From Streptomyces lincolnensis (GTDB lineage Bacteria; Actinomycetota; Actinomycetes; Streptomycetales; Streptomycetaceae): a stretch of DNA of 64,000 nt. This document shows positions 1-64,000 of this stretch, piece after piece. The stretch is taken from contig NZ_CP016438.1 of the NCBI RefSeq assembly GCF_001685355.1, forward strand, positions 1,612,001 through 1,676,000, read 5' to 3'. Made by a program: the position numbers and the translations under genes. The notes beneath the pieces are model-generated. The model did no database searches, was not told the DNA's origin, and saw nothing but the letters and a program-made list of their open reading frames with translations. How positions within the stretch are numbered: the stretch's first letter is position 1; each line of letters starts with the position of its first letter.

Positions 1-3000
1 AGGACGCGGATCGGCGTGAGTCTCGACAACCTGGTGCTCGACGGCCTCAGCATGATGACCGTCTTCACGGAGCTGGGCGTGCTGTACGCCGACCCGGGCG
101 CCGAACTCCCGCCCGTGGAACCGACGTTCCGCGACTACCTCGCCTCCGTGCGGCCCGCGCCCGAGACGCTGGCCGCCGACCAGGCGTACTGGCGCGACCG
201 GCTTCCCGAGCTGCCTCCGGCACCCCGGCTGCCGCTTCTGCGCGACCCCGCCGCACTGGGCCGCCCGCGCTTCACGCGTACTTCCGGGGAACTCGCCGCC
301 GACCGCTGGCGGCGGCTCAAGGAACGGGCTCGCGAGCACGGTGTCACCCCCTCGACGCTCCTGCTGGCCGCCTACACGGAGGTGCTCGGCACCTGGAGCG
401 AGAGCCCCGAACTCACCGTCAACCTCACCCTCTTCGACCGGCAGGAGATCCACCCGGACATCAACCGGGTCATGGGCGACTTCACCTCCCTCCTGCTCGC
501 CGCTCACCGTCCGCGTCCCGGTGAGGACTGGCTGACCCGGGTGCGCGGGTTGCAGGAGCAGTTGTGGCGCGACCTCGATCACCGCTCGGTCTCGGCGGTC
601 TGGGTGATGCGTGAGCTGGCCCGGACCCGCGGGCAGCGGGATGCGGCGGTGCCGGTGGTGTTCACCAGTGCGCTCGGTGTCGACGACGGCGTGTCCATGG
701 ACGCGCCCGCGGGGTTCCCGCCGCGTGTGTGGGGAGTGAGCCAGACCCCGCAGGTCTGGCTCGACCTCCAGGTCTACGAGGGCCGGGACGGGGCGCTGCG
801 CCACCAGTGGGACGCGGTGCGGGAGCTGTTCCCGAACGGGCTGGTCGAGACGTTGTCCGCCGCGTTCGACAAGCTGCTGCGTCATCTGTCCGACGCCGAC
901 TGGCGGCTGCCCCGGCCCGCGCTGCTGCCCGACGCACAGCGCACCGTCCGCGACCGGGTCAACGCGACGGGACGGCCGGACGGCCGGCGGGTCCTGCACA
1001 CGCCGTTCTTCGAGCAGGCCGCCGCCGATCCCGCCGCCCCCGCCCTGCTCTGGGGCGAGGACGGCGCCCTGACGCGCGGCGAGCTGCGGGAGCGGGCGCT
1101 GCGCATCGCCGCCGCGCTGCGAGGCCGCGGGGTCGCGCCCGGCGACACGGTCGCCGTGTCGCTGCCCAAGGGGCCCGAGCAGATCACCGCCGTGCTCGGC
1201 GTCCTCGCCGCCGGCGCCGCGTACGTTCCGGTCGGCGCCGACCAGCCGCCGGTACGACGCGACCGGATGCTGAGCGCCTCACGGGCCCGTTGTGTGCTGG
1301 ACGCGGAGTTCCTCTCCGGACCGCTGCCCGCCCCGCTGGCGACGCCCGTGGCCGCCGCCCCGGACTCCTGCGCGTACGTGATCTTCACCTCGGGCTCCAC
1401 CGGCGAGCCCAAGGGCGTCGAGCTGACCCACCGGGCGGCCGCCAACACCGTCGAGGACATCAACGCACGGCACGGCATCGGGCCGGGCGACCGGGTCCTG
1501 GCGGTCTCCGCGCTGGACTTCGACCTGTCCGTGTACGACGTCTTCGGGCTGCTCGGCGCGGGCGGCGCGCTCGTGCTCGTCACCGAGGAGGAGCGCCGGG
1601 ACGCCCAGCGCTGGCGGGACCTGGCCGCACGGCACGGGGTCACCGTCTGGAACTCGGTGCCGATGCTCCTGGACATGCTGCTCACCGCCTCCGCCGGGCA
1701 GGCGCCGCCGGAGCTGAGGCTCGCCCTGGTCTCCGGCGACTGGGTTCCGCTGGACCTGCCCGCCCGGCTCGCCGAGGCATCGGGGGGCCGCTGCCGGCTG
1801 ATCGCGATGGGCGGCGCGACGGAGGCCGCGATCTGGTCCAACGCGTACGACAGTACGGACGGGGCGCCCGAGGGCTGGCCGTCGGTGCCGTACGGGACAC
1901 CGCTGCGCGGCCAGTTGTTCCGGGTCGTGGGGCCGCTCGGCGAGGACTGCCCGGACTGGGTGCCCGGCGAGCTGTGGATCGGCGGAGCGGGCGTGGCCAC
2001 CGGCTACCGGGGCGATCCGGAACGCACCGCCGACCGGTTCGTGACCGACGGCGGGGAGCGCTGGTACCGCACCGGCGATCTGGGCCGCTACCGTCCCGAC
2101 GGGCTGCTGGAGTTCCTCGGGCGGCGCGACCACCAGCTGAAGATCCGCGGTCATCGCACCGAGCTCGGGGAGGTCGACGCGGCGCTGCTCGCCCAGCCGG
2201 GCGTCGGTCGTGCGGTCACCGTCGCGACCGGGCCGCGGGGGCAGCAGCGACTCACCGCTTTCCTGATTCCCGAAAGCCCCTCGGCCCTCCTGGATCTCTC
2301 CGAGATCGAGCGCCGTCTCGCCGACCACCTGCCCGCGCACGCGGTGCCCTCCGCGCTCGTGCCGCTGCCCGACGGGCTGCCGCTGACCGCCAACGGCAAG
2401 GTCGACCGTGCCGCGCTGACCGAGCACGCGGCCGGTCTCGGCGTGGTGTCCGGCGGGACACGGCAGCCGACGGGCCCGCTGGAGGATCTGGTCGCCGCCG
2501 CGTGGCGTGAGCTGCTGGAAGCCGAACAGGTCGGCAGGGACGACGAGTTCTTCGCGCTCGGCGGCGACAGCCTGCTCGCCACGCGGCTCGTGGCCCGGCT
2601 GCGCGAGGCCGGGGTACGCGGCGCGCGCATCGCCGCGCTGTTCACCCACCCGGTGCTGAAGGACTACGCGGCCACCCTGACCTTGGACGGCGAGAAGCCC
2701 GCCACCCAGGTCCTGGTGAGCGATCCCGCGCACGCGCACGATCCGTTCCCCGCGACCGACGTGCAGCGGGCGTACTGGATCGGGCGCACGGCACAGCTCG
2801 ACCTGGGCGGGGTCGGCTCGCACTACTACAGCGAGACCGACGAACCGTACACCGAGGTCACCGCGCTGGAACGAGCCTGGCGGCGGCTGATCGCACGCCA
2901 TCCCATGCTGCGGGCGGTCTTCGACGAGGACGGGCACCAGCGCGTCCTCACCGAGGCCGGGATACCGGACTTCACCATCCCGGTCCGCGACGGCGAGGAA

Positions 3001-4356
3001 CACCTCACCGCCCTGCGCGACGAGATGTCCCACCAGGTCCTCGACCCGGCCCGCTGGCCACTGTTCGACGTACGAGCGGTGCACTACACGGCGGCGGACG
3101 GCGAGCGGCGGACCCGGATCGGGGTCAGTCTCGACAACCTGGTCCTCGACGGTCTCAGCATGATGATCGTCTTCACCGAGCTGCGGCAGCTGCGCGAGAA
3201 CCCGGACACCGAACTCCCGCCGGTGGACGCGACGTTCCGCGACTACCTCGCCTCCGCCCGGCCGTCGGACGTAGCGGTGACGGCCGACCGGGAGTACTGG
3301 CGCGAACGGCTCCCGTCGCTGCCCTCGGCACCCCGGCTGCCGCTCCTGCGCGAGCCGTCGGAGGTCGGACGCCCGCGCTTCGTCCGCCGGGCCACGCACC
3401 TGCCGTACGCGCCATGGAGGCGGCTGAAGGAACGGGTCCGGGACTACGGCCTCACTCCGTCGGTGCTCCTGCTCGCCGTCTACGCCGAGGCGCTCGGCGA
3501 GCACACCGACAGCCCCGAACTCACCGTCAACCTCACCCTGTTCGACCGGCAGGAGATCCATCCGCACGTCAGCCGGATCGCCGGCGACTTCACCTCGCTC
3601 CTGCTCGCCGCCCACCATCCGCGGGCCGGGGAGTCCTGGCTCACGCGGCTGCGCGGGCTCCAGGCCCGGCTGTGGACCGACCTCGACCACCGGGCGGTGT
3701 CGGCGGTGTGGGTGATGCGGCAGCTGGCCCAGGAACGCGGTGCCGACGGGGCCGCGATGCCGGTGGTGTTCACCAGCGCGCTCGGCATCGACGACGAGCG
3801 GGCCCGGTTGCTGACCCCGCCGCACTGGTCCGTGTCCCAGACCCCGCAGGTCTGGCTCGACCACCAGGTGCTGGAGGACGCCGAGGGACTCCGGCTCACC
3901 TGGGACGCGGTGACCGGGCTGCTGCCCGACGATCTGCCCGGCTCCCTGATGGACCGTCAACTCGCCCTGCTGGACGAGCTGTCCACGGCGGACGACTGGG
4001 ACGCGCTGATCCTCGCCACGGGCCTCAGGGCCGGAGAACGGTCCGCCGCGCCCGTGACGACCGTAAAAGCCGACGCGGGCGGCCCGCCCCTCGGCGCCAC
4101 CGAGGAACTCGTCGCCGCGCTCTGGTCCGAGCTGCTGCCCGACAGCCCGCCCGCGGGCCGGGAGCAGGGCTTCTTCGCGGCCGGCGGCGACAGTCTGCTG
4201 GCCACCCGCCTCATCGCGCGGCTGCGCGAACGCACAGGTGTGGAGGTCCCGTTGAGGGAGTTCTTCACCGCCCCGACCGTGGCCGCGCTCGCCGCCGCGG
4301 CCGACGACCACACCGACCGCACCACCGATCAGAACTGGGAAGAGGGGGAGCTGTGA
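1..4356 (+). CDS. Metallophore NRPS, Cy-A-PCP-Cy-PCP (5' end outside window)
   Basis: This is the C-terminal 1451 residues of a large non-ribosomal peptide synthetase. The frame is already open at base 1, inside a heterocyclization domain. Order seen: remainder of Cy1 (DxxxxDxxS at D9-S17), an A domain (about 335-810, A3 core FTSGSTGEPKG near 461), PCP1 (Ser857 in LGGDSL), Cy2 (D1045-S1053) and PCP2 (Ser1398). My reading of the A pocket is D-L-Y-N-L-S-M-I-W, one residue from the cysteine code known from yersiniabactin and pyochelin enzymes. Each Cy domain condenses and cyclises Cys to a thiazoline. The layout equals yersiniabactin HMWP2, which starts with an aryl carrier domain; that part would lie upstream. 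The tail is acidic, ending NWEEGEL. The next gene starts inside its stop codon. Probable equivalent of coelibactin SCO7682 (recalled). Confidence 0.93.
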   Translation, partial: RTRIGVSLDNLVLDGLSMMTVFTELGVLYADPGAELPPVEPTFRDYLASVRPAPETLAADQAYWRDRLPELPPAPRLPLLRDPAALGRPRFTRTSGELAADRWRRLKERAREHGVTPSTLLLAAYTEVLGTWSESPELTVNLTLFDRQEIHPDINRVMGDFTSLLLAAHRPRPGEDWLTRVRGLQEQLWRDLDHRSVSAVWVMRELARTRGQRDAAVPVVFTSALGVDDGVSMDAPAGFPPRVWGVSQTPQVWLDLQVYEGRDGALRHQWDAVRELFPNGLVETLSAAFDKLLRHLSDADWRLPRPALLPDAQRTVRDRVNATGRPDGRRVLHTPFFEQAAADPAAPALLWGEDGALTRGELRERALRIAAALRGRGVAPGDTVAVSLPKGPEQITAVLGVLAAGAAYVPVGADQPPVRRDRMLSASRARCVLDAEFLSGPLPAPLATPVAAAPDSCAYVIFTSGSTGEPKGVELTHRAAANTVEDINARHGIGPGDRVLAVSALDFDLSVYDVFGLLGAGGALVLVTEEERRDAQRWRDLAARHGVTVWNSVPMLLDMLLTASAGQAPPELRLALVSGDWVPLDLPARLAEASGGRCRLIAMGGATEAAIWSNAYDSTDGAPEGWPSVPYGTPLRGQLFRVVGPLGEDCPDWVPGELWIGGAGVATGYRGDPERTADRFVTDGGERWYRTGDLGRYRPDGLLEFLGRRDHQLKIRGHRTELGEVDAALLAQPGVGRAVTVATGPRGQQRLTAFLIPESPSALLDLSEIERRLADHLPAHAVPSALVPLPDGLPLTANGKVDRAALTEHAAGLGVVSGGTRQPTGPLEDLVAAAWRELLEAEQVGRDDEFFALGGDSLLATRLVARLREAGVRGARIAALFTHPVLKDYAATLTLDGEKPATQVLVSDPAHAHDPFPATDVQRAYWIGRTAQLDLGGVGSHYYSETDEPYTEVTALERAWRRLIARHPMLRAVFDEDGHQRVLTEAGIPDFTIPVRDGEEHLTALRDEMSHQVLDPARWPLFDVRAVHYTAADGERRTRIGVSLDNLVLDGLSMMIVFTELRQLRENPDTELPPVDATFRDYLASARPSDVAVTADREYWRERLPSLPSAPRLPLLREPSEVGRPRFVRRATHLPYAPWRRLKERVRDYGLTPSVLLLAVYAEALGEHTDSPELTVNLTLFDRQEIHPHVSRIAGDFTSLLLAAHHPRAGESWLTRLRGLQARLWTDLDHRAVSAVWVMRQLAQERGADGAAMPVVFTSALGIDDERARLLTPPHWSVSQTPQVWLDHQVLEDAEGLRLTWDAVTGLLPDDLPGSLMDRQLALLDELSTADDWDALILATGLRAGERSAAPVTTVKADAGGPPLGATEELVAALWSELLPDSPPAGREQGFFAAGGDSLLATRLIARLRERTGVEVPLREFFTAPTVAALAAAADDHTDRTTDQNWEEGEL

Positions 4357-7300
4357 GCGCCGCCGAGCTGGTGTCACACCTGGCCACCGCTGGAGTCGAG
4401 TTGTGGGAGGAGGACGGCCGCCTCCGCTTCCGGGCACCGCAGGGGGCCCTCACCGACGAACTGCGCGAGCGGCTGAGCGCCGACCGCGACGCCGTACTCG
4501 CCCATCTGCGCGACCCGTTCGCCGAGCCCCTCGTACCCGACCCCGACGGACGGCACCTGCCGTTCCCCCTGACCGAGGTGCAGTCCTCGTACCTGCTGGG
4601 CCGCACGGACGCTTTCGCCTACGGCGGGATCGGCTGCCACGCCTACCTGGAGTACGAGCTGCCGGGCACCGTCCCGCCCGAACGGGCGGCGGACGCCTGG
4701 CGGGTGCTCGTCGAGCGGCACGACGCGCTGCGCACGGTGTACCACCCGGACGGCCAGCAGGTGCTCAAGGAGCTGCCGCCGTACGAGATACCCGTGGCCG
4801 GGGCCGAGCGGGCGGAGGAGATCCGCGGCGAGCTGGCGCAGCGGACGTACACCCCCGCTACGTGGCCGCTGTTCGACGTGCGGCTCACCCACTCCCCCGA
4901 ACGGCTGCTCGTGCACCTGTCCGTGGACCTGCTCGTGACGGACTTCTCCGGCGTGCAGCAACTGCTCGGGGAACTGGAGCAGTTGTGCCTGGAGCCGGAC
5001 CGGCCGCTGACACCCGTGCCCGTCTCCTTCCGTGACCATGTGCTCGCCGAGCGGCGGCTGCGCGACAGCGCCCGCTGGGCCCGGGACCGCGCCTACTGGC
5101 TGGACCGGCTCGACGACCTGCCGCCCGCTCCCGAACTCCCCGTGCTGACCGAGGAGTCGGGCCGCGAGGTGCGCTTCAGGCGGCTCGCCGACCGGCTGAC
5201 GTCCCAGGAGTCGGCGGCTCTGCGGCAGCGGGCCGCCGCCCGCGACCTGACCGTGTCCACCGTGCTGCTGGCCGCCTACGCCGAGGTGATCGGCCAGTGG
5301 AGCGCGAGGCCGCGCTTCACGCTCAACCTGCCGGTGTTCGCCAAGCGTCCGGTGCACCCCGACATCGGCCGGGTGGTGGGCGACTTCACCTCCGTGACGC
5401 TGCTGGCCGTCGAGCCCGACGCCGGGGCCGGGTTCGCGCGGCGGGCCCGTGCGCTCGGCGGGCGGCTCTTCGAGGACCTGGACCACGGGCTGTACTCGGG
5501 TGTCGAGGTGCTGCGCGAGGCGGCCCGCCGCTCGGACCGGCACACACTGATGCCGGTCGTGTTCACCAGCACGCTCCAGGGCACGGAGGTGCCGGCCACG
5601 GGTCCGGGCCGGGTCGGGTACGGCGTGACGCAGACCCCGCAGGTGTGGATCGACTGCCAGGTGATGGAGTCCGGCGGGGAGATCCTGCTGGGCTGGGACG
5701 TCCGTGAGGGGGTGCTGCCGGAGGGGCTCGCGGACGACGCGTTCGCCGCTTTCGCCGCTCTGGTGCGGGAGTTGGCCGTGTCCGACGCGCCGTGGGACGC
5801 CACCGACCCGGTGCGGGTGCCGCGGGCGCAGGCGGCCCGGCATTCGGAGGTCAACGCGACCGCGCGTCCGCTGCCCGAGGGGCTGCTGCACGAGCGGGTC
5901 CTCGCCGCGGCCGTCGCCCACGCCGACCGGCCGGCGGTCATCGCGCCCGACCGCACGCTCACCTACGCCGAACTCGCCGGATACGCCCGGACGGTGACCG
6001 CCCGGCTGCGGGCGGCGGGGGTGGCGCCGGGTGAGCGGGTCGCGATCGTGATGGACAAGGGCTGGGAGCAGGTTCCGGCCGTGCTCGGTGTGCTGGCCGC
6101 GGGCTGTGTGTACGTGCCGGTCGACACCGTCCACCCGCCCGCGCGCCGCGCGCTCGTGCTGGCCTCCAGCGGGGCGGTCGCCGTCCTCACGCAGACGCGG
6201 CTCGGTGAGGCGTACGAGCTGCCGACGATCGCCGTCGACGCCCTGGAGCCTTCGGAGGCCGTGGAGTCGCGTCGGGTGGACCCCGGCGAGGCGGCCTACA
6301 TCATCTACACCTCCGGGTCGACCGGTGAGCCGAAGGGCGTCGTGGTCTCGCACCGGGCCGCCCTCAACACGGTCGCCGACATCGACGAGCGCTTCGGCGT
6401 GGGTGCCGACGACCGGGTCCTGGGCCTCGCCCAGCTGGGCTTCGACCTGTCCGTGTACGACCTGTTCGGCCCGCTCGCGCACGGCGGGGCGCTGGTCCTG
6501 CCGGACCCGGAGCGCCGCGGCGACCCCTCGCACTGGGCCGACCTGGCGGCCCGGCACCGGGTGACCCTGTGGAACTCGGTGCCCGCGCAGCTCCAGATGC
6601 TGCACGACTACCTGGCCTCCGGCGCGGGCGCCGCCGATGTGGCCGGACTGTCGGCGCTGCGGCTCGGGCTGCTGTCCGGCGACTGGATCCCCGTACGGCT
6701 GCCGGACCGCATCCGCGCGCTGCTGCCGGGGCTGCGCCTGATCAGTCTCGGCGGGGCGACGGAAGCGGCGATCTGGTCCATCCACCACCCGATCGAGCAG
6801 CCCGTGGATCCCGGCCGGCCGAGCATTCCGTACGGCAGGCCGCTCGCCAACCAGACCTTCCATGTCCTGGACGACGCGCTGCGGCCCCGTCCGGACTGGG
6901 TGCCGGGCGAGCTGTGCATCGGCGGCAGCGGCCTGGCGCTCGGCTATCACGGTGACCCGGAGACGACCGCCCGGCGGTTCGTCACCCATCCCGTCACCGG
7001 GGAGCGGCTGTACCGCACGGGCGACCTGGGCCGGTGGCTGCCGAGCGGGGACATCGAGTTCCTGGGGCGCGAGGACGGGCAGGTCAAGATCCGCGGGCAC
7101 CGCATCGAACTCGCCGAGATCGAGGCGGCGTTGACGGGTCATCCGTCCGTCGGCGCGGCGGCGGTCCTGGCGGTCGGGGACGATTCGTTGCAGCGCCGGC
7201 TGGTGGCCTTCGCCGAGCCGGCGCGGGTCGCGGATGCCTCCCGGACGGGTGGGGCGGCCGAGGTTCTGGCCCGGCGGGCGCGAGAGGCGGCCGACGCGTT

Positions 7301-9767
7301 CGAAGTGGCCGCGCCGGAGCGGATCGCCGAGTTCGCCCGGCTCCTCGACGAGGCGTCGCTCGCGTCCATGCTCGACGCGCTGCGCGCACGCGGCCTGTTC
7401 ACGCACGCCGAGGCCGCCCACACGGCGGAGGACGTGGTGGCGGTGGCCGTACCGCGTCACGAGCGGGTGCTGCGGCGCTGGCTGCACGTGCTGCACGGCG
7501 AGGGCCTGCTGGAGCGGGATCCGGCCACCGGCCGGTACCGGCTCCACACGGAGACCTCGTCGGCCGCGTCGGCGTGGGACCGGGTCGCGGCCGTGTGGAG
7601 CGACGACCTCGGCCCCGCCGAGCTGCTGGCCTATCTGCGCGCCAACGCCGACCAGTTGGACGCGCTGATGGACGACCGGGTCGCCGCCGTCGACCTGCTC
7701 TTCCCCGAGGCCCGTATGGAGACCGCCGACGCGGCCTACCGCGAGAACGTCATGTCCGCCTACCTCAACCGCGTCCTCGCCGAGGCCCTGCGCACGGCCG
7801 CCGAGGAGCGCACGCCCGGCCGTCCGCTGCGCGTGCTGGAGGTGGGCGCCGGGACCGGGGCGAGCACGGCCGGGGCACTGGCCGCGCTGGACGGGCTGGA
7901 CGTGGAGTGGCTGTTCACCGACGTGAGCCCGTTCTTCCTGGACGGGGCGCGCGAGCGGTTCGGGCCGGATGCGCGGCTGCGGTACGGGCTGTACGACGTG
8001 GACGGCGACCCGGTCGAACAGGGGCTGGACCTCCGGTCGTTCGACGTGGTGCTGTGCGCGGGCGTGCTCAACAACGCCCGGGACACGGCGGCGGCGCTCA
8101 CCTCGCTGCGCTCGCTCCTCGTGCCCGGCGGGCTGCTGCTGGTCACCGAGCCGACCCGGGAGCACTACGAGATCCTGATCTCGCAGGCGTTCATGATGAC
8201 CGGGGCGGAGGACCTGCGGCGCGCGGACGGTACGGACGGCGCGGACGCCACTTTCGTCACCCGGGACCAGTGGCTGGGCCTCTTCGCCGCGGCGGGCGGG
8301 GAGAACGAAATCTGTCTGCCGCAGCAGGGCCATCCGCTGGAGCCGCTGGGCCAGCATGTCTTCGCCGTGCGGTTCAAGAGCGACCGCGCCCCGGTGGACC
8401 CGGTCGACGTCGGCGACCATCTCGCGGAGCGGCTGCCGGTCTACATGCTGCCCGCGGCGCTGCATGTCGTCGACGACCTGCCGCTCACCGCCAACGGCAA
8501 GGTGGACCGCAAGGCCCTCGCGGCCCGGGCGGCCGCCACCGCATCGGAGCAACAGCCAGCCGCCGTGGAGGAAGTGTCCGGTCCCGCCGACGAGTTGGAG
8601 GAGAGGCTCGCCTCCGTGGCCGCCCTGGCGCTCGGGGTCGCGGCCGTGCCCCGCAACCGCAGCCTGTTCGATCTCGGCGCGGACTCGCTGGTCCTCGCGC
8701 AGCTGTCGGCACGGCTGATCGAGGAGGTGCCGCAGGCGGCGGAGCAGCAGTTCGACACCCTGCTGCGGGAACTGCTGAACCGCCCGACGGTCGCCGACCT
8801 GGCCCGCCATCTGCGCGGCACCGACGCCCCCGAGGCCGGCACGGGCGAGGTGAGCGCGCTGGTGGCCCTCGGCGACGAGCCGCAGGAGGGCGCAGCGCTG
8901 CACGTGCTCGTGCACGAGGGCATCGGCACCATGGCCCCCTACCGCGAACTCTCCGCCCGGCTGGCCGGACACGGCCCGCTCATCGGCCTGGCCGTGGGTG
9001 ACGTGCAGGCGTGCACGGACATTCCGGCGGAGGAGTTCGTGGAACGGCTCGCGGCAGAGCACGTACGGCGGCTGACCGCGACCGGGGCCGACCGGTTCCG
9101 GCTCACCGGCTACTGCCTGGGCGGCCAGCTCGCCACCGAGGTCGCCCGGCAGCTCACCGAGGGCGGGGCGCACGTCGAGCAGTTGACGGTGGTCAGCAGC
9201 AGCCCGCCCGCGTTCGTGTGCGAGGACGAGCTGCTGATCGAGCACGCCTTCGCCCGGGTGCTCGGCGCGGACCCGGCGGCGGCCGGATACCCGGACGACG
9301 AGGAGGAGTTGGGGGCGGCGCTGCGGGCCGTCCTCGACGCCACCCCGGGCCGGGTCCCGGCCGGCGCCTTCGCCGCCCTGTGCGGTGAGCCGCGCCTGGA
9401 GGCGGTGGCCCGCCGGATGCGCGCGCTGGCCGGCACCCCCCAGCCGGAGCGGCTCGCCGCGATCGCCGCCACGCTGGGCGGGGACGGCGACGCGGCCCAT
9501 CTGCCGGGTCTGTACCGGGTGTTCCGGCACGCCTTCGCCGCCGCGTCGCTGCACAGCACGCAGCCGTACGCCGGTGACATCACGCTCGTGCAGCCGCGCG
9601 GGCGGCTGCGGTTCCTCGCCGGGTTCGGGCAGGAGGCGGACGAGCTGTGGCGCGAGGTGTGCCTCGGTGACCTGACGGTGGCCGAGGTCGACGGCGACCA
9701 CTTCAGCTGCCTGCGCGGCGGGCACGTGGACCAGGTGGTGGCCGCCGCGGTCGCCGAGGCGCCGTGA
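4353..9767 (+). CDS. Metallophore NRPS, TubC dock-Cy-A(MT)-PCP-TE
   Basis: An 1804-residue terminal NRPS. I chose the GTG at 4353, which overlaps the previous stop (GTGA) and follows GGGGGAG; the frame stays open upstream but only as a shadow. Residues 1-52 resemble a TubC-type docking domain. A Cy domain follows (variant motif at 192-200), then an A domain (A3 core YTSGSTGEPKG near 651) whose pocket reads D-L-Y-N-L-S-L-I-W, the cysteine code. A SAM methyltransferase (LEVGAGTG near 1161) is embedded between A8 (GHRIELAEIE) and A10 (LTANGKVDRK near 1380). PCP Ser1445 and a thioesterase (about 1515-1795) follow. The TE nucleophile is Cys1588 in GYCLGG, with a likely catalytic His in GDHFSC. This matches pyochelin PchF, where the embedded MT N-methylates a reduced ring. 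It probably adds the last cysteine and releases the product. Confidence 0.94.
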   Translation: MSAAELVSHLATAGVELWEEDGRLRFRAPQGALTDELRERLSADRDAVLAHLRDPFAEPLVPDPDGRHLPFPLTEVQSSYLLGRTDAFAYGGIGCHAYLEYELPGTVPPERAADAWRVLVERHDALRTVYHPDGQQVLKELPPYEIPVAGAERAEEIRGELAQRTYTPATWPLFDVRLTHSPERLLVHLSVDLLVTDFSGVQQLLGELEQLCLEPDRPLTPVPVSFRDHVLAERRLRDSARWARDRAYWLDRLDDLPPAPELPVLTEESGREVRFRRLADRLTSQESAALRQRAAARDLTVSTVLLAAYAEVIGQWSARPRFTLNLPVFAKRPVHPDIGRVVGDFTSVTLLAVEPDAGAGFARRARALGGRLFEDLDHGLYSGVEVLREAARRSDRHTLMPVVFTSTLQGTEVPATGPGRVGYGVTQTPQVWIDCQVMESGGEILLGWDVREGVLPEGLADDAFAAFAALVRELAVSDAPWDATDPVRVPRAQAARHSEVNATARPLPEGLLHERVLAAAVAHADRPAVIAPDRTLTYAELAGYARTVTARLRAAGVAPGERVAIVMDKGWEQVPAVLGVLAAGCVYVPVDTVHPPARRALVLASSGAVAVLTQTRLGEAYELPTIAVDALEPSEAVESRRVDPGEAAYIIYTSGSTGEPKGVVVSHRAALNTVADIDERFGVGADDRVLGLAQLGFDLSVYDLFGPLAHGGALVLPDPERRGDPSHWADLAARHRVTLWNSVPAQLQMLHDYLASGAGAADVAGLSALRLGLLSGDWIPVRLPDRIRALLPGLRLISLGGATEAAIWSIHHPIEQPVDPGRPSIPYGRPLANQTFHVLDDALRPRPDWVPGELCIGGSGLALGYHGDPETTARRFVTHPVTGERLYRTGDLGRWLPSGDIEFLGREDGQVKIRGHRIELAEIEAALTGHPSVGAAAVLAVGDDSLQRRLVAFAEPARVADASRTGGAAEVLARRAREAADAFEVAAPERIAEFARLLDEASLASMLDALRARGLFTHAEAAHTAEDVVAVAVPRHERVLRRWLHVLHGEGLLERDPATGRYRLHTETSSAASAWDRVAAVWSDDLGPAELLAYLRANADQLDALMDDRVAAVDLLFPEARMETADAAYRENVMSAYLNRVLAEALRTAAEERTPGRPLRVLEVGAGTGASTAGALAALDGLDVEWLFTDVSPFFLDGARERFGPDARLRYGLYDVDGDPVEQGLDLRSFDVVLCAGVLNNARDTAAALTSLRSLLVPGGLLLVTEPTREHYEILISQAFMMTGAEDLRRADGTDGADATFVTRDQWLGLFAAAGGENEICLPQQGHPLEPLGQHVFAVRFKSDRAPVDPVDVGDHLAERLPVYMLPAALHVVDDLPLTANGKVDRKALAARAAATASEQQPAAVEEVSGPADELEERLASVAALALGVAAVPRNRSLFDLGADSLVLAQLSARLIEEVPQAAEQQFDTLLRELLNRPTVADLARHLRGTDAPEAGTGEVSALVALGDEPQEGAALHVLVHEGIGTMAPYRELSARLAGHGPLIGLAVGDVQACTDIPAEEFVERLAAEHVRRLTATGADRFRLTGYCLGGQLATEVARQLTEGGAHVEQLTVVSSSPPAFVCEDELLIEHAFARVLGADPAAAGYPDDEEELGAALRAVLDATPGRVPAGAFAALCGEPRLEAVARRMRALAGTPQPERLAAIAATLGGDGDAAHLPGLYRVFRHAFAAASLHSTQPYAGDITLVQPRGRLRFLAGFGQEADELWREVCLGDLTVAEVDGDHFSCLRGGHVDQVVAAAVAEAP

Positions 9768-10912
9768 ACCGCGGCCGTACGGCGCCGGTCGCGGTCGGCG
9801 TGGTCGGGGCGGCCGGAGCCGTGGGCCGGGCCGTACTGGAGGAGTTGCTGCGACTCGGGGTCGGGCCGGTGCGGGCGGCGGTGCGCCGTCCGCCCGGCCA
9901 GGCCCTGCCCTCCGGCGCGCACCTGTGGCCGGATCCGGTGGACGTGGCCGATGCGCGGGCGCTGGCCGCGTTCTGCGCCGAGTGCCGTGTCGTCGTCAAC
10001 GCCACCGGGCCGGTCCGCACCGTCGGCCACCGGGTGGCGTCCGCCGCCCTCGCGTCCGGCGCGGACCTGGTCGACGTCAACGACACGGCCGAGCTGCCCG
10101 AACCCGCCCCGTACGCCCGCCTGTTGCGGTGGCGTACGGCGGTGATCGGGGCGGGGCTGATGCCGGGGCTGGCGGGGTTGTTGCCGGGAGTGCCGGCGGC
10201 GGACGGGATGCCGGTGACGGACGGGGTTCCGCACCGCCCGCACCGCCCGCACCGCCCCCGGACGCTCACCGTGCGTGTCGGCGGCCTCCCCCACTTCCCG
10301 CCCGCCGCCGCCCGCGACTTCATGGACCGCCTTGCTCGTCCGGGCGGTGAGGTGACGGCCGTCTGGCGGGGCGGGCGCCGGGTGGCGGGAGCACTCGGAG
10401 TGGAGCGCGGGGTGCGGCTGCCGTACTTCCCCGGGGAAGTGACGGCGATTCCGTACCTCACCGAGGAGGCGGTGGGCGTGGCCCGCCGGTTCGGGCTCGA
10501 CGAGGTGCGCTGGTACACGGTGTTCGGCGGTGAGCACACCCGCGCGGTCCTCGACCGGTACCGCGCGGGGCTCCCGCCGGGCCGGCCCGTGGACGAGGCG
10601 GCGGACGAGCTGTCGCGTGCCACGCTCACCGACCTCGCGGGACGTGCGCCGTACCAGATCGTCACGTGCGAGCTGGACGGGCGCGCGCTCGTCCTCACCG
10701 GCACGGACTCCTCCGCCCTCACCGGGACCACCGCCGCCCACGCGGCGCTCGCCGTACTGAACGGTGAACTCCCCGCCGGGCAGCTCCACTTCGCCGACCT
10801 CCCCGACCCCGCCCGGCTCGCCCGGCGGATCGCCGAGGCCCCCGCCGTGACCGGGTTGCGGCTGCTGGACGGGCCGCTGGCCGAACTCCCCCTGGAAGAA
10901 GGAATCCTGTGA
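9764..10912 (+). CDS. Saccharopine-dehydrogenase-like NAD(P)-binding protein of the metallophore operon
   Basis: 382 residues starting at a GTG that overlaps the NRPS stop (GTGA). The N-terminus has a Rossmann nucleotide-binding turn (VGVVGAAGAVGRAV), followed by NATGPV and DVNDTAE segments typical of saccharopine dehydrogenase-like proteins. No saccharopine pathway is nearby, so that reaction is unlikely. A similar gene is recalled at the same place in the coelibactin cluster (SCO7684). A role in oxidoreduction or stereochemical adjustment of a ring or side chain is only inferred. An odd short His-Arg-Pro repeat (HRPHRPHRPR, DNA 10232-10261) interrupts the middle of the protein and looks like a recent triplet expansion. 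Confidence 0.8.
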   Translation: MNRGRTAPVAVGVVGAAGAVGRAVLEELLRLGVGPVRAAVRRPPGQALPSGAHLWPDPVDVADARALAAFCAECRVVVNATGPVRTVGHRVASAALASGADLVDVNDTAELPEPAPYARLLRWRTAVIGAGLMPGLAGLLPGVPAADGMPVTDGVPHRPHRPHRPRTLTVRVGGLPHFPPAAARDFMDRLARPGGEVTAVWRGGRRVAGALGVERGVRLPYFPGEVTAIPYLTEEAVGVARRFGLDEVRWYTVFGGEHTRAVLDRYRAGLPPGRPVDEAADELSRATLTDLAGRAPYQIVTCELDGRALVLTGTDSSALTGTTAAHAALAVLNGELPAGQLHFADLPDPARLARRIAEAPAVTGLRLLDGPLAELPLEEGIL

Positions 10913-12033
10913 GTCCTGTTGGTCCCGATAGTCCCGTGACCCGGGTCGTCGTCTGCGGTACCGGTTTCGGCCGGGTGTACCTCAGTGCCTTCCGGAGTGC
11001 CTTCGGGGAGTCGGAGGCCGATTTCCCGTTCCGGCTGACGGGGGTTCTCGGCCGGGGCAGCCCCCGCTCCAAGGCCTGTGCCGAACGCTACGGCGTCCCC
11101 CTCCTCACCGACCCCGACGACGTGCCCGAACTCGCCGATGTGGCCTGCGTGGTGGTGCCCAACGGCGTCGGCGGCGGAGAGGGCGCGGCCCTCGCCCGGC
11201 GGCTGATGGCGCGCGGTGTGCACGTGCTGCACGAGCATCCCATCCACCAGGTGGAGCTGGCGGCCTGTCTGCGCGCCGCGCGGCAACACGGTGTGCAGTA
11301 CCGGCTCAACACGTTCTATCCGCATCTGGCCCCGGTGCGCCGCTTCCTCGCCGCGGCCCGTCATCTGGCGGAGCGGCAGGAGGTGCTGTACGCGGAGGGC
11401 GCGTGCGCCGTCCACGTGTCGTACGACCTGATCGACATCCTCGGCCAGGCGCTGGGCGGGCTGCGCCCCTGGCAGCTCGGCGATCCGGGGTCCGGCGGCG
11501 GACCGTTCAGGACCCTGGAGGGGCGGCTTGCCGGAGTCCCTCTCACCCTGCGCGTGCTCAACCAGCTCGACCCCGAGGACCCCGACAACCACACCCACCT
11601 CCTGCACCGGGCCACGATCGGATTCACCGGCGGCACGCTCATCCTGGCCGGGACGCACGGACCGGTGCTGTGGAGCCCGGCGCTGCCCGCTCCGCGCGGG
11701 GACGACGGCGAGCTGGACTTCGACGCCGAGGCCCACCGTCTGGTGCACCTGCCGAGCGTCCAGCCGGTCGGGCCCGCCGAGGCGCCCACGCACCGGGAGG
11801 TGTACGCCGAGGTGTGGCCGGAGGGCGTGCGGCGCGCGCTGCGGGCCATGGCGGACGCGGCCGCAGCGGGCGAGGATCCGATGCGCGCGGGCCAGTACCA
11901 CCTCACGCTCAGCTCCGTCTGGCAGGACCTCACGGCCCGGCTCGGCTACCCGGATCTCGTACGGCGGCCCGCGCCCGAGCCGGTCACGGCGCCCGACCTG
12001 GTCGCTGCGGTGCGCGAGCGGGAGGGCCTGTGA
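10909..12033 (+). CDS. Thiazolinyl imide reductase (Irp3/YbtU/PchG family)
   Basis: 374 residues. The GTG start overlaps the preceding stop by four bases and is preceded by GGAAGAAGGA. The N-terminus carries a Rossmann motif (VVVCGTGFGRVY), and the sequence VLHEHPIHQVE with the later NTFYPHLAPVRRF segment fits the Gfo/Idh/MocA-like thiazolinyl imide reductases. In yersiniabactin and pyochelin synthesis these NADPH enzymes act on carrier-bound intermediates and reduce one thiazoline to a thiazolidine. Here it would supply the secondary amine that the methyltransferase embedded in the second NRPS can methylate. Its place directly between NRPS and tailoring genes supports this. The substrate ring is inferred. 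Confidence 0.9.
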   Translation: MSPVGPDSPVTRVVVCGTGFGRVYLSAFRSAFGESEADFPFRLTGVLGRGSPRSKACAERYGVPLLTDPDDVPELADVACVVVPNGVGGGEGAALARRLMARGVHVLHEHPIHQVELAACLRAARQHGVQYRLNTFYPHLAPVRRFLAAARHLAERQEVLYAEGACAVHVSYDLIDILGQALGGLRPWQLGDPGSGGGPFRTLEGRLAGVPLTLRVLNQLDPEDPDNHTHLLHRATIGFTGGTLILAGTHGPVLWSPALPAPRGDDGELDFDAEAHRLVHLPSVQPVGPAEAPTHREVYAEVWPEGVRRALRAMADAAAAGEDPMRAGQYHLTLSSVWQDLTARLGYPDLVRRPAPEPVTAPDLVAAVREREGL

Positions 12034-13139
12034 CCAGCGCGGTGGCGTCCTTCAATCCGCTCGATCTCACGCACACCGACGATCCGTATCCGCGGCTGGC
12101 CGCGCTGCGCCGCGACCGGCCGGTCTCCTCGCCGATGCCCGGCTGGCACGTCGTGGTCCGGGACGAGGACGTGCGGGCGGTGCTGGCGGACCCGGAGGTG
12201 TGGTCCAGCCGCCGCAACAACACCTCCGTGCAGGGCGACGAACGGGAGCTGGCCCTGTCGCAGGTGGATCCCCCCGCGCACACGCGGCTGCGCCGCCTGC
12301 TCTCCCCCGCCTTCGCCCGGACCGTCCTGGCGGAGCTGGAACCGGTCGTAAGGGAACGCGCCGAGACACTGGCCGACCGGGTGGGGAACGGCTCGGACCT
12401 CGTGCCCGCGTTCACCGCGCCGCTGCCGCGTGCGGTCCTGGCCGCCTTCTGCCAAGTGGCCGATGCCGACGCCCCCGACTACGACCGCTGGGCCGCCGCC
12501 TTCACCGACCTGCTGGGCCACCGGGCGCACTCCGACTGGCCCGCGTTCGAACGCTGGGCGCTGCGGGCCGCCGACGGGCCGGCCCTGGGCGGCGTACTGG
12601 CCCGCCTGGACCGCACCGAGGCCGTGACCTTCCTGCACTTCCTGATCGTGGCCGGAGTGCCCAACCTCCGCCATGCGCTGGGGAATCTGGTGCTGCGGCT
12701 GGTGGCCGAGGACCACTGGCGGTCCGACGGCCTGCCGGAGGCGATCGAGGAGTCCCTGCGCCTCGACCCGCCCGCCCTGTGGCAGATGCGCACCGCCACC
12801 CGCGACACCGCCGTGGCCGGCACGGCCGTACGGGCCGGGCAACGCGTCATCGCCGTCGTCGCCTCCGCCAACCGCGACCCGGAACGCTGGGGCGAGGACG
12901 CCGACACGTTCCGGCCGGACCGGCCGGGGCTGCGCGCCCATCTCGCCTTCGGCAAGGGGCCGCACGCCTGCCTCGGCGCCTCGTTCACCCGGCTGCAACT
13001 GCGCGTGGCCGCCGAGGTCCTCATCGAGCGTCACCCCCGGCTGCGGCTCGCGCCGGGTTTCCGATTCCGCCGTGCCGGCGACTTCATGAGCCGCGGTCCC
13101 GCCGCGCTTCCCGTCCTGTGTGGGGTGTCTTCTCCGTGA
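12030..13139 (+). CDS. Cytochrome P450 of the metallophore cluster
   Basis: 369 residues from a GTG overlapping the reductase stop by four bases; the upstream in-frame extension has no coding character. The heme-binding signature AFGKGPHACLG places the cysteine ligand at Cys314, and the ExxR of helix K is present (ESLRLDPP). The I-helix segment that normally reads (A/G)Gx(D/E)T is AGVPN (208-212), so the acid/threonine pair used in O2 activation is absent. The protein is slightly short for a class I bacterial P450 (about 400). In the coelibactin cluster I recall CYP105N1 at this position. A hydroxylation or oxidation on the carrier-bound or finished peptide is plausible; no ferredoxin is encoded next to it in this window. 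Confidence 0.92.
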   Translation: MTSAVASFNPLDLTHTDDPYPRLAALRRDRPVSSPMPGWHVVVRDEDVRAVLADPEVWSSRRNNTSVQGDERELALSQVDPPAHTRLRRLLSPAFARTVLAELEPVVRERAETLADRVGNGSDLVPAFTAPLPRAVLAAFCQVADADAPDYDRWAAAFTDLLGHRAHSDWPAFERWALRAADGPALGGVLARLDRTEAVTFLHFLIVAGVPNLRHALGNLVLRLVAEDHWRSDGLPEAIEESLRLDPPALWQMRTATRDTAVAGTAVRAGQRVIAVVASANRDPERWGEDADTFRPDRPGLRAHLAFGKGPHACLGASFTRLQLRVAAEVLIERHPRLRLAPGFRFRRAGDFMSRGPAALPVLCGVSSP

Positions 13140-13915
13140 CCACCGTTTCCTCCATCTCCTCCTGGCTGCGCCGCCCGCTGCCCCGCCCCGCGGCGCGGAC
13201 CTCGCTCGTGTGCTTTCCGCACGCGGGCGGGGCCGCCGCGTTCTACACCCCGTGGGCCAGGCTGCTGCCGCCCGACGTGGAGCTCGTGGCCGTGCAGTAC
13301 CCGGGCCGGCAGGACCGGGTCGGCGAGCCCCCGGCCGTGGCGATGGACGCACTCGCCGGTGCCGTCACCGAGGCGCTGCGCGCCGACCGGGCGAGCCGTG
13401 ATCTGGTGCTGTTCGGGCACAGCATGGGCGCCTCGGTCGCCTGGGAGACGGCTCTCAGGCTGGAGGGCTCGGGCCACCGTCTCCGGCATGTCGTCGTCTC
13501 CGGCCGCCCGGGCCCGGCCCGTCAGCGCCCGGGGACCGTCCACCTGCGGGACGACGACGGCCTGGCCGCCGAGCTGAGCCGCCTCGGCGGCACCCACGCC
13601 GACCTGCTCGACGACCCCGAGGTACGGGCCCTGCTGCTGCCCGCCGTACGGGCCGACTACCGCCTGATCGAGACCTACCGCCCGGACACCGCCGCCCGGC
13701 TGCGCTGTCCGCTCACCGCCGTCACCGGGGACCGCGACGAGGAGGCGACCGAGGCGGAGGTGGCCGTGTGGCGCACCGCGACCGTCGGCGCGTTCACCCC
13801 TCTCGTGCTGCCCGGCGGGCACTTCTACCTGGTCGCGCAGGCGGAGCGGGTCGTCGCGGCCGTCCTCGCGGCGTGCGGTGCGCCGGCGCCCGCCATCCAT
13901 CCCGTTCTTCCCTGA
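13136..13915 (+). CDS. Type II thioesterase (NRPS proofreading)
   Basis: 259 residues, starting at a GTG that overlaps the P450 stop by four bases. It is an alpha/beta hydrolase with CFPHAGG near the start, the nucleophile elbow GHSMGA and a C-terminal histidine in GGHFYL, the pattern of stand-alone type II thioesterases such as YbtT and PchC. These remove wrongly loaded or stalled acyl groups from carrier proteins. Translational coupling to the NRPS genes fits that housekeeping job. The long frame open upstream of 13136 lies within the P450 gene and is not used. Confidence 0.92.
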   Translation: MTTVSSISSWLRRPLPRPAARTSLVCFPHAGGAAAFYTPWARLLPPDVELVAVQYPGRQDRVGEPPAVAMDALAGAVTEALRADRASRDLVLFGHSMGASVAWETALRLEGSGHRLRHVVVSGRPGPARQRPGTVHLRDDDGLAAELSRLGGTHADLLDDPEVRALLLPAVRADYRLIETYRPDTAARLRCPLTAVTGDRDEEATEAEVAVWRTATVGAFTPLVLPGGHFYLVAQAERVVAAVLAACGAPAPAIHPVLP

Positions 13916-13932
13916 CCGTCGAGTGGAGAGAC

Positions 13933-14970
13933 ATGACCACCCTTCCCCAAGCCGCCCCCGCGCGCGTCGACCTGACCGCGCTCGCCGACCTCGTCACCCC
14001 CTGGGCGATCAGAGTCGCGGCGACCCTGCGTCTGGCCGACCACATCGCCGCGGGCCACACCGCGCTGCCCGACCTCGCCCGGGCCGCGGACGCCGACCCG
14101 GACGCGCTGCGCCGCATGCTGCGCGTCCTGACCGGCCGCGGTGTCTTCGCCGAGCCGGAGGAGGACGTCTACGCCTTGACCCCGGCGGCCGAACTCCTCA
14201 AGGACGGCGGGGCGTTCGGCCTGCGGGCCTGGTTCGACGTGGACGGCATGGGCGGCCGTATGGACCAGGCGTTCGGGCGCCTGCTGGACACCGTCCGGAC
14301 CGGGGAGCCCGCCTACCCTCTGGTGCACGGCAGGTCTCTGTGGGAGGACACGCTGGAGAGCCCCCGGCTCGCCCGTTCCTACGCGGATTTGATGGCCGCG
14401 CACACCAGGTTCGCGGCACCGGAGGTCGTCGCGGCCCACGCCTGGCCCGAGCGCGGGCACGTGGTCGACGTCGGCGGCGGCTCCGGGTCCCTGCTCACCC
14501 GGCTGCTGACCGCGCGTCCCGGGCTGCGCGGCACGCTGCTCGACCTGCCGGAGGCCGCCGAGAAGGCGGGCCGCACGCTGGCCGCCGCCGGGCTCGGGGA
14601 GCGCGCCTCCGTGCACCCCGGCAGCTTCTTCGACCCGCTGCCGGCCGGGGCCGACCTGTATCTGCTCACCTGGGTGCTGCACGACTGGAGCGACGACGAA
14701 GCCCTGCACATCCTGCGCCGCTGCGCCGAGGCGGCGGCCGACGGCGGCAAGGGCGGCGGGGAGATCCTCGTCGTCGAGAACCTGGTCACCGACGGCCGCC
14801 GCGCCGATGTCGCCGCCGCGATGGACCTCCGACTCCTGGTGCTCTTCGGCGGCCGGGAACGCACCCCCCGGCAGCTGGACGACCTGGTGTCCCGCGCCGG
14901 GCTGCGGGTCACCGGACGGCGTGTCACCGGGACCGGCATCCATCTGGTGAGCTGCGCGCCCGCCGGGTGA
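13933..14970 (+). CDS. SAM-dependent O-methyltransferase of the metallophore cluster
   Basis: 345 residues. The ATG at 13933 follows GGAGAG and lies 17 bases after the thioesterase stop. The N-terminal half looks like the winged-helix dimerisation domain of plant-type and polyketide O-methyltransferases, followed by a Rossmann SAM-binding domain with motif I VVDVGGGSGSLL and the downstream WVLHDWSDDEAL segment typical of this family. It is the last gene of the rightward unit and is followed by a strong hairpin. The likely substrate is a hydroxyl group on the metallophore or its aryl cap; which one cannot be read from the sequence. It is one of two free-standing methyltransferases in the locus, besides the one embedded in the NRPS. 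Confidence 0.87.
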   Translation: MTTLPQAAPARVDLTALADLVTPWAIRVAATLRLADHIAAGHTALPDLARAADADPDALRRMLRVLTGRGVFAEPEEDVYALTPAAELLKDGGAFGLRAWFDVDGMGGRMDQAFGRLLDTVRTGEPAYPLVHGRSLWEDTLESPRLARSYADLMAAHTRFAAPEVVAAHAWPERGHVVDVGGGSGSLLTRLLTARPGLRGTLLDLPEAAEKAGRTLAAAGLGERASVHPGSFFDPLPAGADLYLLTWVLHDWSDDEALHILRRCAEAAADGGKGGGEILVVENLVTDGRRADVAAAMDLRLLVLFGGRERTPRQLDDLVSRAGLRVTGRRVTGTGIHLVSCAPAG

Positions 14971-14995
14971 CGGACGGGGACTCGGACTTACGGGC

Positions 14996-15044
14996 ATACG
15001 GCGACGGGCGGCACGGTGGGGAACCGTGCCGCCCGTCGCCGTAT
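14996..15044. terminator. Bidirectional terminator hairpin, perfect 22-bp stem
   Basis: Left arm 14996-15017 and right arm 15023-15044 are exact reverse complements, with a five-base loop GGGGA. It sits between the convergent methyltransferase and ABC transporter genes, ending one base before the ABC stop codon, so it can end transcripts from both sides. Confidence 0.9.
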
Positions 15045-15045
15045 T

Positions 15046-16794
15046 TCACCCGCGTGTCTGGGAGCGCGCCGCCAGCCGCCACCCGCTCGCCTGTTCCCGC
15101 TCGCCCCAGAACGCCGCGTACCGGCCGCCGAGCGCGAGCAGTTCCTCATGCGTCCCCCGCTCCACGACCCGCCCGTCCTCCAGGAACGCGATCAGGTCGG
15201 CGCCCCGGACGGTGTCGAGGCGGTGGGCCACGACGAGGACCGTGCGGTCCGCGGTGAGCACGTCCAGCGCCTGCTGGATGGCGGCCTCGTTCTCGGCGTC
15301 GAGCGCCGAGGTCGCCTCGTCGAGCAGGACGACCGGGGCCCGCTTGAGCAGGGCCCGGGCGAGGGAGACGCGCTGCCGCTCGCCGCCGGACAGGGCCGCG
15401 CCGCCCTCGCCGACGCGGGCGGCCCAGCCGTCCGGCAGCCGCTCGGTGATCTCGTCGACGCGGGCGATCCGCCCGGCCTCGCGCACCTCCTCGTCGGTGG
15501 CGTCCTCGCGTCCCGCGCGGATGTTCCCCTCGATCGTGCCCGCGAAGAGGTACACGTCCTGGAAGACCATGGCGAGCCGTGACATCAGCTGATCCGTCGT
15601 CAGGTCGCGGACGTCCGCGCCGCCGACGCGGACCGTGCCCCCGGTGGCGTCCCAGAAGCGGGCGATCAGGCGGGTCACCGTGGTCTTGCCGGAGCCGGAG
15701 GGGCCGACCAGCGCCACGGTGTGCCCGGCCGGGACGCGCAGGTCGAGCCCGTCCAGCACGGTGCGTCCGTCGCCGTAGCCGAAGGAGACGCCGTCGAGTT
15801 CGATGCCGTACGTCTCCGGGAGCGGAGCCGTGGTCGCGGGCTGGGGCAGCGGATCGGCGGCGAGGACCTCGTCCAGGCGCTCCAGGGTGCCCCGGGCCAT
15901 CCGCAGCGAGCCGCCCAACTCGGCGGCCGCGCCCATGGGTTCGACGAAGCGGACGGCGAGGACCAGCACCGCGATCAGCTCCCCCGCGCCGACCGATCCG
16001 CCGAGCGCGAGGACCGTGCCGAGCAGCAGGACGCAGGTGAAGCAGAGCTGCACGGCGAGCGCGAAGCCCGCGATGCCGGGTACGCCGACGCGTACGGCGG
16101 CGCGCGCCTTCGCGTGCTGCTCGCGCAGGGCGGCGTCCAGGAGCTCGTGGTCCTCGGCGGTCCGCCCGAAGGCGCGCAGCGCGGGCTGGTGACGGGCGAA
16201 CTCCACCAGCCGGTCCGCGGTCTCGGCGGCCGCGGCATGGGACTGCCGGTCGACGCGGGACATCAGCCGTCCGGACCAGCGGTACGCGACGGCCGCGACC
16301 GGCGCCGCCACCAGCATGGCCAGGGCGAGCCGCCAGTCGAAGGCGAACGTGGCCAGCACGACGACGGCGGGCGTGACGAAGGCGATGCACAGGGGGCGCA
16401 GCAGGTTGGCCGCCGCGTTCATCACCTGGACCACGCCCTGGCCCGCCAACTGCCCCAGCGCGCCGGTGCGTTCGCCGTCGAACCAGCCGAGCGGCAGCGC
16501 GACCACATGGTCGCCGATGCGGTGGTGCAGCGTGCGCCCGAGATCGGCGCTGAAGCGGTTGCCCCGCACGGCCGCGGTGAAGGCGACGGCCCCGTAGGCG
16601 ACGGTGGCCGCGGCGAGGGCGGCGACCCACGGCCAGGCCGCATCCGGGTCGTCGCCGAGGAGCCGGGTCAGCAGCGGCACCAGGAGCGCGTACGCCACCC
16701 CCTGGAGGGCCGCGGCGAGGGCCGCCCAGAGGAGGACGCGGTGCAGGCCCTCCGTCTGTTCCCGTCCGAGTACGCGTGTCAGCAGCGCGTTCAT
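15046..16794 (-). CDS. ABC transporter, fused permease-ATPase (YbtQ-like)
   Basis: 582 residues; I chose the ATG at 16794, which overlaps the stop of the upstream ABC gene by four bases. The N-terminal half is a six-helix ABC-exporter-fold membrane domain. The ATPase half carries Walker A GPSGSGKTT (about 361), signature LSGGERQR, Walker B VVLLDEATSALD and the H-loop AHRLDTV. Paired genes of this kind next to yersiniabactin-type NRPSs (YbtP/YbtQ) import the metal-loaded siderophore despite their exporter fold, and coelibactin has a like pair (recalled SCO7689/7690). A heterodimer with the preceding gene product is expected. Import or export cannot be decided from the sequence alone. Confidence 0.92.
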   Translation of the reverse strand: MNALLTRVLGREQTEGLHRVLLWAALAAALQGVAYALLVPLLTRLLGDDPDAAWPWVAALAAATVAYGAVAFTAAVRGNRFSADLGRTLHHRIGDHVVALPLGWFDGERTGALGQLAGQGVVQVMNAAANLLRPLCIAFVTPAVVVLATFAFDWRLALAMLVAAPVAAVAYRWSGRLMSRVDRQSHAAAAETADRLVEFARHQPALRAFGRTAEDHELLDAALREQHAKARAAVRVGVPGIAGFALAVQLCFTCVLLLGTVLALGGSVGAGELIAVLVLAVRFVEPMGAAAELGGSLRMARGTLERLDEVLAADPLPQPATTAPLPETYGIELDGVSFGYGDGRTVLDGLDLRVPAGHTVALVGPSGSGKTTVTRLIARFWDATGGTVRVGGADVRDLTTDQLMSRLAMVFQDVYLFAGTIEGNIRAGREDATDEEVREAGRIARVDEITERLPDGWAARVGEGGAALSGGERQRVSLARALLKRAPVVLLDEATSALDAENEAAIQQALDVLTADRTVLVVAHRLDTVRGADLIAFLEDGRVVERGTHEELLALGGRYAAFWGEREQASGWRLAARSQTRG

Positions 16795-18605
16795 CGCGCG
16801 GTTCCCTTCTGCTGGAGGGCCCACATGCGTGCGTAGTGGCCGTCCAGGGCCAGCAGTTCGGTGTGGGTGCCCTGTTCGGCGATGCGTCCGCCGTCGAGGA
16901 CGACGATGTGGTCGGCGTCCCGCACGGTCGCGAGCCGGTGGGCGATGACCAGCAGGGTGCGGCCCGCCACGAGGGTGGACAGGGCCCGCTGGACGGCGGC
17001 CTCGGACTCCGGGTCGGCGAAGGAGGTCGCCTCGTCGAGGACGAGGACGGGCGCGTCGGCGAGCAACGCCCGGGCCACGGAGAGGCGTTGGGCCTCGCCG
17101 CCGGAGAGCATCGCGTCCTCGCCGACCACCGAGTCGTAGCCGCGCGGCAGGGCGGTGATCCGCTCGTGGATGTGCGCGGCGCGCGCGGCCCGTTCCACGG
17201 CCGTGTCGTCGGCCTCGGGACTGCCGAGCCGGATGTTGTCACGGACGCTGGTGCGCAGCAGGTGGGGTTCCTGGAAGACGAACGACACCTGGCGGTACAG
17301 GTCGGCCGGGGCGATGTCCCGGACGTCCGTGCCGCCGATCCGTACCGTGCCGGCGGTGGTGTCCCAGAAGCGGGGCACGAGCCGGGCGAGGGTGGACTTG
17401 CCCGACCCGGAGGCGCCGACCAGGGCGGTGACGGTGCCGGGGCGCAGGGTCAGGTCGATGCCACTGAGGACGTCCGTGGCGCCGTCGTAGCTGAAGCCGA
17501 CCCCGGCCAGTTCGACCCGGCCTTCCGGGCCCGGCGGTGTCGGCTCGGATGCCTCGGGCAGGGCGGGGGCGGCCAACAGGGCGTGGATCTCCCGGGCGCT
17601 CTGGAGGCCGCCCTGGACGGCGTGCCCGGACTGGGCGAGCCCCATGACCGAGCCGGTCAGGGCCGGTCCCAGCAGCACGAACGGCACGAGGTCGAGCGCG
17701 TCGGCCCAGCCCTGCGTGACGAACAGGGTGCCGGTGGCGGTGGCGACGAGCAGGGCGGCCGGTCCGGAGAGGGCGAGCGCGGCCGACGTGCTGGCCCGTG
17801 TCGTACTCATGATCCAGTCGCGGAAGAAGACGGTGAAGCTGTCGGCGGCGGCGTCGTAGGCGCGATGGGCGCGGGAGGTGCGTCCGTACGCCTTGATCAC
17901 CGTGATGCCGTGGACGAGTTCGACGACGGCCGCGTTGACGCCGCCCATCGCACCGAAGAACCGTGCCGTCACCTCCTCGCCCCCGGACATGGCCTGCTTG
18001 AAGAAGTAGCCGCCGAGCAGGAGCGGGAGCAGCGCGACGAGGGTGAGCCGCCAGTCCACGGTCAGCAGGTAGACCAGTGCGGTCAGCGGTGCCACGATCG
18101 CGGCGGTGACCTCCAGCGCTGTGTGCGCGACCAGGTGGTGCAGCGTGGAGATGTTGTCGCCCGCCGCCTTCTTCACCTCGCCCGAGCTGTTCTCGGTGAA
18201 CCAGCCCAGCGGCAGCCGCCCCAGGTGCCGGGCGATACGGCGGCGCAGCCCGAGCTGGAGGTCGGCGTCGGCGTGGTGGGTGAGGACGCCGGCCGTCGCG
18301 TACAGCACGAGCCGGGCTACCAGGGCGGCCACCGCGGTCCAGGCGGCGGCCCAGGCACGGCCCTCGTCCGGGCCGCCGGACGCGAGCAGGGCGCGGGCCA
18401 GTTCGGCCACGGCGATGAACGGGATCATCGAGCAGACCGCGGCGAACGCCTGGGCCGCCACCGCGGCTGTGAGCCGCCCCCGTACGGGGGCGAGGAGATC
18501 GCCGAGCCCCGGCGCCTTCACGGCGGGGGCCTCGGGTGGGACAAGGACGTCGGAGGGGCTGTCGGGGGTGCCCTCTCGCGGGTCCGCGAGGGCCGCGCCG
18601 GTCAT
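16791..18605 (-). CDS. ABC transporter, fused permease-ATPase (YbtP-like)
   Basis: 604 residues from an ATG at 18605 that overlaps the stop of the upstream methyltransferase. About 35 residues of cytoplasmic leader precede six transmembrane helices and an ATPase domain with Walker A GASGSGKST (about 396), signature LSGGEAQR, Walker B VLVLDEATSFADPESE and AHRLATV. The D-loop reads SFAD rather than the usual SALD, so the two ATP sites of the predicted heterodimer may not be equal. Partner of the following ABC gene. It belongs to the leftward unit that starts at the MFS gene and is probably controlled by the nearby TetR protein. Confidence 0.92.
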   Translation of the reverse strand: MTGAALADPREGTPDSPSDVLVPPEAPAVKAPGLGDLLAPVRGRLTAAVAAQAFAAVCSMIPFIAVAELARALLASGGPDEGRAWAAAWTAVAALVARLVLYATAGVLTHHADADLQLGLRRRIARHLGRLPLGWFTENSSGEVKKAAGDNISTLHHLVAHTALEVTAAIVAPLTALVYLLTVDWRLTLVALLPLLLGGYFFKQAMSGGEEVTARFFGAMGGVNAAVVELVHGITVIKAYGRTSRAHRAYDAAADSFTVFFRDWIMSTTRASTSAALALSGPAALLVATATGTLFVTQGWADALDLVPFVLLGPALTGSVMGLAQSGHAVQGGLQSAREIHALLAAPALPEASEPTPPGPEGRVELAGVGFSYDGATDVLSGIDLTLRPGTVTALVGASGSGKSTLARLVPRFWDTTAGTVRIGGTDVRDIAPADLYRQVSFVFQEPHLLRTSVRDNIRLGSPEADDTAVERAARAAHIHERITALPRGYDSVVGEDAMLSGGEAQRLSVARALLADAPVLVLDEATSFADPESEAAVQRALSTLVAGRTLLVIAHRLATVRDADHIVVLDGGRIAEQGTHTELLALDGHYARMWALQQKGTAR

Positions 18606-19564
18606 GAGGTTTCCTCTCGGGTCACAGGGGTGGTGGTACGCAGGACAGCGAAGTCGGGGGCTAGCGGGGTGCACACGAGTCCGGCGGCCGCGGCTTCCTC
18701 GGCCACCGTCGCGATGCCGACACCGGACCAGGGCAGCGGCACGGCGTGTTCGCGGACGACCCTCTCGCCGTCGCGTACGCGGTAGGTGAGGGTCCAGCCG
18801 TCGTCGGCGCCCTCGCTCCACGACTCGTAGTCCAGGTCGCCGACACGGCGGGTCGCCAGCCGCAGCGGGGCCCCGGTCGGGGGCGCCGTGCGGTCGAGGA
18901 CGTCGACGACGGCCGGGGCTCCGGGGGCCAAGCGCTCGCTCAACAGCCGCCACAGCGCGGCGCGTTCGGCGGGGTCGAGGTGGCCGACGACGCCGAGGAC
19001 GACGGCCGCGCACAGCCGCCTCGGCAGGTGTACGTCGTGGAGGGTGCCCGCGGTGACGGTCACGCGGTCGGCGAGTGCGGGGCGGCCGGCGAGCCGGGTG
19101 GCCAGCGCGATGCGCATCCCGGCGGACGGCTCCACCGCCAGCACCCGCACACCGGGTACGGCTTCGGCGGCGGCCTCGGTGGCCAGGCCGGTGCCCGCGC
19201 CCACGTCCAGCAGCGGCCCGTGGGCCGGGTCGACGCCCTCCAGGGCGCGGCGCAGCAGCGGGCCGAGGCGCGCCCAGGCGGGGGCGGCCAGCAGGTCGTA
19301 GAACTCGGCGGCGGCGCCGTAGAGGTCGCCGGCCGTGGCAGGGTCGCCGACCAGGCCAGGCCTGCTCATCGTGGCCGGCTCGGCCACACCAGCCCCGCTG
19401 GACGCACCAGGCCCGCCGGACGCACCGCCCCCACTCGCCGGACCAGCCCCGCCGGACACGCCAAGCCCGCCGGACGTAACCGGCCCACTCGCCGTACCAG
19501 GCTCCTTCGTCGTGGCCGGCCCGCCGGTCGTACCCGACTCGCTCGTCGTCTCAGGCAGGGACAT
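18602..19564 (-). CDS. SAM-dependent class I methyltransferase with repetitive N-terminus
   Basis: 320 residues as called. A SAM-binding motif LLDVGAGTG, then EPSAGM and a VVLGVVGHLD segment, marks a small class I methyltransferase. The first ~65 residues are Gly/Ala/Ser/Pro/Thr-rich and come from imperfect DNA repeats; they are unlikely to be folded. An in-frame ATG at 19369 directly before the conserved domain is an alternative start. Against this, the start at 19564 overlaps the MFS stop by 14 bases, as in a coupled operon. The gene lies between an exporter and the YbtPQ-like pair, so the substrate is probably the metallophore, but nothing in the sequence proves that. Confidence 0.8.
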   Translation of the reverse strand: MSLPETTSESGTTGGPATTKEPGTASGPVTSGGLGVSGGAGPASGGGASGGPGASSGAGVAEPATMSRPGLVGDPATAGDLYGAAAEFYDLLAAPAWARLGPLLRRALEGVDPAHGPLLDVGAGTGLATEAAAEAVPGVRVLAVEPSAGMRIALATRLAGRPALADRVTVTAGTLHDVHLPRRLCAAVVLGVVGHLDPAERAALWRLLSERLAPGAPAVVDVLDRTAPPTGAPLRLATRRVGDLDYESWSEGADDGWTLTYRVRDGERVVREHAVPLPWSGVGIATVAEEAAAAGLVCTPLAPDFAVLRTTTPVTREETS

Positions 19565-21143
19565 CGGCCGGCTCCTTCGCGGTCAGCTGGTCCCGGTCGC
19601 GGATGAGGGTCCAGGAGGCGAGGGCGGCGAGCAGGCTGATCGCGGCCGCCGCCAGGCAGATCGTCGCGAGGCCGCCGGTGAGTGCGGAGCGGGCCGCGTC
19701 CAGGACCGGTTCGCGCGCGGTGGCGGGCAGCGCGCGTTCGAGTTGCCCGAACTGCCCGGCGGCCACGGCGTCGCGGACCTGCTGGCGCATCCCTTCGGGG
19801 ACGTGCAGCGCGGCGAGTCGTGTGTCGTCCAGGTCGCTGTCGATGCGGGTGCTGAACACCGCGCCGAAGGCGGCCACTCCGGCCGCCGTGCCGAGCGGGA
19901 AGAAGGTGTTGGTCATCCCGGACGCCATCCCGGCCCGTTCCGCGGGCACGACCCCGACGGCGATGCCCATCAGCGGCGGGAAGGCGATCGCCCCTCCGAT
20001 GCCGAGGAGCACCAGGCCGGGCAGCATCACCAGCCAGGAGTCGTCGGGGCCGACCCGCGCCATGGTGAGCAGCCCGACCGCGGTGATGCCCGTGCCGAGC
20101 GCCATGACACCGCGCGTCGGCATCACCTTGAGGAACAGCCCGCTGAACGGGGCCACCAGCATGATGAAGGCGGTCATCGCCAGCAGCCGCAGCCCTGTTC
20201 CCAGGGGGCTGTGGCCGAGCATCCCCGACAGCCACAGGATCAGGTACGGCAGGACGCCGAAGCTGACGACCCGGCAGACGAAGCTGAGCACGATCGCGCC
20301 GGTGAACGACGGCACCCGCAGCAGCCGTACGTCGAACATCGCCGCGTCCCGGCGTCGCACCTCCCACGCCACGAACCCCGCGACGAGCAGCACCCCGCCC
20401 ACGAGCGGCAGCAGGGCGGACGCCGAGGTCCAGCCGTCCTCGGGGCCGGTCACCAGACCGTAGTTGAGGCCGAGCAGACCCCCGGCGGCGAACAGCAGCC
20501 CGCCGACATCGAACCGGCCCTGGGGTCGCGGCAGTTCACCGGCGCGGTCCGGGGGTACGCGCAGCAGGGTACCGACGACGATGAGGACGCCGACCGGCAG
20601 GTTGAGGTAGAAGATCCAGCGCCAGTCCAGGCCTTCCACGACGGCGCCGCCGACCAGCGGGCCGAGAGCCGCCGCGACACCGCCCGCCGCGGAGAACATC
20701 CCGATGGCCGACTGGCGGCGCCGGCCCTCGTACGCCCCGGCTATCAGGGCCAGCGCGGTGGACATCACCATCGCCCCGCCCAGGCCCTGGAGGGCGCGGC
20801 AGGCGATCAGCGTGCCGACGCCGGGTGCGAGGCCGCAGCCCGCCGACGCGGCGGTGAAGATCCCGACACCGGTCAGGAACAGGCGGCGCCGACCGTTGCG
20901 GTCGGACAAGGACCCGGCGGGCAGCAGGAGGGCGGCGAAGACCAGCGTGTAGGCGTTCACCACCCACTGGAGGCCGGTCAGTCCGGCGTCGAGGTCGGCG
21001 GCTATCTCGGGCAGGGCGACGTTGACGACGGTGATGTCGAGCGTCATCAGCACGGCGGCCAGTGACGTGGTGGCGAGCAGCCAGCCGCTGCCGGGCGCCG
21101 GGCCGGTCTCGGGCGACGGTTCCTGGCGTACGTCCTGGGTCAT
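19551..21143 (-). CDS. MFS drug/metallophore exporter (DHA2, 14 TM)
   Basis: 530 residues from the ATG at 21143, which has GAGGGG eight bases upstream; the in-frame ATG at 21164 has no ribosome-binding site. The family motif LDITVVNVALPEI lies in helix 1, with SDRNGRRR in the first loop and about 14 hydrophobic segments, as in EmrB/QacA proton-driven exporters. It is the first gene after the TetR regulator and begins the unit MFS, methyltransferase, ABC, ABC. Siderophore clusters often use an MFS pump for export, so secretion of the metallophore is the most likely job. Confidence 0.9.
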   Translation of the reverse strand: MTQDVRQEPSPETGPAPGSGWLLATTSLAAVLMTLDITVVNVALPEIAADLDAGLTGLQWVVNAYTLVFAALLLPAGSLSDRNGRRRLFLTGVGIFTAASAGCGLAPGVGTLIACRALQGLGGAMVMSTALALIAGAYEGRRRQSAIGMFSAAGGVAAALGPLVGGAVVEGLDWRWIFYLNLPVGVLIVVGTLLRVPPDRAGELPRPQGRFDVGGLLFAAGGLLGLNYGLVTGPEDGWTSASALLPLVGGVLLVAGFVAWEVRRRDAAMFDVRLLRVPSFTGAIVLSFVCRVVSFGVLPYLILWLSGMLGHSPLGTGLRLLAMTAFIMLVAPFSGLFLKVMPTRGVMALGTGITAVGLLTMARVGPDDSWLVMLPGLVLLGIGGAIAFPPLMGIAVGVVPAERAGMASGMTNTFFPLGTAAGVAAFGAVFSTRIDSDLDDTRLAALHVPEGMRQQVRDAVAAGQFGQLERALPATAREPVLDAARSALTGGLATICLAAAAISLLAALASWTLIRDRDQLTAKEPADVPA

Positions 21144-21179
21144 GGGCGAACCCCTCGCAGACATGGGTGACAGACGTGG

Positions 21180-21194
21180 GTATACGGCGTATAC
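21180..21194. promoter_or_regulatory. Putative TetR operator GTATACG-G-CGTATAC
   Basis: A perfect 7-bp inverted repeat around one base, 37 bases upstream of the MFS ATG. On the leftward strand a TATACC hexamer inside it could be the -10 element. It is the only strong palindrome between the TetR gene and the exporter operon. Confidence 0.6.
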
Positions 21195-21255
21195 ATGCGG
21201 GCAGACGGCAGCGACCCACCGCGTGTGATCCGTGTGGATCCGTTCGGACTCCGGC

Positions 21256-21921
21256 TCAGTCGGCCAGCAGGCCCCTGAGGAGGGCCTGGAGGCCGGGCAC
21301 GAACGCGTCCCGGGCGGCCGCCTGGCGCGGCGGCCGGGACAGCATCCGGGCCAGCCGGGGATGGTCGTTCATGCGGACTCGGGTCATGAGTTCATGCCGG
21401 GCGGGGAGGCCCTCGGGGCGCAGCGCGGGCAGGTACGACAGGTGGCCGAAGGTGTACCACCACAGCGCCCAGTAGGCGTCGGCCGCCTGCTCGTCGGTGA
21501 GCCCGGCCTCCTCCAGCAGGGCGAGCACATGCTCGACGAACCGCGAGGCGCGTGGCCCGAACAGTTCGCCGGCCTTGAGGACTTCGGTCACCCACGGCTC
21601 GGTCGTCAGATGGTCGTGCAGCGCGCGGAAGGCGAGGACCAGCCGATCCGAGGGCGATCCGTGGCCGTCCGGGAGCTCCAGCTGCTCGGCCACGTCGTCC
21701 AGCATCGCGACCAGCAGCTCGCGTTTGTCGCCCACGTGGCGGTACAACGCCATCGCCGTCACGCCGAGTTCCGCCGCGATCCGGCGCAGGGTGACCGCGG
21801 ACAGCCCCTCGTCGCGGGCCACCCGCCGGCCGGCGGCCACGACGGCCGCCCGGTTCAGCGGGACGCGTCGCTTCCCGGTCCCGGGGGACGTTCCGTCGCT
21901 GTCGGTCGTCGTGCTCGGCAT
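21256..21921 (-). CDS. TetR-family regulator of the exporter operon
   Basis: 221 residues. The N-terminus holds a TetR helix-turn-helix (LRRIAAELGVTAMALYRHVGDKRELL, about 46-71 in outline). The C-terminal half is rich in aromatic residues (YWALWWYTFGHLSYLP), as in TetR_C-type ligand pockets. It is read in the same direction as the MFS gene, 112 bases ahead of it, with a palindrome in the gap. A repressor that releases the exporter operon when it binds the metallophore or a precursor is the simplest reading. The gene begins 37 bases after the stop of the ABC importer and could also be reached by read-through from the Zur-box promoter. Confidence 0.87.
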   Translation of the reverse strand: MPSTTTDSDGTSPGTGKRRVPLNRAAVVAAGRRVARDEGLSAVTLRRIAAELGVTAMALYRHVGDKRELLVAMLDDVAEQLELPDGHGSPSDRLVLAFRALHDHLTTEPWVTEVLKAGELFGPRASRFVEHVLALLEEAGLTDEQAADAYWALWWYTFGHLSYLPALRPEGLPARHELMTRVRMNDHPRLARMLSRPPRQAAARDAFVPGLQALLRGLLAD

Positions 21922-21957
21922 ACCGCCACCCTAGGGGGTGTTCCGAAGGTTCCCCTG

Positions 21958-24456
21958 TCACCTTGTCCCGTCCTCTCCGGCGGCCCGCGCCGGGTGCGGC
22001 AGCGCCGCCACCAGTGCTCGGGTGATGTCGTGTTCGGGCCTGCTCAGCACCCGGGACGCCGGTCCCGTCTCGCGGATGCGGCCGTCGTGCAGTACCGCCA
22101 CCCGGCCGCCGAGCCGGGCGGCGACCGACAGGTCGTGCGTCACCATGACGACGGCGAGTCCCAGCTCCGTGCGCAGGCGGGCGATCAGTTCGGTGACCGC
22201 GGTCGCCACCGACGGATCCAGCGCGCTGGTCACCTCGTCGCAGAGCAGTACCTCGGGGTCCGCGGCCAGTGCGCGCGCCAGGGCCACCCGCTGCCGCTGA
22301 CCGCCCGACAGCGCCCCCGGCAGGCGTCCGCCCAGCTCCGGGTCCAGTCCCACCTGCGCCAACAGGCGTTCCACTTCGGCCGGTTGCCGCTCTGCCGGTA
22401 TGTCGGGGCGGAAGGCGAGCGGGCGGCCGACGATCGCGGCCACGGTGTGGCGGGGGTTGAGCGAGGCGTACGGATCCTGGGGGACGAGCTGCACCCGGCG
22501 ACGCTGTCCGGGATCGCGGTCGCGCACGTGTCGGGCGAGCGCCTCGCCGTGCAGCCGTATCCCGCCGTTCGTAGGGGCGTCGAGACCGGCGAGACAGCGC
22601 AGCAGGGTCGTCTTGCCGCAGCCGGAAGGACCGACCACGGACAGGCAGTCCCCCGGATCGAGGGCGAACGACACACCGTCGAGTACGCGTTCTCCGCGGA
22701 CGAGGGAGAGCTCCGACGCGCGCAGGAGCGCATCGTCGCCCGTCCGCTCCTCGTGGTCTGCCGCCGAGGCGGGGACGACAGGCCGGGCGGCCGCGACCAG
22801 CGCCCGTCCCCGCTCGCTGGCCGGTTCGGCCAACACGGCTTCGGCCGGCCCGAGTTCGACGATCCGCCCGCCGTCCATGACGGCCACCCGGTCGGCCACG
22901 CCGGCGACCTGGCCCAGGTCGTGGGAGACGAGCAGGACCGCCGCGCCCGTCTCGCGCCGCATCCGGGTCAGGTCGGCGAGGAACGCGGCGGAGGTCACGG
23001 TGTCGAGGGCACTGGTCGGTTCGTCGAGCACCAGCAGCCGGGGTTCCACGGACAGGGCCACCGCCAGCGCGACCCGTTGGCGCTGGCCGCCGGAGAGCTG
23101 GTGCGGCCGACGGTGGACGACCTCGTGCGGGCGGTCGAGTCCCGCGAGCAGCAGCGCACGCTCGGCCCGTTCCGCCCACCGCTCCTTCGGTACCCCGCGG
23201 GCCCGCAGCACTTCCCCGATCTGGGCGTCGACGCGAAGGTGGGGCGCCAGTGCGGTGCGCGGGTCCTGGGCGACGTATCCGCACATCGCGGCGCGCACCC
23301 GCCGAAGGCGCCGCTCGTCCAGCCGCAGCAGGCGGTGTCCGTCGAGCCGTACGTCACCGCCCGTCGGTCGCAGCCCTGGTCCGGTGTGCCCCAGGGCGGC
23401 CAGGGCCAGGGTCGTCTTGCCGCTGCCGGACTCCCCGACCACGGCGAGGAGTTCACCGGGTGCGAGGTCGAGGTCCACGTCCTCCAGCACGCGGTGCCCG
23501 TCGTCGCTCTCGACGCTGAGCCCGCGCACCGAGAGCAGGGAACCCGGGGTCCCGGGCGCCTCCGAGTCCACCGTCGTCACCGGCTCCGGCCGCGGCCGGG
23601 CGGCCGGCTGCTGCGGGCCGGGGAAGGCCGCGTCCAGCAGGAGGTTCACCGAGAGCAGCAGGACGAGGAGCAGGGCGGCCGGGACGAGGACCGCGAGGGG
23701 CTGGAGGGTGAGGCCGTCGCGGTTCTCCAGAACCATCAACCCCCAGTCTGCGGCGGGCGGTTGGGCACCGTATCCGAGGAAGGCGGCGGTGGCGACGACC
23801 GTCACCGCCCCGAGGAACCGGACGCCGGCGTCGGCGGCCAGCACGGGCAGCAGGTTGGGCAGCACCTCGCGCCCCAGCACACTCACCGTGCGCTCGCCCC
23901 GGGCGACGGCGACCTCCACATAGTCCTGGGCGAGGATGCGCAGCGTGGCCGCCCGCACCACGCGGACGCTCTCGGGCAGCAGGACGAGCCCCGAGGCGAG
24001 CGCCACGCCCGCCGTGCCGCGCCCGGTGGCCACGACCACCACGCTCAGCAGCAGGAAGGCGGGCAGTCCCAGCAGCACGTCGGCGAGACGCAGGACCAGC
24101 GTGTCGGTCCAGCCCCTGCGCCAGGCGGCGAGCATGCCGAGCAGCGCGCCCAGGACACAGACCGCGCCCGTCACCGCGAGCGAGGTCAGCAGCAGGGACC
24201 GTCCGCCGGACAGCACCCGGCTCACCACGTCGGAGCCCAACCGGTCGGTGCCCAGGGGTGCTTCGGCGCTTCCGGGCGCGTAGGGAATGTCCACGGCGTC
24301 CGTCACGGCGTGCGGGGCGAACAGCGGCCCCAGCAGCGCGACCACGCCGACGAGTATCAGGACGGCCAGCGCGAGCCGGCCGCGTCGGCGCCGCCGTGGT
24401 GACCGGGCGGCCCGGGGAACCGCGGTGGCCGGCGGACGTTCGGAGAGGAGGGTCAT
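21958..24456 (-). CDS. Fused ABC importer: DppC-type permease plus two ATPase domains
   Basis: 832 residues in one chain. I placed the start at the ATG 24456, overlapping the permease stop by four bases; the longer open frame upstream is a shadow of that permease. Residues ~25-275 form a DppC/OppC-like permease. After a Pro-rich linker come ATPase 1 (Walker A GESGSGKTT about 340, LSGGQRQR, LLVLDEPTSALD) and ATPase 2 (GPSGCGKTT about 607, LSGGQRQR, LLCDEVTSALD). In the peptide/nickel family these are normally three proteins. With the separate DppB-type permease and the lipoprotein this makes a complete importer. Walker B of ATPase 2 reads DEV instead of DEP or DEA. Context next to the metallophore genes suggests uptake of the zinc complex. 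Confidence 0.9.
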   Translation of the reverse strand: MTLLSERPPATAVPRAARSPRRRRRGRLALAVLILVGVVALLGPLFAPHAVTDAVDIPYAPGSAEAPLGTDRLGSDVVSRVLSGGRSLLLTSLAVTGAVCVLGALLGMLAAWRRGWTDTLVLRLADVLLGLPAFLLLSVVVVATGRGTAGVALASGLVLLPESVRVVRAATLRILAQDYVEVAVARGERTVSVLGREVLPNLLPVLAADAGVRFLGAVTVVATAAFLGYGAQPPAADWGLMVLENRDGLTLQPLAVLVPAALLLVLLLSVNLLLDAAFPGPQQPAARPRPEPVTTVDSEAPGTPGSLLSVRGLSVESDDGHRVLEDVDLDLAPGELLAVVGESGSGKTTLALAALGHTGPGLRPTGGDVRLDGHRLLRLDERRLRRVRAAMCGYVAQDPRTALAPHLRVDAQIGEVLRARGVPKERWAERAERALLLAGLDRPHEVVHRRPHQLSGGQRQRVALAVALSVEPRLLVLDEPTSALDTVTSAAFLADLTRMRRETGAAVLLVSHDLGQVAGVADRVAVMDGGRIVELGPAEAVLAEPASERGRALVAAARPVVPASAADHEERTGDDALLRASELSLVRGERVLDGVSFALDPGDCLSVVGPSGCGKTTLLRCLAGLDAPTNGGIRLHGEALARHVRDRDPGQRRRVQLVPQDPYASLNPRHTVAAIVGRPLAFRPDIPAERQPAEVERLLAQVGLDPELGGRLPGALSGGQRQRVALARALAADPEVLLCDEVTSALDPSVATAVTELIARLRTELGLAVVMVTHDLSVAARLGGRVAVLHDGRIRETGPASRVLSRPEHDITRALVAALPHPARAAGEDGTR

Positions 24457-25433
24457 CGCGTGTGCCCCCGTACGGGTTCGAGGAGGTGTACGGCGACATC
24501 GCCGGCGAGGTTCGCGGCCACCGCGACGGCCGCGCCGAGCAGCGCCACCGCCTGCACCACCGGGACGTCCCGGCCGGCCGTGGCGTCCACGAGGAGAGCG
24601 GCGAGCCCGGGGAAGCCGAACAGCGACTCCGCGACCAGCGCCCCGCCCAGGAGGTAGGCGACGGAACGGGCGAGCACCGGGACGGCGGGGCCGAGCCCGG
24701 CGGGCAGCACGTACCGTACGGCGACCCGGAGTTCGGGCACGCCGTTCAGCCGTGCCGCGACCACCGCCGGGGACCGGGCGGCCTCGGCGACCCCGGCCCG
24801 TACCAGCCGCAGGTTCTGCGCCAGGCACACGGACACCAGCGTGAGCACCGGCAGGACCAGCACGGACGGTTCGTCCAGCGGTCCCTGTCCGGCGCCCAGC
24901 AGGGACACGGCGGGCAGCCAGCCGAGCCCGGCCGCGAACACCGCCATCAGCAGGGCGCCCGTGACGAACTCCGGGACCGCCGCCAGCCCCAGGGCGGTGC
25001 CGGAGACGATCCGGTCGCCGCGCCGCCCGGCCCGCAGCCCGGCCCACAGACCGAGTCCGACGGCCAGGGGCACCAGGACGGCCAGGGCGGCGAGCCCCAG
25101 GACGAGCGAGTTGCCGAACCGGTCGGCGATCAGCTCGCCCACCGGCCGCCCGTTGGCGTAGCTGGCGCCGAAGTCGCCGCGCACGGCGTGCCCGAGCCAG
25201 TCGAGGTAGCGCAGCGGCGCGGGCCGGTCCAGGCCCAGTTGTGCGCGCAGCGCCTCGACGGCACCGGCCGGCGCCTGGGGTCCGAGCCGGGCGGTGGCCG
25301 CGTCGCCGGGGGCGGCCTCGGTGGCGGCGAACACCAGGACGGTCACGACGAGGAGCACGAGCAGCGCCCCCGCCGTCCGTCTCAGGGCCCACCGCACCAG
25401 GCCGGGCCACGCGGGCATCGGCTTCTGCTTCAT
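24453..25433 (-). CDS. Peptide/nickel-type ABC permease (DppB-like)
   Basis: 326 residues from the ATG at 25433, overlapping the lipoprotein stop by four bases. The first helix is followed by the LGLDRPAPLRYLDWL and GDFGASYANGRPV segments characteristic of DppB/OppB proteins, and five to six hydrophobic helices are visible. The near C-terminal LLGGALVAESLFGFPGLAALLVDA region (about 255-280) is the conserved family block. It should form the membrane channel with the permease part of the fused downstream protein. Confidence 0.92.
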   Translation of the reverse strand: MKQKPMPAWPGLVRWALRRTAGALLVLLVVTVLVFAATEAAPGDAATARLGPQAPAGAVEALRAQLGLDRPAPLRYLDWLGHAVRGDFGASYANGRPVGELIADRFGNSLVLGLAALAVLVPLAVGLGLWAGLRAGRRGDRIVSGTALGLAAVPEFVTGALLMAVFAAGLGWLPAVSLLGAGQGPLDEPSVLVLPVLTLVSVCLAQNLRLVRAGVAEAARSPAVVAARLNGVPELRVAVRYVLPAGLGPAVPVLARSVAYLLGGALVAESLFGFPGLAALLVDATAGRDVPVVQAVALLGAAVAVAANLAGDVAVHLLEPVRGHTR

Positions 25434-26995
25434 GCGAGGAAGGCGTCCCGCAGGCTGGGATAGTCGGCGTAACCGCGCGCCTTCACGCCGTGCGCCTTCG
25501 CGGCCGCGCCGGACACCGTCGGCACCCGCGCGAACAGCGCGTCGCCGCCGTGCTCGTGCAGGTGCTCCTGGACGTCGGCCACCCGCGCCCGCCGCTGGTC
25601 CTCCCGCGTGGCACGGTTCATGGCGGCGATCAGCGGATCGAGGGCCTGCGCCCCCTTGCTGCCGGTCAGCGGGTAGGCGGCCGTGGAGCCGTAGTAGGTG
25701 CGGATCATCAGCGGCAGCGGGTTGGGGTGGTACGCGGAGGTCTGGATCGGCGTGCTGAGGATCGTCTTGAAGTCGCTGTAGTAGTCGGCGGCGGGGACCT
25801 TGTCGAGCGTCGCCCTGATCCCGGCCTTCGCGAGCATCGGCACCATCGCGGTGGCGCTCTCCTCGGTGCCGTAGTCGTAGTCCGAGGTGCGGATGCTCAC
25901 CGTGAGCCCGTCCTGTCCGGCTTCCTTGAGGAGCGCCGCCGCCCGCTCAGGGTCGTACGCGGTCTGCGCGATGCCCGTGTCGAAGTACGGCTGGTGTGCG
26001 CCCACGAGGTCGTTGCCGATCTCGCCCTGACCGAGCGTCACGGTACGGACGAGGGACTCACGGTCGAGGGCGAGCTTCACGGCGCGCACCACGCGGGCGT
26101 CCGTGAACGGCTTCAGCCCGAGGTTCATCGGGAGGTTGAGGTCGACCCACAGGTCCTTGGGCGGCGTCTCGATGCGCAGCGCGCTGTTGCCGCGTTCGGT
26201 GCGTACGGCGGTGAGGGCGAGCCCGCCGGCGTAGTGGAACTGACCCGACTTCAGTCCGCCGAGCCGGGCCGCCGCGTCGGTGACGGAGACGAGCTCCAGC
26301 TCGTCGAGGTAGGGGCCGCCGACTGCGCGGTCCCAGTAGTCCTCCCGTGGCACCAGCACGCTGCTGCGTCCCGCCTGCCACTTCTTGAGCACGTACGGTC
26401 CGCTGCCCGGGGCCTTGGCGAGATTCTTGGTCCCGTCGGGAAAGACGAACATGGAGTGCGCGAGCGCCAGGTCGAAGAAGCCGTCGGCCATGGTGAGCGG
26501 CAGTTCGAGGGTCCGCGCGTCGCGGGCTCGGGCGTTCTTGAGGTCGAGGTGCGCGAGGAACCCGCTCTGCGGGCTGCGCTTCTCGACGAGGGTGCGCAGA
26601 CTGAACAGCGCGTCACGGGCGGTGAGTTGACGCCCGTCGCTGAAGGTCACACCCTTCCTGATCCGCACGGTCCACGTGGTGGCGTCGGAGTCGGGTTCGA
26701 CGGCTTCCGCCAGCCGCCACACCGGTCTGCCGCCGTCCAGTTCGCCGAGGGTGTCCCAGACGACCCGGGCCCGCACGTAGTCGATGCCGACGCCCGCGGC
26801 GAGCGTGGGGTCGGTGGACTCCGTGCTCCCCCCGATGAACGCCGCCCGCAGTTTCCCGCCCTTGCGGGGAGCGACGGACGCCTCGGCCCCGGCGGGCTTC
26901 TCGCCGTCGCCTCCACAGGCCGCCAGCAGCCCGCCGGCGGCGACCGCCGCCGCCCCTCCCGCGACACCGCGCAGCGCGGCACGCCGAGTTATCAC
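25430..26995 (-). CDS. Solute-binding lipoprotein of peptide/nickel ABC importer
   Basis: 521 residues starting at GTG 26995 with GGGGAAGA upstream. The signal peptide has twin arginines (TRRAALRG) and ends in a lipobox LLAAC with the lipidated Cys27, so it may be a Tat-exported lipoprotein. The mature part matches extracellular solute-binding family 5 (WTVRIRKGVTFSDGRQLTA; DARVVRAVKLALDRESL). Members bind oligopeptides, nickel or metallophore complexes. It is the first gene of the importer operon, directly behind a Zur-box promoter, which argues for a zinc-metallophore ligand. In S. coelicolor I recall a binding-protein importer set (SCO7677-7680) beside coelibactin. Confidence 0.9.
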   Translation of the reverse strand: MITRRAALRGVAGGAAAVAAGGLLAACGGDGEKPAGAEASVAPRKGGKLRAAFIGGSTESTDPTLAAGVGIDYVRARVVWDTLGELDGGRPVWRLAEAVEPDSDATTWTVRIRKGVTFSDGRQLTARDALFSLRTLVEKRSPQSGFLAHLDLKNARARDARTLELPLTMADGFFDLALAHSMFVFPDGTKNLAKAPGSGPYVLKKWQAGRSSVLVPREDYWDRAVGGPYLDELELVSVTDAAARLGGLKSGQFHYAGGLALTAVRTERGNSALRIETPPKDLWVDLNLPMNLGLKPFTDARVVRAVKLALDRESLVRTVTLGQGEIGNDLVGAHQPYFDTGIAQTAYDPERAAALLKEAGQDGLTVSIRTSDYDYGTEESATAMVPMLAKAGIRATLDKVPAADYYSDFKTILSTPIQTSAYHPNPLPLMIRTYYGSTAAYPLTGSKGAQALDPLIAAMNRATREDQRRARVADVQEHLHEHGGDALFARVPTVSGAAAKAHGVKARGYADYPSLRDAFLA

Positions 26996-27065
26996 TGGGT
27001 CTTCCCCTCGTATGGCTCATGCACGGACGCCGGGCGGTGGGGCACCCGGGTATACAACGTAGACC

Positions 27066-27094
27066 AGCCTAGACGGCACGACAATCATTTTCAA
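27066..27094 (-). promoter_or_regulatory. Promoter of the ABC importer operon
   Basis: Read on the minus strand: TTGAAA at 27094-27089, a 17-base spacer, and TAGGCT at 27071-27066, a good vegetative sigma (HrdB-type) promoter about 70 bases before the lipoprotein GTG. The -35 element lies inside the Zur box. Confidence 0.75.
27079..27093 (-). promoter_or_regulatory. Zur box TGAAAATGATTGTCG
   Basis: Thirteen of 15 bases match the palindrome TGAAAATGATTTTCA known for the zinc repressor Zur in Streptomyces. It overlaps the -35 region of the importer promoter, so zinc-loaded Zur would block RNA polymerase. It is also a striking A/T island in very GC-rich DNA. Confidence 0.78.
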
Positions 27095-27153
27095 TAAGCC
27101 AGCGCGGACCGCGATCGGTCGCCAACCTGTGACGGCGATCACTTCCAGGAATT

Positions 27154-27171
27154 TACTAGGACGTCCTAGTA
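27154..27171. promoter_or_regulatory. 18-bp perfect palindrome TACTAGGACGTCCTAGTA upstream of icmF
   Basis: An exact inverted repeat 43 bases before the icmF ATG. Its right end overlaps a possible -10 hexamer TAGTAT (27167-27172). The position is that of a repressor operator. The regulator is not recognisable in the window. Confidence 0.7.
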
Positions 27172-27214
27172 TCTCTGGTGCCAGCAGTACCCGCCCTGTC
27201 CGGGAAGGCTCCTC

Positions 27215-30200
27215 ATGAGCGACCTGCACCGACCTGTGCACCCCGTCCGCCTGGTCACCGCATCGGCCCTGTTCGACGGGCACGACGCGTCGATCAACAT
27301 CATGCGGCGGATCTTCCAGTCCCAGGGTGCCGAGGTCATCCACCTCGGACACAACCGGTCGGTGCGGGAGGTCGTGGACGCGGCGCTGGAGGAGGACGCG
27401 CACGGCGTGGCCGTGTCGTCGTACCAGGGCGGGCATGTGGAGTACTTCGAGTACCTGGTCGAGTCGCTGCGCGCGCAGGGCGCGGACCATGTCCGTGTGG
27501 TCGGCGGCGGGGGCGGTGTCATCGTGCCCGAGGAGATCACCCGGCTGCGCGGCAGCGGGGTGACCATCTTCTCCCCGGAGGACGGGCAGCGGATGGGCCT
27601 CGCCGGGATGGTCAACTCGGTGGTGAAGGACTGCGACTTCGACCTGTGGGACGCCGGGCCGGCCGATGCGGCCGCCGTGCTCGCCGGTGACCGGTTCGCG
27701 ATCGCCCGCGCCGTCACCGGCGCCGAACTGGGCAAGCTGGCACCGGAGTTCCTGGAGCGGCTGCGCACCTCGGCGGCGGCCCGGCCGGTGCCGGTGCTGG
27801 GCATCACCGGCACCGGCGGTTCCGGCAAGTCGTCCCTCACCGACGAGCTCGTCCGTCGTTTCCGCGTCGACCAGCAGGACAAGCTGCGGATCGCGGTGAT
27901 CGCGGTCGACCCGACCCGCCGCAGGGGCGGCGGCGCTCTGCTCGGCGACCGGATCCGGATGAACTCCCTGGACGGGGACCGGGTGTTCTTCCGGAGTCTG
28001 GCCACCCGTGGCAGCCGCGAGTTGCCCGAGCATCTGTCCGAGGTGATCGACGTCGTGAAGGCCGCCGGGTTCGACCTGGTGATCGTGGAGACGCCGGGTA
28101 TCGGGCAGGGCGACGCGGCGATCGTGCCGTTCGTCGACACCTCGCTGTATGTGATGACGCCGGAGTTCGGCGCCGCCTCGCAGCTGGAGAAGATCGACAT
28201 GCTCGACTTCGCCGACGTCGTGGCGATCAACAAGTTCGAGCGGCGCGGCGCCAAGGACGCCCTGCGCGACGTGGGCCGTCAACTGGTCCGCAACCGCGAG
28301 GCGTTCGGCATGCGGCCGGAGGACATGCCCGTGTACGGCACCTCTGCGGCCACCTTCAACGACGACGGTGTCACCGCGCTCTACCAGCATCTGAGGTCGT
28401 CCCTCGCCGGGAAGGGGCTGGTGCTGTCCGAGAGCGCGCTGGCGCCCGTCGACGTGCGCCACTCCTCCGGCATCCGCCAGGTCGTCCCGGCGGACCGGGT
28501 GCGCTATCTCGCCGAGATCACCGACACCGTCCGCGCCTATCACACCGACACCGACCGGCTGGCGGAGGCGGCCCGGCGGGTGCAGCGCCTGGAGGCCGTC
28601 CGGGGGGAACTCGTCGAGGCCGGCTCCGACGCCGCGAACGTCGAGTCACTGCTCGACGGCGCCCACAGGCAGCTCCCGCACGACGTCAGGGCGCAGATCG
28701 GCGGCTGGCCCGCGGTCGTCGCCGCCTACTCCGGCGACGAGCAGGTGGTGAAGGTCCGGGACAGGGAGATCCGCACCCCGCTGACCCGCGAGTCCCTGTC
28801 GGGCAACAAGATCCCCCGGGTCGCCCTGCCCCGCTTCACCGACCACGGGGAGCTGGTCCGGTTCTGGCGCCGGGAGAACCTGCCGGGCCGCTTCCCCTTC
28901 ACCGCCGGGGTGTTCCCCTTCAAGCGCGACGGCGAGGACCCCGCGCGGATGTTCGCCGGTGAGGGCGATCCGTTCCGCACCAACCGTCGCTTCAAGCTGC
29001 TCTCCGAGGGCCAGCCGGCCACCCGCCTGTCCACCGCCTTCGACTCGGTGACGCTCTACGGCCGTGACCCGGACGAACGCCCCGACATCTACGGCAAGGT
29101 CGGCACCTCCGGTGTGTCGGTGGCCACGCTGGACGACATGAAGGCGCTCTACGACGGCTTCGACCTGGTCGCTCCGACCACCTCGGTCTCCATGACGATC
29201 AACGGACCCGCGCCGACGATCCTGGCGTTCTTCCTCAACACCGTCATCGACCAGCAGAGCGAGAGGTTCCGCGCCGCCGAGGGCCGCGATCCGTCACCGC
29301 AGGAGGAGGCCGAGCTGCGCGCCCGTGCGTTGGCGAGCGTGCGCGGCACGGTGCAGGCGGACATCCTCAAGGAGGACCAGGGCCAGAACACCTGCCTGTT
29401 CTCCACCGAGTTCAGCCTGCGGATGATGGCCGACATCCAGGAGTGGTTCATCGCGAACAAGGTCCGCAACTTCTACTCGGTGTCGATCTCCGGCTACCAC
29501 ATCGCCGAAGCGGGCGCGAACCCCATCAGCCAGCTCGCCTTCACCCTGGCCAACGGCTTCACCTACGTCGAGGCCTATCTCGCCCGCGGCATGGACATCG
29601 ACGACTTCGCGCCGAACCTGTCGTTCTTCTTCTCCAACGGCATGGACCCCGAGTACTCCGTCCTCGGCCGGGTCGCCCGCCGGATCTGGGCCGTGGCGAT
29701 GAAGGAGAAGTACGGGGCCAACGAGCGCAGCCAGAAGCTGAAGTACCACGTCCAGACCTCCGGCCGCTCCCTGCACGCCCAGGAGATGGACTTCAACGAC
29801 ATCCGCACCACCCTCCAGGCCCTCATCGCCATCTACGACAACTGCAACAGCCTGCACACCAACGCCTACGACGAGGCCGTCACCACCCCCACCGAGGACT
29901 CCGTCCGCCGGGCCCTGGCCATCCAGCTGATCATCAACCGGGAGTGGGGCCTGGCCATGAACGAGAACCCGCTCCAGGGCTCGTTCGTCATCGACGAGCT
30001 CACCGACCTGGTGGAGGCGGCCGTCCTCACCGAGTTCGAGCGGATCAGCGAGCGCGGCGGGGTGCTCGGCGCCATGGAGACCGGCTACCAGCGCGGCCGC
30101 ATCCAGGACGAGTCGATGCTCTACGAGCAGCGCAAGCACGACGGCACGCTGCCCCTCGTCGGCGTCAACACCTTCCGCAACCCGCACGCCGACACCGCCG

Positions 30201-30445
30201 AACCCGGCGCCATCGAACTCGCCCGCGCCACCGAGGACGAGAAGCAGTCCCAGCTGGAGCGCGTGCGCACCTGCCAGTCCCGCCACCGCGACCAGGCCCA
30301 CGCCGCCCTGACCGCGCTGAAGGACGCGGCGATGGAGGGCCGCAACGTCTTCGCCGTCCTCATGGACGCCGCCCGGGTCTGCTCACTCCAGCAGATCACC
30401 GACGCCTTCTTCGAGGTCGGCGGCCAGTACCGCCGCAACGTCTGA
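27215..30445 (+). CDS. icmF: Fused isobutyryl-CoA mutase
   Basis: 1076 residues, ATG at 27215 after GGAAGG. The order is that of IcmF: an N-terminal B12-binding domain (DGHDASI with the cobalt-ligand His), a MeaB/ArgK-like G-protein chaperone domain (Walker A GTGGSGKSS near 199, DPTRRRGGGALLGDRIRMN about 228-246) and the C-terminal mutase domain. FPFTAGVFPF has Phe where methylmalonyl-CoA mutases have Tyr, as in isobutyryl-CoA mutases. The adenosylcobalamin enzyme interconverts isobutyryl-CoA and n-butyryl-CoA, linking valine breakdown with fatty-acid and polyketide starter pools. It stands alone between divergent and convergent neighbours. The length is normal. Confidence 0.95.
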   Translation: MSDLHRPVHPVRLVTASALFDGHDASINIMRRIFQSQGAEVIHLGHNRSVREVVDAALEEDAHGVAVSSYQGGHVEYFEYLVESLRAQGADHVRVVGGGGGVIVPEEITRLRGSGVTIFSPEDGQRMGLAGMVNSVVKDCDFDLWDAGPADAAAVLAGDRFAIARAVTGAELGKLAPEFLERLRTSAAARPVPVLGITGTGGSGKSSLTDELVRRFRVDQQDKLRIAVIAVDPTRRRGGGALLGDRIRMNSLDGDRVFFRSLATRGSRELPEHLSEVIDVVKAAGFDLVIVETPGIGQGDAAIVPFVDTSLYVMTPEFGAASQLEKIDMLDFADVVAINKFERRGAKDALRDVGRQLVRNREAFGMRPEDMPVYGTSAATFNDDGVTALYQHLRSSLAGKGLVLSESALAPVDVRHSSGIRQVVPADRVRYLAEITDTVRAYHTDTDRLAEAARRVQRLEAVRGELVEAGSDAANVESLLDGAHRQLPHDVRAQIGGWPAVVAAYSGDEQVVKVRDREIRTPLTRESLSGNKIPRVALPRFTDHGELVRFWRRENLPGRFPFTAGVFPFKRDGEDPARMFAGEGDPFRTNRRFKLLSEGQPATRLSTAFDSVTLYGRDPDERPDIYGKVGTSGVSVATLDDMKALYDGFDLVAPTTSVSMTINGPAPTILAFFLNTVIDQQSERFRAAEGRDPSPQEEAELRARALASVRGTVQADILKEDQGQNTCLFSTEFSLRMMADIQEWFIANKVRNFYSVSISGYHIAEAGANPISQLAFTLANGFTYVEAYLARGMDIDDFAPNLSFFFSNGMDPEYSVLGRVARRIWAVAMKEKYGANERSQKLKYHVQTSGRSLHAQEMDFNDIRTTLQALIAIYDNCNSLHTNAYDEAVTTPTEDSVRRALAIQLIINREWGLAMNENPLQGSFVIDELTDLVEAAVLTEFERISERGGVLGAMETGYQRGRIQDESMLYEQRKHDGTLPLVGVNTFRNPHADTAEPGAIELARATEDEKQSQLERVRTCQSRHRDQAHAALTALKDAAMEGRNVFAVLMDAARVCSLQQITDAFFEVGGQYRRNV

Positions 30446-30461
30446 CCCCGGCTCCCCCGGG

Positions 30462-32198
30462 TCAGCCGGCCCGGCGTGTGTGGGCTTCCGCGAGGAGCAG
30501 GTAGCTGCTCGCGGTCCAGGTGTAGGCGCGGTCGCGCAGGCCCCGGCCCGTGAGGGCGTCGAAGTTCTCGGCGAAGCCGTGGGCCTCGCACAGGGCGCGG
30601 AAGCGGGCGCTGATGTCGTCAGCGAGCCGGTGGTGGCCGGCGCGGCGCAGCCCGTCCTCGACGAGGACCGTGGCGGGGGCCCAGATGGGGCCGCGCCAGT
30701 AGCCGTCGGCGAGGTAGTGCGGTGAGGTGGTCAGCTCGGTGGCGAGGCCGTACGGCGTGAGGTGGGCCTTGATGTGATCGGCCAGGGCGCTGCCGACCTC
30801 GACGGGCAGGTGCTCGCCCAGCACGATGGGCATGAGGTCGAGGAGGCTGGAGCTGCTCCAGGTGTCCCCGGTGGAGACGCCCCGGGCGACGAACCGGTCG
30901 CCCTTCCAGAGCTGCGCGAGCAGCGCCGTCTGGATCTCGTCCGCCGTTCCGGTCCATCGGCGGGACTCGTCCGGTCTCTCCAACTCTCGTGCCAGATCGG
31001 CCAGTTCGTGGAGCTGGAGGACGAGGAAGGCCGACAGGTCGGCGGTGGCGACGACCCGCTCGGGGTCGAAGGTGGTGGCGTTGTCCCAGCCGCTGTCGTT
31101 TCCGTGCTGGTAGTGGGCCAGTTCGGCGCCGGGGGCGCGACGCTCGGTGAGCCAGAAATCCGTCCAGCGTGCCAGCTTGTCGTAGGTCTCGGCCAGTTGG
31201 GCCCGGTCGGGGGGCGTGGGCAGCCGGCGGCGGAGATGGCCGAAGGTCCAGCCGTGGATGGGCGGTTTGACGAAGTTGTAGAGGACCTCGGAGTGGGTGA
31301 CCGAGTCGGGCAGGGCCCCGCTGTCGTCCTGGTGGTCGAAGGGCAGGGCGAACTGGTCCAGCGCCAGGTCGGGACAACCGGCCGCCAGGGCGAGGGCGTT
31401 GAAGCAGTGGTCCCAGCTCCAGACCTTGTCCATCCAGTGCTTGGACATCAGCACCCCGGGCCGCTGCACCAGGCCCGCGGGACGCACGGTCGCCGACCAG
31501 ACGACGTAGGCGGCGAGTTCGGCGGCCGGGGTGGCGGACGACCGCCAGGGAGCCACCGTGTCGACGAACTCCGTGAACGACCGCCGCGCCGACTCCACGA
31601 CCTCGTCGAAGGTGACCGGGGACGTGAACCGCGGGCGGGCGGTGTCGAGTTCCTCGATGGCGATCTCCCAGTCACCGTCGCCCCGTCCGGCCAGGGTGAG
31701 ACCGCGGTCGGCGCTGCCCAGCGCCTGGGCCCCGACGGTGTCGGCGACGGTGCCGGACAGCACGGTGACGCGGTAGCGACGGCCGGTCTCGTACGACGTG
31801 AACACGTGCGCGTCGGCGGCCGGGTCGTGGAAGAAGTACGTGCCGCTGAACGGGGTCAGGGCCTGGGCGGCGGCGGTGACGGCCATGCCCAGGCCGCTCC
31901 CCCGCAGGCGTACGGTGTCCGGCGACTCGTAGGCGAGATCCACCCGTCCGCCACCCTCACCGGTCCAGCTGAGCAGGCCCGGTACGGCCCGCAGACCGCT
32001 CTCGGCCCGGCCGCCCGTCACCGGGTCCAGGGGGATCAGGCGCAGGACGCCGTGCATGCCGTTCTGGTGGGAGACGAGGTGCAGGTCGTCGGCGTAGGTC
32101 TTCTCCGCCACCACGGGTGAGATGTCGAACCAGGAGCCGTGTGTGCTGAACGGGATGTCGTGGACGGAGAAGGCCGGGCCGGACGGGGCGGCGGTCAT
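30462..32198 (-). CDS. Intracellular glycoside hydrolase, GH63/trehalase-like (alpha/alpha)6 barrel
   Basis: 578 residues, no signal peptide. I chose the ATG at 32198 because the conserved sequence begins there; the longer open frame runs back through the permease genes in another frame. Ribosome binding is weak, so coupling to the operon is likely. The C-terminal two thirds show (alpha/alpha)6-barrel signatures of GH63/GH37-type enzymes: MDKVWSWDHCFNALAL, HGNDSGWDN with a likely catalytic Asp, and YWRGPIWAPATVLV. It is the last gene of the carbohydrate importer operon and probably splits an imported oligosaccharide or glycoside. Mannosylglycerate, trehalose-like or other alpha-linked substrates are possible. 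Confidence 0.8.
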   Translation of the reverse strand: MTAAPSGPAFSVHDIPFSTHGSWFDISPVVAEKTYADDLHLVSHQNGMHGVLRLIPLDPVTGGRAESGLRAVPGLLSWTGEGGGRVDLAYESPDTVRLRGSGLGMAVTAAAQALTPFSGTYFFHDPAADAHVFTSYETGRRYRVTVLSGTVADTVGAQALGSADRGLTLAGRGDGDWEIAIEELDTARPRFTSPVTFDEVVESARRSFTEFVDTVAPWRSSATPAAELAAYVVWSATVRPAGLVQRPGVLMSKHWMDKVWSWDHCFNALALAAGCPDLALDQFALPFDHQDDSGALPDSVTHSEVLYNFVKPPIHGWTFGHLRRRLPTPPDRAQLAETYDKLARWTDFWLTERRAPGAELAHYQHGNDSGWDNATTFDPERVVATADLSAFLVLQLHELADLARELERPDESRRWTGTADEIQTALLAQLWKGDRFVARGVSTGDTWSSSSLLDLMPIVLGEHLPVEVGSALADHIKAHLTPYGLATELTTSPHYLADGYWRGPIWAPATVLVEDGLRRAGHHRLADDISARFRALCEAHGFAENFDALTGRGLRDRAYTWTASSYLLLAEAHTRRAG

Positions 32199-32257
32199 GA
32201 AGAGGTACTCGTTTCTCGAGCAGGGATCGTCAGGGACACGGGGATGGCCCTGGGGAG

Positions 32258-33082
32258 TCAGTCCTTGACGGCACCGGCGGTCACGCCCGCGGCGATGTAG
32301 CGCTGGGCGAGGACGAGGATGACCGCGGCGGGCAGCGAGGCCACGACGGCGGTGGCCATGATGGCGTTCCACTCCTGGTTGTTGTTGCCGATGTAGTGGT
32401 AGATGCCGAGGGTGATTGGCTCGTGGGCACCGCCGTTGACGAGGGTGCCGGCGAAGACGAAGTCGGACCACGACCACAGGAACGCGAACAGCGACACCGT
32501 GACGACGGCGTTGCGGCTCATCGGCAGGACGACCGACCAGAAGGTGCGCAGCGGCCCGGCGCCGTCGGTCTTCGCGGCCTGGAGCAGTTCGCCGGGGATG
32601 CCGGACATGAACGCGGTGAAGATGAGCACGCCGAAGGGGACGGCCAGGGTGGAGTCGGCGATGATCAGGCCGGGGACGGACTGGAGCATGCCGAGGCTGA
32701 GGTAGATGGCGTAGAAGCCCATCGCCATGACGATGCCGGGGATCATCTGGGCGGCCAGCAGGACGAAGTTCAGGACGCCCGCGCCGCGCGGGCGCAGCTT
32801 GGCCAGCGCGTAGCCGGCCGGAGCGGACAGGGCCACCGTCAGCACGACGGTGCCGAGGCCGACGACGAGGCTGGTGCCCAGGTAGGGCAGCTGCTCGTCG
32901 AGGACGGTGCGGTAGCCCTCCAGCGTGCCGTGCAGCGGCACCAGGTCCGGCGGACTCTTGCGCATGTCCCGCTCGGGGGTGAGGGAGACGTTCACCATCC
33001 AGTAGACGGGGAAGAGCATGATGCCGGTCAGCAGCAGGCCGACGGCCGTCTTCCACCACGTACGGCTGGGGGCTCGGTTCAT
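32258..33082 (-). CDS. Carbohydrate ABC permease (MalG-like)
   Basis: 274 residues from the ATG at 33082, overlapping the previous permease stop by four bases. Six hydrophobic helices are visible, and the cytoplasmic EAA loop appears as ELLQAAKTDGAGPLRTFWSVVLP (about 180-202), the docking site for an ATPase. This is the second permease of a CUT1 sugar importer. No ATPase gene is present in the operon; in Streptomyces the shared ATPase MsiK usually serves such systems. Confidence 0.92.
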   Translation of the reverse strand: MNRAPSRTWWKTAVGLLLTGIMLFPVYWMVNVSLTPERDMRKSPPDLVPLHGTLEGYRTVLDEQLPYLGTSLVVGLGTVVLTVALSAPAGYALAKLRPRGAGVLNFVLLAAQMIPGIVMAMGFYAIYLSLGMLQSVPGLIIADSTLAVPFGVLIFTAFMSGIPGELLQAAKTDGAGPLRTFWSVVLPMSRNAVVTVSLFAFLWSWSDFVFAGTLVNGGAHEPITLGIYHYIGNNNQEWNAIMATAVVASLPAAVILVLAQRYIAAGVTAGAVKD

Positions 33083-34056
33083 GACAGCGCCTGCTTTCGC
33101 TGGGCCCGGACGTAGATCAGGCCGAAGACCAGCGCGGCGACCACCAGGAGGTTGCCGACGGCCGCGCCGGGTCCGAAGGCGGGCAGCAGGTTGCCGAAGC
33201 CGAGCTGGTAGGACCAGGTGGCGAAGGTGGTGGACGAGTCCGCCGGGCCGCCCCTGGTCATGATCCAGATGATGTCGAAGACCTTGAGTGTGTAGATCAG
33301 GCCGAGGAGCAGGGTGATCGCCGACACCGGCCGCAGCAGCGGGACGGTGATGCGCCAGAAGCGCTGCCAGGCGTTCGCCCCGTCGAGGGCCGCCGCTTCG
33401 TACAGGCCGGCGGGGATGGACTGGAGGCCGCTGTACAGGACGACCAGGTTGAAGGGGACGCCGATCCAGATGTTCGCGATGATCACCGAGGTCAGTGACC
33501 AGTCCGGCGAGGTCAGCCAGTTCACCGGCCCGACGCCGAAGGCGTTCAGGAAGGCGTTGACCACACCGGAGTCGCTGTTGAGCATCCACGACCAGGTGGA
33601 GGCCGACACGATCAGCGGCAGCAGCCAGGGCACCAGGAACAGGGCGCGCAGGGTGGCGGAGAGCCGGAAGTGCTGGTGGAAGAAGACCGCGAGGGCCAGG
33701 CCGATGGCGTACTGGAAGACCAGGCACACGGCGGTGAACACCACGGTGTGCAGCAGGGCCGGGGCGAAGGCCGGGTCGTCGAAGACGGTGAGGTAGTTCT
33801 CGATGCCCGTGAAGGGCGCGTCGCCCTGGACGAAGGAGCGGACGGTGTAGTGGCGCAGGCTGAGGTCGATGTTGCGGTAGAGCGGATAGGCGTAGAACAG
33901 GACGAGGTAGAGGGTCACGGGGGCGAGGAACGCCCAGGCGGCCCACTGTGCGGAGGGCGGCCGGCGCCGCGTCCCGGCGCCGCTGTCCCGGGGTGGGGCC
34001 GCGGCGGCCGGGGCGCGCTCGGACCGGTGGTCCGGCGGGTGGGTGGTCTGTTTCAT
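33079..34056 (-). CDS. Carbohydrate ABC permease (MalF-like)
   Basis: 325 residues from ATG 34056; a GTG nine bases further upstream (34065) is an equal alternative, and neither has a clear ribosome-binding site, so coupling to the binding-protein stop at 34067 is likely. A long Pro/Ala-rich cytoplasmic leader is followed by six transmembrane helices, with the EAA loop YEAAALDGANAWQRFWRITVP (about 219-240). First permease of the CUT1-type sugar importer. Confidence 0.92.
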   Translation of the reverse strand: MKQTTHPPDHRSERAPAAAAPPRDSGAGTRRRPPSAQWAAWAFLAPVTLYLVLFYAYPLYRNIDLSLRHYTVRSFVQGDAPFTGIENYLTVFDDPAFAPALLHTVVFTAVCLVFQYAIGLALAVFFHQHFRLSATLRALFLVPWLLPLIVSASTWSWMLNSDSGVVNAFLNAFGVGPVNWLTSPDWSLTSVIIANIWIGVPFNLVVLYSGLQSIPAGLYEAAALDGANAWQRFWRITVPLLRPVSAITLLLGLIYTLKVFDIIWIMTRGGPADSSTTFATWSYQLGFGNLLPAFGPGAAVGNLLVVAALVFGLIYVRAQRKQALS

Positions 34057-34066
34057 CGGGCTCACG

Positions 34067-35308
34067 TCACTTGGCCGCGTCCTGCGCCGAAGTGAGCGCG
34101 TCCTTCGGCGACTTGGACCCGCTGAGGGCGGACTGGACGGCCTTCCACAGCTGCTCGGAGATCTTGGGGTACTGGGTGCCCAGGTTGTCGCTGGTGCGTC
34201 CCTTGGCCTTCTTGACCGCCTCGACCCAGGGCTGGAGCGCGGCGTTCGCCGCCACCTGCTTGTCCTGGACCTCGGTGGTGGGGGCGACGTAGGACAGGGT
34301 GGTGTCGGTGTCGTACAGGTTCTGGGTGCTGGTCAGACAGGTCGCGAGCTTCTGGGAGGTGGTGTAGCGGTCGGTGTCGTCCTGGACGGGGAGGGTGACG
34401 AACTCGCCGCCGGTGGGAGCGGCGGCGCTGCCGCCCGCGGCGGCGGGGACGGGCAGCACCCCGTACTCGAAGCCGGCCTTCTCGGCGCCCGCGAGCTGCC
34501 AGGTGCCGTTCTCGGCGAACGCGAAGTCGCCGCCGGCGAACTCCTGCCAGCTGGTGGTCTGGGTGTTGTTGAGGACCGAGTTCGGGGCGTAGCCCTTGTC
34601 CAGCCAGCCCTTCCACAGCGACAGCGCGGAGACGGCCTGGTCGGAGTCGAGCCGGGTGAGTTCGGCGTCCGCGCCCCAGAACCACGGCAGGAACTGGAAG
34701 CTGCCCTCCTCGGTGCCGATCGCCGAGAACGTGATGCCCTTCTTGCCGGCCTTCTTCACCTTCTCCAGCGCGGCCGTCAGCGAGGGCCAGTCCTTGACCG
34801 AGGCGATGTCCACCCCGGCTTCCTTCAGCACGCTCTTGTTGTAGTAGAGGGCAAGGGTGTTGGCGCCGATCGGGGTGCCGTAGGTCTTTCCGTCCGACTG
34901 GCCGGCCGCGAGCAGGTTCGGGTCCACCTTGGAGGTGTCCAGCTTGTTGTCGTCGGTCGTGGTGAGCACGCCGGCCTCGGCCAGCGTCGACACCACCGGG
35001 TTGTCGACGACGAGGACGTCCGGGGAGTTGCCCTGCTGGGCGGCGAGCAGTGTCTTGTTGGCCAGGTCGCTGGTGTCGTAGCCGGTCCGCTTGATCTTCA
35101 CGCCGGCCTTGCCGCCGCAGTCGTCCAGCAGCTTCGTCCAGGCCGAGTCCTTGGTGAACTGCGGATACGGGTCCCAGACGGTGAAGGTGCCGCTGTCCGC
35201 GCCCTTGGCGCCGCTGCTGCCCGAACCGGAGGAACAGGCGGTGCCGACGACGGCGACGACGGTCGACACGGCCACGGCTGCGAGGAGTCGTCTGGAGGAA
35301 CTGTGCAT
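34067..35308 (-). CDS. Sugar-binding lipoprotein of CUT1 ABC importer
   Basis: 413 residues. The ATG at 35308 has GAAGGA upstream and gives a clean lipoprotein signal: RR, hydrophobic core, VVGTAC with lipidated Cys25. The mature protein is a family 1 solute-binding protein (GNSPDVLVVDNPVVSTLAEAG; NTLALYYNKSVLKEAG), the usual partner of MalF/MalG-type permeases. It follows lacI by 133 bases; no separate operator of the CGAACCGGTTCG type is seen in that gap. The ligand is probably an oligosaccharide set free by the divergent secreted glycosidase. Confidence 0.93.
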   Translation of the reverse strand: MHSSSRRLLAAVAVSTVVAVVGTACSSGSGSSGAKGADSGTFTVWDPYPQFTKDSAWTKLLDDCGGKAGVKIKRTGYDTSDLANKTLLAAQQGNSPDVLVVDNPVVSTLAEAGVLTTTDDNKLDTSKVDPNLLAAGQSDGKTYGTPIGANTLALYYNKSVLKEAGVDIASVKDWPSLTAALEKVKKAGKKGITFSAIGTEEGSFQFLPWFWGADAELTRLDSDQAVSALSLWKGWLDKGYAPNSVLNNTQTTSWQEFAGGDFAFAENGTWQLAGAEKAGFEYGVLPVPAAAGGSAAAPTGGEFVTLPVQDDTDRYTTSQKLATCLTSTQNLYDTDTTLSYVAPTTEVQDKQVAANAALQPWVEAVKKAKGRTSDNLGTQYPKISEQLWKAVQSALSGSKSPKDALTSAQDAAK

Positions 35309-35441
35309 GGCAGATCCTTCGTTCTCGGCACACGGGTGCCGTAGGAGGGGTGACACGGGAGGAAGCGGGCACGCCGAACGACGACGGTGAGGGATGCGCG
35401 CCCGGTAACAGGAAGGGGTTGCGGGGAGCCGTGCTGTGGGG

Positions 35442-36479
35442 TCAGGAGTCCGGCGTCGGGGCGGGTCGTCCGCCGGTGGCGGGTCCGGTGCTGCTCCGCA
35501 GCGAGATCGGCGGCGTGAGCAGGTGGTGCCGGGGCGGCGCGTCGGGATGGTCGAGCCGCTCGATGAGCAGGTCGACGGCGTGCCGGCCCATCTCCGCCGC
35601 CGGTACGTCCGCCGCGCTGAGCTGCGGGGTCACCGTCTCCGCCCACCGGGCGGCCACGACTCCGGTGACGGAGAAGTCGCGCGGCACATGACGGCCCGCC
35701 TGGGCGAGCCCTCGGTAGAGGCCGCCCAGAGCGGCCTCGTTCAGCGTGACCAGGGCCGTGGTGGCCGGGTCGTCGTCCAGGATGCGTTCCAGGCACGCCT
35801 GGCCGGAGGCCGCGTCGTCCCCGCAGCAGTACGTCCGCACCGTCAGCCCGCGCTCGGCCGCGGCCTTGGTGAAGCCGTCCATGCCCCGGTGGGCCGACTC
35901 GTACCCGGCCCGCAGGAGTTGCTCGGGACGGTTGACGAAGGCCACCCTGCGGTGGCCGAGGTCCGCGAGATGGTGGACGCACGCCGCCGCCAGCGCGGTG
36001 TGGTCCAGGCCGACCCACCAGCCGCCCTCCGGATGGGCGGTACGGCCGATGGTGACGGCGGGGAAGTCCAGCGCGGCCAGGTGATCGACCCGGTCGTCCT
36101 GAAGTCTGATCTCCATCAGGATCGCGCCGTCGACCCGCCGCTCCCCCAGCAGGCGCTGGAAGGAGCGGTCGCTGTCCACACCGCTCGGGGACAGCAGCAC
36201 GTCGTAGTCACGGGCCGCCGCGGCCTCCACCACACTGCCGATGAAGTCCAGCTGCATCCCCGTGTAGTGGTTCCCGGCCGGCGGGAAGACCAGCCCGATG
36301 GTGCTGGTGCGTCCGTTGGCCAGGGCTCGGGCGCTGGCGCTGGGCCGGTACCCGAGTTCGTCCACGACCTGCTGGATCTTCCGGCGTGTGTCCTCCGACA
36401 CCGGTCGCTTGCCGCTGAGGGCGTAGGACACGGTGCTGCGTGAGACACCGGCCCGCCGGGCGATCTCACCGATGTTCAC
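35442..36479 (-). CDS. LacI-family repressor of the glycoside operon
   Basis: 345 residues. I start at GTG 36479 (VNIGEIARRAGVS), which has GAAGGAG eight bases upstream; the longer ATG start has none. A classic LacI helix-turn-helix (IGEIARRAGVSRSTVSYALSG, about 2-22) and hinge helix (SASARALANGRT) are followed by a periplasmic-binding-protein sensor domain. Four matching palindromes lie in the divergent intergenic region, two of them in its own promoter region, indicating autoregulation and control of the secreted glycosidase. The inducer is presumably a breakdown sugar. Confidence 0.94.
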   Translation of the reverse strand: MNIGEIARRAGVSRSTVSYALSGKRPVSEDTRRKIQQVVDELGYRPSASARALANGRTSTIGLVFPPAGNHYTGMQLDFIGSVVEAAAARDYDVLLSPSGVDSDRSFQRLLGERRVDGAILMEIRLQDDRVDHLAALDFPAVTIGRTAHPEGGWWVGLDHTALAAACVHHLADLGHRRVAFVNRPEQLLRAGYESAHRGMDGFTKAAAERGLTVRTYCCGDDAASGQACLERILDDDPATTALVTLNEAALGGLYRGLAQAGRHVPRDFSVTGVVAARWAETVTPQLSAADVPAAEMGRHAVDLLIERLDHPDAPPRHHLLTPPISLRSSTGPATGGRPAPTPDS

Positions 36480-36494
36480 GGGGACTCCTTCGTC

Positions 36495-36504
36495 GAACCG
36501 GTTC
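36495..36504. promoter_or_regulatory. LacI operator 1 (GAACCGGTTC)
   Basis: Perfect 10-bp palindrome directly upstream of the lacI ribosome-binding site. Its core is the same as in the three further copies. Confidence 0.85.
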
Positions 36505-36520
36505 ACCTGCGACCGATTGT

Positions 36521-36532
36521 CGAACCGGTTCG
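36521..36532. promoter_or_regulatory. LacI operator 2 (CGAACCGGTTCG)
   Basis: Perfect 12-bp palindrome, 26 bases from operator 1 and nine bases downstream of the lacI -10 element, so it covers the expected start of transcription region. Confidence 0.88.
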
Positions 36533-36541
36533 CGTGAAGTG

Positions 36542-36570
36542 AAGGTAGGAACTGCCCCGACGCCTGTCAA
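36542..36570 (-). promoter_or_regulatory. lacI promoter (TTGACA-17-TACCTT)
   Basis: On the minus strand TTGACA (36570-36565) and TACCTT (36547-36542) are 17 bases apart, a near-consensus vegetative promoter reading toward lacI. Confidence 0.8.
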
Positions 36571-36631
36571 CACTTCCGGCGCCACTTCTTCGGACCTGGC
36601 GGGAGGCCTTCAGAAGCTTGTGTCGAAGGGA

Positions 36632-36660
36632 TTGCTGGCCACGCTTCCCGGTGCTAGCTT
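36632..36660 (+). promoter_or_regulatory. Secreted-glycosidase promoter (TTGCTG-17-TAGCTT)
   Basis: TTGCTG at 36632-36637 and TAGCTT at 36655-36660 with a 17-base spacer. An operator begins two bases after the -10 element. Confidence 0.75.
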
Positions 36661-36662
36661 CC

Positions 36663-36674
36663 CGAACCGGTTCG
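36663..36674. promoter_or_regulatory. LacI operator 3 (CGAACCGGTTCG)
   Basis: Perfect 12-bp palindrome over the expected transcription start of the secreted glycosidase gene. Confidence 0.88.
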
Positions 36675-36792
36675 ATGAACTGATCCTTCCGACGCCCTTC
36701 GGCCCGTTCCGACCCCGCTTCGAAAACACGGGCTCGACCTCTCCCCGCCCTGACGAGCCGCTTGCCTCCGCTCACCTCCGCGGCACACCAGA

Positions 36793-36806
36793 TCGAACCG
36801 GTTCGA
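36793..36806. promoter_or_regulatory. LacI operator 4 (TCGAACCGGTTCGA)
   Basis: Perfect 14-bp palindrome, 130 bases downstream of operator 3 and 47 bases before the glycosidase ATG. The distance would allow looping between bound repressors. Confidence 0.85.
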
Positions 36807-36853
36807 CACCCGCACACCGCACACCCGCACCCCAAGGATTGAGGACGCGATCC

Positions 36854-39800
36854 ATGCCATCCGCTGACAGATCCGCCCGGCGCCGGTTCCCGGCCGCCGT
36901 GGCACTGACGCTCGGCGCGGGCCTGCTGGCCGCACCGGCCGTCCCCGCCCACGCGGCCGACACGCCCCCGCCCACCGCCCGCTACACCTTCGACCAGGAC
37001 GACCTGGCCTCCGGCCGGATCACCGACAGTTCCGGCAACGGTCTGACGGCGAGTCTGGTGAACGGCTCCACCGCCCAGTCCGTCGCGGGCGCCGACGGCG
37101 GCATGGCGCTCGCCCTGCCGGGCGGGGCGTCCACCTCGAACGGCGCGTACGTCCGGCTCCCCCGCGAGATCCTCGCCGACGCGACCGACCTGACGGTGTC
37201 CGCCCGCGTGAAGTGGGGCGACGACAAGTCCGCCTGGCAGCGGATCTTCGACCTGGGCACCAACAACACCAAGTACCTCTTCACCACCCCGTCCAACGGC
37301 TCCGTGCTGCGCACCGCCGTGACCACCGGCGGAGGCGGCGCGGAGGCGCAGGTCAGCGGCTACACACCCCTCCCCGCGAACGAGTGGCGGACCGTCACCG
37401 TCACCCTCGACACCTCCGCCGGCCGGGTCACCACCTACCTCGACGGCGTGCCGGTCTCCTCCGCCGAGACCGGCGTCAAGGCCAAGGACCTGCTGGACGG
37501 TTCGGCCACGGCCGCCGGCTACATAGGCAAGTCCTTCTGGCCGGACCCGCTGCTCAAGGGCGCGGTCGACGACTTCACCGTGTGGCACACGGCGCTCAGC
37601 CCCGAGCAGGTGGCCGGTACGGTCGCCACCGTGCCCACACTGCAGGAACTCTCCAAAACGTCCTTCGAGGTCCGCACCACGACCGGTACCGCCCCGTCCC
37701 TGCCCGCCGCCGTCCGTGCCACCTTCTCCGACGGCTACGACCGTGACACCCCGGTCACCTGGGACGCCGTACCGTCCGACAAGTACGCCCGGCCGGGCAC
37801 GTTCACCGTGGCGGGAACCGCGGCCGGACGCGCCGTGAAGGCGACCGTCACCGTGGTCCGCGAGGGCCAGCTCACCGTCGACCTCGGCTCCGACACCGGC
37901 GCGTTCCACGGCGGCGCCTCCGGCACCCTCTACGGCGTGTACGGACCGGACGTGCCCACCAACAACCTCATCGAGGGCATGGGCCTGCGCACGGTCTCCA
38001 CCAAGGCGCAGGACGGCCCGCAGCACCCCGGTGCCGACGCGCTGGAGGTGGTGAAGCCGCTGGCCGACTCCACCGACGGTGACGTGTACATCTACATGAC
38101 CGACATCCACCGCGGCTTCCCGTACCAGTGGCCGGGCGGCACCCCCGAGGAGAAGGTCAAGCTCTACCGGGAGAAGGTCGAGAAGCAGGTCGACCAGGTC
38201 CTCAAGCTGCCGAAGGAGTACCAGGACAACGTCGTCTTCGTGCCGTTCAACGAGCCCGAGGGCAACATGTTCGGTACCGGCGAGTGGAGTTACGACAAGG
38301 TCAGCTGGCTCGACGACCCCGCCGACTACTTCGCCGCCTGGGACGACTTCTACAAGCTCATCAAGAGCAGGATGCCCGAGGCCCGCATCGCCGGCCCCAA
38401 CACCAGCATCCTGTACGACCAGGTGAAGGGCTTCCTCACCCACGCCCTGGCCGCGGGCACCCTCCCGGACGTCATCACCTGGCACGAGCTGAGCCACCCG
38501 GAGGCGGTGCGCGCGAGCGTCGCCAAGTACCGGGCGTGGGAGAAGGACCTGTTCAAGGGCACCGACAAGGCGGGCACCGAACTCCCCGTCAACATCAACG
38601 AGTACGCCTTCAACTACCACACCTCGGTGCCCGGCCAGATGATCCAGTGGGTGTCCGCGATCGAGGAGTCGAAGGTCGACGCCGACATCGCGTACTGGAA
38701 CATCGACGGCAACCTCTCCGACTCCGCGGTGCAGTCCAACCGCGGCAACGGCCAGTGGTGGCTGCTGAACTCGTACGCGTCGATGAGCGGCCACACGGTG
38801 CAGGTGACCCCGCCGTTCCCGGGCGAGAACTACACCATGCAGGGCGTCGCCACGCTGGACGAGAAGAAGAAGCAGTCCCGGCTGATCTTCGGCGGCTCCA
38901 CCGGCAAGGGGCACGTCACCTTCGACAACGTGCCGAAGAAGCTCTTCGGCGACCGTGTGCACGCGTGGGTGAAGGAGATCGAGTGGAGCGGGCAGGTCGG
39001 CGACAACTCCGGCCCCAAGCTGCTCGCGGAGCAGAACCTGAAGGTCGGTGACGACGGCACGGTGGTCGTCGACTTCGGCGACGGCGCGCTGCCGAAGCTG
39101 AAGGAGTCCTCGGCCTACGAGATCGTCCTCAGCCCGGTCGGCAGGGCGAAGGACACGCAGTCCCCGCCCGTGCGCTGGAACGGCTCGTACGAGGCGGAGG
39201 ACGCGGCCCACACCGGGACCGGCTACACGAAGAACGGCCCGGAGGGCTCGCCCCGTGACGTGTCGAAGTTCTACACCTCCGGCGGCTACGACGTGGGCGG
39301 CCTGCGCACCGGCTCGGACCTCACCCTCGACTTCACGGTGGACGTGCCCGAGGACGGCACCTACGACCTGAGCGTGTTCGCCAACTCCCTGAACACCTTC
39401 GACAAGGTGAAGGAACAGGGCCCGACCAACGTGTTCCTGCGGGTGGACGGCAAGGCGGACAGCGAGCAGGAACTGCACCTGCCGCTCGGCTACAAGTGGG
39501 TGGTGTGGGACCACACCGACACCAAGGTCGAACTCACCAAGGGCAAACACACCCTGACGCTCGCGGCGCGGAGCGCCGACGGACAGCGCGCCACCCAGGG
39601 TGACGCCATCGTCGACCGTCTCACCCTCACCCTTCCCTCCGCCTCGGCGAACACCCAGGTGTACGAGGGTGAGCTGGCCTGGCTGACCGGCGGGGCCCGT
39701 CCCGCCTACGACCTGCCGAAGCGGGCGGCCGGCGGATCGGGCGCGGCCCGGCTCGCCAAGGGCCAGACGGCCACGTTCTGGGTCTACTCACCCGCCGACC

Positions 39801-40504
39801 GCGAGGCCACCCTCAAGGTCGACACCCTCGGCGGCTCGGGCGCCCGGCTCTCGGTCAACGGCCACGACGTCCTGCGCCTGGGCAAGGGCACGAGCGGCGT
39901 GGCGGTGTCCCTCTCGGGTGGTGTCAACAAGGTGACCCTGACCGGGGGTTCGTCCACCACCCTCGTCGACCGCCTGCGTGTCACGCCCACCGAGGGCGCG
40001 CTCCCGGCGCGTACCTACGAGGCGAAGGACGCCAAGCTCGCGGGCTCGGCCACGCTGACCCCGCTCTCCCTGGCCACCGCCGGGACGGCCGTCACCGGCG
40101 TCGGCGGCGACCCGGGCAACGGCAACACCGCCACCTTCACCGTCACCGCCGACCGCGCCGGCCTGTACGCGCTGCGCGTGCGCTACTCCAACCCCGAGCA
40201 GGCCGAAGCCACCCACTACAACCCGGACCCGCTCGCCCGGCACGCCGACATCAGCGTCAACGGCGGCGAGACGCGGCGCGTCGGATTCCCGCACAGCTTC
40301 CACCAGAACAACTTCTGGGAGCTGACCATCCCGCTCCAGCTGAAGAAGGGGCAGAACACGATCACCTTCCGCTCCGAAGAGCTCCCCAACTTCGACGGCA
40401 CCAGCTACGCCTCGGACACCTTCCCCGGTGTACCGCTCCGCTCGCGCTACGCGCCGCTGATCGACCGGATCACCGTCGCTCCGTACGCCCGGGAGGTGCG
40501 ATGA
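36854..40504 (+). CDS. Secreted multidomain glycoside hydrolase (clan GH-A)
   Basis: 1216 residues; ATG at 36854 begins a signal peptide (ARRRFPAAVALTLG..., cleavage after AHA). Modules in order: LamG-like jelly roll (about 38-250, ARYTFDQDDLASG), a bacterial Ig-like domain (about 262-340), a TIM barrel (about 345-720), then two or three CBM6/CBM35-like modules (starts near YEAEDAA, VYEGELA and TYEAKDA). The barrel has a clan GH-A acid/base Glu467 in FNEPEGN and a nucleophile Glu583 in NINEYAF, consistent with a retaining enzyme near GH39 or GH30. It is divergent from lacI with two operators in front, so it likely breaks down an extracellular plant or fungal polysaccharide for the adjacent importer. 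The exact family and substrate are not identified. Confidence 0.88.
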   Translation: MPSADRSARRRFPAAVALTLGAGLLAAPAVPAHAADTPPPTARYTFDQDDLASGRITDSSGNGLTASLVNGSTAQSVAGADGGMALALPGGASTSNGAYVRLPREILADATDLTVSARVKWGDDKSAWQRIFDLGTNNTKYLFTTPSNGSVLRTAVTTGGGGAEAQVSGYTPLPANEWRTVTVTLDTSAGRVTTYLDGVPVSSAETGVKAKDLLDGSATAAGYIGKSFWPDPLLKGAVDDFTVWHTALSPEQVAGTVATVPTLQELSKTSFEVRTTTGTAPSLPAAVRATFSDGYDRDTPVTWDAVPSDKYARPGTFTVAGTAAGRAVKATVTVVREGQLTVDLGSDTGAFHGGASGTLYGVYGPDVPTNNLIEGMGLRTVSTKAQDGPQHPGADALEVVKPLADSTDGDVYIYMTDIHRGFPYQWPGGTPEEKVKLYREKVEKQVDQVLKLPKEYQDNVVFVPFNEPEGNMFGTGEWSYDKVSWLDDPADYFAAWDDFYKLIKSRMPEARIAGPNTSILYDQVKGFLTHALAAGTLPDVITWHELSHPEAVRASVAKYRAWEKDLFKGTDKAGTELPVNINEYAFNYHTSVPGQMIQWVSAIEESKVDADIAYWNIDGNLSDSAVQSNRGNGQWWLLNSYASMSGHTVQVTPPFPGENYTMQGVATLDEKKKQSRLIFGGSTGKGHVTFDNVPKKLFGDRVHAWVKEIEWSGQVGDNSGPKLLAEQNLKVGDDGTVVVDFGDGALPKLKESSAYEIVLSPVGRAKDTQSPPVRWNGSYEAEDAAHTGTGYTKNGPEGSPRDVSKFYTSGGYDVGGLRTGSDLTLDFTVDVPEDGTYDLSVFANSLNTFDKVKEQGPTNVFLRVDGKADSEQELHLPLGYKWVVWDHTDTKVELTKGKHTLTLAARSADGQRATQGDAIVDRLTLTLPSASANTQVYEGELAWLTGGARPAYDLPKRAAGGSGAARLAKGQTATFWVYSPADREATLKVDTLGGSGARLSVNGHDVLRLGKGTSGVAVSLSGGVNKVTLTGGSSTTLVDRLRVTPTEGALPARTYEAKDAKLAGSATLTPLSLATAGTAVTGVGGDPGNGNTATFTVTADRAGLYALRVRYSNPEQAEATHYNPDPLARHADISVNGGETRRVGFPHSFHQNNFWELTIPLQLKKGQNTITFRSEELPNFDGTSYASDTFPGVPLRSRYAPLIDRITVAPYAREVR

Positions 40505-40510
40505 GCTAGC

Positions 40511-40550
40511 GGCCGCCCGGGTCCGTCCGTCGGGACGGACCCGGGCGGCC
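40511..40550 (+). terminator. Terminator hairpin, perfect 18-bp stem
   Basis: Arms 40511-40528 and 40533-40550 are exact reverse complements with a GTCG loop, seven bases after the glycosidase stop; it may also serve the convergent gene. Confidence 0.88.
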
Positions 40551-40605
40551 CCATGCCCGTGCCCAGTGGCCGGCGGCTGCCGCGGCGTTCCCGTTTCTGT
40601 GGGGT

Positions 40606-40998
40606 TCAGCGTTCGAACTTCCAGAAGACCTTCGGCTCGGTGGGCTTCCCCTCGACCTCCACCACGCTGACGGGGATCTCGATCCGCCCGCCGTCGCTGT
40701 GCGCCGTGCAGGTCTCCCGTGCGCCGACGACCGCCGGGAGGTGGGTCGGGCAGGACACGTCGTGGATCTTCCGGCCCACCCACGGCAAGGGGTGGTACCA
40801 GCCCTCGACGCGGCTCTCCAGGATGGTGTGGGGGACGGCGGGGTGCCCGTCCACCGTCACGTACATCCCGGTCCGGACCAGGTCGAGCGTGGTGTGCTGC
40901 AAGTCCTTGGCGGCGAACACGTGGGTGAACCCAGCCCCGACGGCGGCCACCGCGATCGCACCGCCGACCGCGCCGACGACGAAGCCACTGTGCCGCAT
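40606..40998 (-). CDS. Membrane-anchored DUF4333-like protein
   Basis: 130 residues, ATG at 40998 after CAGGAG. One N-terminal hydrophobic segment (FVVGAVGGAIAVAAVGAGF) could be an anchor or an uncleaved signal. The C-terminal part has the pattern VSCPTHLPAVVGARETC, with two cysteines probably forming a disulfide, followed by short beta strands. This resembles the actinobacterial DUF4333 domain of unknown function. No functional link with its neighbours is seen; it is convergent with the secreted glycosidase and divergent from the histidine kinase. Confidence 0.72.
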   Translation of the reverse strand: MRHSGFVVGAVGGAIAVAAVGAGFTHVFAAKDLQHTTLDLVRTGMYVTVDGHPAVPHTILESRVEGWYHPLPWVGRKIHDVSCPTHLPAVVGARETCTAHSDGGRIEIPVSVVEVEGKPTEPKVFWKFER

Positions 40999-41154
40999 CA
41001 CGTACTCCTGAGAACCGGGGGAAGGTGGCTCCAGCCTCCCCGCCGGTCCGCCCGCGCGCCTCGGCCATACGGCCACCCGCACCCGTAAGGACGGCCCGCT
41101 GCCTCGGCCGTTCGACCGATCCCACCGCCGACGGCCCCGCATACGGTGATCGGC

Positions 41155-42348
41155 ATGAAACCCGTCTCCGCCCGAGGCTGCGCCTGGGGCTTCGCCGTCG
41201 GCGCCCTGCTCATGGCATCCGCCGTCGACCTGGCCGCCGCGGCCGACTCGCGGGGCTCGGTGGAGGCGGTCGTCGTCGTCCTGGTCACCGGTCTCGCAGC
41301 CGTGCTGTGGCCGGCCCGGACGGGGGTGCCTCCCGCGCCCGCCAGGCCGTGGGGGAGGCCGCCGTCGCTGACCGTGCCGCTGCGCACCGCGGTCCCGGCA
41401 CTCGCCTCGGCCGCCTACACGGTGGCCTCGGTCTGGGCCGCCCGGCGTGCCCCGTTCGGTCCGGGCGAGGTGGCGATCCTGCTGTGCCTGCTGTTCGTCG
41501 CGGTCCGGCACTGCCCGCTGCGGTGGGCCCTGGCCTGCGCGGTCCTGGACGGCGCCGCCCTGCTCGCCACACCGACCCGCCTCTTCGGGGTCACCGCGCA
41601 GGAGACGCGGGCCCTGATGCTGGTGGGCCTGGCCCTGGCCGGCCTCACCGCGGGCCTCGCGGGCTATCTGCGCTCCCTCGACTACCGTCGCACCGTCGCC
41701 GTCACGGAGACCCGCCGCTCCGAACGCCTGGCCATCGCCGCCGACCTGCACGACTTCGTCGCCCACCACGTCACCGGGATCCTGGTGCAGACGCAGGTGG
41801 CCCGCATGATGGCCGCCGACGGGCCGGACGGACTCGACCCGGTCCTCGCGGGCATCGAACGCGCGGCCACCGAGGCCCTGGCCTCCATGCGCCGCACGGT
41901 CGGCGTGCTGCGCGCCACCGGAACGGAGCCGGGCGGCCACCGGCCGGTCGGTGATCTGGCGGGCATCGGCGAACTCGTCGACGGCTTCGCGGCCCCCGGT
42001 CAGCGGGTCACCCTGCACCGCGATCCGTCGGTCCCGGACGACCTGCCCCACGAGGTGCAGGCCGCCGCCTTCCGGGTGGTCCAGGAGGCGCTCACCAACG
42101 TACGGCGGCACGCGGCCGACGCCACCGAGGTCGCCGTCGCGCTGCGCCACGAGAACCGGCGCCTGGAGGTCACCGTGGCCGACGACGGCCGCGGCGGCAC
42201 CCAGCTTCCCGACGCCGCCCGCGGCGGCGGCTTCGGCCTCGTCGGCCTGACGGAGCGGGTCAGTGCCCTGGACGGCGCCCTGCACTGCGGACCGCGCCCC
42301 GGGCACGGCTGGAACGTCCGGGCGGTCTTCCCCCTGCGGTCGGCGTGA
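41155..42348 (+). CDS. Orphan NarL-type sensor histidine kinase
   Basis: 397 residues from ATG 41155; an in-frame GTG at 41146 is possible, and TACGGT seven bases before the ATG could make the transcript leaderless. The N-terminal half has four to five membrane helices and no extracellular sensor domain. The HisKA_3 motif ADLHDFVAHHVTG gives phospho-acceptor His199. The ATPase part shows EALTNVRRHA (N-box), VADDGRGG and GFGLVGLTERV. Such kinases normally sit beside a LuxR/NarL response regulator; none is encoded on either side here. A repeat-like hairpin lies in the coding sequence at 41321-41363. Confidence 0.9.
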   Translation: MKPVSARGCAWGFAVGALLMASAVDLAAAADSRGSVEAVVVVLVTGLAAVLWPARTGVPPAPARPWGRPPSLTVPLRTAVPALASAAYTVASVWAARRAPFGPGEVAILLCLLFVAVRHCPLRWALACAVLDGAALLATPTRLFGVTAQETRALMLVGLALAGLTAGLAGYLRSLDYRRTVAVTETRRSERLAIAADLHDFVAHHVTGILVQTQVARMMAADGPDGLDPVLAGIERAATEALASMRRTVGVLRATGTEPGGHRPVGDLAGIGELVDGFAAPGQRVTLHRDPSVPDDLPHEVQAAAFRVVQEALTNVRRHAADATEVAVALRHENRRLEVTVADDGRGGTQLPDAARGGGFGLVGLTERVSALDGALHCGPRPGHGWNVRAVFPLRSA

Positions 42349-42399
42349 AGCATCTGTGCAGGGGCGCCACAGCTTTAAGTCTCAATATTCCCTTTCGGT

Positions 42400-42744
42400 G
42401 TGGCGCCTGTGACAGTGGAGGCAAGGGGAGACACACAACACCAGATCAAGCACCCTGGACACGAGTTGACGCACTACCACCACCCCCGCCCGGTCATGTC
42501 CACGCTCCTGGTCCCCGTTCTCGTGGGCACCCTGGCTCTCACCACCGCCGTGATGCCCGTGCTGACCTCCCTCACCGACGCACCGGCCACCGGACAGCAG
42601 GAGGACGGCTTCGGCACCTACGTCGTGAAGCTCGACCCCGAGGCCCGGCAGCCGACCGTCTCGGTGCGGCGGCAGCACCGACCCGCTCCCGCGCCGTCCC
42701 CGCTGCCGGCGCCGTCCCCTCCGACGGAACACGACGCCGAGTGA
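42400..42744 (+). CDS. Small His/Pro-rich membrane or secreted protein (hypothetical)
   Basis: Up to 114 residues; the start is uncertain (GTG 42400, TTG 42466 or ATG 42496 are in frame, and no good ribosome-binding site fits any of them). From the ATG the protein has 82 residues: one hydrophobic helix (STLLVPVLVGTLALTTAVMPV), then a polar stretch and a Pro/Ser/Ala tail (APAPSPLPAPSPP). A signal anchor with a cell-wall-spanning tail is a possible reading. No family recognised. The third-position G/C preference supports coding, but confidence is modest. Confidence 0.4.
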   Translation: MAPVTVEARGDTQHQIKHPGHELTHYHHPRPVMSTLLVPVLVGTLALTTAVMPVLTSLTDAPATGQQEDGFGTYVVKLDPEARQPTVSVRRQHRPAPAPSPLPAPSPPTEHDAE

Positions 42745-42798
42745 GTGCGGCCGGTCCGTGCAACCCCCTCGCAACCTCCCGCGTGCTGCACTCACCCC

Positions 42799-43200
42799 AT
42801 GGCCGATGAATCCGCGCACGCCGAACAAGCAGCCCTCTCCCCCGTCGACGAGGTTCCCCGGGTCGAGCTCACCCCCGCGGCCGCCGATCTCCTGAGGCGG
42901 CTGCACGACACGCACGGCCCCCTGATGTTCCACCAGTCCGGCGGCTGCTGCGACGGCAGCGCCCCCATGTGCTACCCGGCGGGCGAGTTCCGTACCGGCG
43001 GCTCCGACGTGCTGCTCGCGGAGCTGGAGGTGGCGGGGGTCGCGGAGCCGGTGACGTTCTGGATGTCGCGCAGCCAGTACGAGGCGTGGAGCCACACCCG
43101 GTTGATCGTGGACGTCGTCGAGGGCCGGGGCAGCGGGTTCTCCCTGGAGGCACCCGAGGGGGTGCGTTTCCTCACCCGTTCGCGGGTCGTCGGCGCCTAG
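42799..43200 (+). CDS. DUF779 family protein
   Basis: 133 residues from ATG 42799; a ribosome-binding site is not evident and the GTG at 42745 is an alternative. The block MFHQSGGCCDGSAPMCYPAGEF with three cysteines and a histidine (about 42-63) and the later FWMSRSQYEAW segment are typical of DUF779. These small proteins usually stand next to aldehyde or alcohol dehydrogenases and may assist them; here no such gene adjoins (the nearest aldehyde dehydrogenase is 9.7 kb away). The Cys cluster could bind a metal. Confidence 0.78.
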   Translation: MADESAHAEQAALSPVDEVPRVELTPAAADLLRRLHDTHGPLMFHQSGGCCDGSAPMCYPAGEFRTGGSDVLLAELEVAGVAEPVTFWMSRSQYEAWSHTRLIVDVVEGRGSGFSLEAPEGVRFLTRSRVVGA

Positions 43201-43276
43201 ACACCGCGGCGGCCACGGCGCTCTGGTGCACTTCCCCTGAGTCCTGGGACAGTTGACGAGACATCAGGGGGCATCT

Positions 43277-44515
43277 GTGACGCACCGTCAAAGACGTGGG
43301 AGAGCGAGCAGAACGGCACTGTCGTTAGTCGCGGTACTCGGCACGCTGGCCGGTGCGGCCCTGGTGGGGGCGGCACCGGCCGGCGCCGTGTCGAGCAGGG
43401 TGGCGCTCGCGCCGGGCGTCGCCTACGAGCGGGTCGACATCCGGGCGGCCGCAGGGGCCACCCGCGCCCATGTGCTCAGTGTCGACCTGCGCGATCCGCG
43501 CGTACGCCTGGATCTGCTGTACCCGGGGAAGGTGGCCTCCCGGTCGGTCGTCTCCGCGATGGCCGACGCGGCCGGTGCCGTGGCCGCGGTCAACGGCGAC
43601 TTCTTCAACATCAGCGAGAGCCAGCACCCGGGTGTCGAGGCGACCGGCGCGAGTGTGGGTCCGGTCGTCTCGCGGGGCCGGGCGCTGAAGGGGGCGGTGC
43701 CGGACGGCCAGCGCTTCGGTCCCGCGCTGCCGCCGGGCACGAGCACCGAGGACGTCATCGGTGTCGGCGTCGACCGCAGGGCCCGTCTGGACGGTCTGGC
43801 CCTGGAGGGTTCGATCCGCACGCCCGTGGGACGGCTGCCGCTCGGCGGACTCAACCAGTACGCGCTGCCGCAGGGTTCCATCGGCGCCTTCACCTCCGAC
43901 TGGGGCTCCGCCTCCCGGGTGCGGGCCACCTGCGGCACGGACACGGACCGGGCGGCGCCGTGCAGCACGGACACCTACGAGGTGACGGTCCGCCACCACA
44001 AGGTCGTCTCGATGTCCGGCACTCCCGGCCGGGGCCCCATCGCCGCGGGCACCACGGTCCTGGTCGGACGGGAGGCAGGCGCACGGCAGTTGCGGACGTT
44101 CTTCGCGGGCGAGCCGGTGAAGGTGGTGCGCCGGCTGGTGGCGTCCGTGTCCCGGGTGCCGTACCGGTTCGCGCTCGGCGGCTATCCGGTACTCAGGGGC
44201 GGCAGGCCGCTGCCCGGTCTGGACGCCACGACCTCGGCGGTACGCACCGCCGTGGGCGTCGCGGACGGCGGGCGGCGCCTGCTGCTGCTCGCGGTGGACG
44301 GCGCGCCCGCCCACCGCACCGGTCTGACGATCGCCGAAGTGGCGGCGACCATGCGGACGTTGGGCTCCGTGGATGCCTTCAGCCTGGACGGCGGCGGCTC
44401 GTCGACCCTGGTCGCCCGCTCCCCCGGTGCGAGCGCGGTCACCGTACGCAACAACCCGAGCGGCGGGGCCGAACGCCCCGTCCCGAACGGGATCGGGGTG
44501 TTCGTGACCCGCTGA
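43277..44515 (+). CDS. Secreted phosphodiester glycosidase-like protein (NAGPA domain)
   Basis: 412 residues. The GTG at 43277 is preceded by a run of G residues (AGGGGGC); it gives a signal peptide with an Arg-rich start and hydrophobic core (ALSLVAVLGTLAGAALVGA) and a cleavage site near PAGA. The mature part has AAVNGDFFNI and SLDGGGSSTLV, both hallmarks of the NAGPA domain, named for the uncovering enzyme that removes GlcNAc from phosphodiesters. Bacterial members are thought to act on cell-wall or exopolymer phosphodiester-linked sugars. The two internal cysteines (ATCGTD, APCSTD) may form a disulfide in an insertion. It is convergent with the following small gene. Confidence 0.85.
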   Translation: MTHRQRRGRASRTALSLVAVLGTLAGAALVGAAPAGAVSSRVALAPGVAYERVDIRAAAGATRAHVLSVDLRDPRVRLDLLYPGKVASRSVVSAMADAAGAVAAVNGDFFNISESQHPGVEATGASVGPVVSRGRALKGAVPDGQRFGPALPPGTSTEDVIGVGVDRRARLDGLALEGSIRTPVGRLPLGGLNQYALPQGSIGAFTSDWGSASRVRATCGTDTDRAAPCSTDTYEVTVRHHKVVSMSGTPGRGPIAAGTTVLVGREAGARQLRTFFAGEPVKVVRRLVASVSRVPYRFALGGYPVLRGGRPLPGLDATTSAVRTAVGVADGGRRLLLLAVDGAPAHRTGLTIAEVAATMRTLGSVDAFSLDGGGSSTLVARSPGASAVTVRNNPSGGAERPVPNGIGVFVTR

Positions 44516-44518
44516 CGC

Positions 44519-44713
44519 TCACGGTCTGAGGCTGCTGACGATGTCCGCGGTGGCGGTGAGGCCGCCGCTGATGGTGGGCGCGATGCTCGTGCTCGCCAGA
44601 TAGAAGCCCAGCAGCATGCACACCATCGCGTGGGAGAACTTCAGCCCGCCGCTGCGCAGGAAGACCACCGCCAGGATCACCAGCAGCAGCACCACAGAGA
44701 TGGAAACGGCCAT
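44519..44713 (-). CDS. Small membrane protein, two TM helices
   Basis: 64 residues; the ATG at 44713 has GGAGGAG upstream, better than the upstream ATG. Two hydrophobic stretches (VSISVVLLLVILAVVFL and HAMVCMLLGFYLASTSIA) flank a short basic turn, and the tail is polar. Function unknown. The strong ribosome-binding site and clean coding bias make a real gene likely. Its stop is three bases from that of the phosphodiester glycosidase. Confidence 0.65.
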   Translation of the reverse strand: MAVSISVVLLLVILAVVFLRSGGLKFSHAMVCMLLGFYLASTSIAPTISGGLTATADIVSSLRP

Positions 44714-44824
44714 TGTCGACTCCTCCGCCACGCCGCTTCGTCCGGTTCACGACGTTCGGCCGCAAGTGTGGCGTAGCGGAGGGTTCGTCCGTGCGGATGA
44801 GCTGTCCGCCGAACGTGTGGTGTC

Positions 44825-45688
44825 CTACGCCGACCGGTGGGCGTCGAGGAAGGCCTCGAGTCCGGCGAGGTCGTCGGTGTTGATGTGGTCGACGTCGGCC
44901 GCGAGCAGCTCGGTCCACACCGCGTCCCGGGCGGGTCCCGCCACGTCGGGGGTCGCCCACAGCCGCACCCGCTGTCCCCGCGCGTGGGCCGCCCCGACGA
45001 TGCCGCGCAGCTTCTGCCGCTCGGCGTCGGGGAAGGCGCCGACGCCCGTCCAGGTGAAGTTGAGCGTCCAGTTGTCGGAGATCAGCGGGATGAAGGACGC
45101 GGGTGCCGGTCCGCCCAGGTCGGCCAGCCGGCCGTCGTAGAAGGCACGGCGGACGGTCTGGGCCTCCATCGGCGCCCGGGCAGCGCGGTCGCCGGAGATG
45201 ACGGCCGTGACGGGGCCGGGGCGGACCCGGCCGTGGGCGTAGGTGGTGAAGAGGTGCTTGTACCGCTGGAGATGCCGGTCGAGTTCGAGGTACGTCGAGG
45301 AGCCCTCGGTCTTGATGTCGATGAGCAGCTGGAGCGGGCGGCGGTGCCCCCGGTACACGGACCCGTGGTGGGCCCTGACGCGGGCGGCCAGCGGGTCGAG
45401 GTAGAGGGATGCGAGGGTGCGGCTCGGGTCGAGGTCCTCGGGGTCGTGGGCGACGAGGAGTTGGCCGCCGACGAGGTAGATGTCGGCCTCGACGCTGCCG
45501 AAGCGGTGGTCGAGGGCGTCGAGGAGGGGACGCGGGTGCTCGTAGTCGTTGTGGGCGTGGGCGCGCCACAACGGGCGGCGGTGACGGTGCTGTTCCCCGG
45601 CCGCCGCGCGCGAGGCGGGCACGGCGACGGCGCCCGCGAGGGCGGCACCGAAGGTGGTGAGGACTCTGCGGCGGGTCGTGAGGGCCAT
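44825..45688 (-). CDS. Exported glycerophosphodiester phosphodiesterase/PI-PLC-like protein
   Basis: 287 residues from ATG 45688 (GGGAGG upstream). A Tat-type signal peptide (TTRRRVLTTFG, then a hydrophobic core) precedes a TIM-barrel phosphodiesterase domain: HAHNDYEHPRPL, SVEADIYLVGGQLLVAHD and LLIDIKTEG are the metal- and substrate-binding strands of the PLC-like superfamily. It would cleave glycerophosphodiesters or related phospholipid head groups outside the cell, releasing phosphate or glycerol phosphate. It stands alone, after the acyl-CoA dehydrogenase operon terminator. Confidence 0.85.
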   Translation of the reverse strand: MALTTRRRVLTTFGAALAGAVAVPASRAAAGEQHRHRRPLWRAHAHNDYEHPRPLLDALDHRFGSVEADIYLVGGQLLVAHDPEDLDPSRTLASLYLDPLAARVRAHHGSVYRGHRRPLQLLIDIKTEGSSTYLELDRHLQRYKHLFTTYAHGRVRPGPVTAVISGDRAARAPMEAQTVRRAFYDGRLADLGGPAPASFIPLISDNWTLNFTWTGVGAFPDAERQKLRGIVGAAHARGQRVRLWATPDVAGPARDAVWTELLAADVDHINTDDLAGLEAFLDAHRSA

Positions 45689-45820
45689 GCTCTGCCTCCC
45701 TGGAGGACCGTACGGGAACGCAGGAAGTATGCGATCCGGGACGGCCACATAGGCAGGGCCGGGAGAGGAGTTGGCCGGACTGCCGCTGTCCGTTCATCTG
45801 GTCCGTGCGGGGGACACGGG

Positions 45821-45848
45821 AAAGCCCGCCCCAGGTCGGGCGGGCTTT
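45821..45848 (-). terminator. Terminator of the acyl-CoA dehydrogenase operon
   Basis: Arms 45821-45831 and 45838-45848 are exact 11-bp inverted repeats (AAAGCCCGCCC) with a six-base loop, starting 12 bases after the stop at 45861 on the minus strand. Confidence 0.82.
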
Positions 45849-45860
45849 GCCGGGTGAACG

Positions 45861-46943
45861 TCAGGGAGCGCGCAGGTCGACGAGTTCGGCCAGTGCCTCG
45901 CGGTGGGCGCCCGCCGTGCCGTAGGCGATCGCGTCGGCCTTGGCCCGCTTCAGATACAGGTGGATCGGGTGCTCCCAGGTCATGCCGATGCCTGCGTGCA
46001 GTTGCAGCGCCTCCTCGGCGGCGCGCACGGCGACCGACGCCGCGTAGGCCTGGGCCACGGCGACCGCCACGGCCGTCTCCTGGCCGAGCGGGTCGTTCGC
46101 GAGCGCGTCGGCGGCGTTGCGGGCGGCGGCACGGAGACTGACGACCTCCAGCCACAGCTGGGCGAGCCGGTGCTTGAGCGCCTGGAAGCCGCCGACGGGC
46201 CGGTTGAACTGCTTGCGCTCCTTGAGATAGCGCACGGTCTCCGTCAACGCCCATTCGGCGAGCCCGAGTTGCTCGGAGGCGAGCAGTCCGGCGGCGGAGC
46301 GCAGGGCGCGGCGGACGGCGGGTTCGGCGTCGCCGAGAAGGCGGCCCGGGGCGCCGTCGAGCACGACCTTCGCCACCGGCCGGGTCAGGTCCAGGGACAC
46401 CTGCGGGGTGATGGTGGCGGCGTCCGCGTCGACCGCGTACAGACCGCCGTCGTCGGCGGGCACCAGCAGCACATCGGCGACGGCTGCGTCCGCGATCGCG
46501 GTCAACTCCCCGTGCAGAGCGCCGCCTTCATGGCGTACGACCCGGTAGGCGGCGCCCGCCGGCACGTTCAACGCCACCGCGAGCGCGCCGATCCGCCGCC
46601 CGGAGGCCAGCTCGGCGAGGAGGTCGTCGGCGTCGCAGGCCAGCAGGGCTTCTGTCGCGACCACGGCGCTCGTCAGGTACGGCACGGGGGCGACCGCGCG
46701 GCCCAACTCCTCCATGACCACCGCGGTTTCGCGGTGCGTGGCGCCCTGGCCGCCCTTCTCCTCGGGCACCAGCAGGCCCGCGAGGCCCATGCCGTCGGCG
46801 AGGGCCTTCCAGGCCGCGAGGTCGTGCGGGGTGCCGGACTCGGTGCGGGCGATGACACCGGGCGCGTCGCAGTGGTCGGCGAGCAGATCCCGTACGGCGG
46901 ACCGCAGCGCCTCTTCCTCCTCGGAGTACAGGAGATCCGTCAT
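45861..46943 (-). CDS. Acyl-CoA dehydrogenase, small subunit-like
   Basis: 360 residues; ATG at 46943 overlaps the preceding gene's stop by four bases. N-terminal helical domain, middle beta domain and C-terminal helices of the acyl-CoA dehydrogenase fold are seen (GLAGLLVPEEKGGQGA; YLKERKQFNRPVGGFQALKH; LHAGIGMTWEHPIHLYLKRAK). It is shorter than typical homotetrameric enzymes (about 380-400), and the middle FAD-contacting segments are degenerate. Actinobacteria have paired dehydrogenases forming alpha2beta2 enzymes for steroid or branched acyl-CoA; adjacency with a second, different dehydrogenase suggests this here. Confidence 0.87.
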   Translation of the reverse strand: MTDLLYSEEEEALRSAVRDLLADHCDAPGVIARTESGTPHDLAAWKALADGMGLAGLLVPEEKGGQGATHRETAVVMEELGRAVAPVPYLTSAVVATEALLACDADDLLAELASGRRIGALAVALNVPAGAAYRVVRHEGGALHGELTAIADAAVADVLLVPADDGGLYAVDADAATITPQVSLDLTRPVAKVVLDGAPGRLLGDAEPAVRRALRSAAGLLASEQLGLAEWALTETVRYLKERKQFNRPVGGFQALKHRLAQLWLEVVSLRAAARNAADALANDPLGQETAVAVAVAQAYAASVAVRAAEEALQLHAGIGMTWEHPIHLYLKRAKADAIAYGTAGAHREALAELVDLRAP

Positions 46944-48121
46944 CGGGCCAGGTCCTTCCATGCGACGTCCTTGTCGGTGCGCGGCTCGGACGGCAGGCCC
47001 AGGACGCGCTCGGCGACGATGTTCAGCAGGACCTCGCTGGTCCCGCCTTCGATGCTGTTGCCCTTGGAGCGCAGATAGCGGTAGCCGGCGTCGCGGCCGA
47101 CGAAGTCCACCAGCTCCGGTCGGCGCATGGTCCAGTCGTCGTACAACAGACCTTCCTCGCCGCGGAGTTCGACCTCCAGGCCGCTGATCTCCTGGTTGAG
47201 GCGGGCGAACGCGAGCTTCATGCCGGCGCCCTCGGGGCCGGGCTGGCCGGCCACGAGCTGTTGGCGCAGCCGCTCACCGGTGAGACGGGCGACCTCGGCG
47301 TCGACCCACAGCTTCAGCAACCGCTGGTGGAGGTCGTGGGTGCGCAGTTCGGGCCGCTCGCGCCAGGTCCTGGCGACCGGGCCGATCATGCCGCCCTCGC
47401 GGGGCAGCCGCATACCGCCGATGGCGACGCGTTCGTTGTTCAGCGTGGTCTGCGCGACCCGCCAGCCGTCGCCGACCTCGCCCAGGCGGCGGGCGTCGGG
47501 AATGCGGACGTCGGTGAGGAACACCTCGTTGAACTCGGCCTCGCCGGTGATCTGGCGCAGCGGCCGGACCTCGACGCCCGGGTCGGTCATGTCACACAGG
47601 AAGTAGGTGATGCCCGCGTGCTTGGGCACGTCCGGGTCGGTGCGGGCGATGAGGATGGCCCAGCGGGCGACATGGGCGCTGGAGGTCCACACCTTCTGCC
47701 CGTTGACGACCCAGTCCTCGCCCTCCCGGACGGCGCGCGTGCCGAGCGCGGCGAGGTCGGATCCGGCGCCGGGTTCGCTGAACAGCTGGCACCACACCTC
47801 CTCGCCGGTCCACAGGGGCCGCAGATAGCGCTGCTTCTGGTCCTCGGTGCCGTACTTGAGGATCGTCGGGGCGGCCATGCCGAGGCCGATGCCGATGCGC
47901 CGCGGGTCGTTGTCGGGGGCGCCCGCCGCCTCCAGCTCGGTGTCCACGACGACTTGGAGGGAGCGGGGCGCGCCCAGTCCGCCGAGGCCCTCGGGGTAGT
48001 GCACCCAGGCGAGGCCGGCGTCGAAGCGGGCCCTGAGGAAGTCGATCCTGTCGGTGCTCGCGGGCGGGTGTGCGGCCAGCAACTCGGCGGTGCGGCGCTT
48101 GAGTTCGGCTGCGTCGGTCAT
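46940..48121 (-). CDS. Acyl-CoA dehydrogenase, large subunit-like
   Basis: 393 residues from ATG 48121, overlapping the oxidoreductase stop by four bases. Canonical segments are present: CQLFSEPGAGSDLAAL and WVVNGQKVWTSSA for FAD and substrate contact, and EGGTSEVLLNIVAERVLGLP near the C-terminus. Catalyses alpha,beta-dehydrogenation of an acyl-CoA with electron transfer flavoprotein as acceptor. It likely forms a complex with the next gene's product. The substrate chain is unknown. Confidence 0.9.
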   Translation of the reverse strand: MTDAAELKRRTAELLAAHPPASTDRIDFLRARFDAGLAWVHYPEGLGGLGAPRSLQVVVDTELEAAGAPDNDPRRIGIGLGMAAPTILKYGTEDQKQRYLRPLWTGEEVWCQLFSEPGAGSDLAALGTRAVREGEDWVVNGQKVWTSSAHVARWAILIARTDPDVPKHAGITYFLCDMTDPGVEVRPLRQITGEAEFNEVFLTDVRIPDARRLGEVGDGWRVAQTTLNNERVAIGGMRLPREGGMIGPVARTWRERPELRTHDLHQRLLKLWVDAEVARLTGERLRQQLVAGQPGPEGAGMKLAFARLNQEISGLEVELRGEEGLLYDDWTMRRPELVDFVGRDAGYRYLRSKGNSIEGGTSEVLLNIVAERVLGLPSEPRTDKDVAWKDLAR

Positions 48122-49089
48122 GCCCGGGCTCCTTCCGTCGGCAGGACGGCGATGCGGCCGGTGGTGGTCCCGTCGCCGACCCGCTGGACCGCGGCCGCCG
48201 CCTCGGCCAGCGGTACCCGCTCGCTCACCAGCGGCTTGATCGCGCCCCGGGCGGCCAGTTCGGTGAGCTGCTCGTGGCAGTGCCGGACCAGCTTGGGGTT
48301 CTTGGTGTTGTACAGGCCCCAGTGCAGGCCGAGGACGGAGTAGTTCTTCACCAGGGCGTGGTTGAGCGAGGGGCTGGGGATCGTCCCGCTCGCGAAGCCG
48401 ACGACGACGATCCGGCCCTCGAAGGCCACGGCCTTGGCGGACTGGGTGTAGGCCTCGCCGCCCACGGGGTCGTAGATCACGTCGGCGCCCCGGCCGCCGG
48501 TGGCCTCCTTGACCGCGGCGATCACGTCCTCGCTCCTGCGGTCGATGACCAGGTCGCAGCCCAGCTCCCGGGCGACGGCGGCCTTGTCGGCGCCGCCGAC
48601 GACACCGATCACCCGCGCGCCGGCCGCCTTGCCGAGCTGCACGGCCGCGCTGCCGACCCCTCCTGCGGCAGCGTGGACGAGCAGCGTCTCCCCGGCCTCC
48701 AGCCGGGCCCGGCGGTGCAGGCCGAACCAGCCCGTCTGGTAGCCGATGTGCAGGGCGGCCGCCTCGGCGTCGTCCAGCGAGTCGGGCGCGGGCAGCAGGG
48801 CGGCGGCGTCCGCGACGGCGTACTCGGCGAAACCGCCGTACGGCAGGGCGGGGTTGGCGATGACCCGCCGCCCGTCCTCGGTCTCGCCGCAGATCTCCAG
48901 GCCGGGGGTGAACGGCAGCGGGGGCCTGACCTGGTAGTGGCCGCGGACCATGAGCACGTCCGGGAAGTTGACGTTGGCGGCACGCACCTTCAGCAGGACC
49001 TGGCCGTCACCGGGCATGGGCCGCGCCACGTCCTCCAGGCGCATCACCTCGCCCGGCTCGCCGTTCTCGTGCACTTGCCATGCCTGCAT
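48118..49089 (-). CDS. NADPH:quinone oxidoreductase (zinc-free MDR family)
   Basis: 323 residues, ATG at 49089 with GGAGGC upstream. A GroES-like N-terminal domain is followed by a Rossmann domain with HAAAGGVGSAAVQLGKAAG; the catalytic-zinc cysteines of alcohol dehydrogenases are missing, as in quinone oxidoreductases and enoyl reductases. It is the first gene of the operon with two acyl-CoA dehydrogenases, so it may reduce an enone or enoyl thioester in the same degradative route. A TetR-type operator overlaps its promoter. Confidence 0.9.
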   Translation of the reverse strand: MQAWQVHENGEPGEVMRLEDVARPMPGDGQVLLKVRAANVNFPDVLMVRGHYQVRPPLPFTPGLEICGETEDGRRVIANPALPYGGFAEYAVADAAALLPAPDSLDDAEAAALHIGYQTGWFGLHRRARLEAGETLLVHAAAGGVGSAAVQLGKAAGARVIGVVGGADKAAVARELGCDLVIDRRSEDVIAAVKEATGGRGADVIYDPVGGEAYTQSAKAVAFEGRIVVVGFASGTIPSPSLNHALVKNYSVLGLHWGLYNTKNPKLVRHCHEQLTELAARGAIKPLVSERVPLAEAAAAVQRVGDGTTTGRIAVLPTEGARA

Positions 49090-49156
49090 GCGGTGCCTCC
49101 ACGGGACTGCGTCGTCGTACCGGAGTCATGACCGGGGTATGACCGGCGTCCACCGC

Positions 49157-49173
49157 ATACTAAGCGGTCGCTT
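49157..49173. promoter_or_regulatory. Operator AAGCG-GT-CGCTT overlapping the -10 of the oxidoreductase operon
   Basis: Perfect inverted repeat AAGCG/CGCTT at 49162-49173. It abuts TAGTAT (27-style -10, minus strand, 49162-49157), 17 bases from a weak -35 TTCCCT. Such sites are typical for TetR-family repressors of acyl-CoA metabolism. Confidence 0.6.
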
Positions 49174-49194
49174 GTCGTGAGGGAACCGTCGGCG

Positions 49195-49791
49195 TCAGTC
49201 GTCTTCGCCACTCCTGCGCCTCGACCGGGCCCGCACGTGCATCCGCTCCCCCTGCGGCCCGAACAGGCTGAGGAATTCCACCGGCCCCTCCCCCGTCGAC
49301 CCGAACCAGTGCGGCACCCGGGTGTCGAACTCGACGGCCTCCCCCGCGGTCAGCACGATGTCGTGGTCGCCGAGGACCATCCGCAGCCGCCCCGCCATCA
49401 CGTACAGCCACTCGTAGCCCTCGTGGGTCCGCGGTTCGGGCTCGGCCTGTTCCTGCGGCACCAGGACCTTGAAGGCCTGGAGTCCGCCGGGCTGCCGGGT
49501 CAGCGGCCAGTACGTGCGGCCGTGCCGCCTGATCGGCTCGGCCCGCACCCGGGGATCGCGCACCGCGGGCGCGGCCACCAGCTCGTCCAGCGCCACCTCG
49601 TGCGCCCGCGCGATCGGCAGCAGCAGCTCCAGGCTGGGCTTGCGCAGCCCCGACTCCAGCCGGGAGAGCGTGCTCACCGAGATACCGGTCGCCTCGGACA
49701 GACCGGCGAGCGTCGCGCCCCGCTCCTTCCGGATCCGCCGCAGCCGGGGGCCGACCTCCGCGAGGACCTCGTCCATGCCGTCGTCACTCAT
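49195..49791 (-). CDS. XRE-family regulator with C-terminal cupin
   Basis: 198 residues; ATG at 49791 preceded by AGGTG. The N-terminal helix-turn-helix (LRRIRKERGATLAGLSEATGISVSTLSRLESG, about 17-48) is followed by a cupin domain (HEGYEWLYVMAGRLRMVLGDH; PHWFGSTGEGPVEFLSLF). Cupin-XRE proteins sense small ligands and commonly control a divergent or nearby gene. Here the divergent gene is a thioredoxin-reductase-like flavoprotein, and a palindrome lies between the two. Downstream in the same direction lies the quinone oxidoreductase, 105 bases away with its own promoter. Confidence 0.9.
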   Translation of the reverse strand: MSDDGMDEVLAEVGPRLRRIRKERGATLAGLSEATGISVSTLSRLESGLRKPSLELLLPIARAHEVALDELVAAPAVRDPRVRAEPIRRHGRTYWPLTRQPGGLQAFKVLVPQEQAEPEPRTHEGYEWLYVMAGRLRMVLGDHDIVLTAGEAVEFDTRVPHWFGSTGEGPVEFLSLFGPQGERMHVRARSRRRSGEDD

Positions 49792-49811
49792 GACACCTAT
49801 TGCAGTTTCAG

Positions 49812-49823
49812 CAAACATGTTTG
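49812..49823. promoter_or_regulatory. Palindrome CAAACATGTTTG between XRE regulator and flavoprotein
   Basis: Perfect 12-bp inverted repeat, A/T-rich against its surroundings, 20 bases upstream of the regulator ATG and 46 bases before the flavoprotein ATG. A probable operator for the XRE-cupin protein. Confidence 0.65.
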
Positions 49824-49869
49824 TCAAGGTGGCAGTGGCCGCGCGACTGTCTCAGTGGAGGTGGTCACC

Positions 49870-50805
49870 ATGACCGAGAACAACATCGACACGTACGAGG
49901 TGGTCGTCGTCGGCGGCGGCGCGGCCGGACTGTCCGCCGCGCTGGTCCTGGGCCGGGCCCGGCGCCGGACGCTGGTCGTCGACGCGGGTGAGCCCCGCAA
50001 CGCTCCCGCCGCGCACATGCAGGGCTATCTGTCCCGGGACGGGATGTCCCCGGCCGACTTCCTGGCGGTGGGCCGCGAGGAGATCGCCCGGTACGGCGTC
50101 GAGCTGGTGCGCGACCGGGTGGTGGACGTGGCCGAGGGCTTCACCGTGGATCTGGCGGGCGGACGCACCGTCCGGGCCCGGCGCCTGGTGATCGCGACCG
50201 GCCTGAAGGACGAGCTGCCCGAGGTCCCCGGCCTCGCCGAGCGCTTCGGGCGCGATGTGCTGCACTGCCCGTACTGCCACGGCTGGGAGGTGCGCGACCA
50301 GGCGTTCGGCGTGCTCGCCACCACCCCGATGAGCGTGCACCAGGCGTTGATCGTCTCCCAGTGGTCGAAGGACGTGACCTTCTTCCTGCACACCGTCGCC
50401 GAGGAGGAGCTGTCGGACGACGACCTGCGCAGGCTGGCGGCGGCCGGGGTCGAGGTGGTGCCCGGCGTGGTCTCCGCACTGGTCACGGAGGACGACCGGC
50501 TCACCGGCGTCCGGCTCGCGGACGGCACCTCGCACGACCGCGAGGTGCTGTTCGTGGCACCCCGGGCCGTCCCGCAGACCGATCTGCTGCGGCGCCTGGG
50601 CGCGGAGCTGGTCGAGACCCCGTTCGGCGCTTACCCCGTCGTCGACGAGACGGGTCTGACCAGCGTCCCGGGCGTGTGGTCCGCGGGCAACGCGCGGGGC
50701 TTCGGCGAGCAGGTCGTGAACGCGGCGGCCGGCGGGTACCGGGCCGGCGCCACGATCAACGGCGAGCTGCTGATGACGGACCTCGACGCGGCCGTCGGGG
50801 TGTAG
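49870..50805 (+). CDS. Thioredoxin-reductase-like FAD/NAD(P) oxidoreductase
   Basis: 311 residues from ATG 49870 (GGAGGTGG upstream). FAD motif VVVGGGAAGLSAALVLG at the N-terminus, redox pair CPYC at Cys133/Cys136, and the second FAD contact GVWSAGNARG near the C-terminus. The NADPH-binding loop between is degenerate (FGVLATTPMSVHQAL), so the electron donor is unsure. Homologues act as thioredoxin reductase-like enzymes or as disulfide oxidases such as GliT/HlmI. No thioredoxin gene is adjacent. Divergent from an XRE-cupin regulator that likely controls it. Confidence 0.87.
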   Translation: MTENNIDTYEVVVVGGGAAGLSAALVLGRARRRTLVVDAGEPRNAPAAHMQGYLSRDGMSPADFLAVGREEIARYGVELVRDRVVDVAEGFTVDLAGGRTVRARRLVIATGLKDELPEVPGLAERFGRDVLHCPYCHGWEVRDQAFGVLATTPMSVHQALIVSQWSKDVTFFLHTVAEEELSDDDLRRLAAAGVEVVPGVVSALVTEDDRLTGVRLADGTSHDREVLFVAPRAVPQTDLLRRLGAELVETPFGAYPVVDETGLTSVPGVWSAGNARGFGEQVVNAAAGGYRAGATINGELLMTDLDAAVGV

Positions 50806-50834
50806 AGCGTCCGCCTCCGGTGCACCATGGCTGC

Positions 50835-52373
50835 ATGCTGTTGACCCGGCTGGCCCGTGTGTCCCAGGAGGTGGCCGCCACCTCGGCGCGCTCCCGGAAG
50901 ATCGCGCTCCTCGCCGAGCTGTTCCGGGACGCCGAGGCGGCGGACGTGCCGATCGTCATCCCCTATCTCGCCGGACGGCTGCCCCAGGGGCGCCTCGGTG
51001 TCGGCTGGAAGATGCTGAGCCGGCCGGTCGCCCCGGCCTCCGAACCGACGCTGACCGTGCGCGAGGTGGATGCCCTGCTCAGCGCGCTCGGCAAGGTCTC
51101 GGGTGCCGGCTCACAGGCCGAGCGGGCCCGGCTGGTCGGGGAGCTGATGGGCGCGGCGACGGAGGGCGAGCAACGCTTCCTGCTCGGGCTGATCAGCGGC
51201 GAGGTGCGGCAGGGCGCGCTGGACGCGGTCGCCATCGAGGGCCTCGCCCGGGCGACCGAGGCGCCCCCGGCGGACGTGCGGCGGGCCGTGATGCTCGCGG
51301 GCTCGCTCCAGACGGTGGCCGAGGCCCTGCTCGCGGACGGCCCCTCGGCGCTGGACCGCTTCCGGCTGACCGTGGGCCGCCCCGTCCTGCCGATGCTCGC
51401 CCACAGCGCCTCCTCGGTCGCCGAGGCGGTCGGGAAGCTCGGTGCCTCGACGGTCGAGGAGAAGCTGGACGGCATCCGTGTCCAGATCCACCGCGACGGC
51501 GACGTCGTCCGCCTGTACACCCGCACCCTCGACGACATCACCGACCGGCTGCCCGAACTGACCTCGGCCGCACTGGAGTTGCGGGGCGAGCGGTTCATCC
51601 TGGACGGCGAGGTGATCGCCTTCGACGAGGACGGCCGTCCCCGCTCCTTCCAGGAGATCGCCGGCCGGGTCGGCTCCCGCGTGGACGTGACCACGGCCGC
51701 CCGCACGGTTCCCGTCTCCCCCGTCTTCTTCGACGCGCTGTCCGTCGACGACCGCGACCTGCTCGACCTGCCGTTCGCCGAGCGGCACGCGGAGCTGGCC
51801 CGGCTGGTGCCCGAGCCGATGCGGGTGCGCCGCACGGTGGTGGCCGGCCCCGAGGACGTCGGTACGGCGGAGGAGTTCCTCGCCGAGACCCTGAAGCGCG
51901 GTCACGAGGGGGTCGTGGCGAAGTCCCTCGACGCCCCCTACAGCGCGGGCCGGCGCGGCGCGTCCTGGCTGAAGGTCAAGCCCGTGCACACCCTCGACCT
52001 GGTGGTCCTGGCCGCCGAGTGGGGCCACGGCCGCCGCACCGGCAAGCTCTCCAACCTCCACCTCGGCGCCCGCACCGCCGACGGCGGCTTCGCCATGCTC
52101 GGCAAGACCTTCAAGGGCATGACCGACGCCCTGCTCACCTGGCAGACCGAACGGCTCCGGGAACTGGCCGTGGACACCGACGGCCACGTGGTGACCGTAC
52201 GCCCCGAACTCGTCGTGGAGATCGCCTACGACGGTCTCCAGAGGTCCACCCGCTACCCGGCCGGCGTCACCCTGCGCTTCGCCCGCGTCGTCCGCTACCG
52301 GGAGGACAAGCGGCCGCAGGACGCGGACACGGTCGAGACCCTGCTCGCCGCCCATCCGGAGGTACGGCCGTGA
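50835..52373 (+). CDS. ATP-dependent DNA ligase (LigB type)
   Basis: 512 residues from ATG 50835; the longer frame upstream overlaps the flavoprotein gene in another frame. An N-terminal helical DNA-binding domain (about 1-175) precedes the nucleotidyltransferase core with adenylated Lys210 in EEKLDGIR, then RFILDGEVIAF, HEGVVAKSLDAPY and WLKVKP, and an OB-fold end. It joins DNA nicks using ATP. The size fits mycobacterial LigB, a non-essential ligase without polymerase or nuclease domains. The Nudix gene overlaps its stop codon, so the two are translated together. A similar gene is recalled as SCO1202. Confidence 0.93.
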   Translation: MLLTRLARVSQEVAATSARSRKIALLAELFRDAEAADVPIVIPYLAGRLPQGRLGVGWKMLSRPVAPASEPTLTVREVDALLSALGKVSGAGSQAERARLVGELMGAATEGEQRFLLGLISGEVRQGALDAVAIEGLARATEAPPADVRRAVMLAGSLQTVAEALLADGPSALDRFRLTVGRPVLPMLAHSASSVAEAVGKLGASTVEEKLDGIRVQIHRDGDVVRLYTRTLDDITDRLPELTSAALELRGERFILDGEVIAFDEDGRPRSFQEIAGRVGSRVDVTTAARTVPVSPVFFDALSVDDRDLLDLPFAERHAELARLVPEPMRVRRTVVAGPEDVGTAEEFLAETLKRGHEGVVAKSLDAPYSAGRRGASWLKVKPVHTLDLVVLAAEWGHGRRTGKLSNLHLGARTADGGFAMLGKTFKGMTDALLTWQTERLRELAVDTDGHVVTVRPELVVEIAYDGLQRSTRYPAGVTLRFARVVRYREDKRPQDADTVETLLAAHPEVRP

Positions 52374-52828
52374 AGCGCAGCGCGGGCCTGCTGCTGTTCC
52401 GCCACACCGACCACGGCCTGGAGGTGTTGCTCGGACACATGGGCGGCCCCTTCTTCGCCCGCCGCGACGCCGGGGCATGGACCGTCCCCAAGGGCGAGTA
52501 CGACCCGGAGGAGACCGCCTGGGACGCCGCCCGCCGCGAGTTCCAGGAGGAGCTGGGCCTGCCGCCGCCCGACGGGGAGGCCGTACCGCTCGGCGAGGTC
52601 CGGCAGACGAACGGGAAGACCGTCACCGCGTGGGCGGTGGAGGCGGACCTCGACCCGGCCACCGTCGTCCCGGGGACCTTCCGCATGGAGTGGCCCCCGA
52701 AGTCCGGCGAGTTCCGGGACTTCCCCGAGCTGGACCGCGTGGAGTGGTTCGGCCTGGACCGGGCGCGGGCCGTGATCGTGAAGGCCCAGGCCGCGTTTCT
52801 CGACCGGCTGGCGGAGCACTCGGCCTGA
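52370..52828 (+). CDS. Nudix hydrolase
   Basis: 152 residues starting at GTG 52370, overlapping the ligase stop by four bases and preceded by GGAGG. The full Nudix box is visible: GEYDPEETAWDAARREFQEELGL (43-65 in outline) with the REFQEE metal-binding core. It hydrolyses a nucleoside diphosphate linked to another group, such as a dinucleoside polyphosphate or an oxidised nucleotide. Coupling to a DNA ligase suggests cleaning of adenylated or damaged nucleotides, which is inference. Confidence 0.92.
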   Translation: MKRSAGLLLFRHTDHGLEVLLGHMGGPFFARRDAGAWTVPKGEYDPEETAWDAARREFQEELGLPPPDGEAVPLGEVRQTNGKTVTAWAVEADLDPATVVPGTFRMEWPPKSGEFRDFPELDRVEWFGLDRARAVIVKAQAAFLDRLAEHSA

Positions 52829-52904
52829 GCAGCCGCGTACGCGTTGCGGTCACCGGCGCGGCGCGGGAAGGTCGAAGCACAGTCAGCTCTTCAGGAGGTC
52901 GGTC

Positions 52905-54290
52905 ATGCCCATCGCGACGGTGAACCCGGCGAACGGCGAGACGCTCAAGCGGTACGAGGCCATGGGCGAGCAGGAGATCGAGCGCCGGCTCCAGCTCGCG
53001 GAGGCCACCTTCCGCACCTATCGCCTGACGACCTTCGACGAGCGCGCCCGGCTGCTGCGCCGTGCCGCCGACCTGCTCGACGAGGACCAGCGGGACATCG
53101 CCCGCCTGATGACCACCGAGATGGGCAAGCCGGTCAAGCAGGCCCGCGCCGAGGCCGCGAAGTGCGCCAAGGCGATGCGCTGGTACGCCGACCACGCCCC
53201 CGAACTGCTCGCCGACGAGGAGCCCTCCGCCGACGACGTGAAGGACTCCGGCGCCTCCCGCGCCCTGGTCCGCTACCGGCCGCTGGGCCCGGTGCTCGCG
53301 GTGATGCCGTGGAACTTCCCGCTGTGGCAGGTGGTCCGCTTCGCGGCCCCCGCCCTGATGGCGGGCAACGTGGGCCTGCTCAAGCACGCCTCCAACGTCC
53401 CGCAGACGGCCCTCTACCTGGAGGACCTGTTCCACCGCGCGGGCTTCGGCGAGGGCACCTTCCAGACCCTGCTGATCGGTTCCGGCGCGGTCGACGACAT
53501 CCTGCGCGACGACCGCGTCAAGGCGGCCACGCTCACCGGCAGCGAGCCCGCGGGCCGGGCCGTCGCCTCCACCGCCTCACAGATGATCAAGAAGACGGTG
53601 CTGGAACTCGGCGGCAGCGACCCCTACGTCGTGATGCCGTCCGCCGACATCGACCGCGCCGCCGAGATCGCGGTGACCGCCCGGGTGCAGAACAACGGCC
53701 AGTCCTGCATCGCCGCCAAGCGGTTCATCGTCCACACGGACGTGTACGACGCCTTCGCCGAACGGTTCGTACGGGGCATGCAGACGCTGAAGGTCGGCGA
53801 CCCGCTGGAGGAGGACACCGAGATCGGCCCGCTCGCCAGCGAGCAGGGCCTGGCCGACCTGGAGGAACTCGTCGACGACGCCACCCGCGGTGGCGCCCGC
53901 GTGCTGTGCGGCGGCGAACGGCCCGACCGCGACGGCTGGTACTACCGGCCGACCGTCCTCGCCGGCATCACCCGCGAGATGCGCATCCACCGCGAGGAGG
54001 CCTTCGGCCCGGTCGCCACGCTGTACCGGGCGGCCGACCTGGACGAGGCCGTGCTGATCGCCAACGACTCGCCGTTCGGGCTGAGTTCCAACGTCTGGAC
54101 GCGGGACGAGGCCGAGATCGACCGGTTCGTACGGGATCTGGAGGCCGGCGGTGTGTACGTCAACGGCATGACCGCCTCCCACCCGGCGTTCCCGTTCGGC
54201 GGCGTCAAGCGGTCCGGATACGGGCGTGAGCTGTCCGGGCACGGAATCCGCGAGTTCTGCAACATCACGACGGTTTGGCACGGAGCGTGA
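52905..54290 (+). CDS. Aldehyde dehydrogenase (succinate-semialdehyde dehydrogenase-like)
   Basis: 461 residues from ATG 52905, preceded by AGGAGGT. Catalytic residues of the NAD(P)-dependent aldehyde dehydrogenases are present: the general base in LELGGSDPY and the nucleophile in NNGQSCIAAKRF; VMPWNFPLWQ and PFGGVKRSGYGRELSGHG fit the GabD1-like group. It oxidises an aldehyde, perhaps succinic semialdehyde, to the acid. Length is normal. The position before rppA corresponds, as I recall, to SCO1204. Confidence 0.92.
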   Translation: MPIATVNPANGETLKRYEAMGEQEIERRLQLAEATFRTYRLTTFDERARLLRRAADLLDEDQRDIARLMTTEMGKPVKQARAEAAKCAKAMRWYADHAPELLADEEPSADDVKDSGASRALVRYRPLGPVLAVMPWNFPLWQVVRFAAPALMAGNVGLLKHASNVPQTALYLEDLFHRAGFGEGTFQTLLIGSGAVDDILRDDRVKAATLTGSEPAGRAVASTASQMIKKTVLELGGSDPYVVMPSADIDRAAEIAVTARVQNNGQSCIAAKRFIVHTDVYDAFAERFVRGMQTLKVGDPLEEDTEIGPLASEQGLADLEELVDDATRGGARVLCGGERPDRDGWYYRPTVLAGITREMRIHREEAFGPVATLYRAADLDEAVLIANDSPFGLSSNVWTRDEAEIDRFVRDLEAGGVYVNGMTASHPAFPFGGVKRSGYGRELSGHGIREFCNITTVWHGA

Positions 54291-54315
54291 CGCTTGCGCA
54301 GCTACGATCCCGGGT

Positions 54316-54552
54316 GTGAACCGCGAAGTGACTCTGCCTCTGATCGTCGATGACCGCGGGACCTTGCAAGTGGCTGCCGCCGATGTCAGCAAGCTTTTGC
54401 GGACCGTTGGTGGGCGGTGGCTGCATCTGGTCGAAGCCGGGGAAGAGGGGCTGGACGAGGACACGGTTGCTGCACTGACGATCGAGCTGGCGAAGCTGGC
54501 CGATCGGATTGATGTGGCGTGTATTGCGCACAGTAGCGGGGGTGCGCCGTAG
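54316..54552 (+). CDS. Conserved hypothetical small protein
   Basis: 78 residues from GTG 54316. TACGAT at 54303-54308 is seven bases before the start, which would fit a -10 element of a leaderless transcript. The sequence is an all-soluble alpha/beta mix (LPLIVDDRGTLQVAAADVSKLL; LTIELAKLADRIDVACIA) with no motif I recognise. Base use is a little less GC-biased than the neighbours. A gene at this place upstream of rppA is recalled in S. coelicolor (SCO1205). Confidence 0.6.
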   Translation: MNREVTLPLIVDDRGTLQVAAADVSKLLRTVGGRWLHLVEAGEEGLDEDTVAALTIELAKLADRIDVACIAHSSGGAP

Positions 54553-54586
54553 GGGTTCTGTCCGTCGCCGTGTGCTGGTTCATCGT

Positions 54587-54615
54587 GGCTGGTCGCGCAG
54601 TTTCCCGCGCCCCTT
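54587..54615 (+). repeat. Streptomyces intergenic repeat, copy 1
   Basis: A 29-base element (GGCTGGTCGCGCAGTT... to ...CGCGCCCCTT) widespread between Streptomyces genes. An inverted copy with a single mismatch lies at 57573-57601, so the two bracket the rppA gene cluster. The rest of the 169-base gap before rppA shows no clear feature. Confidence 0.8.
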
Positions 54616-54721
54616 GGGTCGGGACCCTCGTCCTGCGTTTGGAGTAGCACCGCGCGAGATCGCCTGTCCCTCGGGTGAAGGTGGACTGGACCACTCTCTG
54701 AGGCGAAAGCAGGCACGGTTC

Positions 54722-55819
54722 ATGGCGACTTTGTGCAGACCCTCGGTGTCCGTTCCGGAGCATGTGATCACGATGGAGGAGACGCTGGAGCTGGCGCGCT
54801 CCCGTCACGCGGACCACCCCCAACTGCCGCTGGCGCTCAAGCTGATCGAGAACACGGGCGTACGCACCCGGCACATCGTGCAGCCCATCGAGGAGACGCT
54901 GAAGCACCCCGGGTTCGAGGAGCGCAACAAGATCTACGTGGCCGAGGCGAAGGCCCGGGTGCCCTCGGTGGTGCAGCGGGCGCTGGACGACGCGGAGCTG
55001 CTCACCCGCGACATCGACGTGATCATCTACGTCTCGTGCACGGGCTTCATGATGCCGTCGCTGACCGCCTGGCTGATCAACGAGATGGGCTTCGAGTCCA
55101 CCACCCGGCAGATACCCATAGCCCAGCTGGGCTGTGCGGCCGGCGGTGCCGCCATCAACCGGGCGCACGACTTCTGCTCGGCCTACCCGGAGGCCAACGC
55201 CCTCATCGTGGCCTGCGAGTTCTGCTCGCTGTGCTACCAGCCCACCGACCTCGGCATCGGATCGCTGCTGTCCAACGGCCTGTTCGGCGACGGGATCGCC
55301 GCCGCGGTGGTGCGGGGCAAGGGCGGCGAGGGCATCGCGCTCGAACGCAACGGCTCGTACCTGATCCCCAAGACCGAGGAGTGGATCATGTACGACGTCC
55401 GGGCCACCGGCTTCCACTTCCTGCTGGACAAGCGGGTGCCGGCCACCATGGAGCCGCTCGCCCCGGCGCTCCGGGACCTCGCGGGGCTGCACGGCTGGGA
55501 CGCGGCCGACCTGGACTTCTACATCGTCCACGCCGGCGGGCCCCGCATCCTCGACGACCTCAGCAAGTTCCTCCAGGTCGACCCGCACGCCTTCCGGTTC
55601 AGCCGGGCCACGCTCACCGAGTACGGCAACATCGCCAGCGCCGTCGTCCTGGACGCACTGCGCCGGCTGTTCGACGAGGGCGGCGCCCACGACCGGGCAC
55701 GCGGGCTGCTCGCCGGGTTCGGTCCCGGTATCACCGCGGAGATGGCCCTCGGCCGCTGGCAGCGGGCGGACGTCGGGACGGCCACACGTGACGACAGGAC
55801 GGCAGTGAGTACGGCATGA
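54722..55819 (+). CDS. rppA: 1,3,6,8-tetrahydroxynaphthalene synthase (type III PKS)
   Basis: 365 residues; the ATG at 54722 gives MATLCRPSVSVPEHVITM, the normal RppA N-terminus. Catalytic Cys138 in QLGCAAGGAA, a His in HAGGPRI and an Asn in TEYGNIAS form the type III PKS triad; CTGFMMPS is also typical. The enzyme condenses five malonyl-CoA to tetrahydroxynaphthalene, which oxidises to flaviolin. The P450 start overlaps its stop codon (ATGA) and a MomA-like cupin follows, as in the S. coelicolor SCO1206-1208 set (recalled). Confidence 0.96.
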   Translation: MATLCRPSVSVPEHVITMEETLELARSRHADHPQLPLALKLIENTGVRTRHIVQPIEETLKHPGFEERNKIYVAEAKARVPSVVQRALDDAELLTRDIDVIIYVSCTGFMMPSLTAWLINEMGFESTTRQIPIAQLGCAAGGAAINRAHDFCSAYPEANALIVACEFCSLCYQPTDLGIGSLLSNGLFGDGIAAAVVRGKGGEGIALERNGSYLIPKTEEWIMYDVRATGFHFLLDKRVPATMEPLAPALRDLAGLHGWDAADLDFYIVHAGGPRILDDLSKFLQVDPHAFRFSRATLTEYGNIASAVVLDALRRLFDEGGAHDRARGLLAGFGPGITAEMALGRWQRADVGTATRDDRTAVSTA

Positions 55820-57030
55820 CGGAAGAGACGCTCGCCGAGACCCTCCCCCCGGTGACGGACTGGCCCGCGCTCGATCTGAACGGCGTGGACTTCGACCCGG
55901 TCCTCGCCGAGCTGATGCGCCAGGGCCCGGTCACCCGGATCAAGCTGCCCAACGGCGAGGGCTGGGCCTGGCTGGTGACCCGCCACGACGACGTGCGCAT
56001 GGTGACCAACGACCCCCGGTTCGGCCGCGAGGCCGTCATGGACCGCCAGGTCACCCGGCTCGCCCCGCACTTCATCCCGGCCCGTGGCGCGGTCGGATTC
56101 CTGGACCCGCCCGACCACACCCGGCTGCGCCGCTCGGTCGCCGCCGCGTTCACGGCCCGCGGGGTGGAGCGGGTGCGCGAGAAGTCCCGCCGGCTGCTGG
56201 ACGAACTCGTCGGCGGCATGCTCCGGGACGGCCCGCCCGCCGACCTCGTCGCGAGCGTCCTGACCCCCTTCCCCATCGCCGTGATCTGCGAGCTGATGGG
56301 TGTGCCGGCGGCCGACCGGCACACCATGCACACCTGGACGCAGCTGATCCTGTCCTCCGCGCACGGTGCCCAGGTCAGCGAGAAGGCCAAGAACGAGATG
56401 GGCGCCTGTTTCGCGGACCTCATCGGGCTCCGCGAGGGCAGCACGGCCGAGGACGTCACCTCACTGCTCGGCGCCGCCGTGGGCCGGGAGGAGATCACGA
56501 CGGAGGAGGCCGTGGGGCTCGCGGTGCTCCTCCAGATCGGCGGTGAGGCGGTCACCAACAACAGCGGCCAGATGTTCTACCTCCTGCTGACCCGTCCGGA
56601 CCTCGCCGAACGGCTGCGCGCCGAGCCGGAGATCCGCCCGAAGGCCATCGACGAGCTGCTGCGCCACATCCCGCACCGCAACGCCGTCGGCCTCTCCCGG
56701 ATCGCCCTGGAGGACGTGGAGATCCGGGGCCACCGGATCCGGGCGGGCGACGCGGTCTACGTGTCCTACCTGGCCGCCAACCGCGACCCGGAGGTCTTCC
56801 CGGACCCGGACACGATCGACCTCACCCGCAGCCCCAACCCCCATGTGTCCTTCGGTTTCGGCCCGCACTACTGCCCGGGCGGCATGCTGGCCCGCCTGGA
56901 GTCCGGGCTCCTTGTCGACACGCTGCTGGACCGCGTGCCGGACCTGCGTCTCGCCGTACCGCCGGAGCAGGTCCCCTTCAAGAAGGGCGCGCTGATCCGC
57001 GGGCCCGAGGCCCTTCCGGTCATCTGGTGA
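55816..57030 (+). CDS. Cytochrome P450, CYP158A2-like (biflaviolin synthase)
   Basis: 404 residues from ATG 55816, coupled to rppA by a four-base overlap. Heme Cys353 in FGFGPHYCPGG equals the position in CYP158A2. The I-helix reads IGGEAVTNN, with Ala where most P450s have the conserved Thr, a known trait of CYP158A2, which uses substrate hydroxyls instead. It would couple two flaviolin molecules by C-C bonds into biflaviolin pigments, giving UV protection. The redox partners are not in this window. Confidence 0.93.
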   Translation: MTEETLAETLPPVTDWPALDLNGVDFDPVLAELMRQGPVTRIKLPNGEGWAWLVTRHDDVRMVTNDPRFGREAVMDRQVTRLAPHFIPARGAVGFLDPPDHTRLRRSVAAAFTARGVERVREKSRRLLDELVGGMLRDGPPADLVASVLTPFPIAVICELMGVPAADRHTMHTWTQLILSSAHGAQVSEKAKNEMGACFADLIGLREGSTAEDVTSLLGAAVGREEITTEEAVGLAVLLQIGGEAVTNNSGQMFYLLLTRPDLAERLRAEPEIRPKAIDELLRHIPHRNAVGLSRIALEDVEIRGHRIRAGDAVYVSYLAANRDPEVFPDPDTIDLTRSPNPHVSFGFGPHYCPGGMLARLESGLLVDTLLDRVPDLRLAVPPEQVPFKKGALIRGPEALPVIW

Positions 57031-57037
57031 GCGGGCG

Positions 57038-57559
57038 ATGACGGCGACGGAGGGCCTGCTGGTCCCGCCGGGTCACGGCCGTGTCGTCCAGACCCCGGCC
57101 CAGCACGTCACCTTCAAGGTGACCGGCTCCCACTCCCGCACGGCCTCCACCTTCGAGGTGATCGTGCCCCCGGGCTTCGACGTCGGCGCCCATGTCCACA
57201 CCCGCAGCGAGGAGTTGTTCTACGTCCTCGACGGCGAACTGGACGTGCTCGCCTTCGAGCCGAGGATCCGTACCCCGGACCACTGGCAGCGCTGGGAGTC
57301 CCTTTCCGGAAACCGCGTCGTGCGGGCGACTCCGGGTACGGTCGTCGTCGTACCGCCGGGGTGCCCGCACGCCTTCGCCAACCCGACGGACTCCCCCGCG
57401 AAGATGTTCTTCCAGGCGAGCCCGCCGCCGGACCACGAGCGCTACTTCGAGGAACTCCTGGAGATCCTCGACGGTGGCGGCCCACCGGATCACGCGGCGA
57501 TCGAGCAACTCCGGTCGAGATACGACATCGAACAACTCACCCCTTTGAAACACCGGTGA
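57038..57559 (+). CDS. Cupin quinone-forming monooxygenase (MomA-like)
   Basis: 173 residues from ATG 57038, eight bases after the P450 stop. A single cupin domain is visible: GFDVGAHVHTRSEELFYVLDG (about 47-67) holds the two His and Glu metal ligands, and PGCPHAFANP the last His. MomA, the cupin beside rppA in S. antibioticus, converts tetrahydroxynaphthalene to flaviolin; the position here supports the same reaction. Third and last gene of the pigment operon. Confidence 0.85.
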   Translation: MTATEGLLVPPGHGRVVQTPAQHVTFKVTGSHSRTASTFEVIVPPGFDVGAHVHTRSEELFYVLDGELDVLAFEPRIRTPDHWQRWESLSGNRVVRATPGTVVVVPPGCPHAFANPTDSPAKMFFQASPPPDHERYFEELLEILDGGGPPDHAAIEQLRSRYDIEQLTPLKHR

Positions 57560-57572
57560 GCTGCCCTACCTG

Positions 57573-57601
57573 AAGGGGCGCGGGGAACTGCGCGACCAGC
57601 C
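57573..57601 (-). repeat. Streptomyces intergenic repeat, copy 2 (inverted)
   Basis: Reverse complement of the element at 54587-54615 with 28 of 29 bases equal. It lies between the convergent cupin and acyl-CoA dehydrogenase genes and could form part of a transcript end. Confidence 0.8.
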
Positions 57602-57624
57602 CCCACACGCCCGCAGCCGCTCGA

Positions 57625-58851
57625 CTACCGAATGGACATCCCCGAGAGCGTCCGGGCGATCACCAGCCGCTGGATCTCACTCGTGCCCTCGAAGATCGTG
57701 TAGATCGCCGCGTCCCGGTGCATCCGCTCCACCGGATACTCCCGCGTATAGCCGTTTCCGCCCAGGATCTGCACCGCCTGCGCGGTGACCTTCTTCGCGG
57801 TCTCACTGGCGAACAGCTTGGACATCGAGCCCTCGGCGGCCGTGAACTGCTTGCCGCTAATCGCCATCCAGGAGGCGCGCCAGACGAGCAGACGGGCCGC
57901 GTCGATGGACGTCCGCATGTCGGCCAGCTGGAAGGCCACGCCCTGGTTGTCGATGATCGGCCGCCCGAACTGCTCCCGCGTCTTGGCGTAGTCGAGGGCG
58001 ACCTCGTAGGCGGCCCGAGCCGTGCCGACCGCCATGGCTCCCACCGCGGGGCGGCTCGCCTCGAACGTGGCCATCGCCGCGTTCTTCACGCGCTCCCCGC
58101 CCGCCTTGGCCCGCTCGCGGGCCCGTGCCAGCCGCTCGTCCAGCTTCTCCTTGCCGCCGAGGAGGCAGGAACCGGGGACCCGGGCGTCCTCCAGGACGAC
58201 CTCGGCGGTGTGCGAGGCGCGGATGCCGTGCTTCTTGAACTTCTGCCCCTGGGACAGCCCCGGCGTGTTCGGCGGGACGATGAAGGAGGCGTGGCCCTTG
58301 GAGCCCAGTTCCGGGTCGACCACGGCGACGACGACATGGACGTTGGCGATACCGCCGTTGGTCGCCCAGGTCTTCGTGCCGTTGAGAATCCACTCGTCCT
58401 TGGCTTCGTCGTACACCGCACGGGTACGCATGGAGGCGACGTCGGAACCGGCGTCCGGCTCGGAGGAGCAGAAGGCCGCGACCTTGACATCGTTGACATC
58501 GCCGTACATCTGGGGAATCCAGGTGCCGATCTGTTCCTCGGTGCCGTTGGCGAGGACACCGACGGCGGCGAGGCCGGTCCCGACGATGGAGAGGGCGATG
58601 CCCGCGTCGCCCCAGAAGAGTTCCTCCATGGCCATGGGTATGCCGAGGCCCGTAGGGTCGAAATACTGCTGGGCGTAGAAGTCCAGGGAGTAGATGCCGA
58701 GCTTCGCCGCCTCCTGGATGACCGGCCAGGGAGTCTCCTCACGCTCGTCCCATTCGGCGGCCGCGGGGCGGATCACATCGGCGGCGAAACCGTGCAACCA
58801 GTCCCGGACCTCCCTCTGTTCGTCGTTGAGCTCCATGGTGAACTCGGCCAT
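57625..58851 (-). CDS. Acyl-CoA dehydrogenase
   Basis: 408 residues; ATG at 58851 follows GGAGGGG, better than the upstream TTG/ATG options. Motifs: [28 protein letters not shown], and the catalytic-base region [39 protein letters not shown] is the canonical family block. An insert rich in Arg/Lys/Ala ([20 protein letters not shown], about 246-265) is longer than usual. Divergent from a TetR regulator with shared operators, so it probably serves induced fatty or branched acyl-CoA oxidation. Confidence 0.93.
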
Positions 58852-58879
58852 GTCCCCTCCAGAGGCGACGTACGTGCGT

Positions 58880-58946
58880 GTTACTAACGGTAACACCGAG
58901 TCTGTTACTGGTCGGTAGGAAAAGTCAACTCCTACCGACCGGTCGG
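58880..58946. promoter_or_regulatory. Operator region with nested inverted repeats, acyl-CoA dehydrogenase/TetR
   Basis: Three symmetric elements: GTTAC-TAACG-GTAAC at 58880-58894; GGTCGGTAGG (58910-58919) with its exact inverse CCTACCGACC (58931-58940); and CCGACCGGTCGG at 58935-58946. They lie between divergent genes and are likely TetR sites. Confidence 0.7.
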
Positions 58947-59025
58947 CAGCCCGTTCGATGCAACGACCATCCGAAGTGTTAGTTTGCGCAGGCGTTACCT
59001 ATTCAGCACCGGTGGGGGAGATTTC

Positions 59026-59670
59026 ATGGACACCACACAGCGGACCGATCAACAGCGGTCCGCCGACCGCCGTCGGCGCGAGCTGCTGGAGGCCGCGGAC
59101 AGAGTGGTGCTGCGCGACGGTCCCCAGGCCTCGATGAACGCGATCGCGGCGGAGGCCGGGATCACAAAGCCGATCCTTTACCGCCACTTCGGCGACAAGG
59201 GTGGACTTTACGCGGCCTTGGCCAAGCGGCACACCGACGCGTTGCTGGATTCGCTGCGAGCCGCGCTGGACGCGCCGGCCGAGCGCCGGGAGCGGGTCGA
59301 GGCGACGCTGGACACCTACCTCGCGGCGATCGAGGCGCGGCCTCAGGTGTACCGGTTCCTGATGCATCCCGCGGAGGCGGGGCAGGTCGGGGACCAGGAG
59401 TTCGATGTCGGCAAGCACAGCTGGCCGCTGCTGCGCAGGATGGGTGAGGAACTGGCCCAGGTCATCGAGGAACGGCTGGATCTCGGCCCCGGCAGCCAGC
59501 AGCTGGCCCGGGTGTGGGGGCACGGCATCGTCGGGATGATGCACGCGGCGGGTGACTGGTGGCTCGGGGAACGGCCGTGCCCCCGGGACGAGTTGGTGCG
59601 CAGTCTGGCCGATCTGCTGTGGGGTCGCCTGGCGGCGGCCGGGGACAAGGTGGGCGGGCCGGGGTTCTGA
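59026..59670 (+). CDS. TetR-family regulator (acyl-CoA metabolism)
   Basis: 214 residues from ATG 59026, which has GGGGGAG just upstream; the longer start at 58984 lies in the promoter region. The helix-turn-helix is MNAIAAEAGITKPILYRHFGDKGGLY (about 32-57). The C-terminal ligand domain is about 150 residues. Divergent from the acyl-CoA dehydrogenase with palindromes between the two, the usual arrangement for FadR/PaaR-like repressors sensing acyl-CoA. The gene is convergent with def, with five bases between the stops. Confidence 0.88.
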   Translation: MDTTQRTDQQRSADRRRRELLEAADRVVLRDGPQASMNAIAAEAGITKPILYRHFGDKGGLYAALAKRHTDALLDSLRAALDAPAERRERVEATLDTYLAAIEARPQVYRFLMHPAEAGQVGDQEFDVGKHSWPLLRRMGEELAQVIEERLDLGPGSQQLARVWGHGIVGMMHAAGDWWLGERPCPRDELVRSLADLLWGRLAAAGDKVGGPGF

Positions 59671-59675
59671 CGGTC

Positions 59676-60230
59676 CTAAGGACGCTGCGGTCCCCCGCTC
59701 CAGGAAGCTCGCCCTGCCTGCCGCATCAGGCGACGGTGGCGCCAGCCCGTCAGCCGGTCCGCGTACACCCGGCCCTCCAGGTGGTCGCACTCGTGTTGCA
59801 GACATCTCGCGAAGAAGCCCGTGCCGTGGACGGTGACCGGCTCCCCCGTCGTCGTGAAGCCCTCGACGACCGCGTGGTCGTGACGTTCCGTGCCCGCTTC
59901 CAGGCCCGGTAGGGACAGGCAGCCCTCCGGGCCGCGCAGGACCAGGCCGTCGGCCTCGACCAGGCGGGGGTTGACGAGATGGCCGAGATGGCGCCGGTCC
60001 TCGTCGTCGGGACAGTCGTAGACGAAGACGCGCAGCGATCGGCCGATCTGGTTCGCGGCGAGGCCGACGCCCTCGGCGGCGTACATCGTGGCGAACAAGT
60101 CCTCCACGAGGTCGGCCAGTTCGGGGCCGAAGTCGGTGACGTCCTCGCAGGGGGCGTGCAGGACGTCGTCGCCGAGCAGGCTGAGGGGTCGGACGCGCCC
60201 GCGGGCGCCCGGGATAGGGCCTTGTCGCAT
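59676..60230 (-). CDS. def: Peptide deformylase
   Basis: 184 residues. All three metal-site motifs are present: GVGLAANQIG, GPEGCLSLPG with the Cys ligand, and HECDHLEG with two His ligands and the catalytic Glu. It removes the formyl group from new proteins. The N-terminus has no long extension. Streptomyces carry several def copies, so this may be one paralogue. The start region has no strong ribosome-binding site. Confidence 0.95.
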   Translation of the reverse strand: MRQGPIPGARGRVRPLSLLGDDVLHAPCEDVTDFGPELADLVEDLFATMYAAEGVGLAANQIGRSLRVFVYDCPDDEDRRHLGHLVNPRLVEADGLVLRGPEGCLSLPGLEAGTERHDHAVVEGFTTTGEPVTVHGTGFFARCLQHECDHLEGRVYADRLTGWRHRRLMRQAGRASWSGGPQRP

Positions 60231-60378
60231 GGCCGCAAGGGTACGGTCCTGACTGTCACGCGAAGCTCGTGCGGGCGCCGCGGTTCGGGAGTGCGAATGG
60301 ATCTCGATAGGCTGAGGTCCACACCACGTTGCCGAATGGCTTCAGGCGCGGCGCGTACGCAAGGAGGATCGAGAACTG

Positions 60379-61617
60379 ATGGCAGGCAACTCGGACCCGC
60401 TCACGCCGCGGGCCAAGATCGCCGTTACCGCGGGCAAAGCGGTCGCGGCGGCATCCCGCGCCGCGGGGCGCGGCAGCGGTTCGGTGATCGGTGGCCGGGT
60501 GGCACTCAAGCTCGACCCCGACCTGCTCGCCAGGCTCGCCCAGAACCTGGACGTGACCCTGGTCTCGGCGACCAACGGCAAGACCACCACCACCCGGCTG
60601 ATCGCCGAGGCGCTGCGGGCCGCCGGCCCGGTCGTCTCCAACGCGCTCGGCGCCAACATGCCGGCCGGCATCACCTCGGCGCTCGCGGGCAGCTCGGACG
60701 CGCGCTTCGGCGTCATCGAGGTGGACGAGAAGTACCTCGCCGGAGTGGCCCGGGACACCGACCCGAAGTGCATCGCGCTGCTCAACCTCTCCCGCGACCA
60801 GCTCGACCGTGCCGCCGAGACCCGCATGCTCGCCGAGAACTGGCGCGAGGGGCTGGCCGGTTCCAAGGCCGTCATCGTGGCCAACGCCGACGACCCGCTG
60901 GTCGTGTGGGCCGCCTCCTCCTCCCCCAATGTGATCTGGGTCGCCGCCGGACAGATGTGGAAGGACGACGCCTGGTCCTGCCCGTCCTGCGGTGGCGTGA
61001 TGCAGCGGCCCGGCGACGACTGGTTCTGCGGTGAGTGCGGGTTCCGGCGGCCGACGCCGAGCTGGGCGCTGTCCGGGGACCACGTCCTCGACCCGCACGG
61101 ATCCGCCTGGCCCATCCATCTCCAGCTGCCGGGCCGGGCCAACAAGGCCAACGCCGCCTCCTCGGCCGCCGTCGCCGCCGTCTTCGGCGTGCCGCCGCAG
61201 GTCGCCCTGGAACGCATGTACCAGGTGCAGGCCGTCGCCGGACGGTACGACGTCGTGCAGTTCATGGAGCGGGACCTCAGACTCCTGCTCGCGAAGAACC
61301 CGGCCGGCTGGCTGGAGACGTTCAGCCTGATCGACCCGCCGCCGACCCCGGTGATCCTCTCGGTCAACGCGCGCGGCGCCGACGGCACCGACACCTCCTG
61401 GCTGTGGGACGTCGACTACACCCGGCTGACCGGCCACCCGATCTGCGTCATCGGCGACCGGAAACTGGACCTCGCGGTGCGTCTGGAGGTCGCGAACCAG
61501 CACTTCCAGGTGTGCGAGAACATCGACCAGGCCGTGCAGATGAGCCCGCCCGGCCGCATCGAGGTCATCGCCAACTACACCGCCTTCCAGGACCTGCGCC
61601 GCCGCGTCGGCAACTGA
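60379..61617 (+). CDS. murT: Lipid II isoglutaminyl synthase, Mur-ligase-like subunit MurT
   Basis: 412 residues from ATG 60379 with AGGAGG upstream. The Mur-ligase ATP loop is SATNGKTTTTRLIAE, and a zinc ribbon interrupts the central domain (Cys201, Cys204, Cys217, Cys220), a mark of MurT; a DUF1727 C-terminal domain follows. With GatD it amidates the alpha-carboxyl of D-glutamate in lipid II, using glutamine and ATP. The gene pair is 18 bases apart. A possible promoter (TTCGGG-18-TAGGCT, 60284-60313) lies in front. Confidence 0.96.
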   Translation: MAGNSDPLTPRAKIAVTAGKAVAAASRAAGRGSGSVIGGRVALKLDPDLLARLAQNLDVTLVSATNGKTTTTRLIAEALRAAGPVVSNALGANMPAGITSALAGSSDARFGVIEVDEKYLAGVARDTDPKCIALLNLSRDQLDRAAETRMLAENWREGLAGSKAVIVANADDPLVVWAASSSPNVIWVAAGQMWKDDAWSCPSCGGVMQRPGDDWFCGECGFRRPTPSWALSGDHVLDPHGSAWPIHLQLPGRANKANAASSAAVAAVFGVPPQVALERMYQVQAVAGRYDVVQFMERDLRLLLAKNPAGWLETFSLIDPPPTPVILSVNARGADGTDTSWLWDVDYTRLTGHPICVIGDRKLDLAVRLEVANQHFQVCENIDQAVQMSPPGRIEVIANYTAFQDLRRRVGN

Positions 61618-61635
61618 CACACTCAGGGGACTTTT

Positions 61636-62364
61636 GTGAGCGACAACAGCCTGCGGGTCGTCTGGATCTACCCCGACCTGCTCAGCACCTACGGTGACCA
61701 GGGCAACGTCCTGGTCGTCGAGCGCCGCGCCCGGCAGCGCGGCCTCGACGTGGCCCGCCTCGACGTACGCAGCGACCAGCCGATCCCGACCTCCGGCGAC
61801 ATCTACCTGATCGGTGGCGGCGAGGACCGGCCGCAGCGGCTCGCGGCCGAGCGGCTGCGCCGAGACGGCGGTCTGCACCGGGCCGTGGAGAACGGCGCGA
61901 TCGTCTTCTCGGTCTGTGCCGGCTACCAGATCCTCGGCCACGAGTTCATCAACGACCTCGGCCAGCGCGAGCCGGGCCTCGGCCTGCTCGACGTGGTCTC
62001 GGTGCGCGGCGAGGGCGAGCGGTGCGTCGGTGACGTGCTGGGCGACATCGACCCGCGGCTCGGCCTGCCCCCGCTGACCGGCTTCGAGAACCACCAGGGC
62101 ATCACCCACCTCGGCCCCACCGCCCGCCCCCTCGCCAAGGTCCGCTTCGGCAACGGCAACGGCACGGGCGACGGCACCGAAGGCGCGTACAACGACACTG
62201 TCTTCGGTACGTACATGCACGGACCCGTCCTCGCGCGGAACCCGCTCATCGCCGATCTGCTGCTGAAGCTGGCGCTCGACGTCAACGCGCTGCCGCCGAC
62301 CGACGACCGCTGGTACGAGGCCCTGCGCAACGAGCGCATCGCCTCCGCGGAGCAGCCTGCGTGA
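61636..62364 (+). CDS. gatD: Lipid II isoglutaminyl synthase, glutaminase subunit GatD
   Basis: 242 residues from GTG 61636 (CAGGGGAC upstream). A class I, CobB/CobQ-like glutamine amidotransferase: nucleophile Cys94 in SVCAGYQILG and catalytic His195 in TYMHGPVLARNP. It supplies ammonia to MurT. A Gly/Asn/Thr-rich loop (GNGNGTGDGTEG) precedes the last strands and is probably disordered. Confidence 0.96.
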   Translation: MSDNSLRVVWIYPDLLSTYGDQGNVLVVERRARQRGLDVARLDVRSDQPIPTSGDIYLIGGGEDRPQRLAAERLRRDGGLHRAVENGAIVFSVCAGYQILGHEFINDLGQREPGLGLLDVVSVRGEGERCVGDVLGDIDPRLGLPPLTGFENHQGITHLGPTARPLAKVRFGNGNGTGDGTEGAYNDTVFGTYMHGPVLARNPLIADLLLKLALDVNALPPTDDRWYEALRNERIASAEQPA

Positions 62365-62552
62365 GGTGATGTACACCAGGTGTCCCACTCGGTGTAACCA
62401 GCCCGTCTGACGGCCCGTACACACAGGTGAGCGGGCTCGTCCAGCAGGCGGACGCGTGCTACGGTCCCGCCCCCTCCTGCCGCTAGGGTGGCGGGGTTCG
62501 AGCCGGACAGCGTGGTCCGGACCCGGCCCACGTCGAGAAGGTGTATCGGGCT

Positions 62553-63578
62553 ATGCGCATTGGTGTCCTCACGTCCGGCGGCGACTGTCCCGGCCTGAAC
62601 GCCGTCATCCGGTCCGTCGTGCACCGTGCCGTCGCCGACCACGGCGACGAGGTCATCGGTTTCCGGGACGGCTGGAAGGGCCTCCTGGAGTGCGACTACC
62701 TCAAGCTGGACCTCGACGCGGTGGGCGGCATCCTGGCCCGCGGCGGCACGATCCTCGGCTCCTCCCGCGTCCAGCCCTCGCATCTGCGGGACGGCGTGGA
62801 GCGGGCCCGGGGGCATGTCGAGGAGCTCGGACTCGACGCGATCATCCCGATCGGCGGCGAGGGCACCCTCAAGGCGGCCCGGCTGATGTCCGACGCCGGT
62901 CTGCCCGTCGTGGGCGTGCCGAAGACCATCGACAACGACATCGCGGTCACCGACGTCACCTTCGGCTTCGACACGGCCGTGGGGGTCGCGACGGAGGCGC
63001 TGGACCGGCTCAAGACCACCGCCGAGTCCCACCAGCGGGTGCTGGTCGTCGAGGTCATGGGACGCCACACCGGGTGGATAGCGCTGCACTCCGGCATGGC
63101 GGCCGGCGCCCACGCCATCGTGGTGCCGGAACGGCCCTTCGACATCGACGAGTTGACCCGCAAGGTCGGTGAGCGGTTCGAGGCGGGCAAGCGGTTCGCG
63201 ATCGTCGTCGCGGCGGAGGGCGCCAAGCCGAAGCCCGGGACCATGGCGTTCGACGAGGGCGCCAAGGACATCTACGGGCACGAGCGGTTCGCGGGGATCG
63301 CGCGGCAGCTGTCCCTGGAGCTGGAGGCCCGGCTCGGCAAGGAGGCGCGGCCGGTGATACTCGGGCATGTGCAGCGGGGCGGTACGCCCACCGCGTACGA
63401 CCGGGTGCTCGCCACGCGGTTCGGGTGGCACGCGGTGGAGGCCGTGCACCGTGGGGAGTTCGGTCACATGACCGCGCTGCGTGGGACGGACATCGTGATG
63501 GTGTCCCTCGCGGAGGCGGTCGAGACCTTGAAGACGGTGCCGGAGAACCGGTACGAAGAGGCCGAGTGCGTGCTGTAG
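62553..63578 (+). CDS. pfkA: 6-phosphofructokinase
   Basis: 341 residues; I use ATG 62553 (MRIGVLTSGGDCPGLNAVI) although a GTG four codons upstream is open. The catalytic PKTIDNDI with the base Asp and the phosphate-binding IGGEGTL are visible; Gly at the second position after the Glu favours ATP over pyrophosphate as donor. EVMGRHTGWIAL and GHVQRGGTPTAYDR are further family blocks. Commits glycolysis by phosphorylating fructose 6-phosphate. Actinobacteria have up to three such genes; the neighbourhood matches recalled SCO1214. The 188-base gap before it holds no other clear gene. Confidence 0.95.
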   Translation: MRIGVLTSGGDCPGLNAVIRSVVHRAVADHGDEVIGFRDGWKGLLECDYLKLDLDAVGGILARGGTILGSSRVQPSHLRDGVERARGHVEELGLDAIIPIGGEGTLKAARLMSDAGLPVVGVPKTIDNDIAVTDVTFGFDTAVGVATEALDRLKTTAESHQRVLVVEVMGRHTGWIALHSGMAAGAHAIVVPERPFDIDELTRKVGERFEAGKRFAIVVAAEGAKPKPGTMAFDEGAKDIYGHERFAGIARQLSLELEARLGKEARPVILGHVQRGGTPTAYDRVLATRFGWHAVEAVHRGEFGHMTALRGTDIVMVSLAEAVETLKTVPENRYEEAECVL

Positions 63579-63609
63579 CGCGCACGCGGCGAAGCCGCAC
63601 CTCCTCCAG

Positions 63610-63635
63610 CCCCCGGTGACAGCGGTCGCCGGGGG
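63610..63635 (+). terminator. Terminator hairpin after pfkA
   Basis: Arms 63610-63620 and 63625-63635 pair over 11 bases with one G-U pair; the loop is AGCG. It lies 31 bases after the pfkA stop. Confidence 0.75.
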
Positions 63636-63695
63636 CCGCTCTAGTCTTGGGGCGGCAGGAAACGTACAACCCCCCATGAATCAGGAGCCGGCGGA

Positions 63696-64000
63696 ATGGA
63701 ACACAGCGGGCACGGCATGACCATGGATCTGCCGCCGTTCACGCTGGGGCGGGGGCTCGGTTGGTCGGCCGACCCGTTCTTTCTGGTCGCCTGCGCGGTG
63801 GCACTCGCGCTGTACGCGTGGGGGGTCGTGCGGCTCGCACGACGTGGGGATTCCTGGTCGGCGGGGCGGACCGTGTCGTTCGTGGCGGGGGTGCTGTCCA
63901 TCGGACTGATGATGTGCACCAGGCTGAACGACTACGGGATGGTCATGTTCAGCGTGCACATGGTGCAGCACATGGTGATCAGCATGCTGTCGCCGATCCT
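63696..64000 (+). CDS. Cytochrome c oxidase assembly factor CtaG-like protein (3' end outside window)
   Basis: The frame from ATG 63696 (AGGAG about nine bases upstream) stays open to the window end, giving 101 residues. It starts MEHSGHGMTMDL, followed by a hydrophobic helix (FFLVACAVALALYAWGVV), a basic loop, a second helix and the segment MFSVHMVQHMVISMLSPI, which is typical of the caa3_CtaG/DUF2910 multi-helix family. In this family His-rich ends and the HMxQH motif are thought to handle copper for oxidase assembly. The opposite-strand frame here is a shadow. Confidence 0.85.
   Translation, partial: MEHSGHGMTMDLPPFTLGRGLGWSADPFFLVACAVALALYAWGVVRLARRGDSWSAGRTVSFVAGVLSIGLMMCTRLNDYGMVMFSVHMVQHMVISMLSPI

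Follow-up and report, generated by a model that had tools for sequence, protein, structure and literature searches.

Among the described systems closest to the locus studied here, pyochelin is a compound of two rings. Its synthetase PchE has an MT-like epimerase inserted in the first A domain (PMC8807600), and yersiniabactin HMWP2 and equibactin EqbE likewise combine an aryl start and an E domain with carriers served by another module's A domain, although there a single A domain is described as serving all three carriers (PMC3672683). Coelibactin (SCO7676-92) was predicted from the Streptomyces coelicolor genome and its gene set is described as repressed by Zur (PMC5472717), but accounts of 2012 (PMC3430247) and 2023 (PMC10127202) give it as not isolated, so that zinc ligands are a predicted product of Zur-controlled thiazoline NRPS clusters. 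Zinc complexes of this general kind are known from Nocardia, namely transvalencin A and uniformides A and B; as described in PMC11364655, uniformide A contains a benzene ring and four five-membered rings with two heteroatoms, with N4, S3 and Zn, and its partial structures are those of transvalencin A. Sorangibactin, from Sorangiineae MSr11367, shares with the present locus an SrbE-type dehydrogenase, an imide reductase, a P450, salicylate genes and a TE with a cysteine nucleophile (PMC10127202). For mupirochelin of Pseudomonas, a phenol, an oxazoline, thiazolidines and a thiazoline are predicted, built from four residues (PMC10080011). Our search found no paper on Zur-linked heterocyclization-domain zinc metallophores of Streptomyces, which is not a claim that none is in print.

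Here we analyse a 64,000-nucleotide stretch of the Streptomyces lincolnensis genome (the window). Judging by its gene content and regulatory sites, the locus at its left end probably encodes a Zur-repressed zincophore of the coelibactin/transvalencin kind, made by a lengthened assembly line.

Gene content of the locus

The locus, at 1.60-1.64 Mb of a 10.3-Mb genome, is a complete salicylate-capped NRPS cluster that is cut by the window edge, its left part reaching about 8 kb further left. The window contains the following features.

1-4356, plus strand: C-terminal part of NRPS1 (Pfam, domain map, HMM map in relatives, A codes)
4353-9767, plus strand: NRPS2 (Pfam, domain map, A code, TE motif)
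9764-10912, plus strand: saccharopine-dehydrogenase-like NADP-binding protein, SrbE-type (PF03435)
10909-12033, plus strand: thiazolinyl imide reductase (TIGR01761, 340.8 bits against a cut-off of 188.8; Irp3-like C domain)
12030-13139, plus strand: cytochrome P450 (PF00067; alignment of five family members)
13136-13915, plus strand: type II thioesterase (TEII) with GHSMG (PF00975, 180.5 bits; sequence)
13933-14970, plus strand: O-methyltransferase, Methyltransf_2 plus dimerisation domain (PF00891, 146 bits; codon-position substitution pattern in five genomes)
15046-16794, minus strand: ABC half-transporter, IrtB/YbtQ-like (Pfam; PDB matches)
16791-18605, minus strand: ABC half-transporter, IrtA-like (Pfam; PDB matches)
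18602-19564, minus strand: small SAM methyltransferase (Methyltransf_25/12)
19551-21164, minus strand: predicted MFS efflux pump (PF07690, 178.7 bits)
21256-21921, minus strand: TetR-family regulator (TetR_N, TetR_C_1)
21958-24456, minus strand: fused DppC permease and two ABC ATPases (DppC-D-F), 832 aa, of a predicted peptide/nickel/metallophore-type importer (BPD_transp_1 and two ABC_tran stretches)
24453-25433, minus strand: DppB-type permease (BPD_transp_1)
25430-26995, minus strand: SBP_bac_5 solute-binding protein (PF00496, 206 bits; PDB relatives AapF, NikA)
27079-27093, minus strand: Zur box TGAAAATGATTGTCG preceding the importer operon, with two mismatches to TGAAAATGATTTTCA

Every element named in the original prediction is present by Pfam/NCBIfam and domain maps: the imide reductase, the embedded MT, the P450 and the TEII, together with a transport half comprising the MFS gene, the small methyltransferase, the ABC half-transporter pair, the SBP_bac_5/DppB/fused DppC-D-F importer and a Zur-like box. 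Its list lacked the saccharopine-dehydrogenase-like gene (9764-10912), the O-methyltransferase (13933-14970), which is the final gene of the biosynthetic operon, and the TetR gene (21256-21921). Twelve plus-strand frames within 13878-27094 match no Pfam family and were discarded as wrong in strand or frame, and a scan of 1-32000 against Rfam gave nothing at the gathering threshold.

The same prediction had placed the locus within coelibactin/pyochelin logic and proposed an aryl cap, a claim that it tied to the presence of starter genes upstream. The analysis supports both proposals, and the lack of aryl starter genes that would have refuted the cap does not apply. Left of the window we found a salicylate synthase (TIGR03494, 458 bits against a cut-off of 325), an aryl-AMP (salicyl-AMP) ligase with the GCPG cysteine of the salicylate type, and an ArCP that is part of NRPS1.

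Architecture of the assembly line

The full line reads ArCP-Cy-A-E-PCP-Cy-A-PCP-Cy-PCP // Cy-A-MT-PCP-TE in the domain map, with four Cy domains bearing DxxxxD, four PCPs after the ArCP and three A domains; the Pfam lists for the NRPS genes contain no PKS domain. NRPS1 is 3062 aa long, and its start lies 4832 bases outside the window on the left.

Left of the window: ArCP, Cy1, A1, inserted PchE-type E domain and PCP1 of NRPS1
1-978: Cy2 (start 362 bases left of the window)
997-2190: A2
2473-2679: PCP2
2743-4014: Cy3
4090-4305: PCP3
NRPS2, in order: TubC_N docking, Cy4, A3, embedded MT, PCP4, TE

The embedded MT of NRPS2 has an intact GAGTG, and Cys replaces Ser in the TE motif GYCLGG. The insertion in module 1 was considered as a further embedded methyltransferase and rejected as such on its SAM motif, VVGARGGRG, and on its best PDB match, the PchE epimerase (7emy, 74.3 bits); H1204 of PchE is kept, and E1234 is absent at the aligned column.

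Module 3 is without an A domain, only 25 residues separating Cy3 from PCP3. If this module were unloaded and bypassed, or one early module silent, the product would be a three-ring, coelibactin-like compound, whose three residues would match the three A domains; sorangibactin, reported to have three heterocycles before its cap, comes from NRPSs of seven and five domains (PMC10127202). We consider this unlikely, as Cy3 retains DxxxxD in all five genomes, the window's own copy also has the remaining Cy motifs and the serine of PCP3, and pairwise dN/dS lies well below 1 (0.24-0.29 for Cy3, 0.20-0.33 for PCP3). Moreover, the A-less modules of HMWP2 and EqbE are presumed to receive their residue from an A domain elsewhere in the line (PMC3672683). 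The four Cy domains would thus encode four rings, rather than the three Cys-derived rings originally proposed, and the first would probably stem from Ser or Thr and not from Cys. Four rings are not forced, since the mupirochelin report indicates that a product can differ in ring count from the modules of its line; its four residues are proposed to arise by iteration of a three-residue line, whereas here the fourth ring would have a module of its own (PMC10080011). The description of sorangibactin's seven- and five-domain NRPSs includes no epimerase, and by our reading of it leaves no place for an A-less fourth module (PMC10127202).

The claim that both NRPSs are Cys-specific holds for the two A domains in the window, A2 (DLYNLSMIW) and A3 (DLYNLSLIW), and fails for A1 to its left (DLYNLGLIH). 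Two positions of the A1 code differ from the Cys codes, with G for S and H for W, and the same holds for 19 of 22 readable first modules. The A1 code suggests Ser or Thr as substrate, giving an oxazoline, a probable reading drawn from this pair of positions, from relatives and from comparison with a Thr code taken as background; PMC11253843 yielded no such code. In the first module of sorangibactin, Ser is reported to be used although Cys was predicted (PMC10127202).

Distribution of the family and origin of module 3

The dehydrogenase is found at 83% identity or more in five of 392 sampled Streptomyces genomes, its own included (83-89% in the other four), and identity falls to 42% in the match that scores next. 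These five carriers share the block from NRPS1 to the SBP gene by gene, and all five genomes mapped in full have the same NRPS architecture. NRPS1 ends in the same way in seven of the eight family loci that carry names (the last is too short to tell), and the A-less module 3 is present in all nine readable assemblies, a count from which L094, L095 and L097 are left out as repeats of G097, G318 and G220. Organisms of the family include S. regalis, S. lanatus, S. muensis and S. albicerus.

In the tree, Cy2 and Cy3 of four family members form one clade (100/100) in which each is monophyletic, which argues for a duplication within the lineage. We rejected the descent of Cy3 from a line with four A domains that later lost the one in module 3, because the tree joins Cy3 to the family's own Cy2 and not to Cy3 of G421, G151 and G289. 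The whole Cy-A-PCP module may alternatively have been duplicated and the A domain then lost within the lineage; our preferred origin of module 3 would be duplication of a Cy-PCP pair.

Comparison with coelibactin-type loci

Likeness to coelibactin was assessed through three loci with fetched flanks (G118, G195 and G346), which we call coelibactin-type on the strength of their module number (three), their A1 code and their Zur site, and not through the S. coelicolor record itself. They share with the present locus the salicylate starter genes, the ArCP, Cy-A-PCP modules and a terminal Cy-A-MT-PCP-TE with GYCLGG, as well as the saccharopine-dehydrogenase-like protein, imide reductase, TEII, IrtAB-like pair, SBP/Dpp importer and Zur site at NRPS1. 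However, they have three elongation modules in two NRPSs (Cy-A-PCP twice // Cy-A-MT-PCP-TE) and the A1 code DLWQLGLVH, in contrast to the four Cy domains, A-less module 3, inserted E domain and DLYNLGLIH code found here. In this comparison the MFS, TetR and O-methyltransferase genes, the E domain, the A-less module and what is probably another type of P450 occur only here.

The P450 has an intact heme motif (FGKGPHACLG), but, as seen in an alignment of five family members, its I-helix has AGVPN where AGxET is expected, and lacks the usual acid-Thr pair. It is 29% identical to a P450 of G118 over 72% of the query. The PDB entries that we take to be those of CYP105N1, the type expected of a coelibactin cluster, are not among the best 60 of 177 PDB matches to this P450. 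Both observations speak tentatively against a CYP105N1-type enzyme.

The original prediction regarded the YbtPQ-like pair and the peptide-type importer as additions, a view ruled out by the flanks of all three loci, which contain SBP_bac_5, DppB, DppC, DppDF and both ABC half-transporters; the MFS pump does set the family apart from them. Among the half-transporters in the PDB list, the 15046-16794 product is best matched by IrtB (364.5 bits) and YbtQ (357 bits), and the 16791-18605 product by IrtA (394.6 bits). Read by eye, the N-terminus of SBP_bac_5 has a twin-arginine signal and a lipobox (LAAC).

The transport genes could also serve export or self-protection more than nutrition, were the product a secreted, transvalencin-like zinc-complex antibiotic. 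A title in the reference list of PMC11364655 calls transvalencin A a zinc complex antibiotic, tetroazolemycin zinc complexes are described as weakly antibacterial (PMC3707159), and efflux systems typically include MFS and TetR genes. Against this, an SBP, a Dpp-type permease and ATPases under their own Zur box form what appears to be an uptake system, and the same transport set recurs in the three coelibactin-type loci. We hold an antibiotic role to be very unlikely.

Probable regulation by Zur

Within the window alone, three matches to the Zur pattern against 1.55 expected are not significant, 21 of 100 shuffles having as many. Across the whole 10.3-Mb genome, only six places match the Zur box (motif as described in PMC5472717) with at most two mismatches, and two of them lie at the cluster's two promoters; other top sites precede znuA, L31/CobW genes and a second znuA. 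Both promoter sites are conserved in 5/5 compared genomes with at most three mismatches, and the site before NRPS1, present in all five family genomes, is found in 7/7 coelibactin-type loci at the same threshold. Eleven related loci from other families, of which some are incomplete, contain no Zur box within three mismatches in their 313,597 bases. Zur control of the cluster, as predicted from these sites, is well supported, and their genomic rarity and conservation uphold the earlier proposal of a Zur-controlled zincophore.

An iron siderophore with incidental Zur boxes would be in keeping with the discovery of sorangibactin in iron-deficient culture (PMC10127202) and with the nearest half-transporters of the ABC pair in the PDB list, the siderophore importers IrtAB and YbtPQ. 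It seems very unlikely to us, given the two promoter sites that rank among the genome's six best and recur in all five compared genomes but in none of the eleven other loci. No IdeR/DmdR-like iron box was found within three mismatches at the locus, and the best in each of the five family genomes has 7 of 19 mismatches, on which basis iron regulation was rejected. Zinc as the metal of a Zur-repressed zincophore would follow from this regulation; the chemistry alone is silent, iron siderophores such as sorangibactin being built by similar logic.

Predicted product and pathway

A scaffold of a phenol, an oxazoline and three Cys-derived rings would fit the zinc complexes transvalencin and uniformide. 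These are described as a phenol with four five-membered heterocycles that contain three sulphurs between them and so leave one ring sulphur-free, a pattern with which the domain count and codes here agree (PMC11364655). Uniformide A carries chlorine, whereas no PF04820 (halogenase) match lies near the locus, the genome's hits being at 0.21, 3.77, 5.90 and 8.71 Mb. A class-wide search for the Nocardia transvalencin cluster gave one candidate, G421, in which four A domains are combined with a serine TE and an E domain is lacking; its halogenase-like hit is confined to model positions 1-66, in a family that also matches in 5 of 14 control genomes, and its link to transvalencin is only suggestive.

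Based on this analysis we can outline a possible pathway. Chorismate would be converted to salicylate, adenylated and loaded onto the ArCP of NRPS1, and Cy1 would couple it to the A1-activated residue, which is probably Ser or Thr, to form an oxazoline whose alpha carbon may be epimerised by the inserted PchE-type E domain. Three cysteines would then be added by Cy2, Cy3 and Cy4 as thiazoline or thiazolidine rings, with PCP3 loaded by A2 (or by A1 or A3) in the manner of HMWP2. Ring reduction and methylation would fall to the imide reductase and the methyltransferases, there being one reductase against four methyltransferase candidates (one embedded, two tailoring genes in the window and one Zur-boxed gene upstream); the originally proposed pattern, one ring both reduced and N-methylated, would be one possible outcome. 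The P450 might modify, perhaps dehydrogenate, the chain or the product. Release by the cysteine-nucleophile TE would give a free acid or a chain capped by a thiolactone, as for sorangibactin; the MFS pump would export the product, and the zinc complex would re-enter through the SBP/Dpp-type importer, the IrtAB-like pair or both.

Taken jointly, these elements lead us to a tentative picture, which as a whole is somewhat more likely to fail in some part than to hold. A Streptomyces zincophore lineage would have gained a dedicated A-less fourth module through Cy-PCP duplication inside NRPS1, making a phenol-oxazoline-tris(thiazoline/thiazolidine) zinc ligand and reaching a transvalencin-like scaffold independently of four-A-domain lines. 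A TE with a cysteine nucleophile would release this ligand, which may then be a thiolactone, and a P450 that lacks the canonical oxygen-activating I-helix pair would modify it. The family would thereby link a Zur-controlled, coelibactin-type gene set to the scaffold of a real zinc complex, that of transvalencin and uniformide, and would offer a case in which an assembly line gains a ring when a Cy-PCP pair is duplicated and no A domain comes with it.

A conserved cluster with its aryl starter genes

The cluster is real and well delimited, is conserved among few Streptomyces (5 of 392 sampled genomes, S. lincolnensis included), and is a variant of the coelibactin/transvalencin kind. The source genome is one 10.32-Mb contig, of which the window takes bases 1612001-1676000. 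The original prediction called for aryl starter genes to the left of the window, and both a salicylate synthase and an aryl-AMP ligase are present in L010, the 20 kb fetched there.

Main genes of the cluster (window positions unless marked L010; L010 position minus 20000 gives window position)
L010 11957 to about 13309, minus: salicylate synthase (TIGR03494, 458 bits, cut-off 325)
L010 13396 to about 15039, minus: aryl-AMP ligase (PF00501, 255.8 bits)
L010 15168 to window 4356, plus: NRPS1, 3062 aa
4353-9767, plus: NRPS2
9764-10912, plus: saccharopine-dehydrogenase-like gene
10909-12033, plus: imide reductase
12030-13139, plus: P450
13136-13915, plus: TEII
13933-14970, plus: O-methyltransferase
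25430-26995, minus: SBP_bac_5 protein, N-terminus twin-arginine and lipobox-like by eye
minus: fused DppC-DppD-DppF, 832 aa

Stop/start overlaps chain NRPS1 through TEII, and the O-methyltransferase starts 17 bases after TEII. The top NCBIfam match of the ligase is a DHB ligase (668 bits, under that family's cut-off of 723.55); its stretch AHNFALGCPG carries a GCPG cysteine, which we take to be at the S240 position. Cysteine replacing S240 is the proposed salicylate signature of such ligases (excerpt of PMC11253843). Outside the cluster, beside the importer promoter, lies an IcmF-like fused B12-binding/MeaB GTPase/methylmalonyl-CoA-mutase-type protein (27215-30445).

An assembly line with an A-less third module

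The NRPS order is ArCP-Cy1-A1-E-PCP1-Cy2-A2-PCP2-Cy3-PCP3 // TubC-Cy4-A3-MT-PCP4-TE, complete in all five mapped genomes of the family, that is, Streptomyces clusters alike in this block (G000, which is S. lincolnensis, G097, G007, G318 and G220). Module 3 lacks an A domain, Cy3 and PCP3 lying only 25 residues apart. DxxxxD is retained by each of the four Cy domains in 5/5 genomes; the remaining Cy motifs and the serine of PCP3 were identified in the copy that the window carries. The same NRPS1 end occurs in seven of eight named family loci (L094-L100: S. regalis, S. lanatus, S. afghaniensis, S. muensis, S. lincolnensis L4, S. niveiscabiei and S. albicerus), the eighth, L101 from S. swartbergensis, being too short to tell. 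L094, L095 and L097 were taken as the same assemblies as G097, G318 and G220, giving nine distinct family assemblies.

An A-less Cy-PCP in the NRPS frame was found in 10 of 72 named loci (the seven family loci, two Phytoactinopolyspora and one frame in S. rugosispiralis), a count in which two loci gave no call and the NRPS1 end of some, such as L104, L111, L119 and L147, lay outside view. Such modules are thus not unique to the Streptomyces family, and NRPS1 of three loci from other actinobacterial families (L197, L198 and L200, from G492, G714 and G576) even ends in two A-less Cy-PCP units. Among 55 Cy domains placed in a tree, Cy2 and Cy3 from four family members fell in one clade (100/100), each set monophyletic and separate from Cy2/Cy3 of other four-module lines, which we read as a probable duplication within the family's lineage. 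Pairwise dN/dS against four relatives was 0.24-0.29 for Cy3 and 0.20-0.33 for PCP3, compared with 0.18-0.29 for Cy1, 0.14-0.18 for Cy2 and 0.17-0.22 for Cy4; module 3 is thus kept, Cy3 slightly less tightly than Cy2.

The domain inserted in A1 was rejected as a working methyltransferase, having lost the glycine-rich SAM motif (it reads VVGARGGRG) and being closest, among solved structures, to the PchE epimerase (74.3 bits, E 1.2e-19). PchE H1204 (excerpt of PMC8807600) is kept in 7/7 compared sequences; E1234 is not at its aligned column, and in 7/7 a glutamate stands at the column counted as PchE D1230. The MT embedded in A3 has an intact GAGTG in 5/5 genomes.

Probable Zur regulation, and transport genes

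The Zur consensus TGAAAATGATTTTCA, searched over the whole 10.32-Mb genome, gave 6 distinct places at up to two mismatches and 24 at up to three; reversing the pattern gave 4 hits instead of 30. The cluster has two of the six best sites, one where NRPS1 and the ligase diverge (1607123), the other at the promoter of the SBP gene (1639079; window 27079-27093). A further site outside these six, at 1603103 with three mismatches, lies before a methyltransferase gene (L010 11177-11938). Both promoter sites recur in 5/5 family genomes with 1-3 mismatches, and a site lies near NRPS1 in 7/7 coelibactin-type loci and in G271, another sampled genome; none was found in eleven loci of other families, some partial (313,597 bases). 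Taken alone, the box is not significant in the window (3 matches, 1.55 expected, as many in 21/100 shuffles), with 2 matches in L010 (0.69 expected, 29/200 shuffles); the strength of the evidence is genome-wide rank and conservation. The published motif is tGaNNatSatNNtCa, and Zur represses SCO7676-92 (excerpt of PMC5472717).

Elsewhere, genes at five non-cluster stretches were family-tested. Site 3437390 is followed by znuA, 5667693 by ribosomal L31 and CobW, and 7786852 by an MFS gene; 7087492, one of the six best, adjoins a second SBP_bac_5 gene, a candidate metallophore uptake system; and 1256367-1258475 holds three Zur-like sites, where 1256367 and 1258461 are followed by an ArsR gene and another znuA. 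The best site, 2131349, precedes an apparent metal-ABC permease, read by eye. Near the salicylate synthase lies a SufS-like class-V aminotransferase/cysteine-desulfurase-type gene (L010 8868-11066). It and the Zur-boxed methyltransferase have relatives (about 71% and 70%) in genome G346, where they lie immediately upstream of a coelibactin-type cluster, with a palindromic Zur-like box (three mismatches) before the methyltransferase; none were found in stretches fetched around four close relatives' clusters.

One minus-strand run encodes SBP_bac_5, DppB, the fused Dpp protein, TetR, MFS, a small methyltransferase and two ABC half-transporters. Among the best 60 PDB matches, the nearest half-transporters to the ABC pair are IrtB (364.5 bits; YbtQ 357) and IrtA (394.6 bits); two-domain eukaryotic ABCB proteins score at least as high because both halves match. 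Relatives of the SBP are peptide, nickel and metallophore binders (AapF 84.7 bits, NikA group about 63). The original prediction regarded the transport half as an extension beyond coelibactin, a view that did not hold: three of three coelibactin-type flanks carry the same set (SBP 34%, DppB 49-50%, DppC 40-41%, DppDF 42-45%, ABC1 50%, ABC2 51-54%), which is therefore common, alongside salicylate synthase (58-59%) and ligase (57%). A single flank of the three gave an MFS match (31%), and none matched TetR or the O-methyltransferase (E 1e-12, half coverage). Regulation and transport genes together suggest a zincophore role, the chemistry being predicted.

Predicted product and comparison with transvalencin

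The A1 code, DLYNLGLIH, departs from Cys codes at two positions (301, S to G; 331, W to H), and G and H there are presumably the residues of the threonine code. Among the 22 loci whose first A domain could be read, 19 have this pair and three (G151, G289, G390) a plain Cys code. A2 (DLYNLSMIW) and A3 (DLYNLSLIW) are of the kind printed over positions 235-330 for the Cys domains of HMWP2, BacA, AngR, PchE and PchF (excerpt of PMC3672683). The first A domain of sorangibactin was predicted to take Cys and takes Ser (PMC10127202, section 2.3). From the two code positions and this precedent we consider, with moderate confidence, that A1 would take Ser or Thr and hence form an oxazoline.

The NRPS2 TE motif is GYCLGG, cysteine replacing serine; among 24 loci with a TE, 17 have GYCxGG and seven GAHxG[GA]. 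In those seven coelibactin-like loci (G005, G040, G148, G221, G227, G304, G329) the nucleophile position is neither serine nor cysteine, and the six with NRPS1 in the stretch gave no Zur box at up to three mismatches. The TE of sorangibactin requires its cysteine, and that compound bears a homocysteine thiolactone (PMC10127202, section 2.3), a precedent by which a thiolactone cap is possible in the S. lincolnensis product. The same section reports that SrbH oxidises the oxazoline to an oxazole. The P450 here keeps its heme cysteine and has AGVPN replacing AGxET in the I-helix in 5/5 family members, two P450s near other clusters having AGWETT and AGFETT.

Uniformide A, C23H26O6N4S3Cl2Zn, has a benzene, four five-membered two-heteroatom rings matching those of transvalencin A, and an O-Zn-O bond (excerpt of PMC11364655). 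With three sulphurs for four rings, one ring is sulphur-free; we infer it to be an oxazoline adjoining the phenol, helped by the statement that the aryloxazoline mupirochelin is homologous to uniformide/transvalencin (excerpt of PMC10080011). With four Cy domains, one Ser/Thr and three Cys, the S. lincolnensis line would give the same ring count.

A class-wide sample gave the dehydrogenase at E 1e-25 in 29 of 394 genomes. One genome, G421 (family f4, genus g31), encodes ArCP-Cy-A[DLYSMGLIH]-PCP-Cy-A-PCP-Cy-A-PCP // Cy-A-MT-PCP-TE[GYSVGG], with several Zur boxes, one perfect, and, some 2.4 kb away from NRPS1, a halogenase-like PF04820 match of 30.6 bits that covers just model positions 1-66 (PF04820 also matches in 5/14 control genomes). 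We regard it as no more than a candidate for a cluster of the transvalencin type. Should this reading be true, four-ring zinc ligands would have arisen at least twice, via different assembly-line changes.
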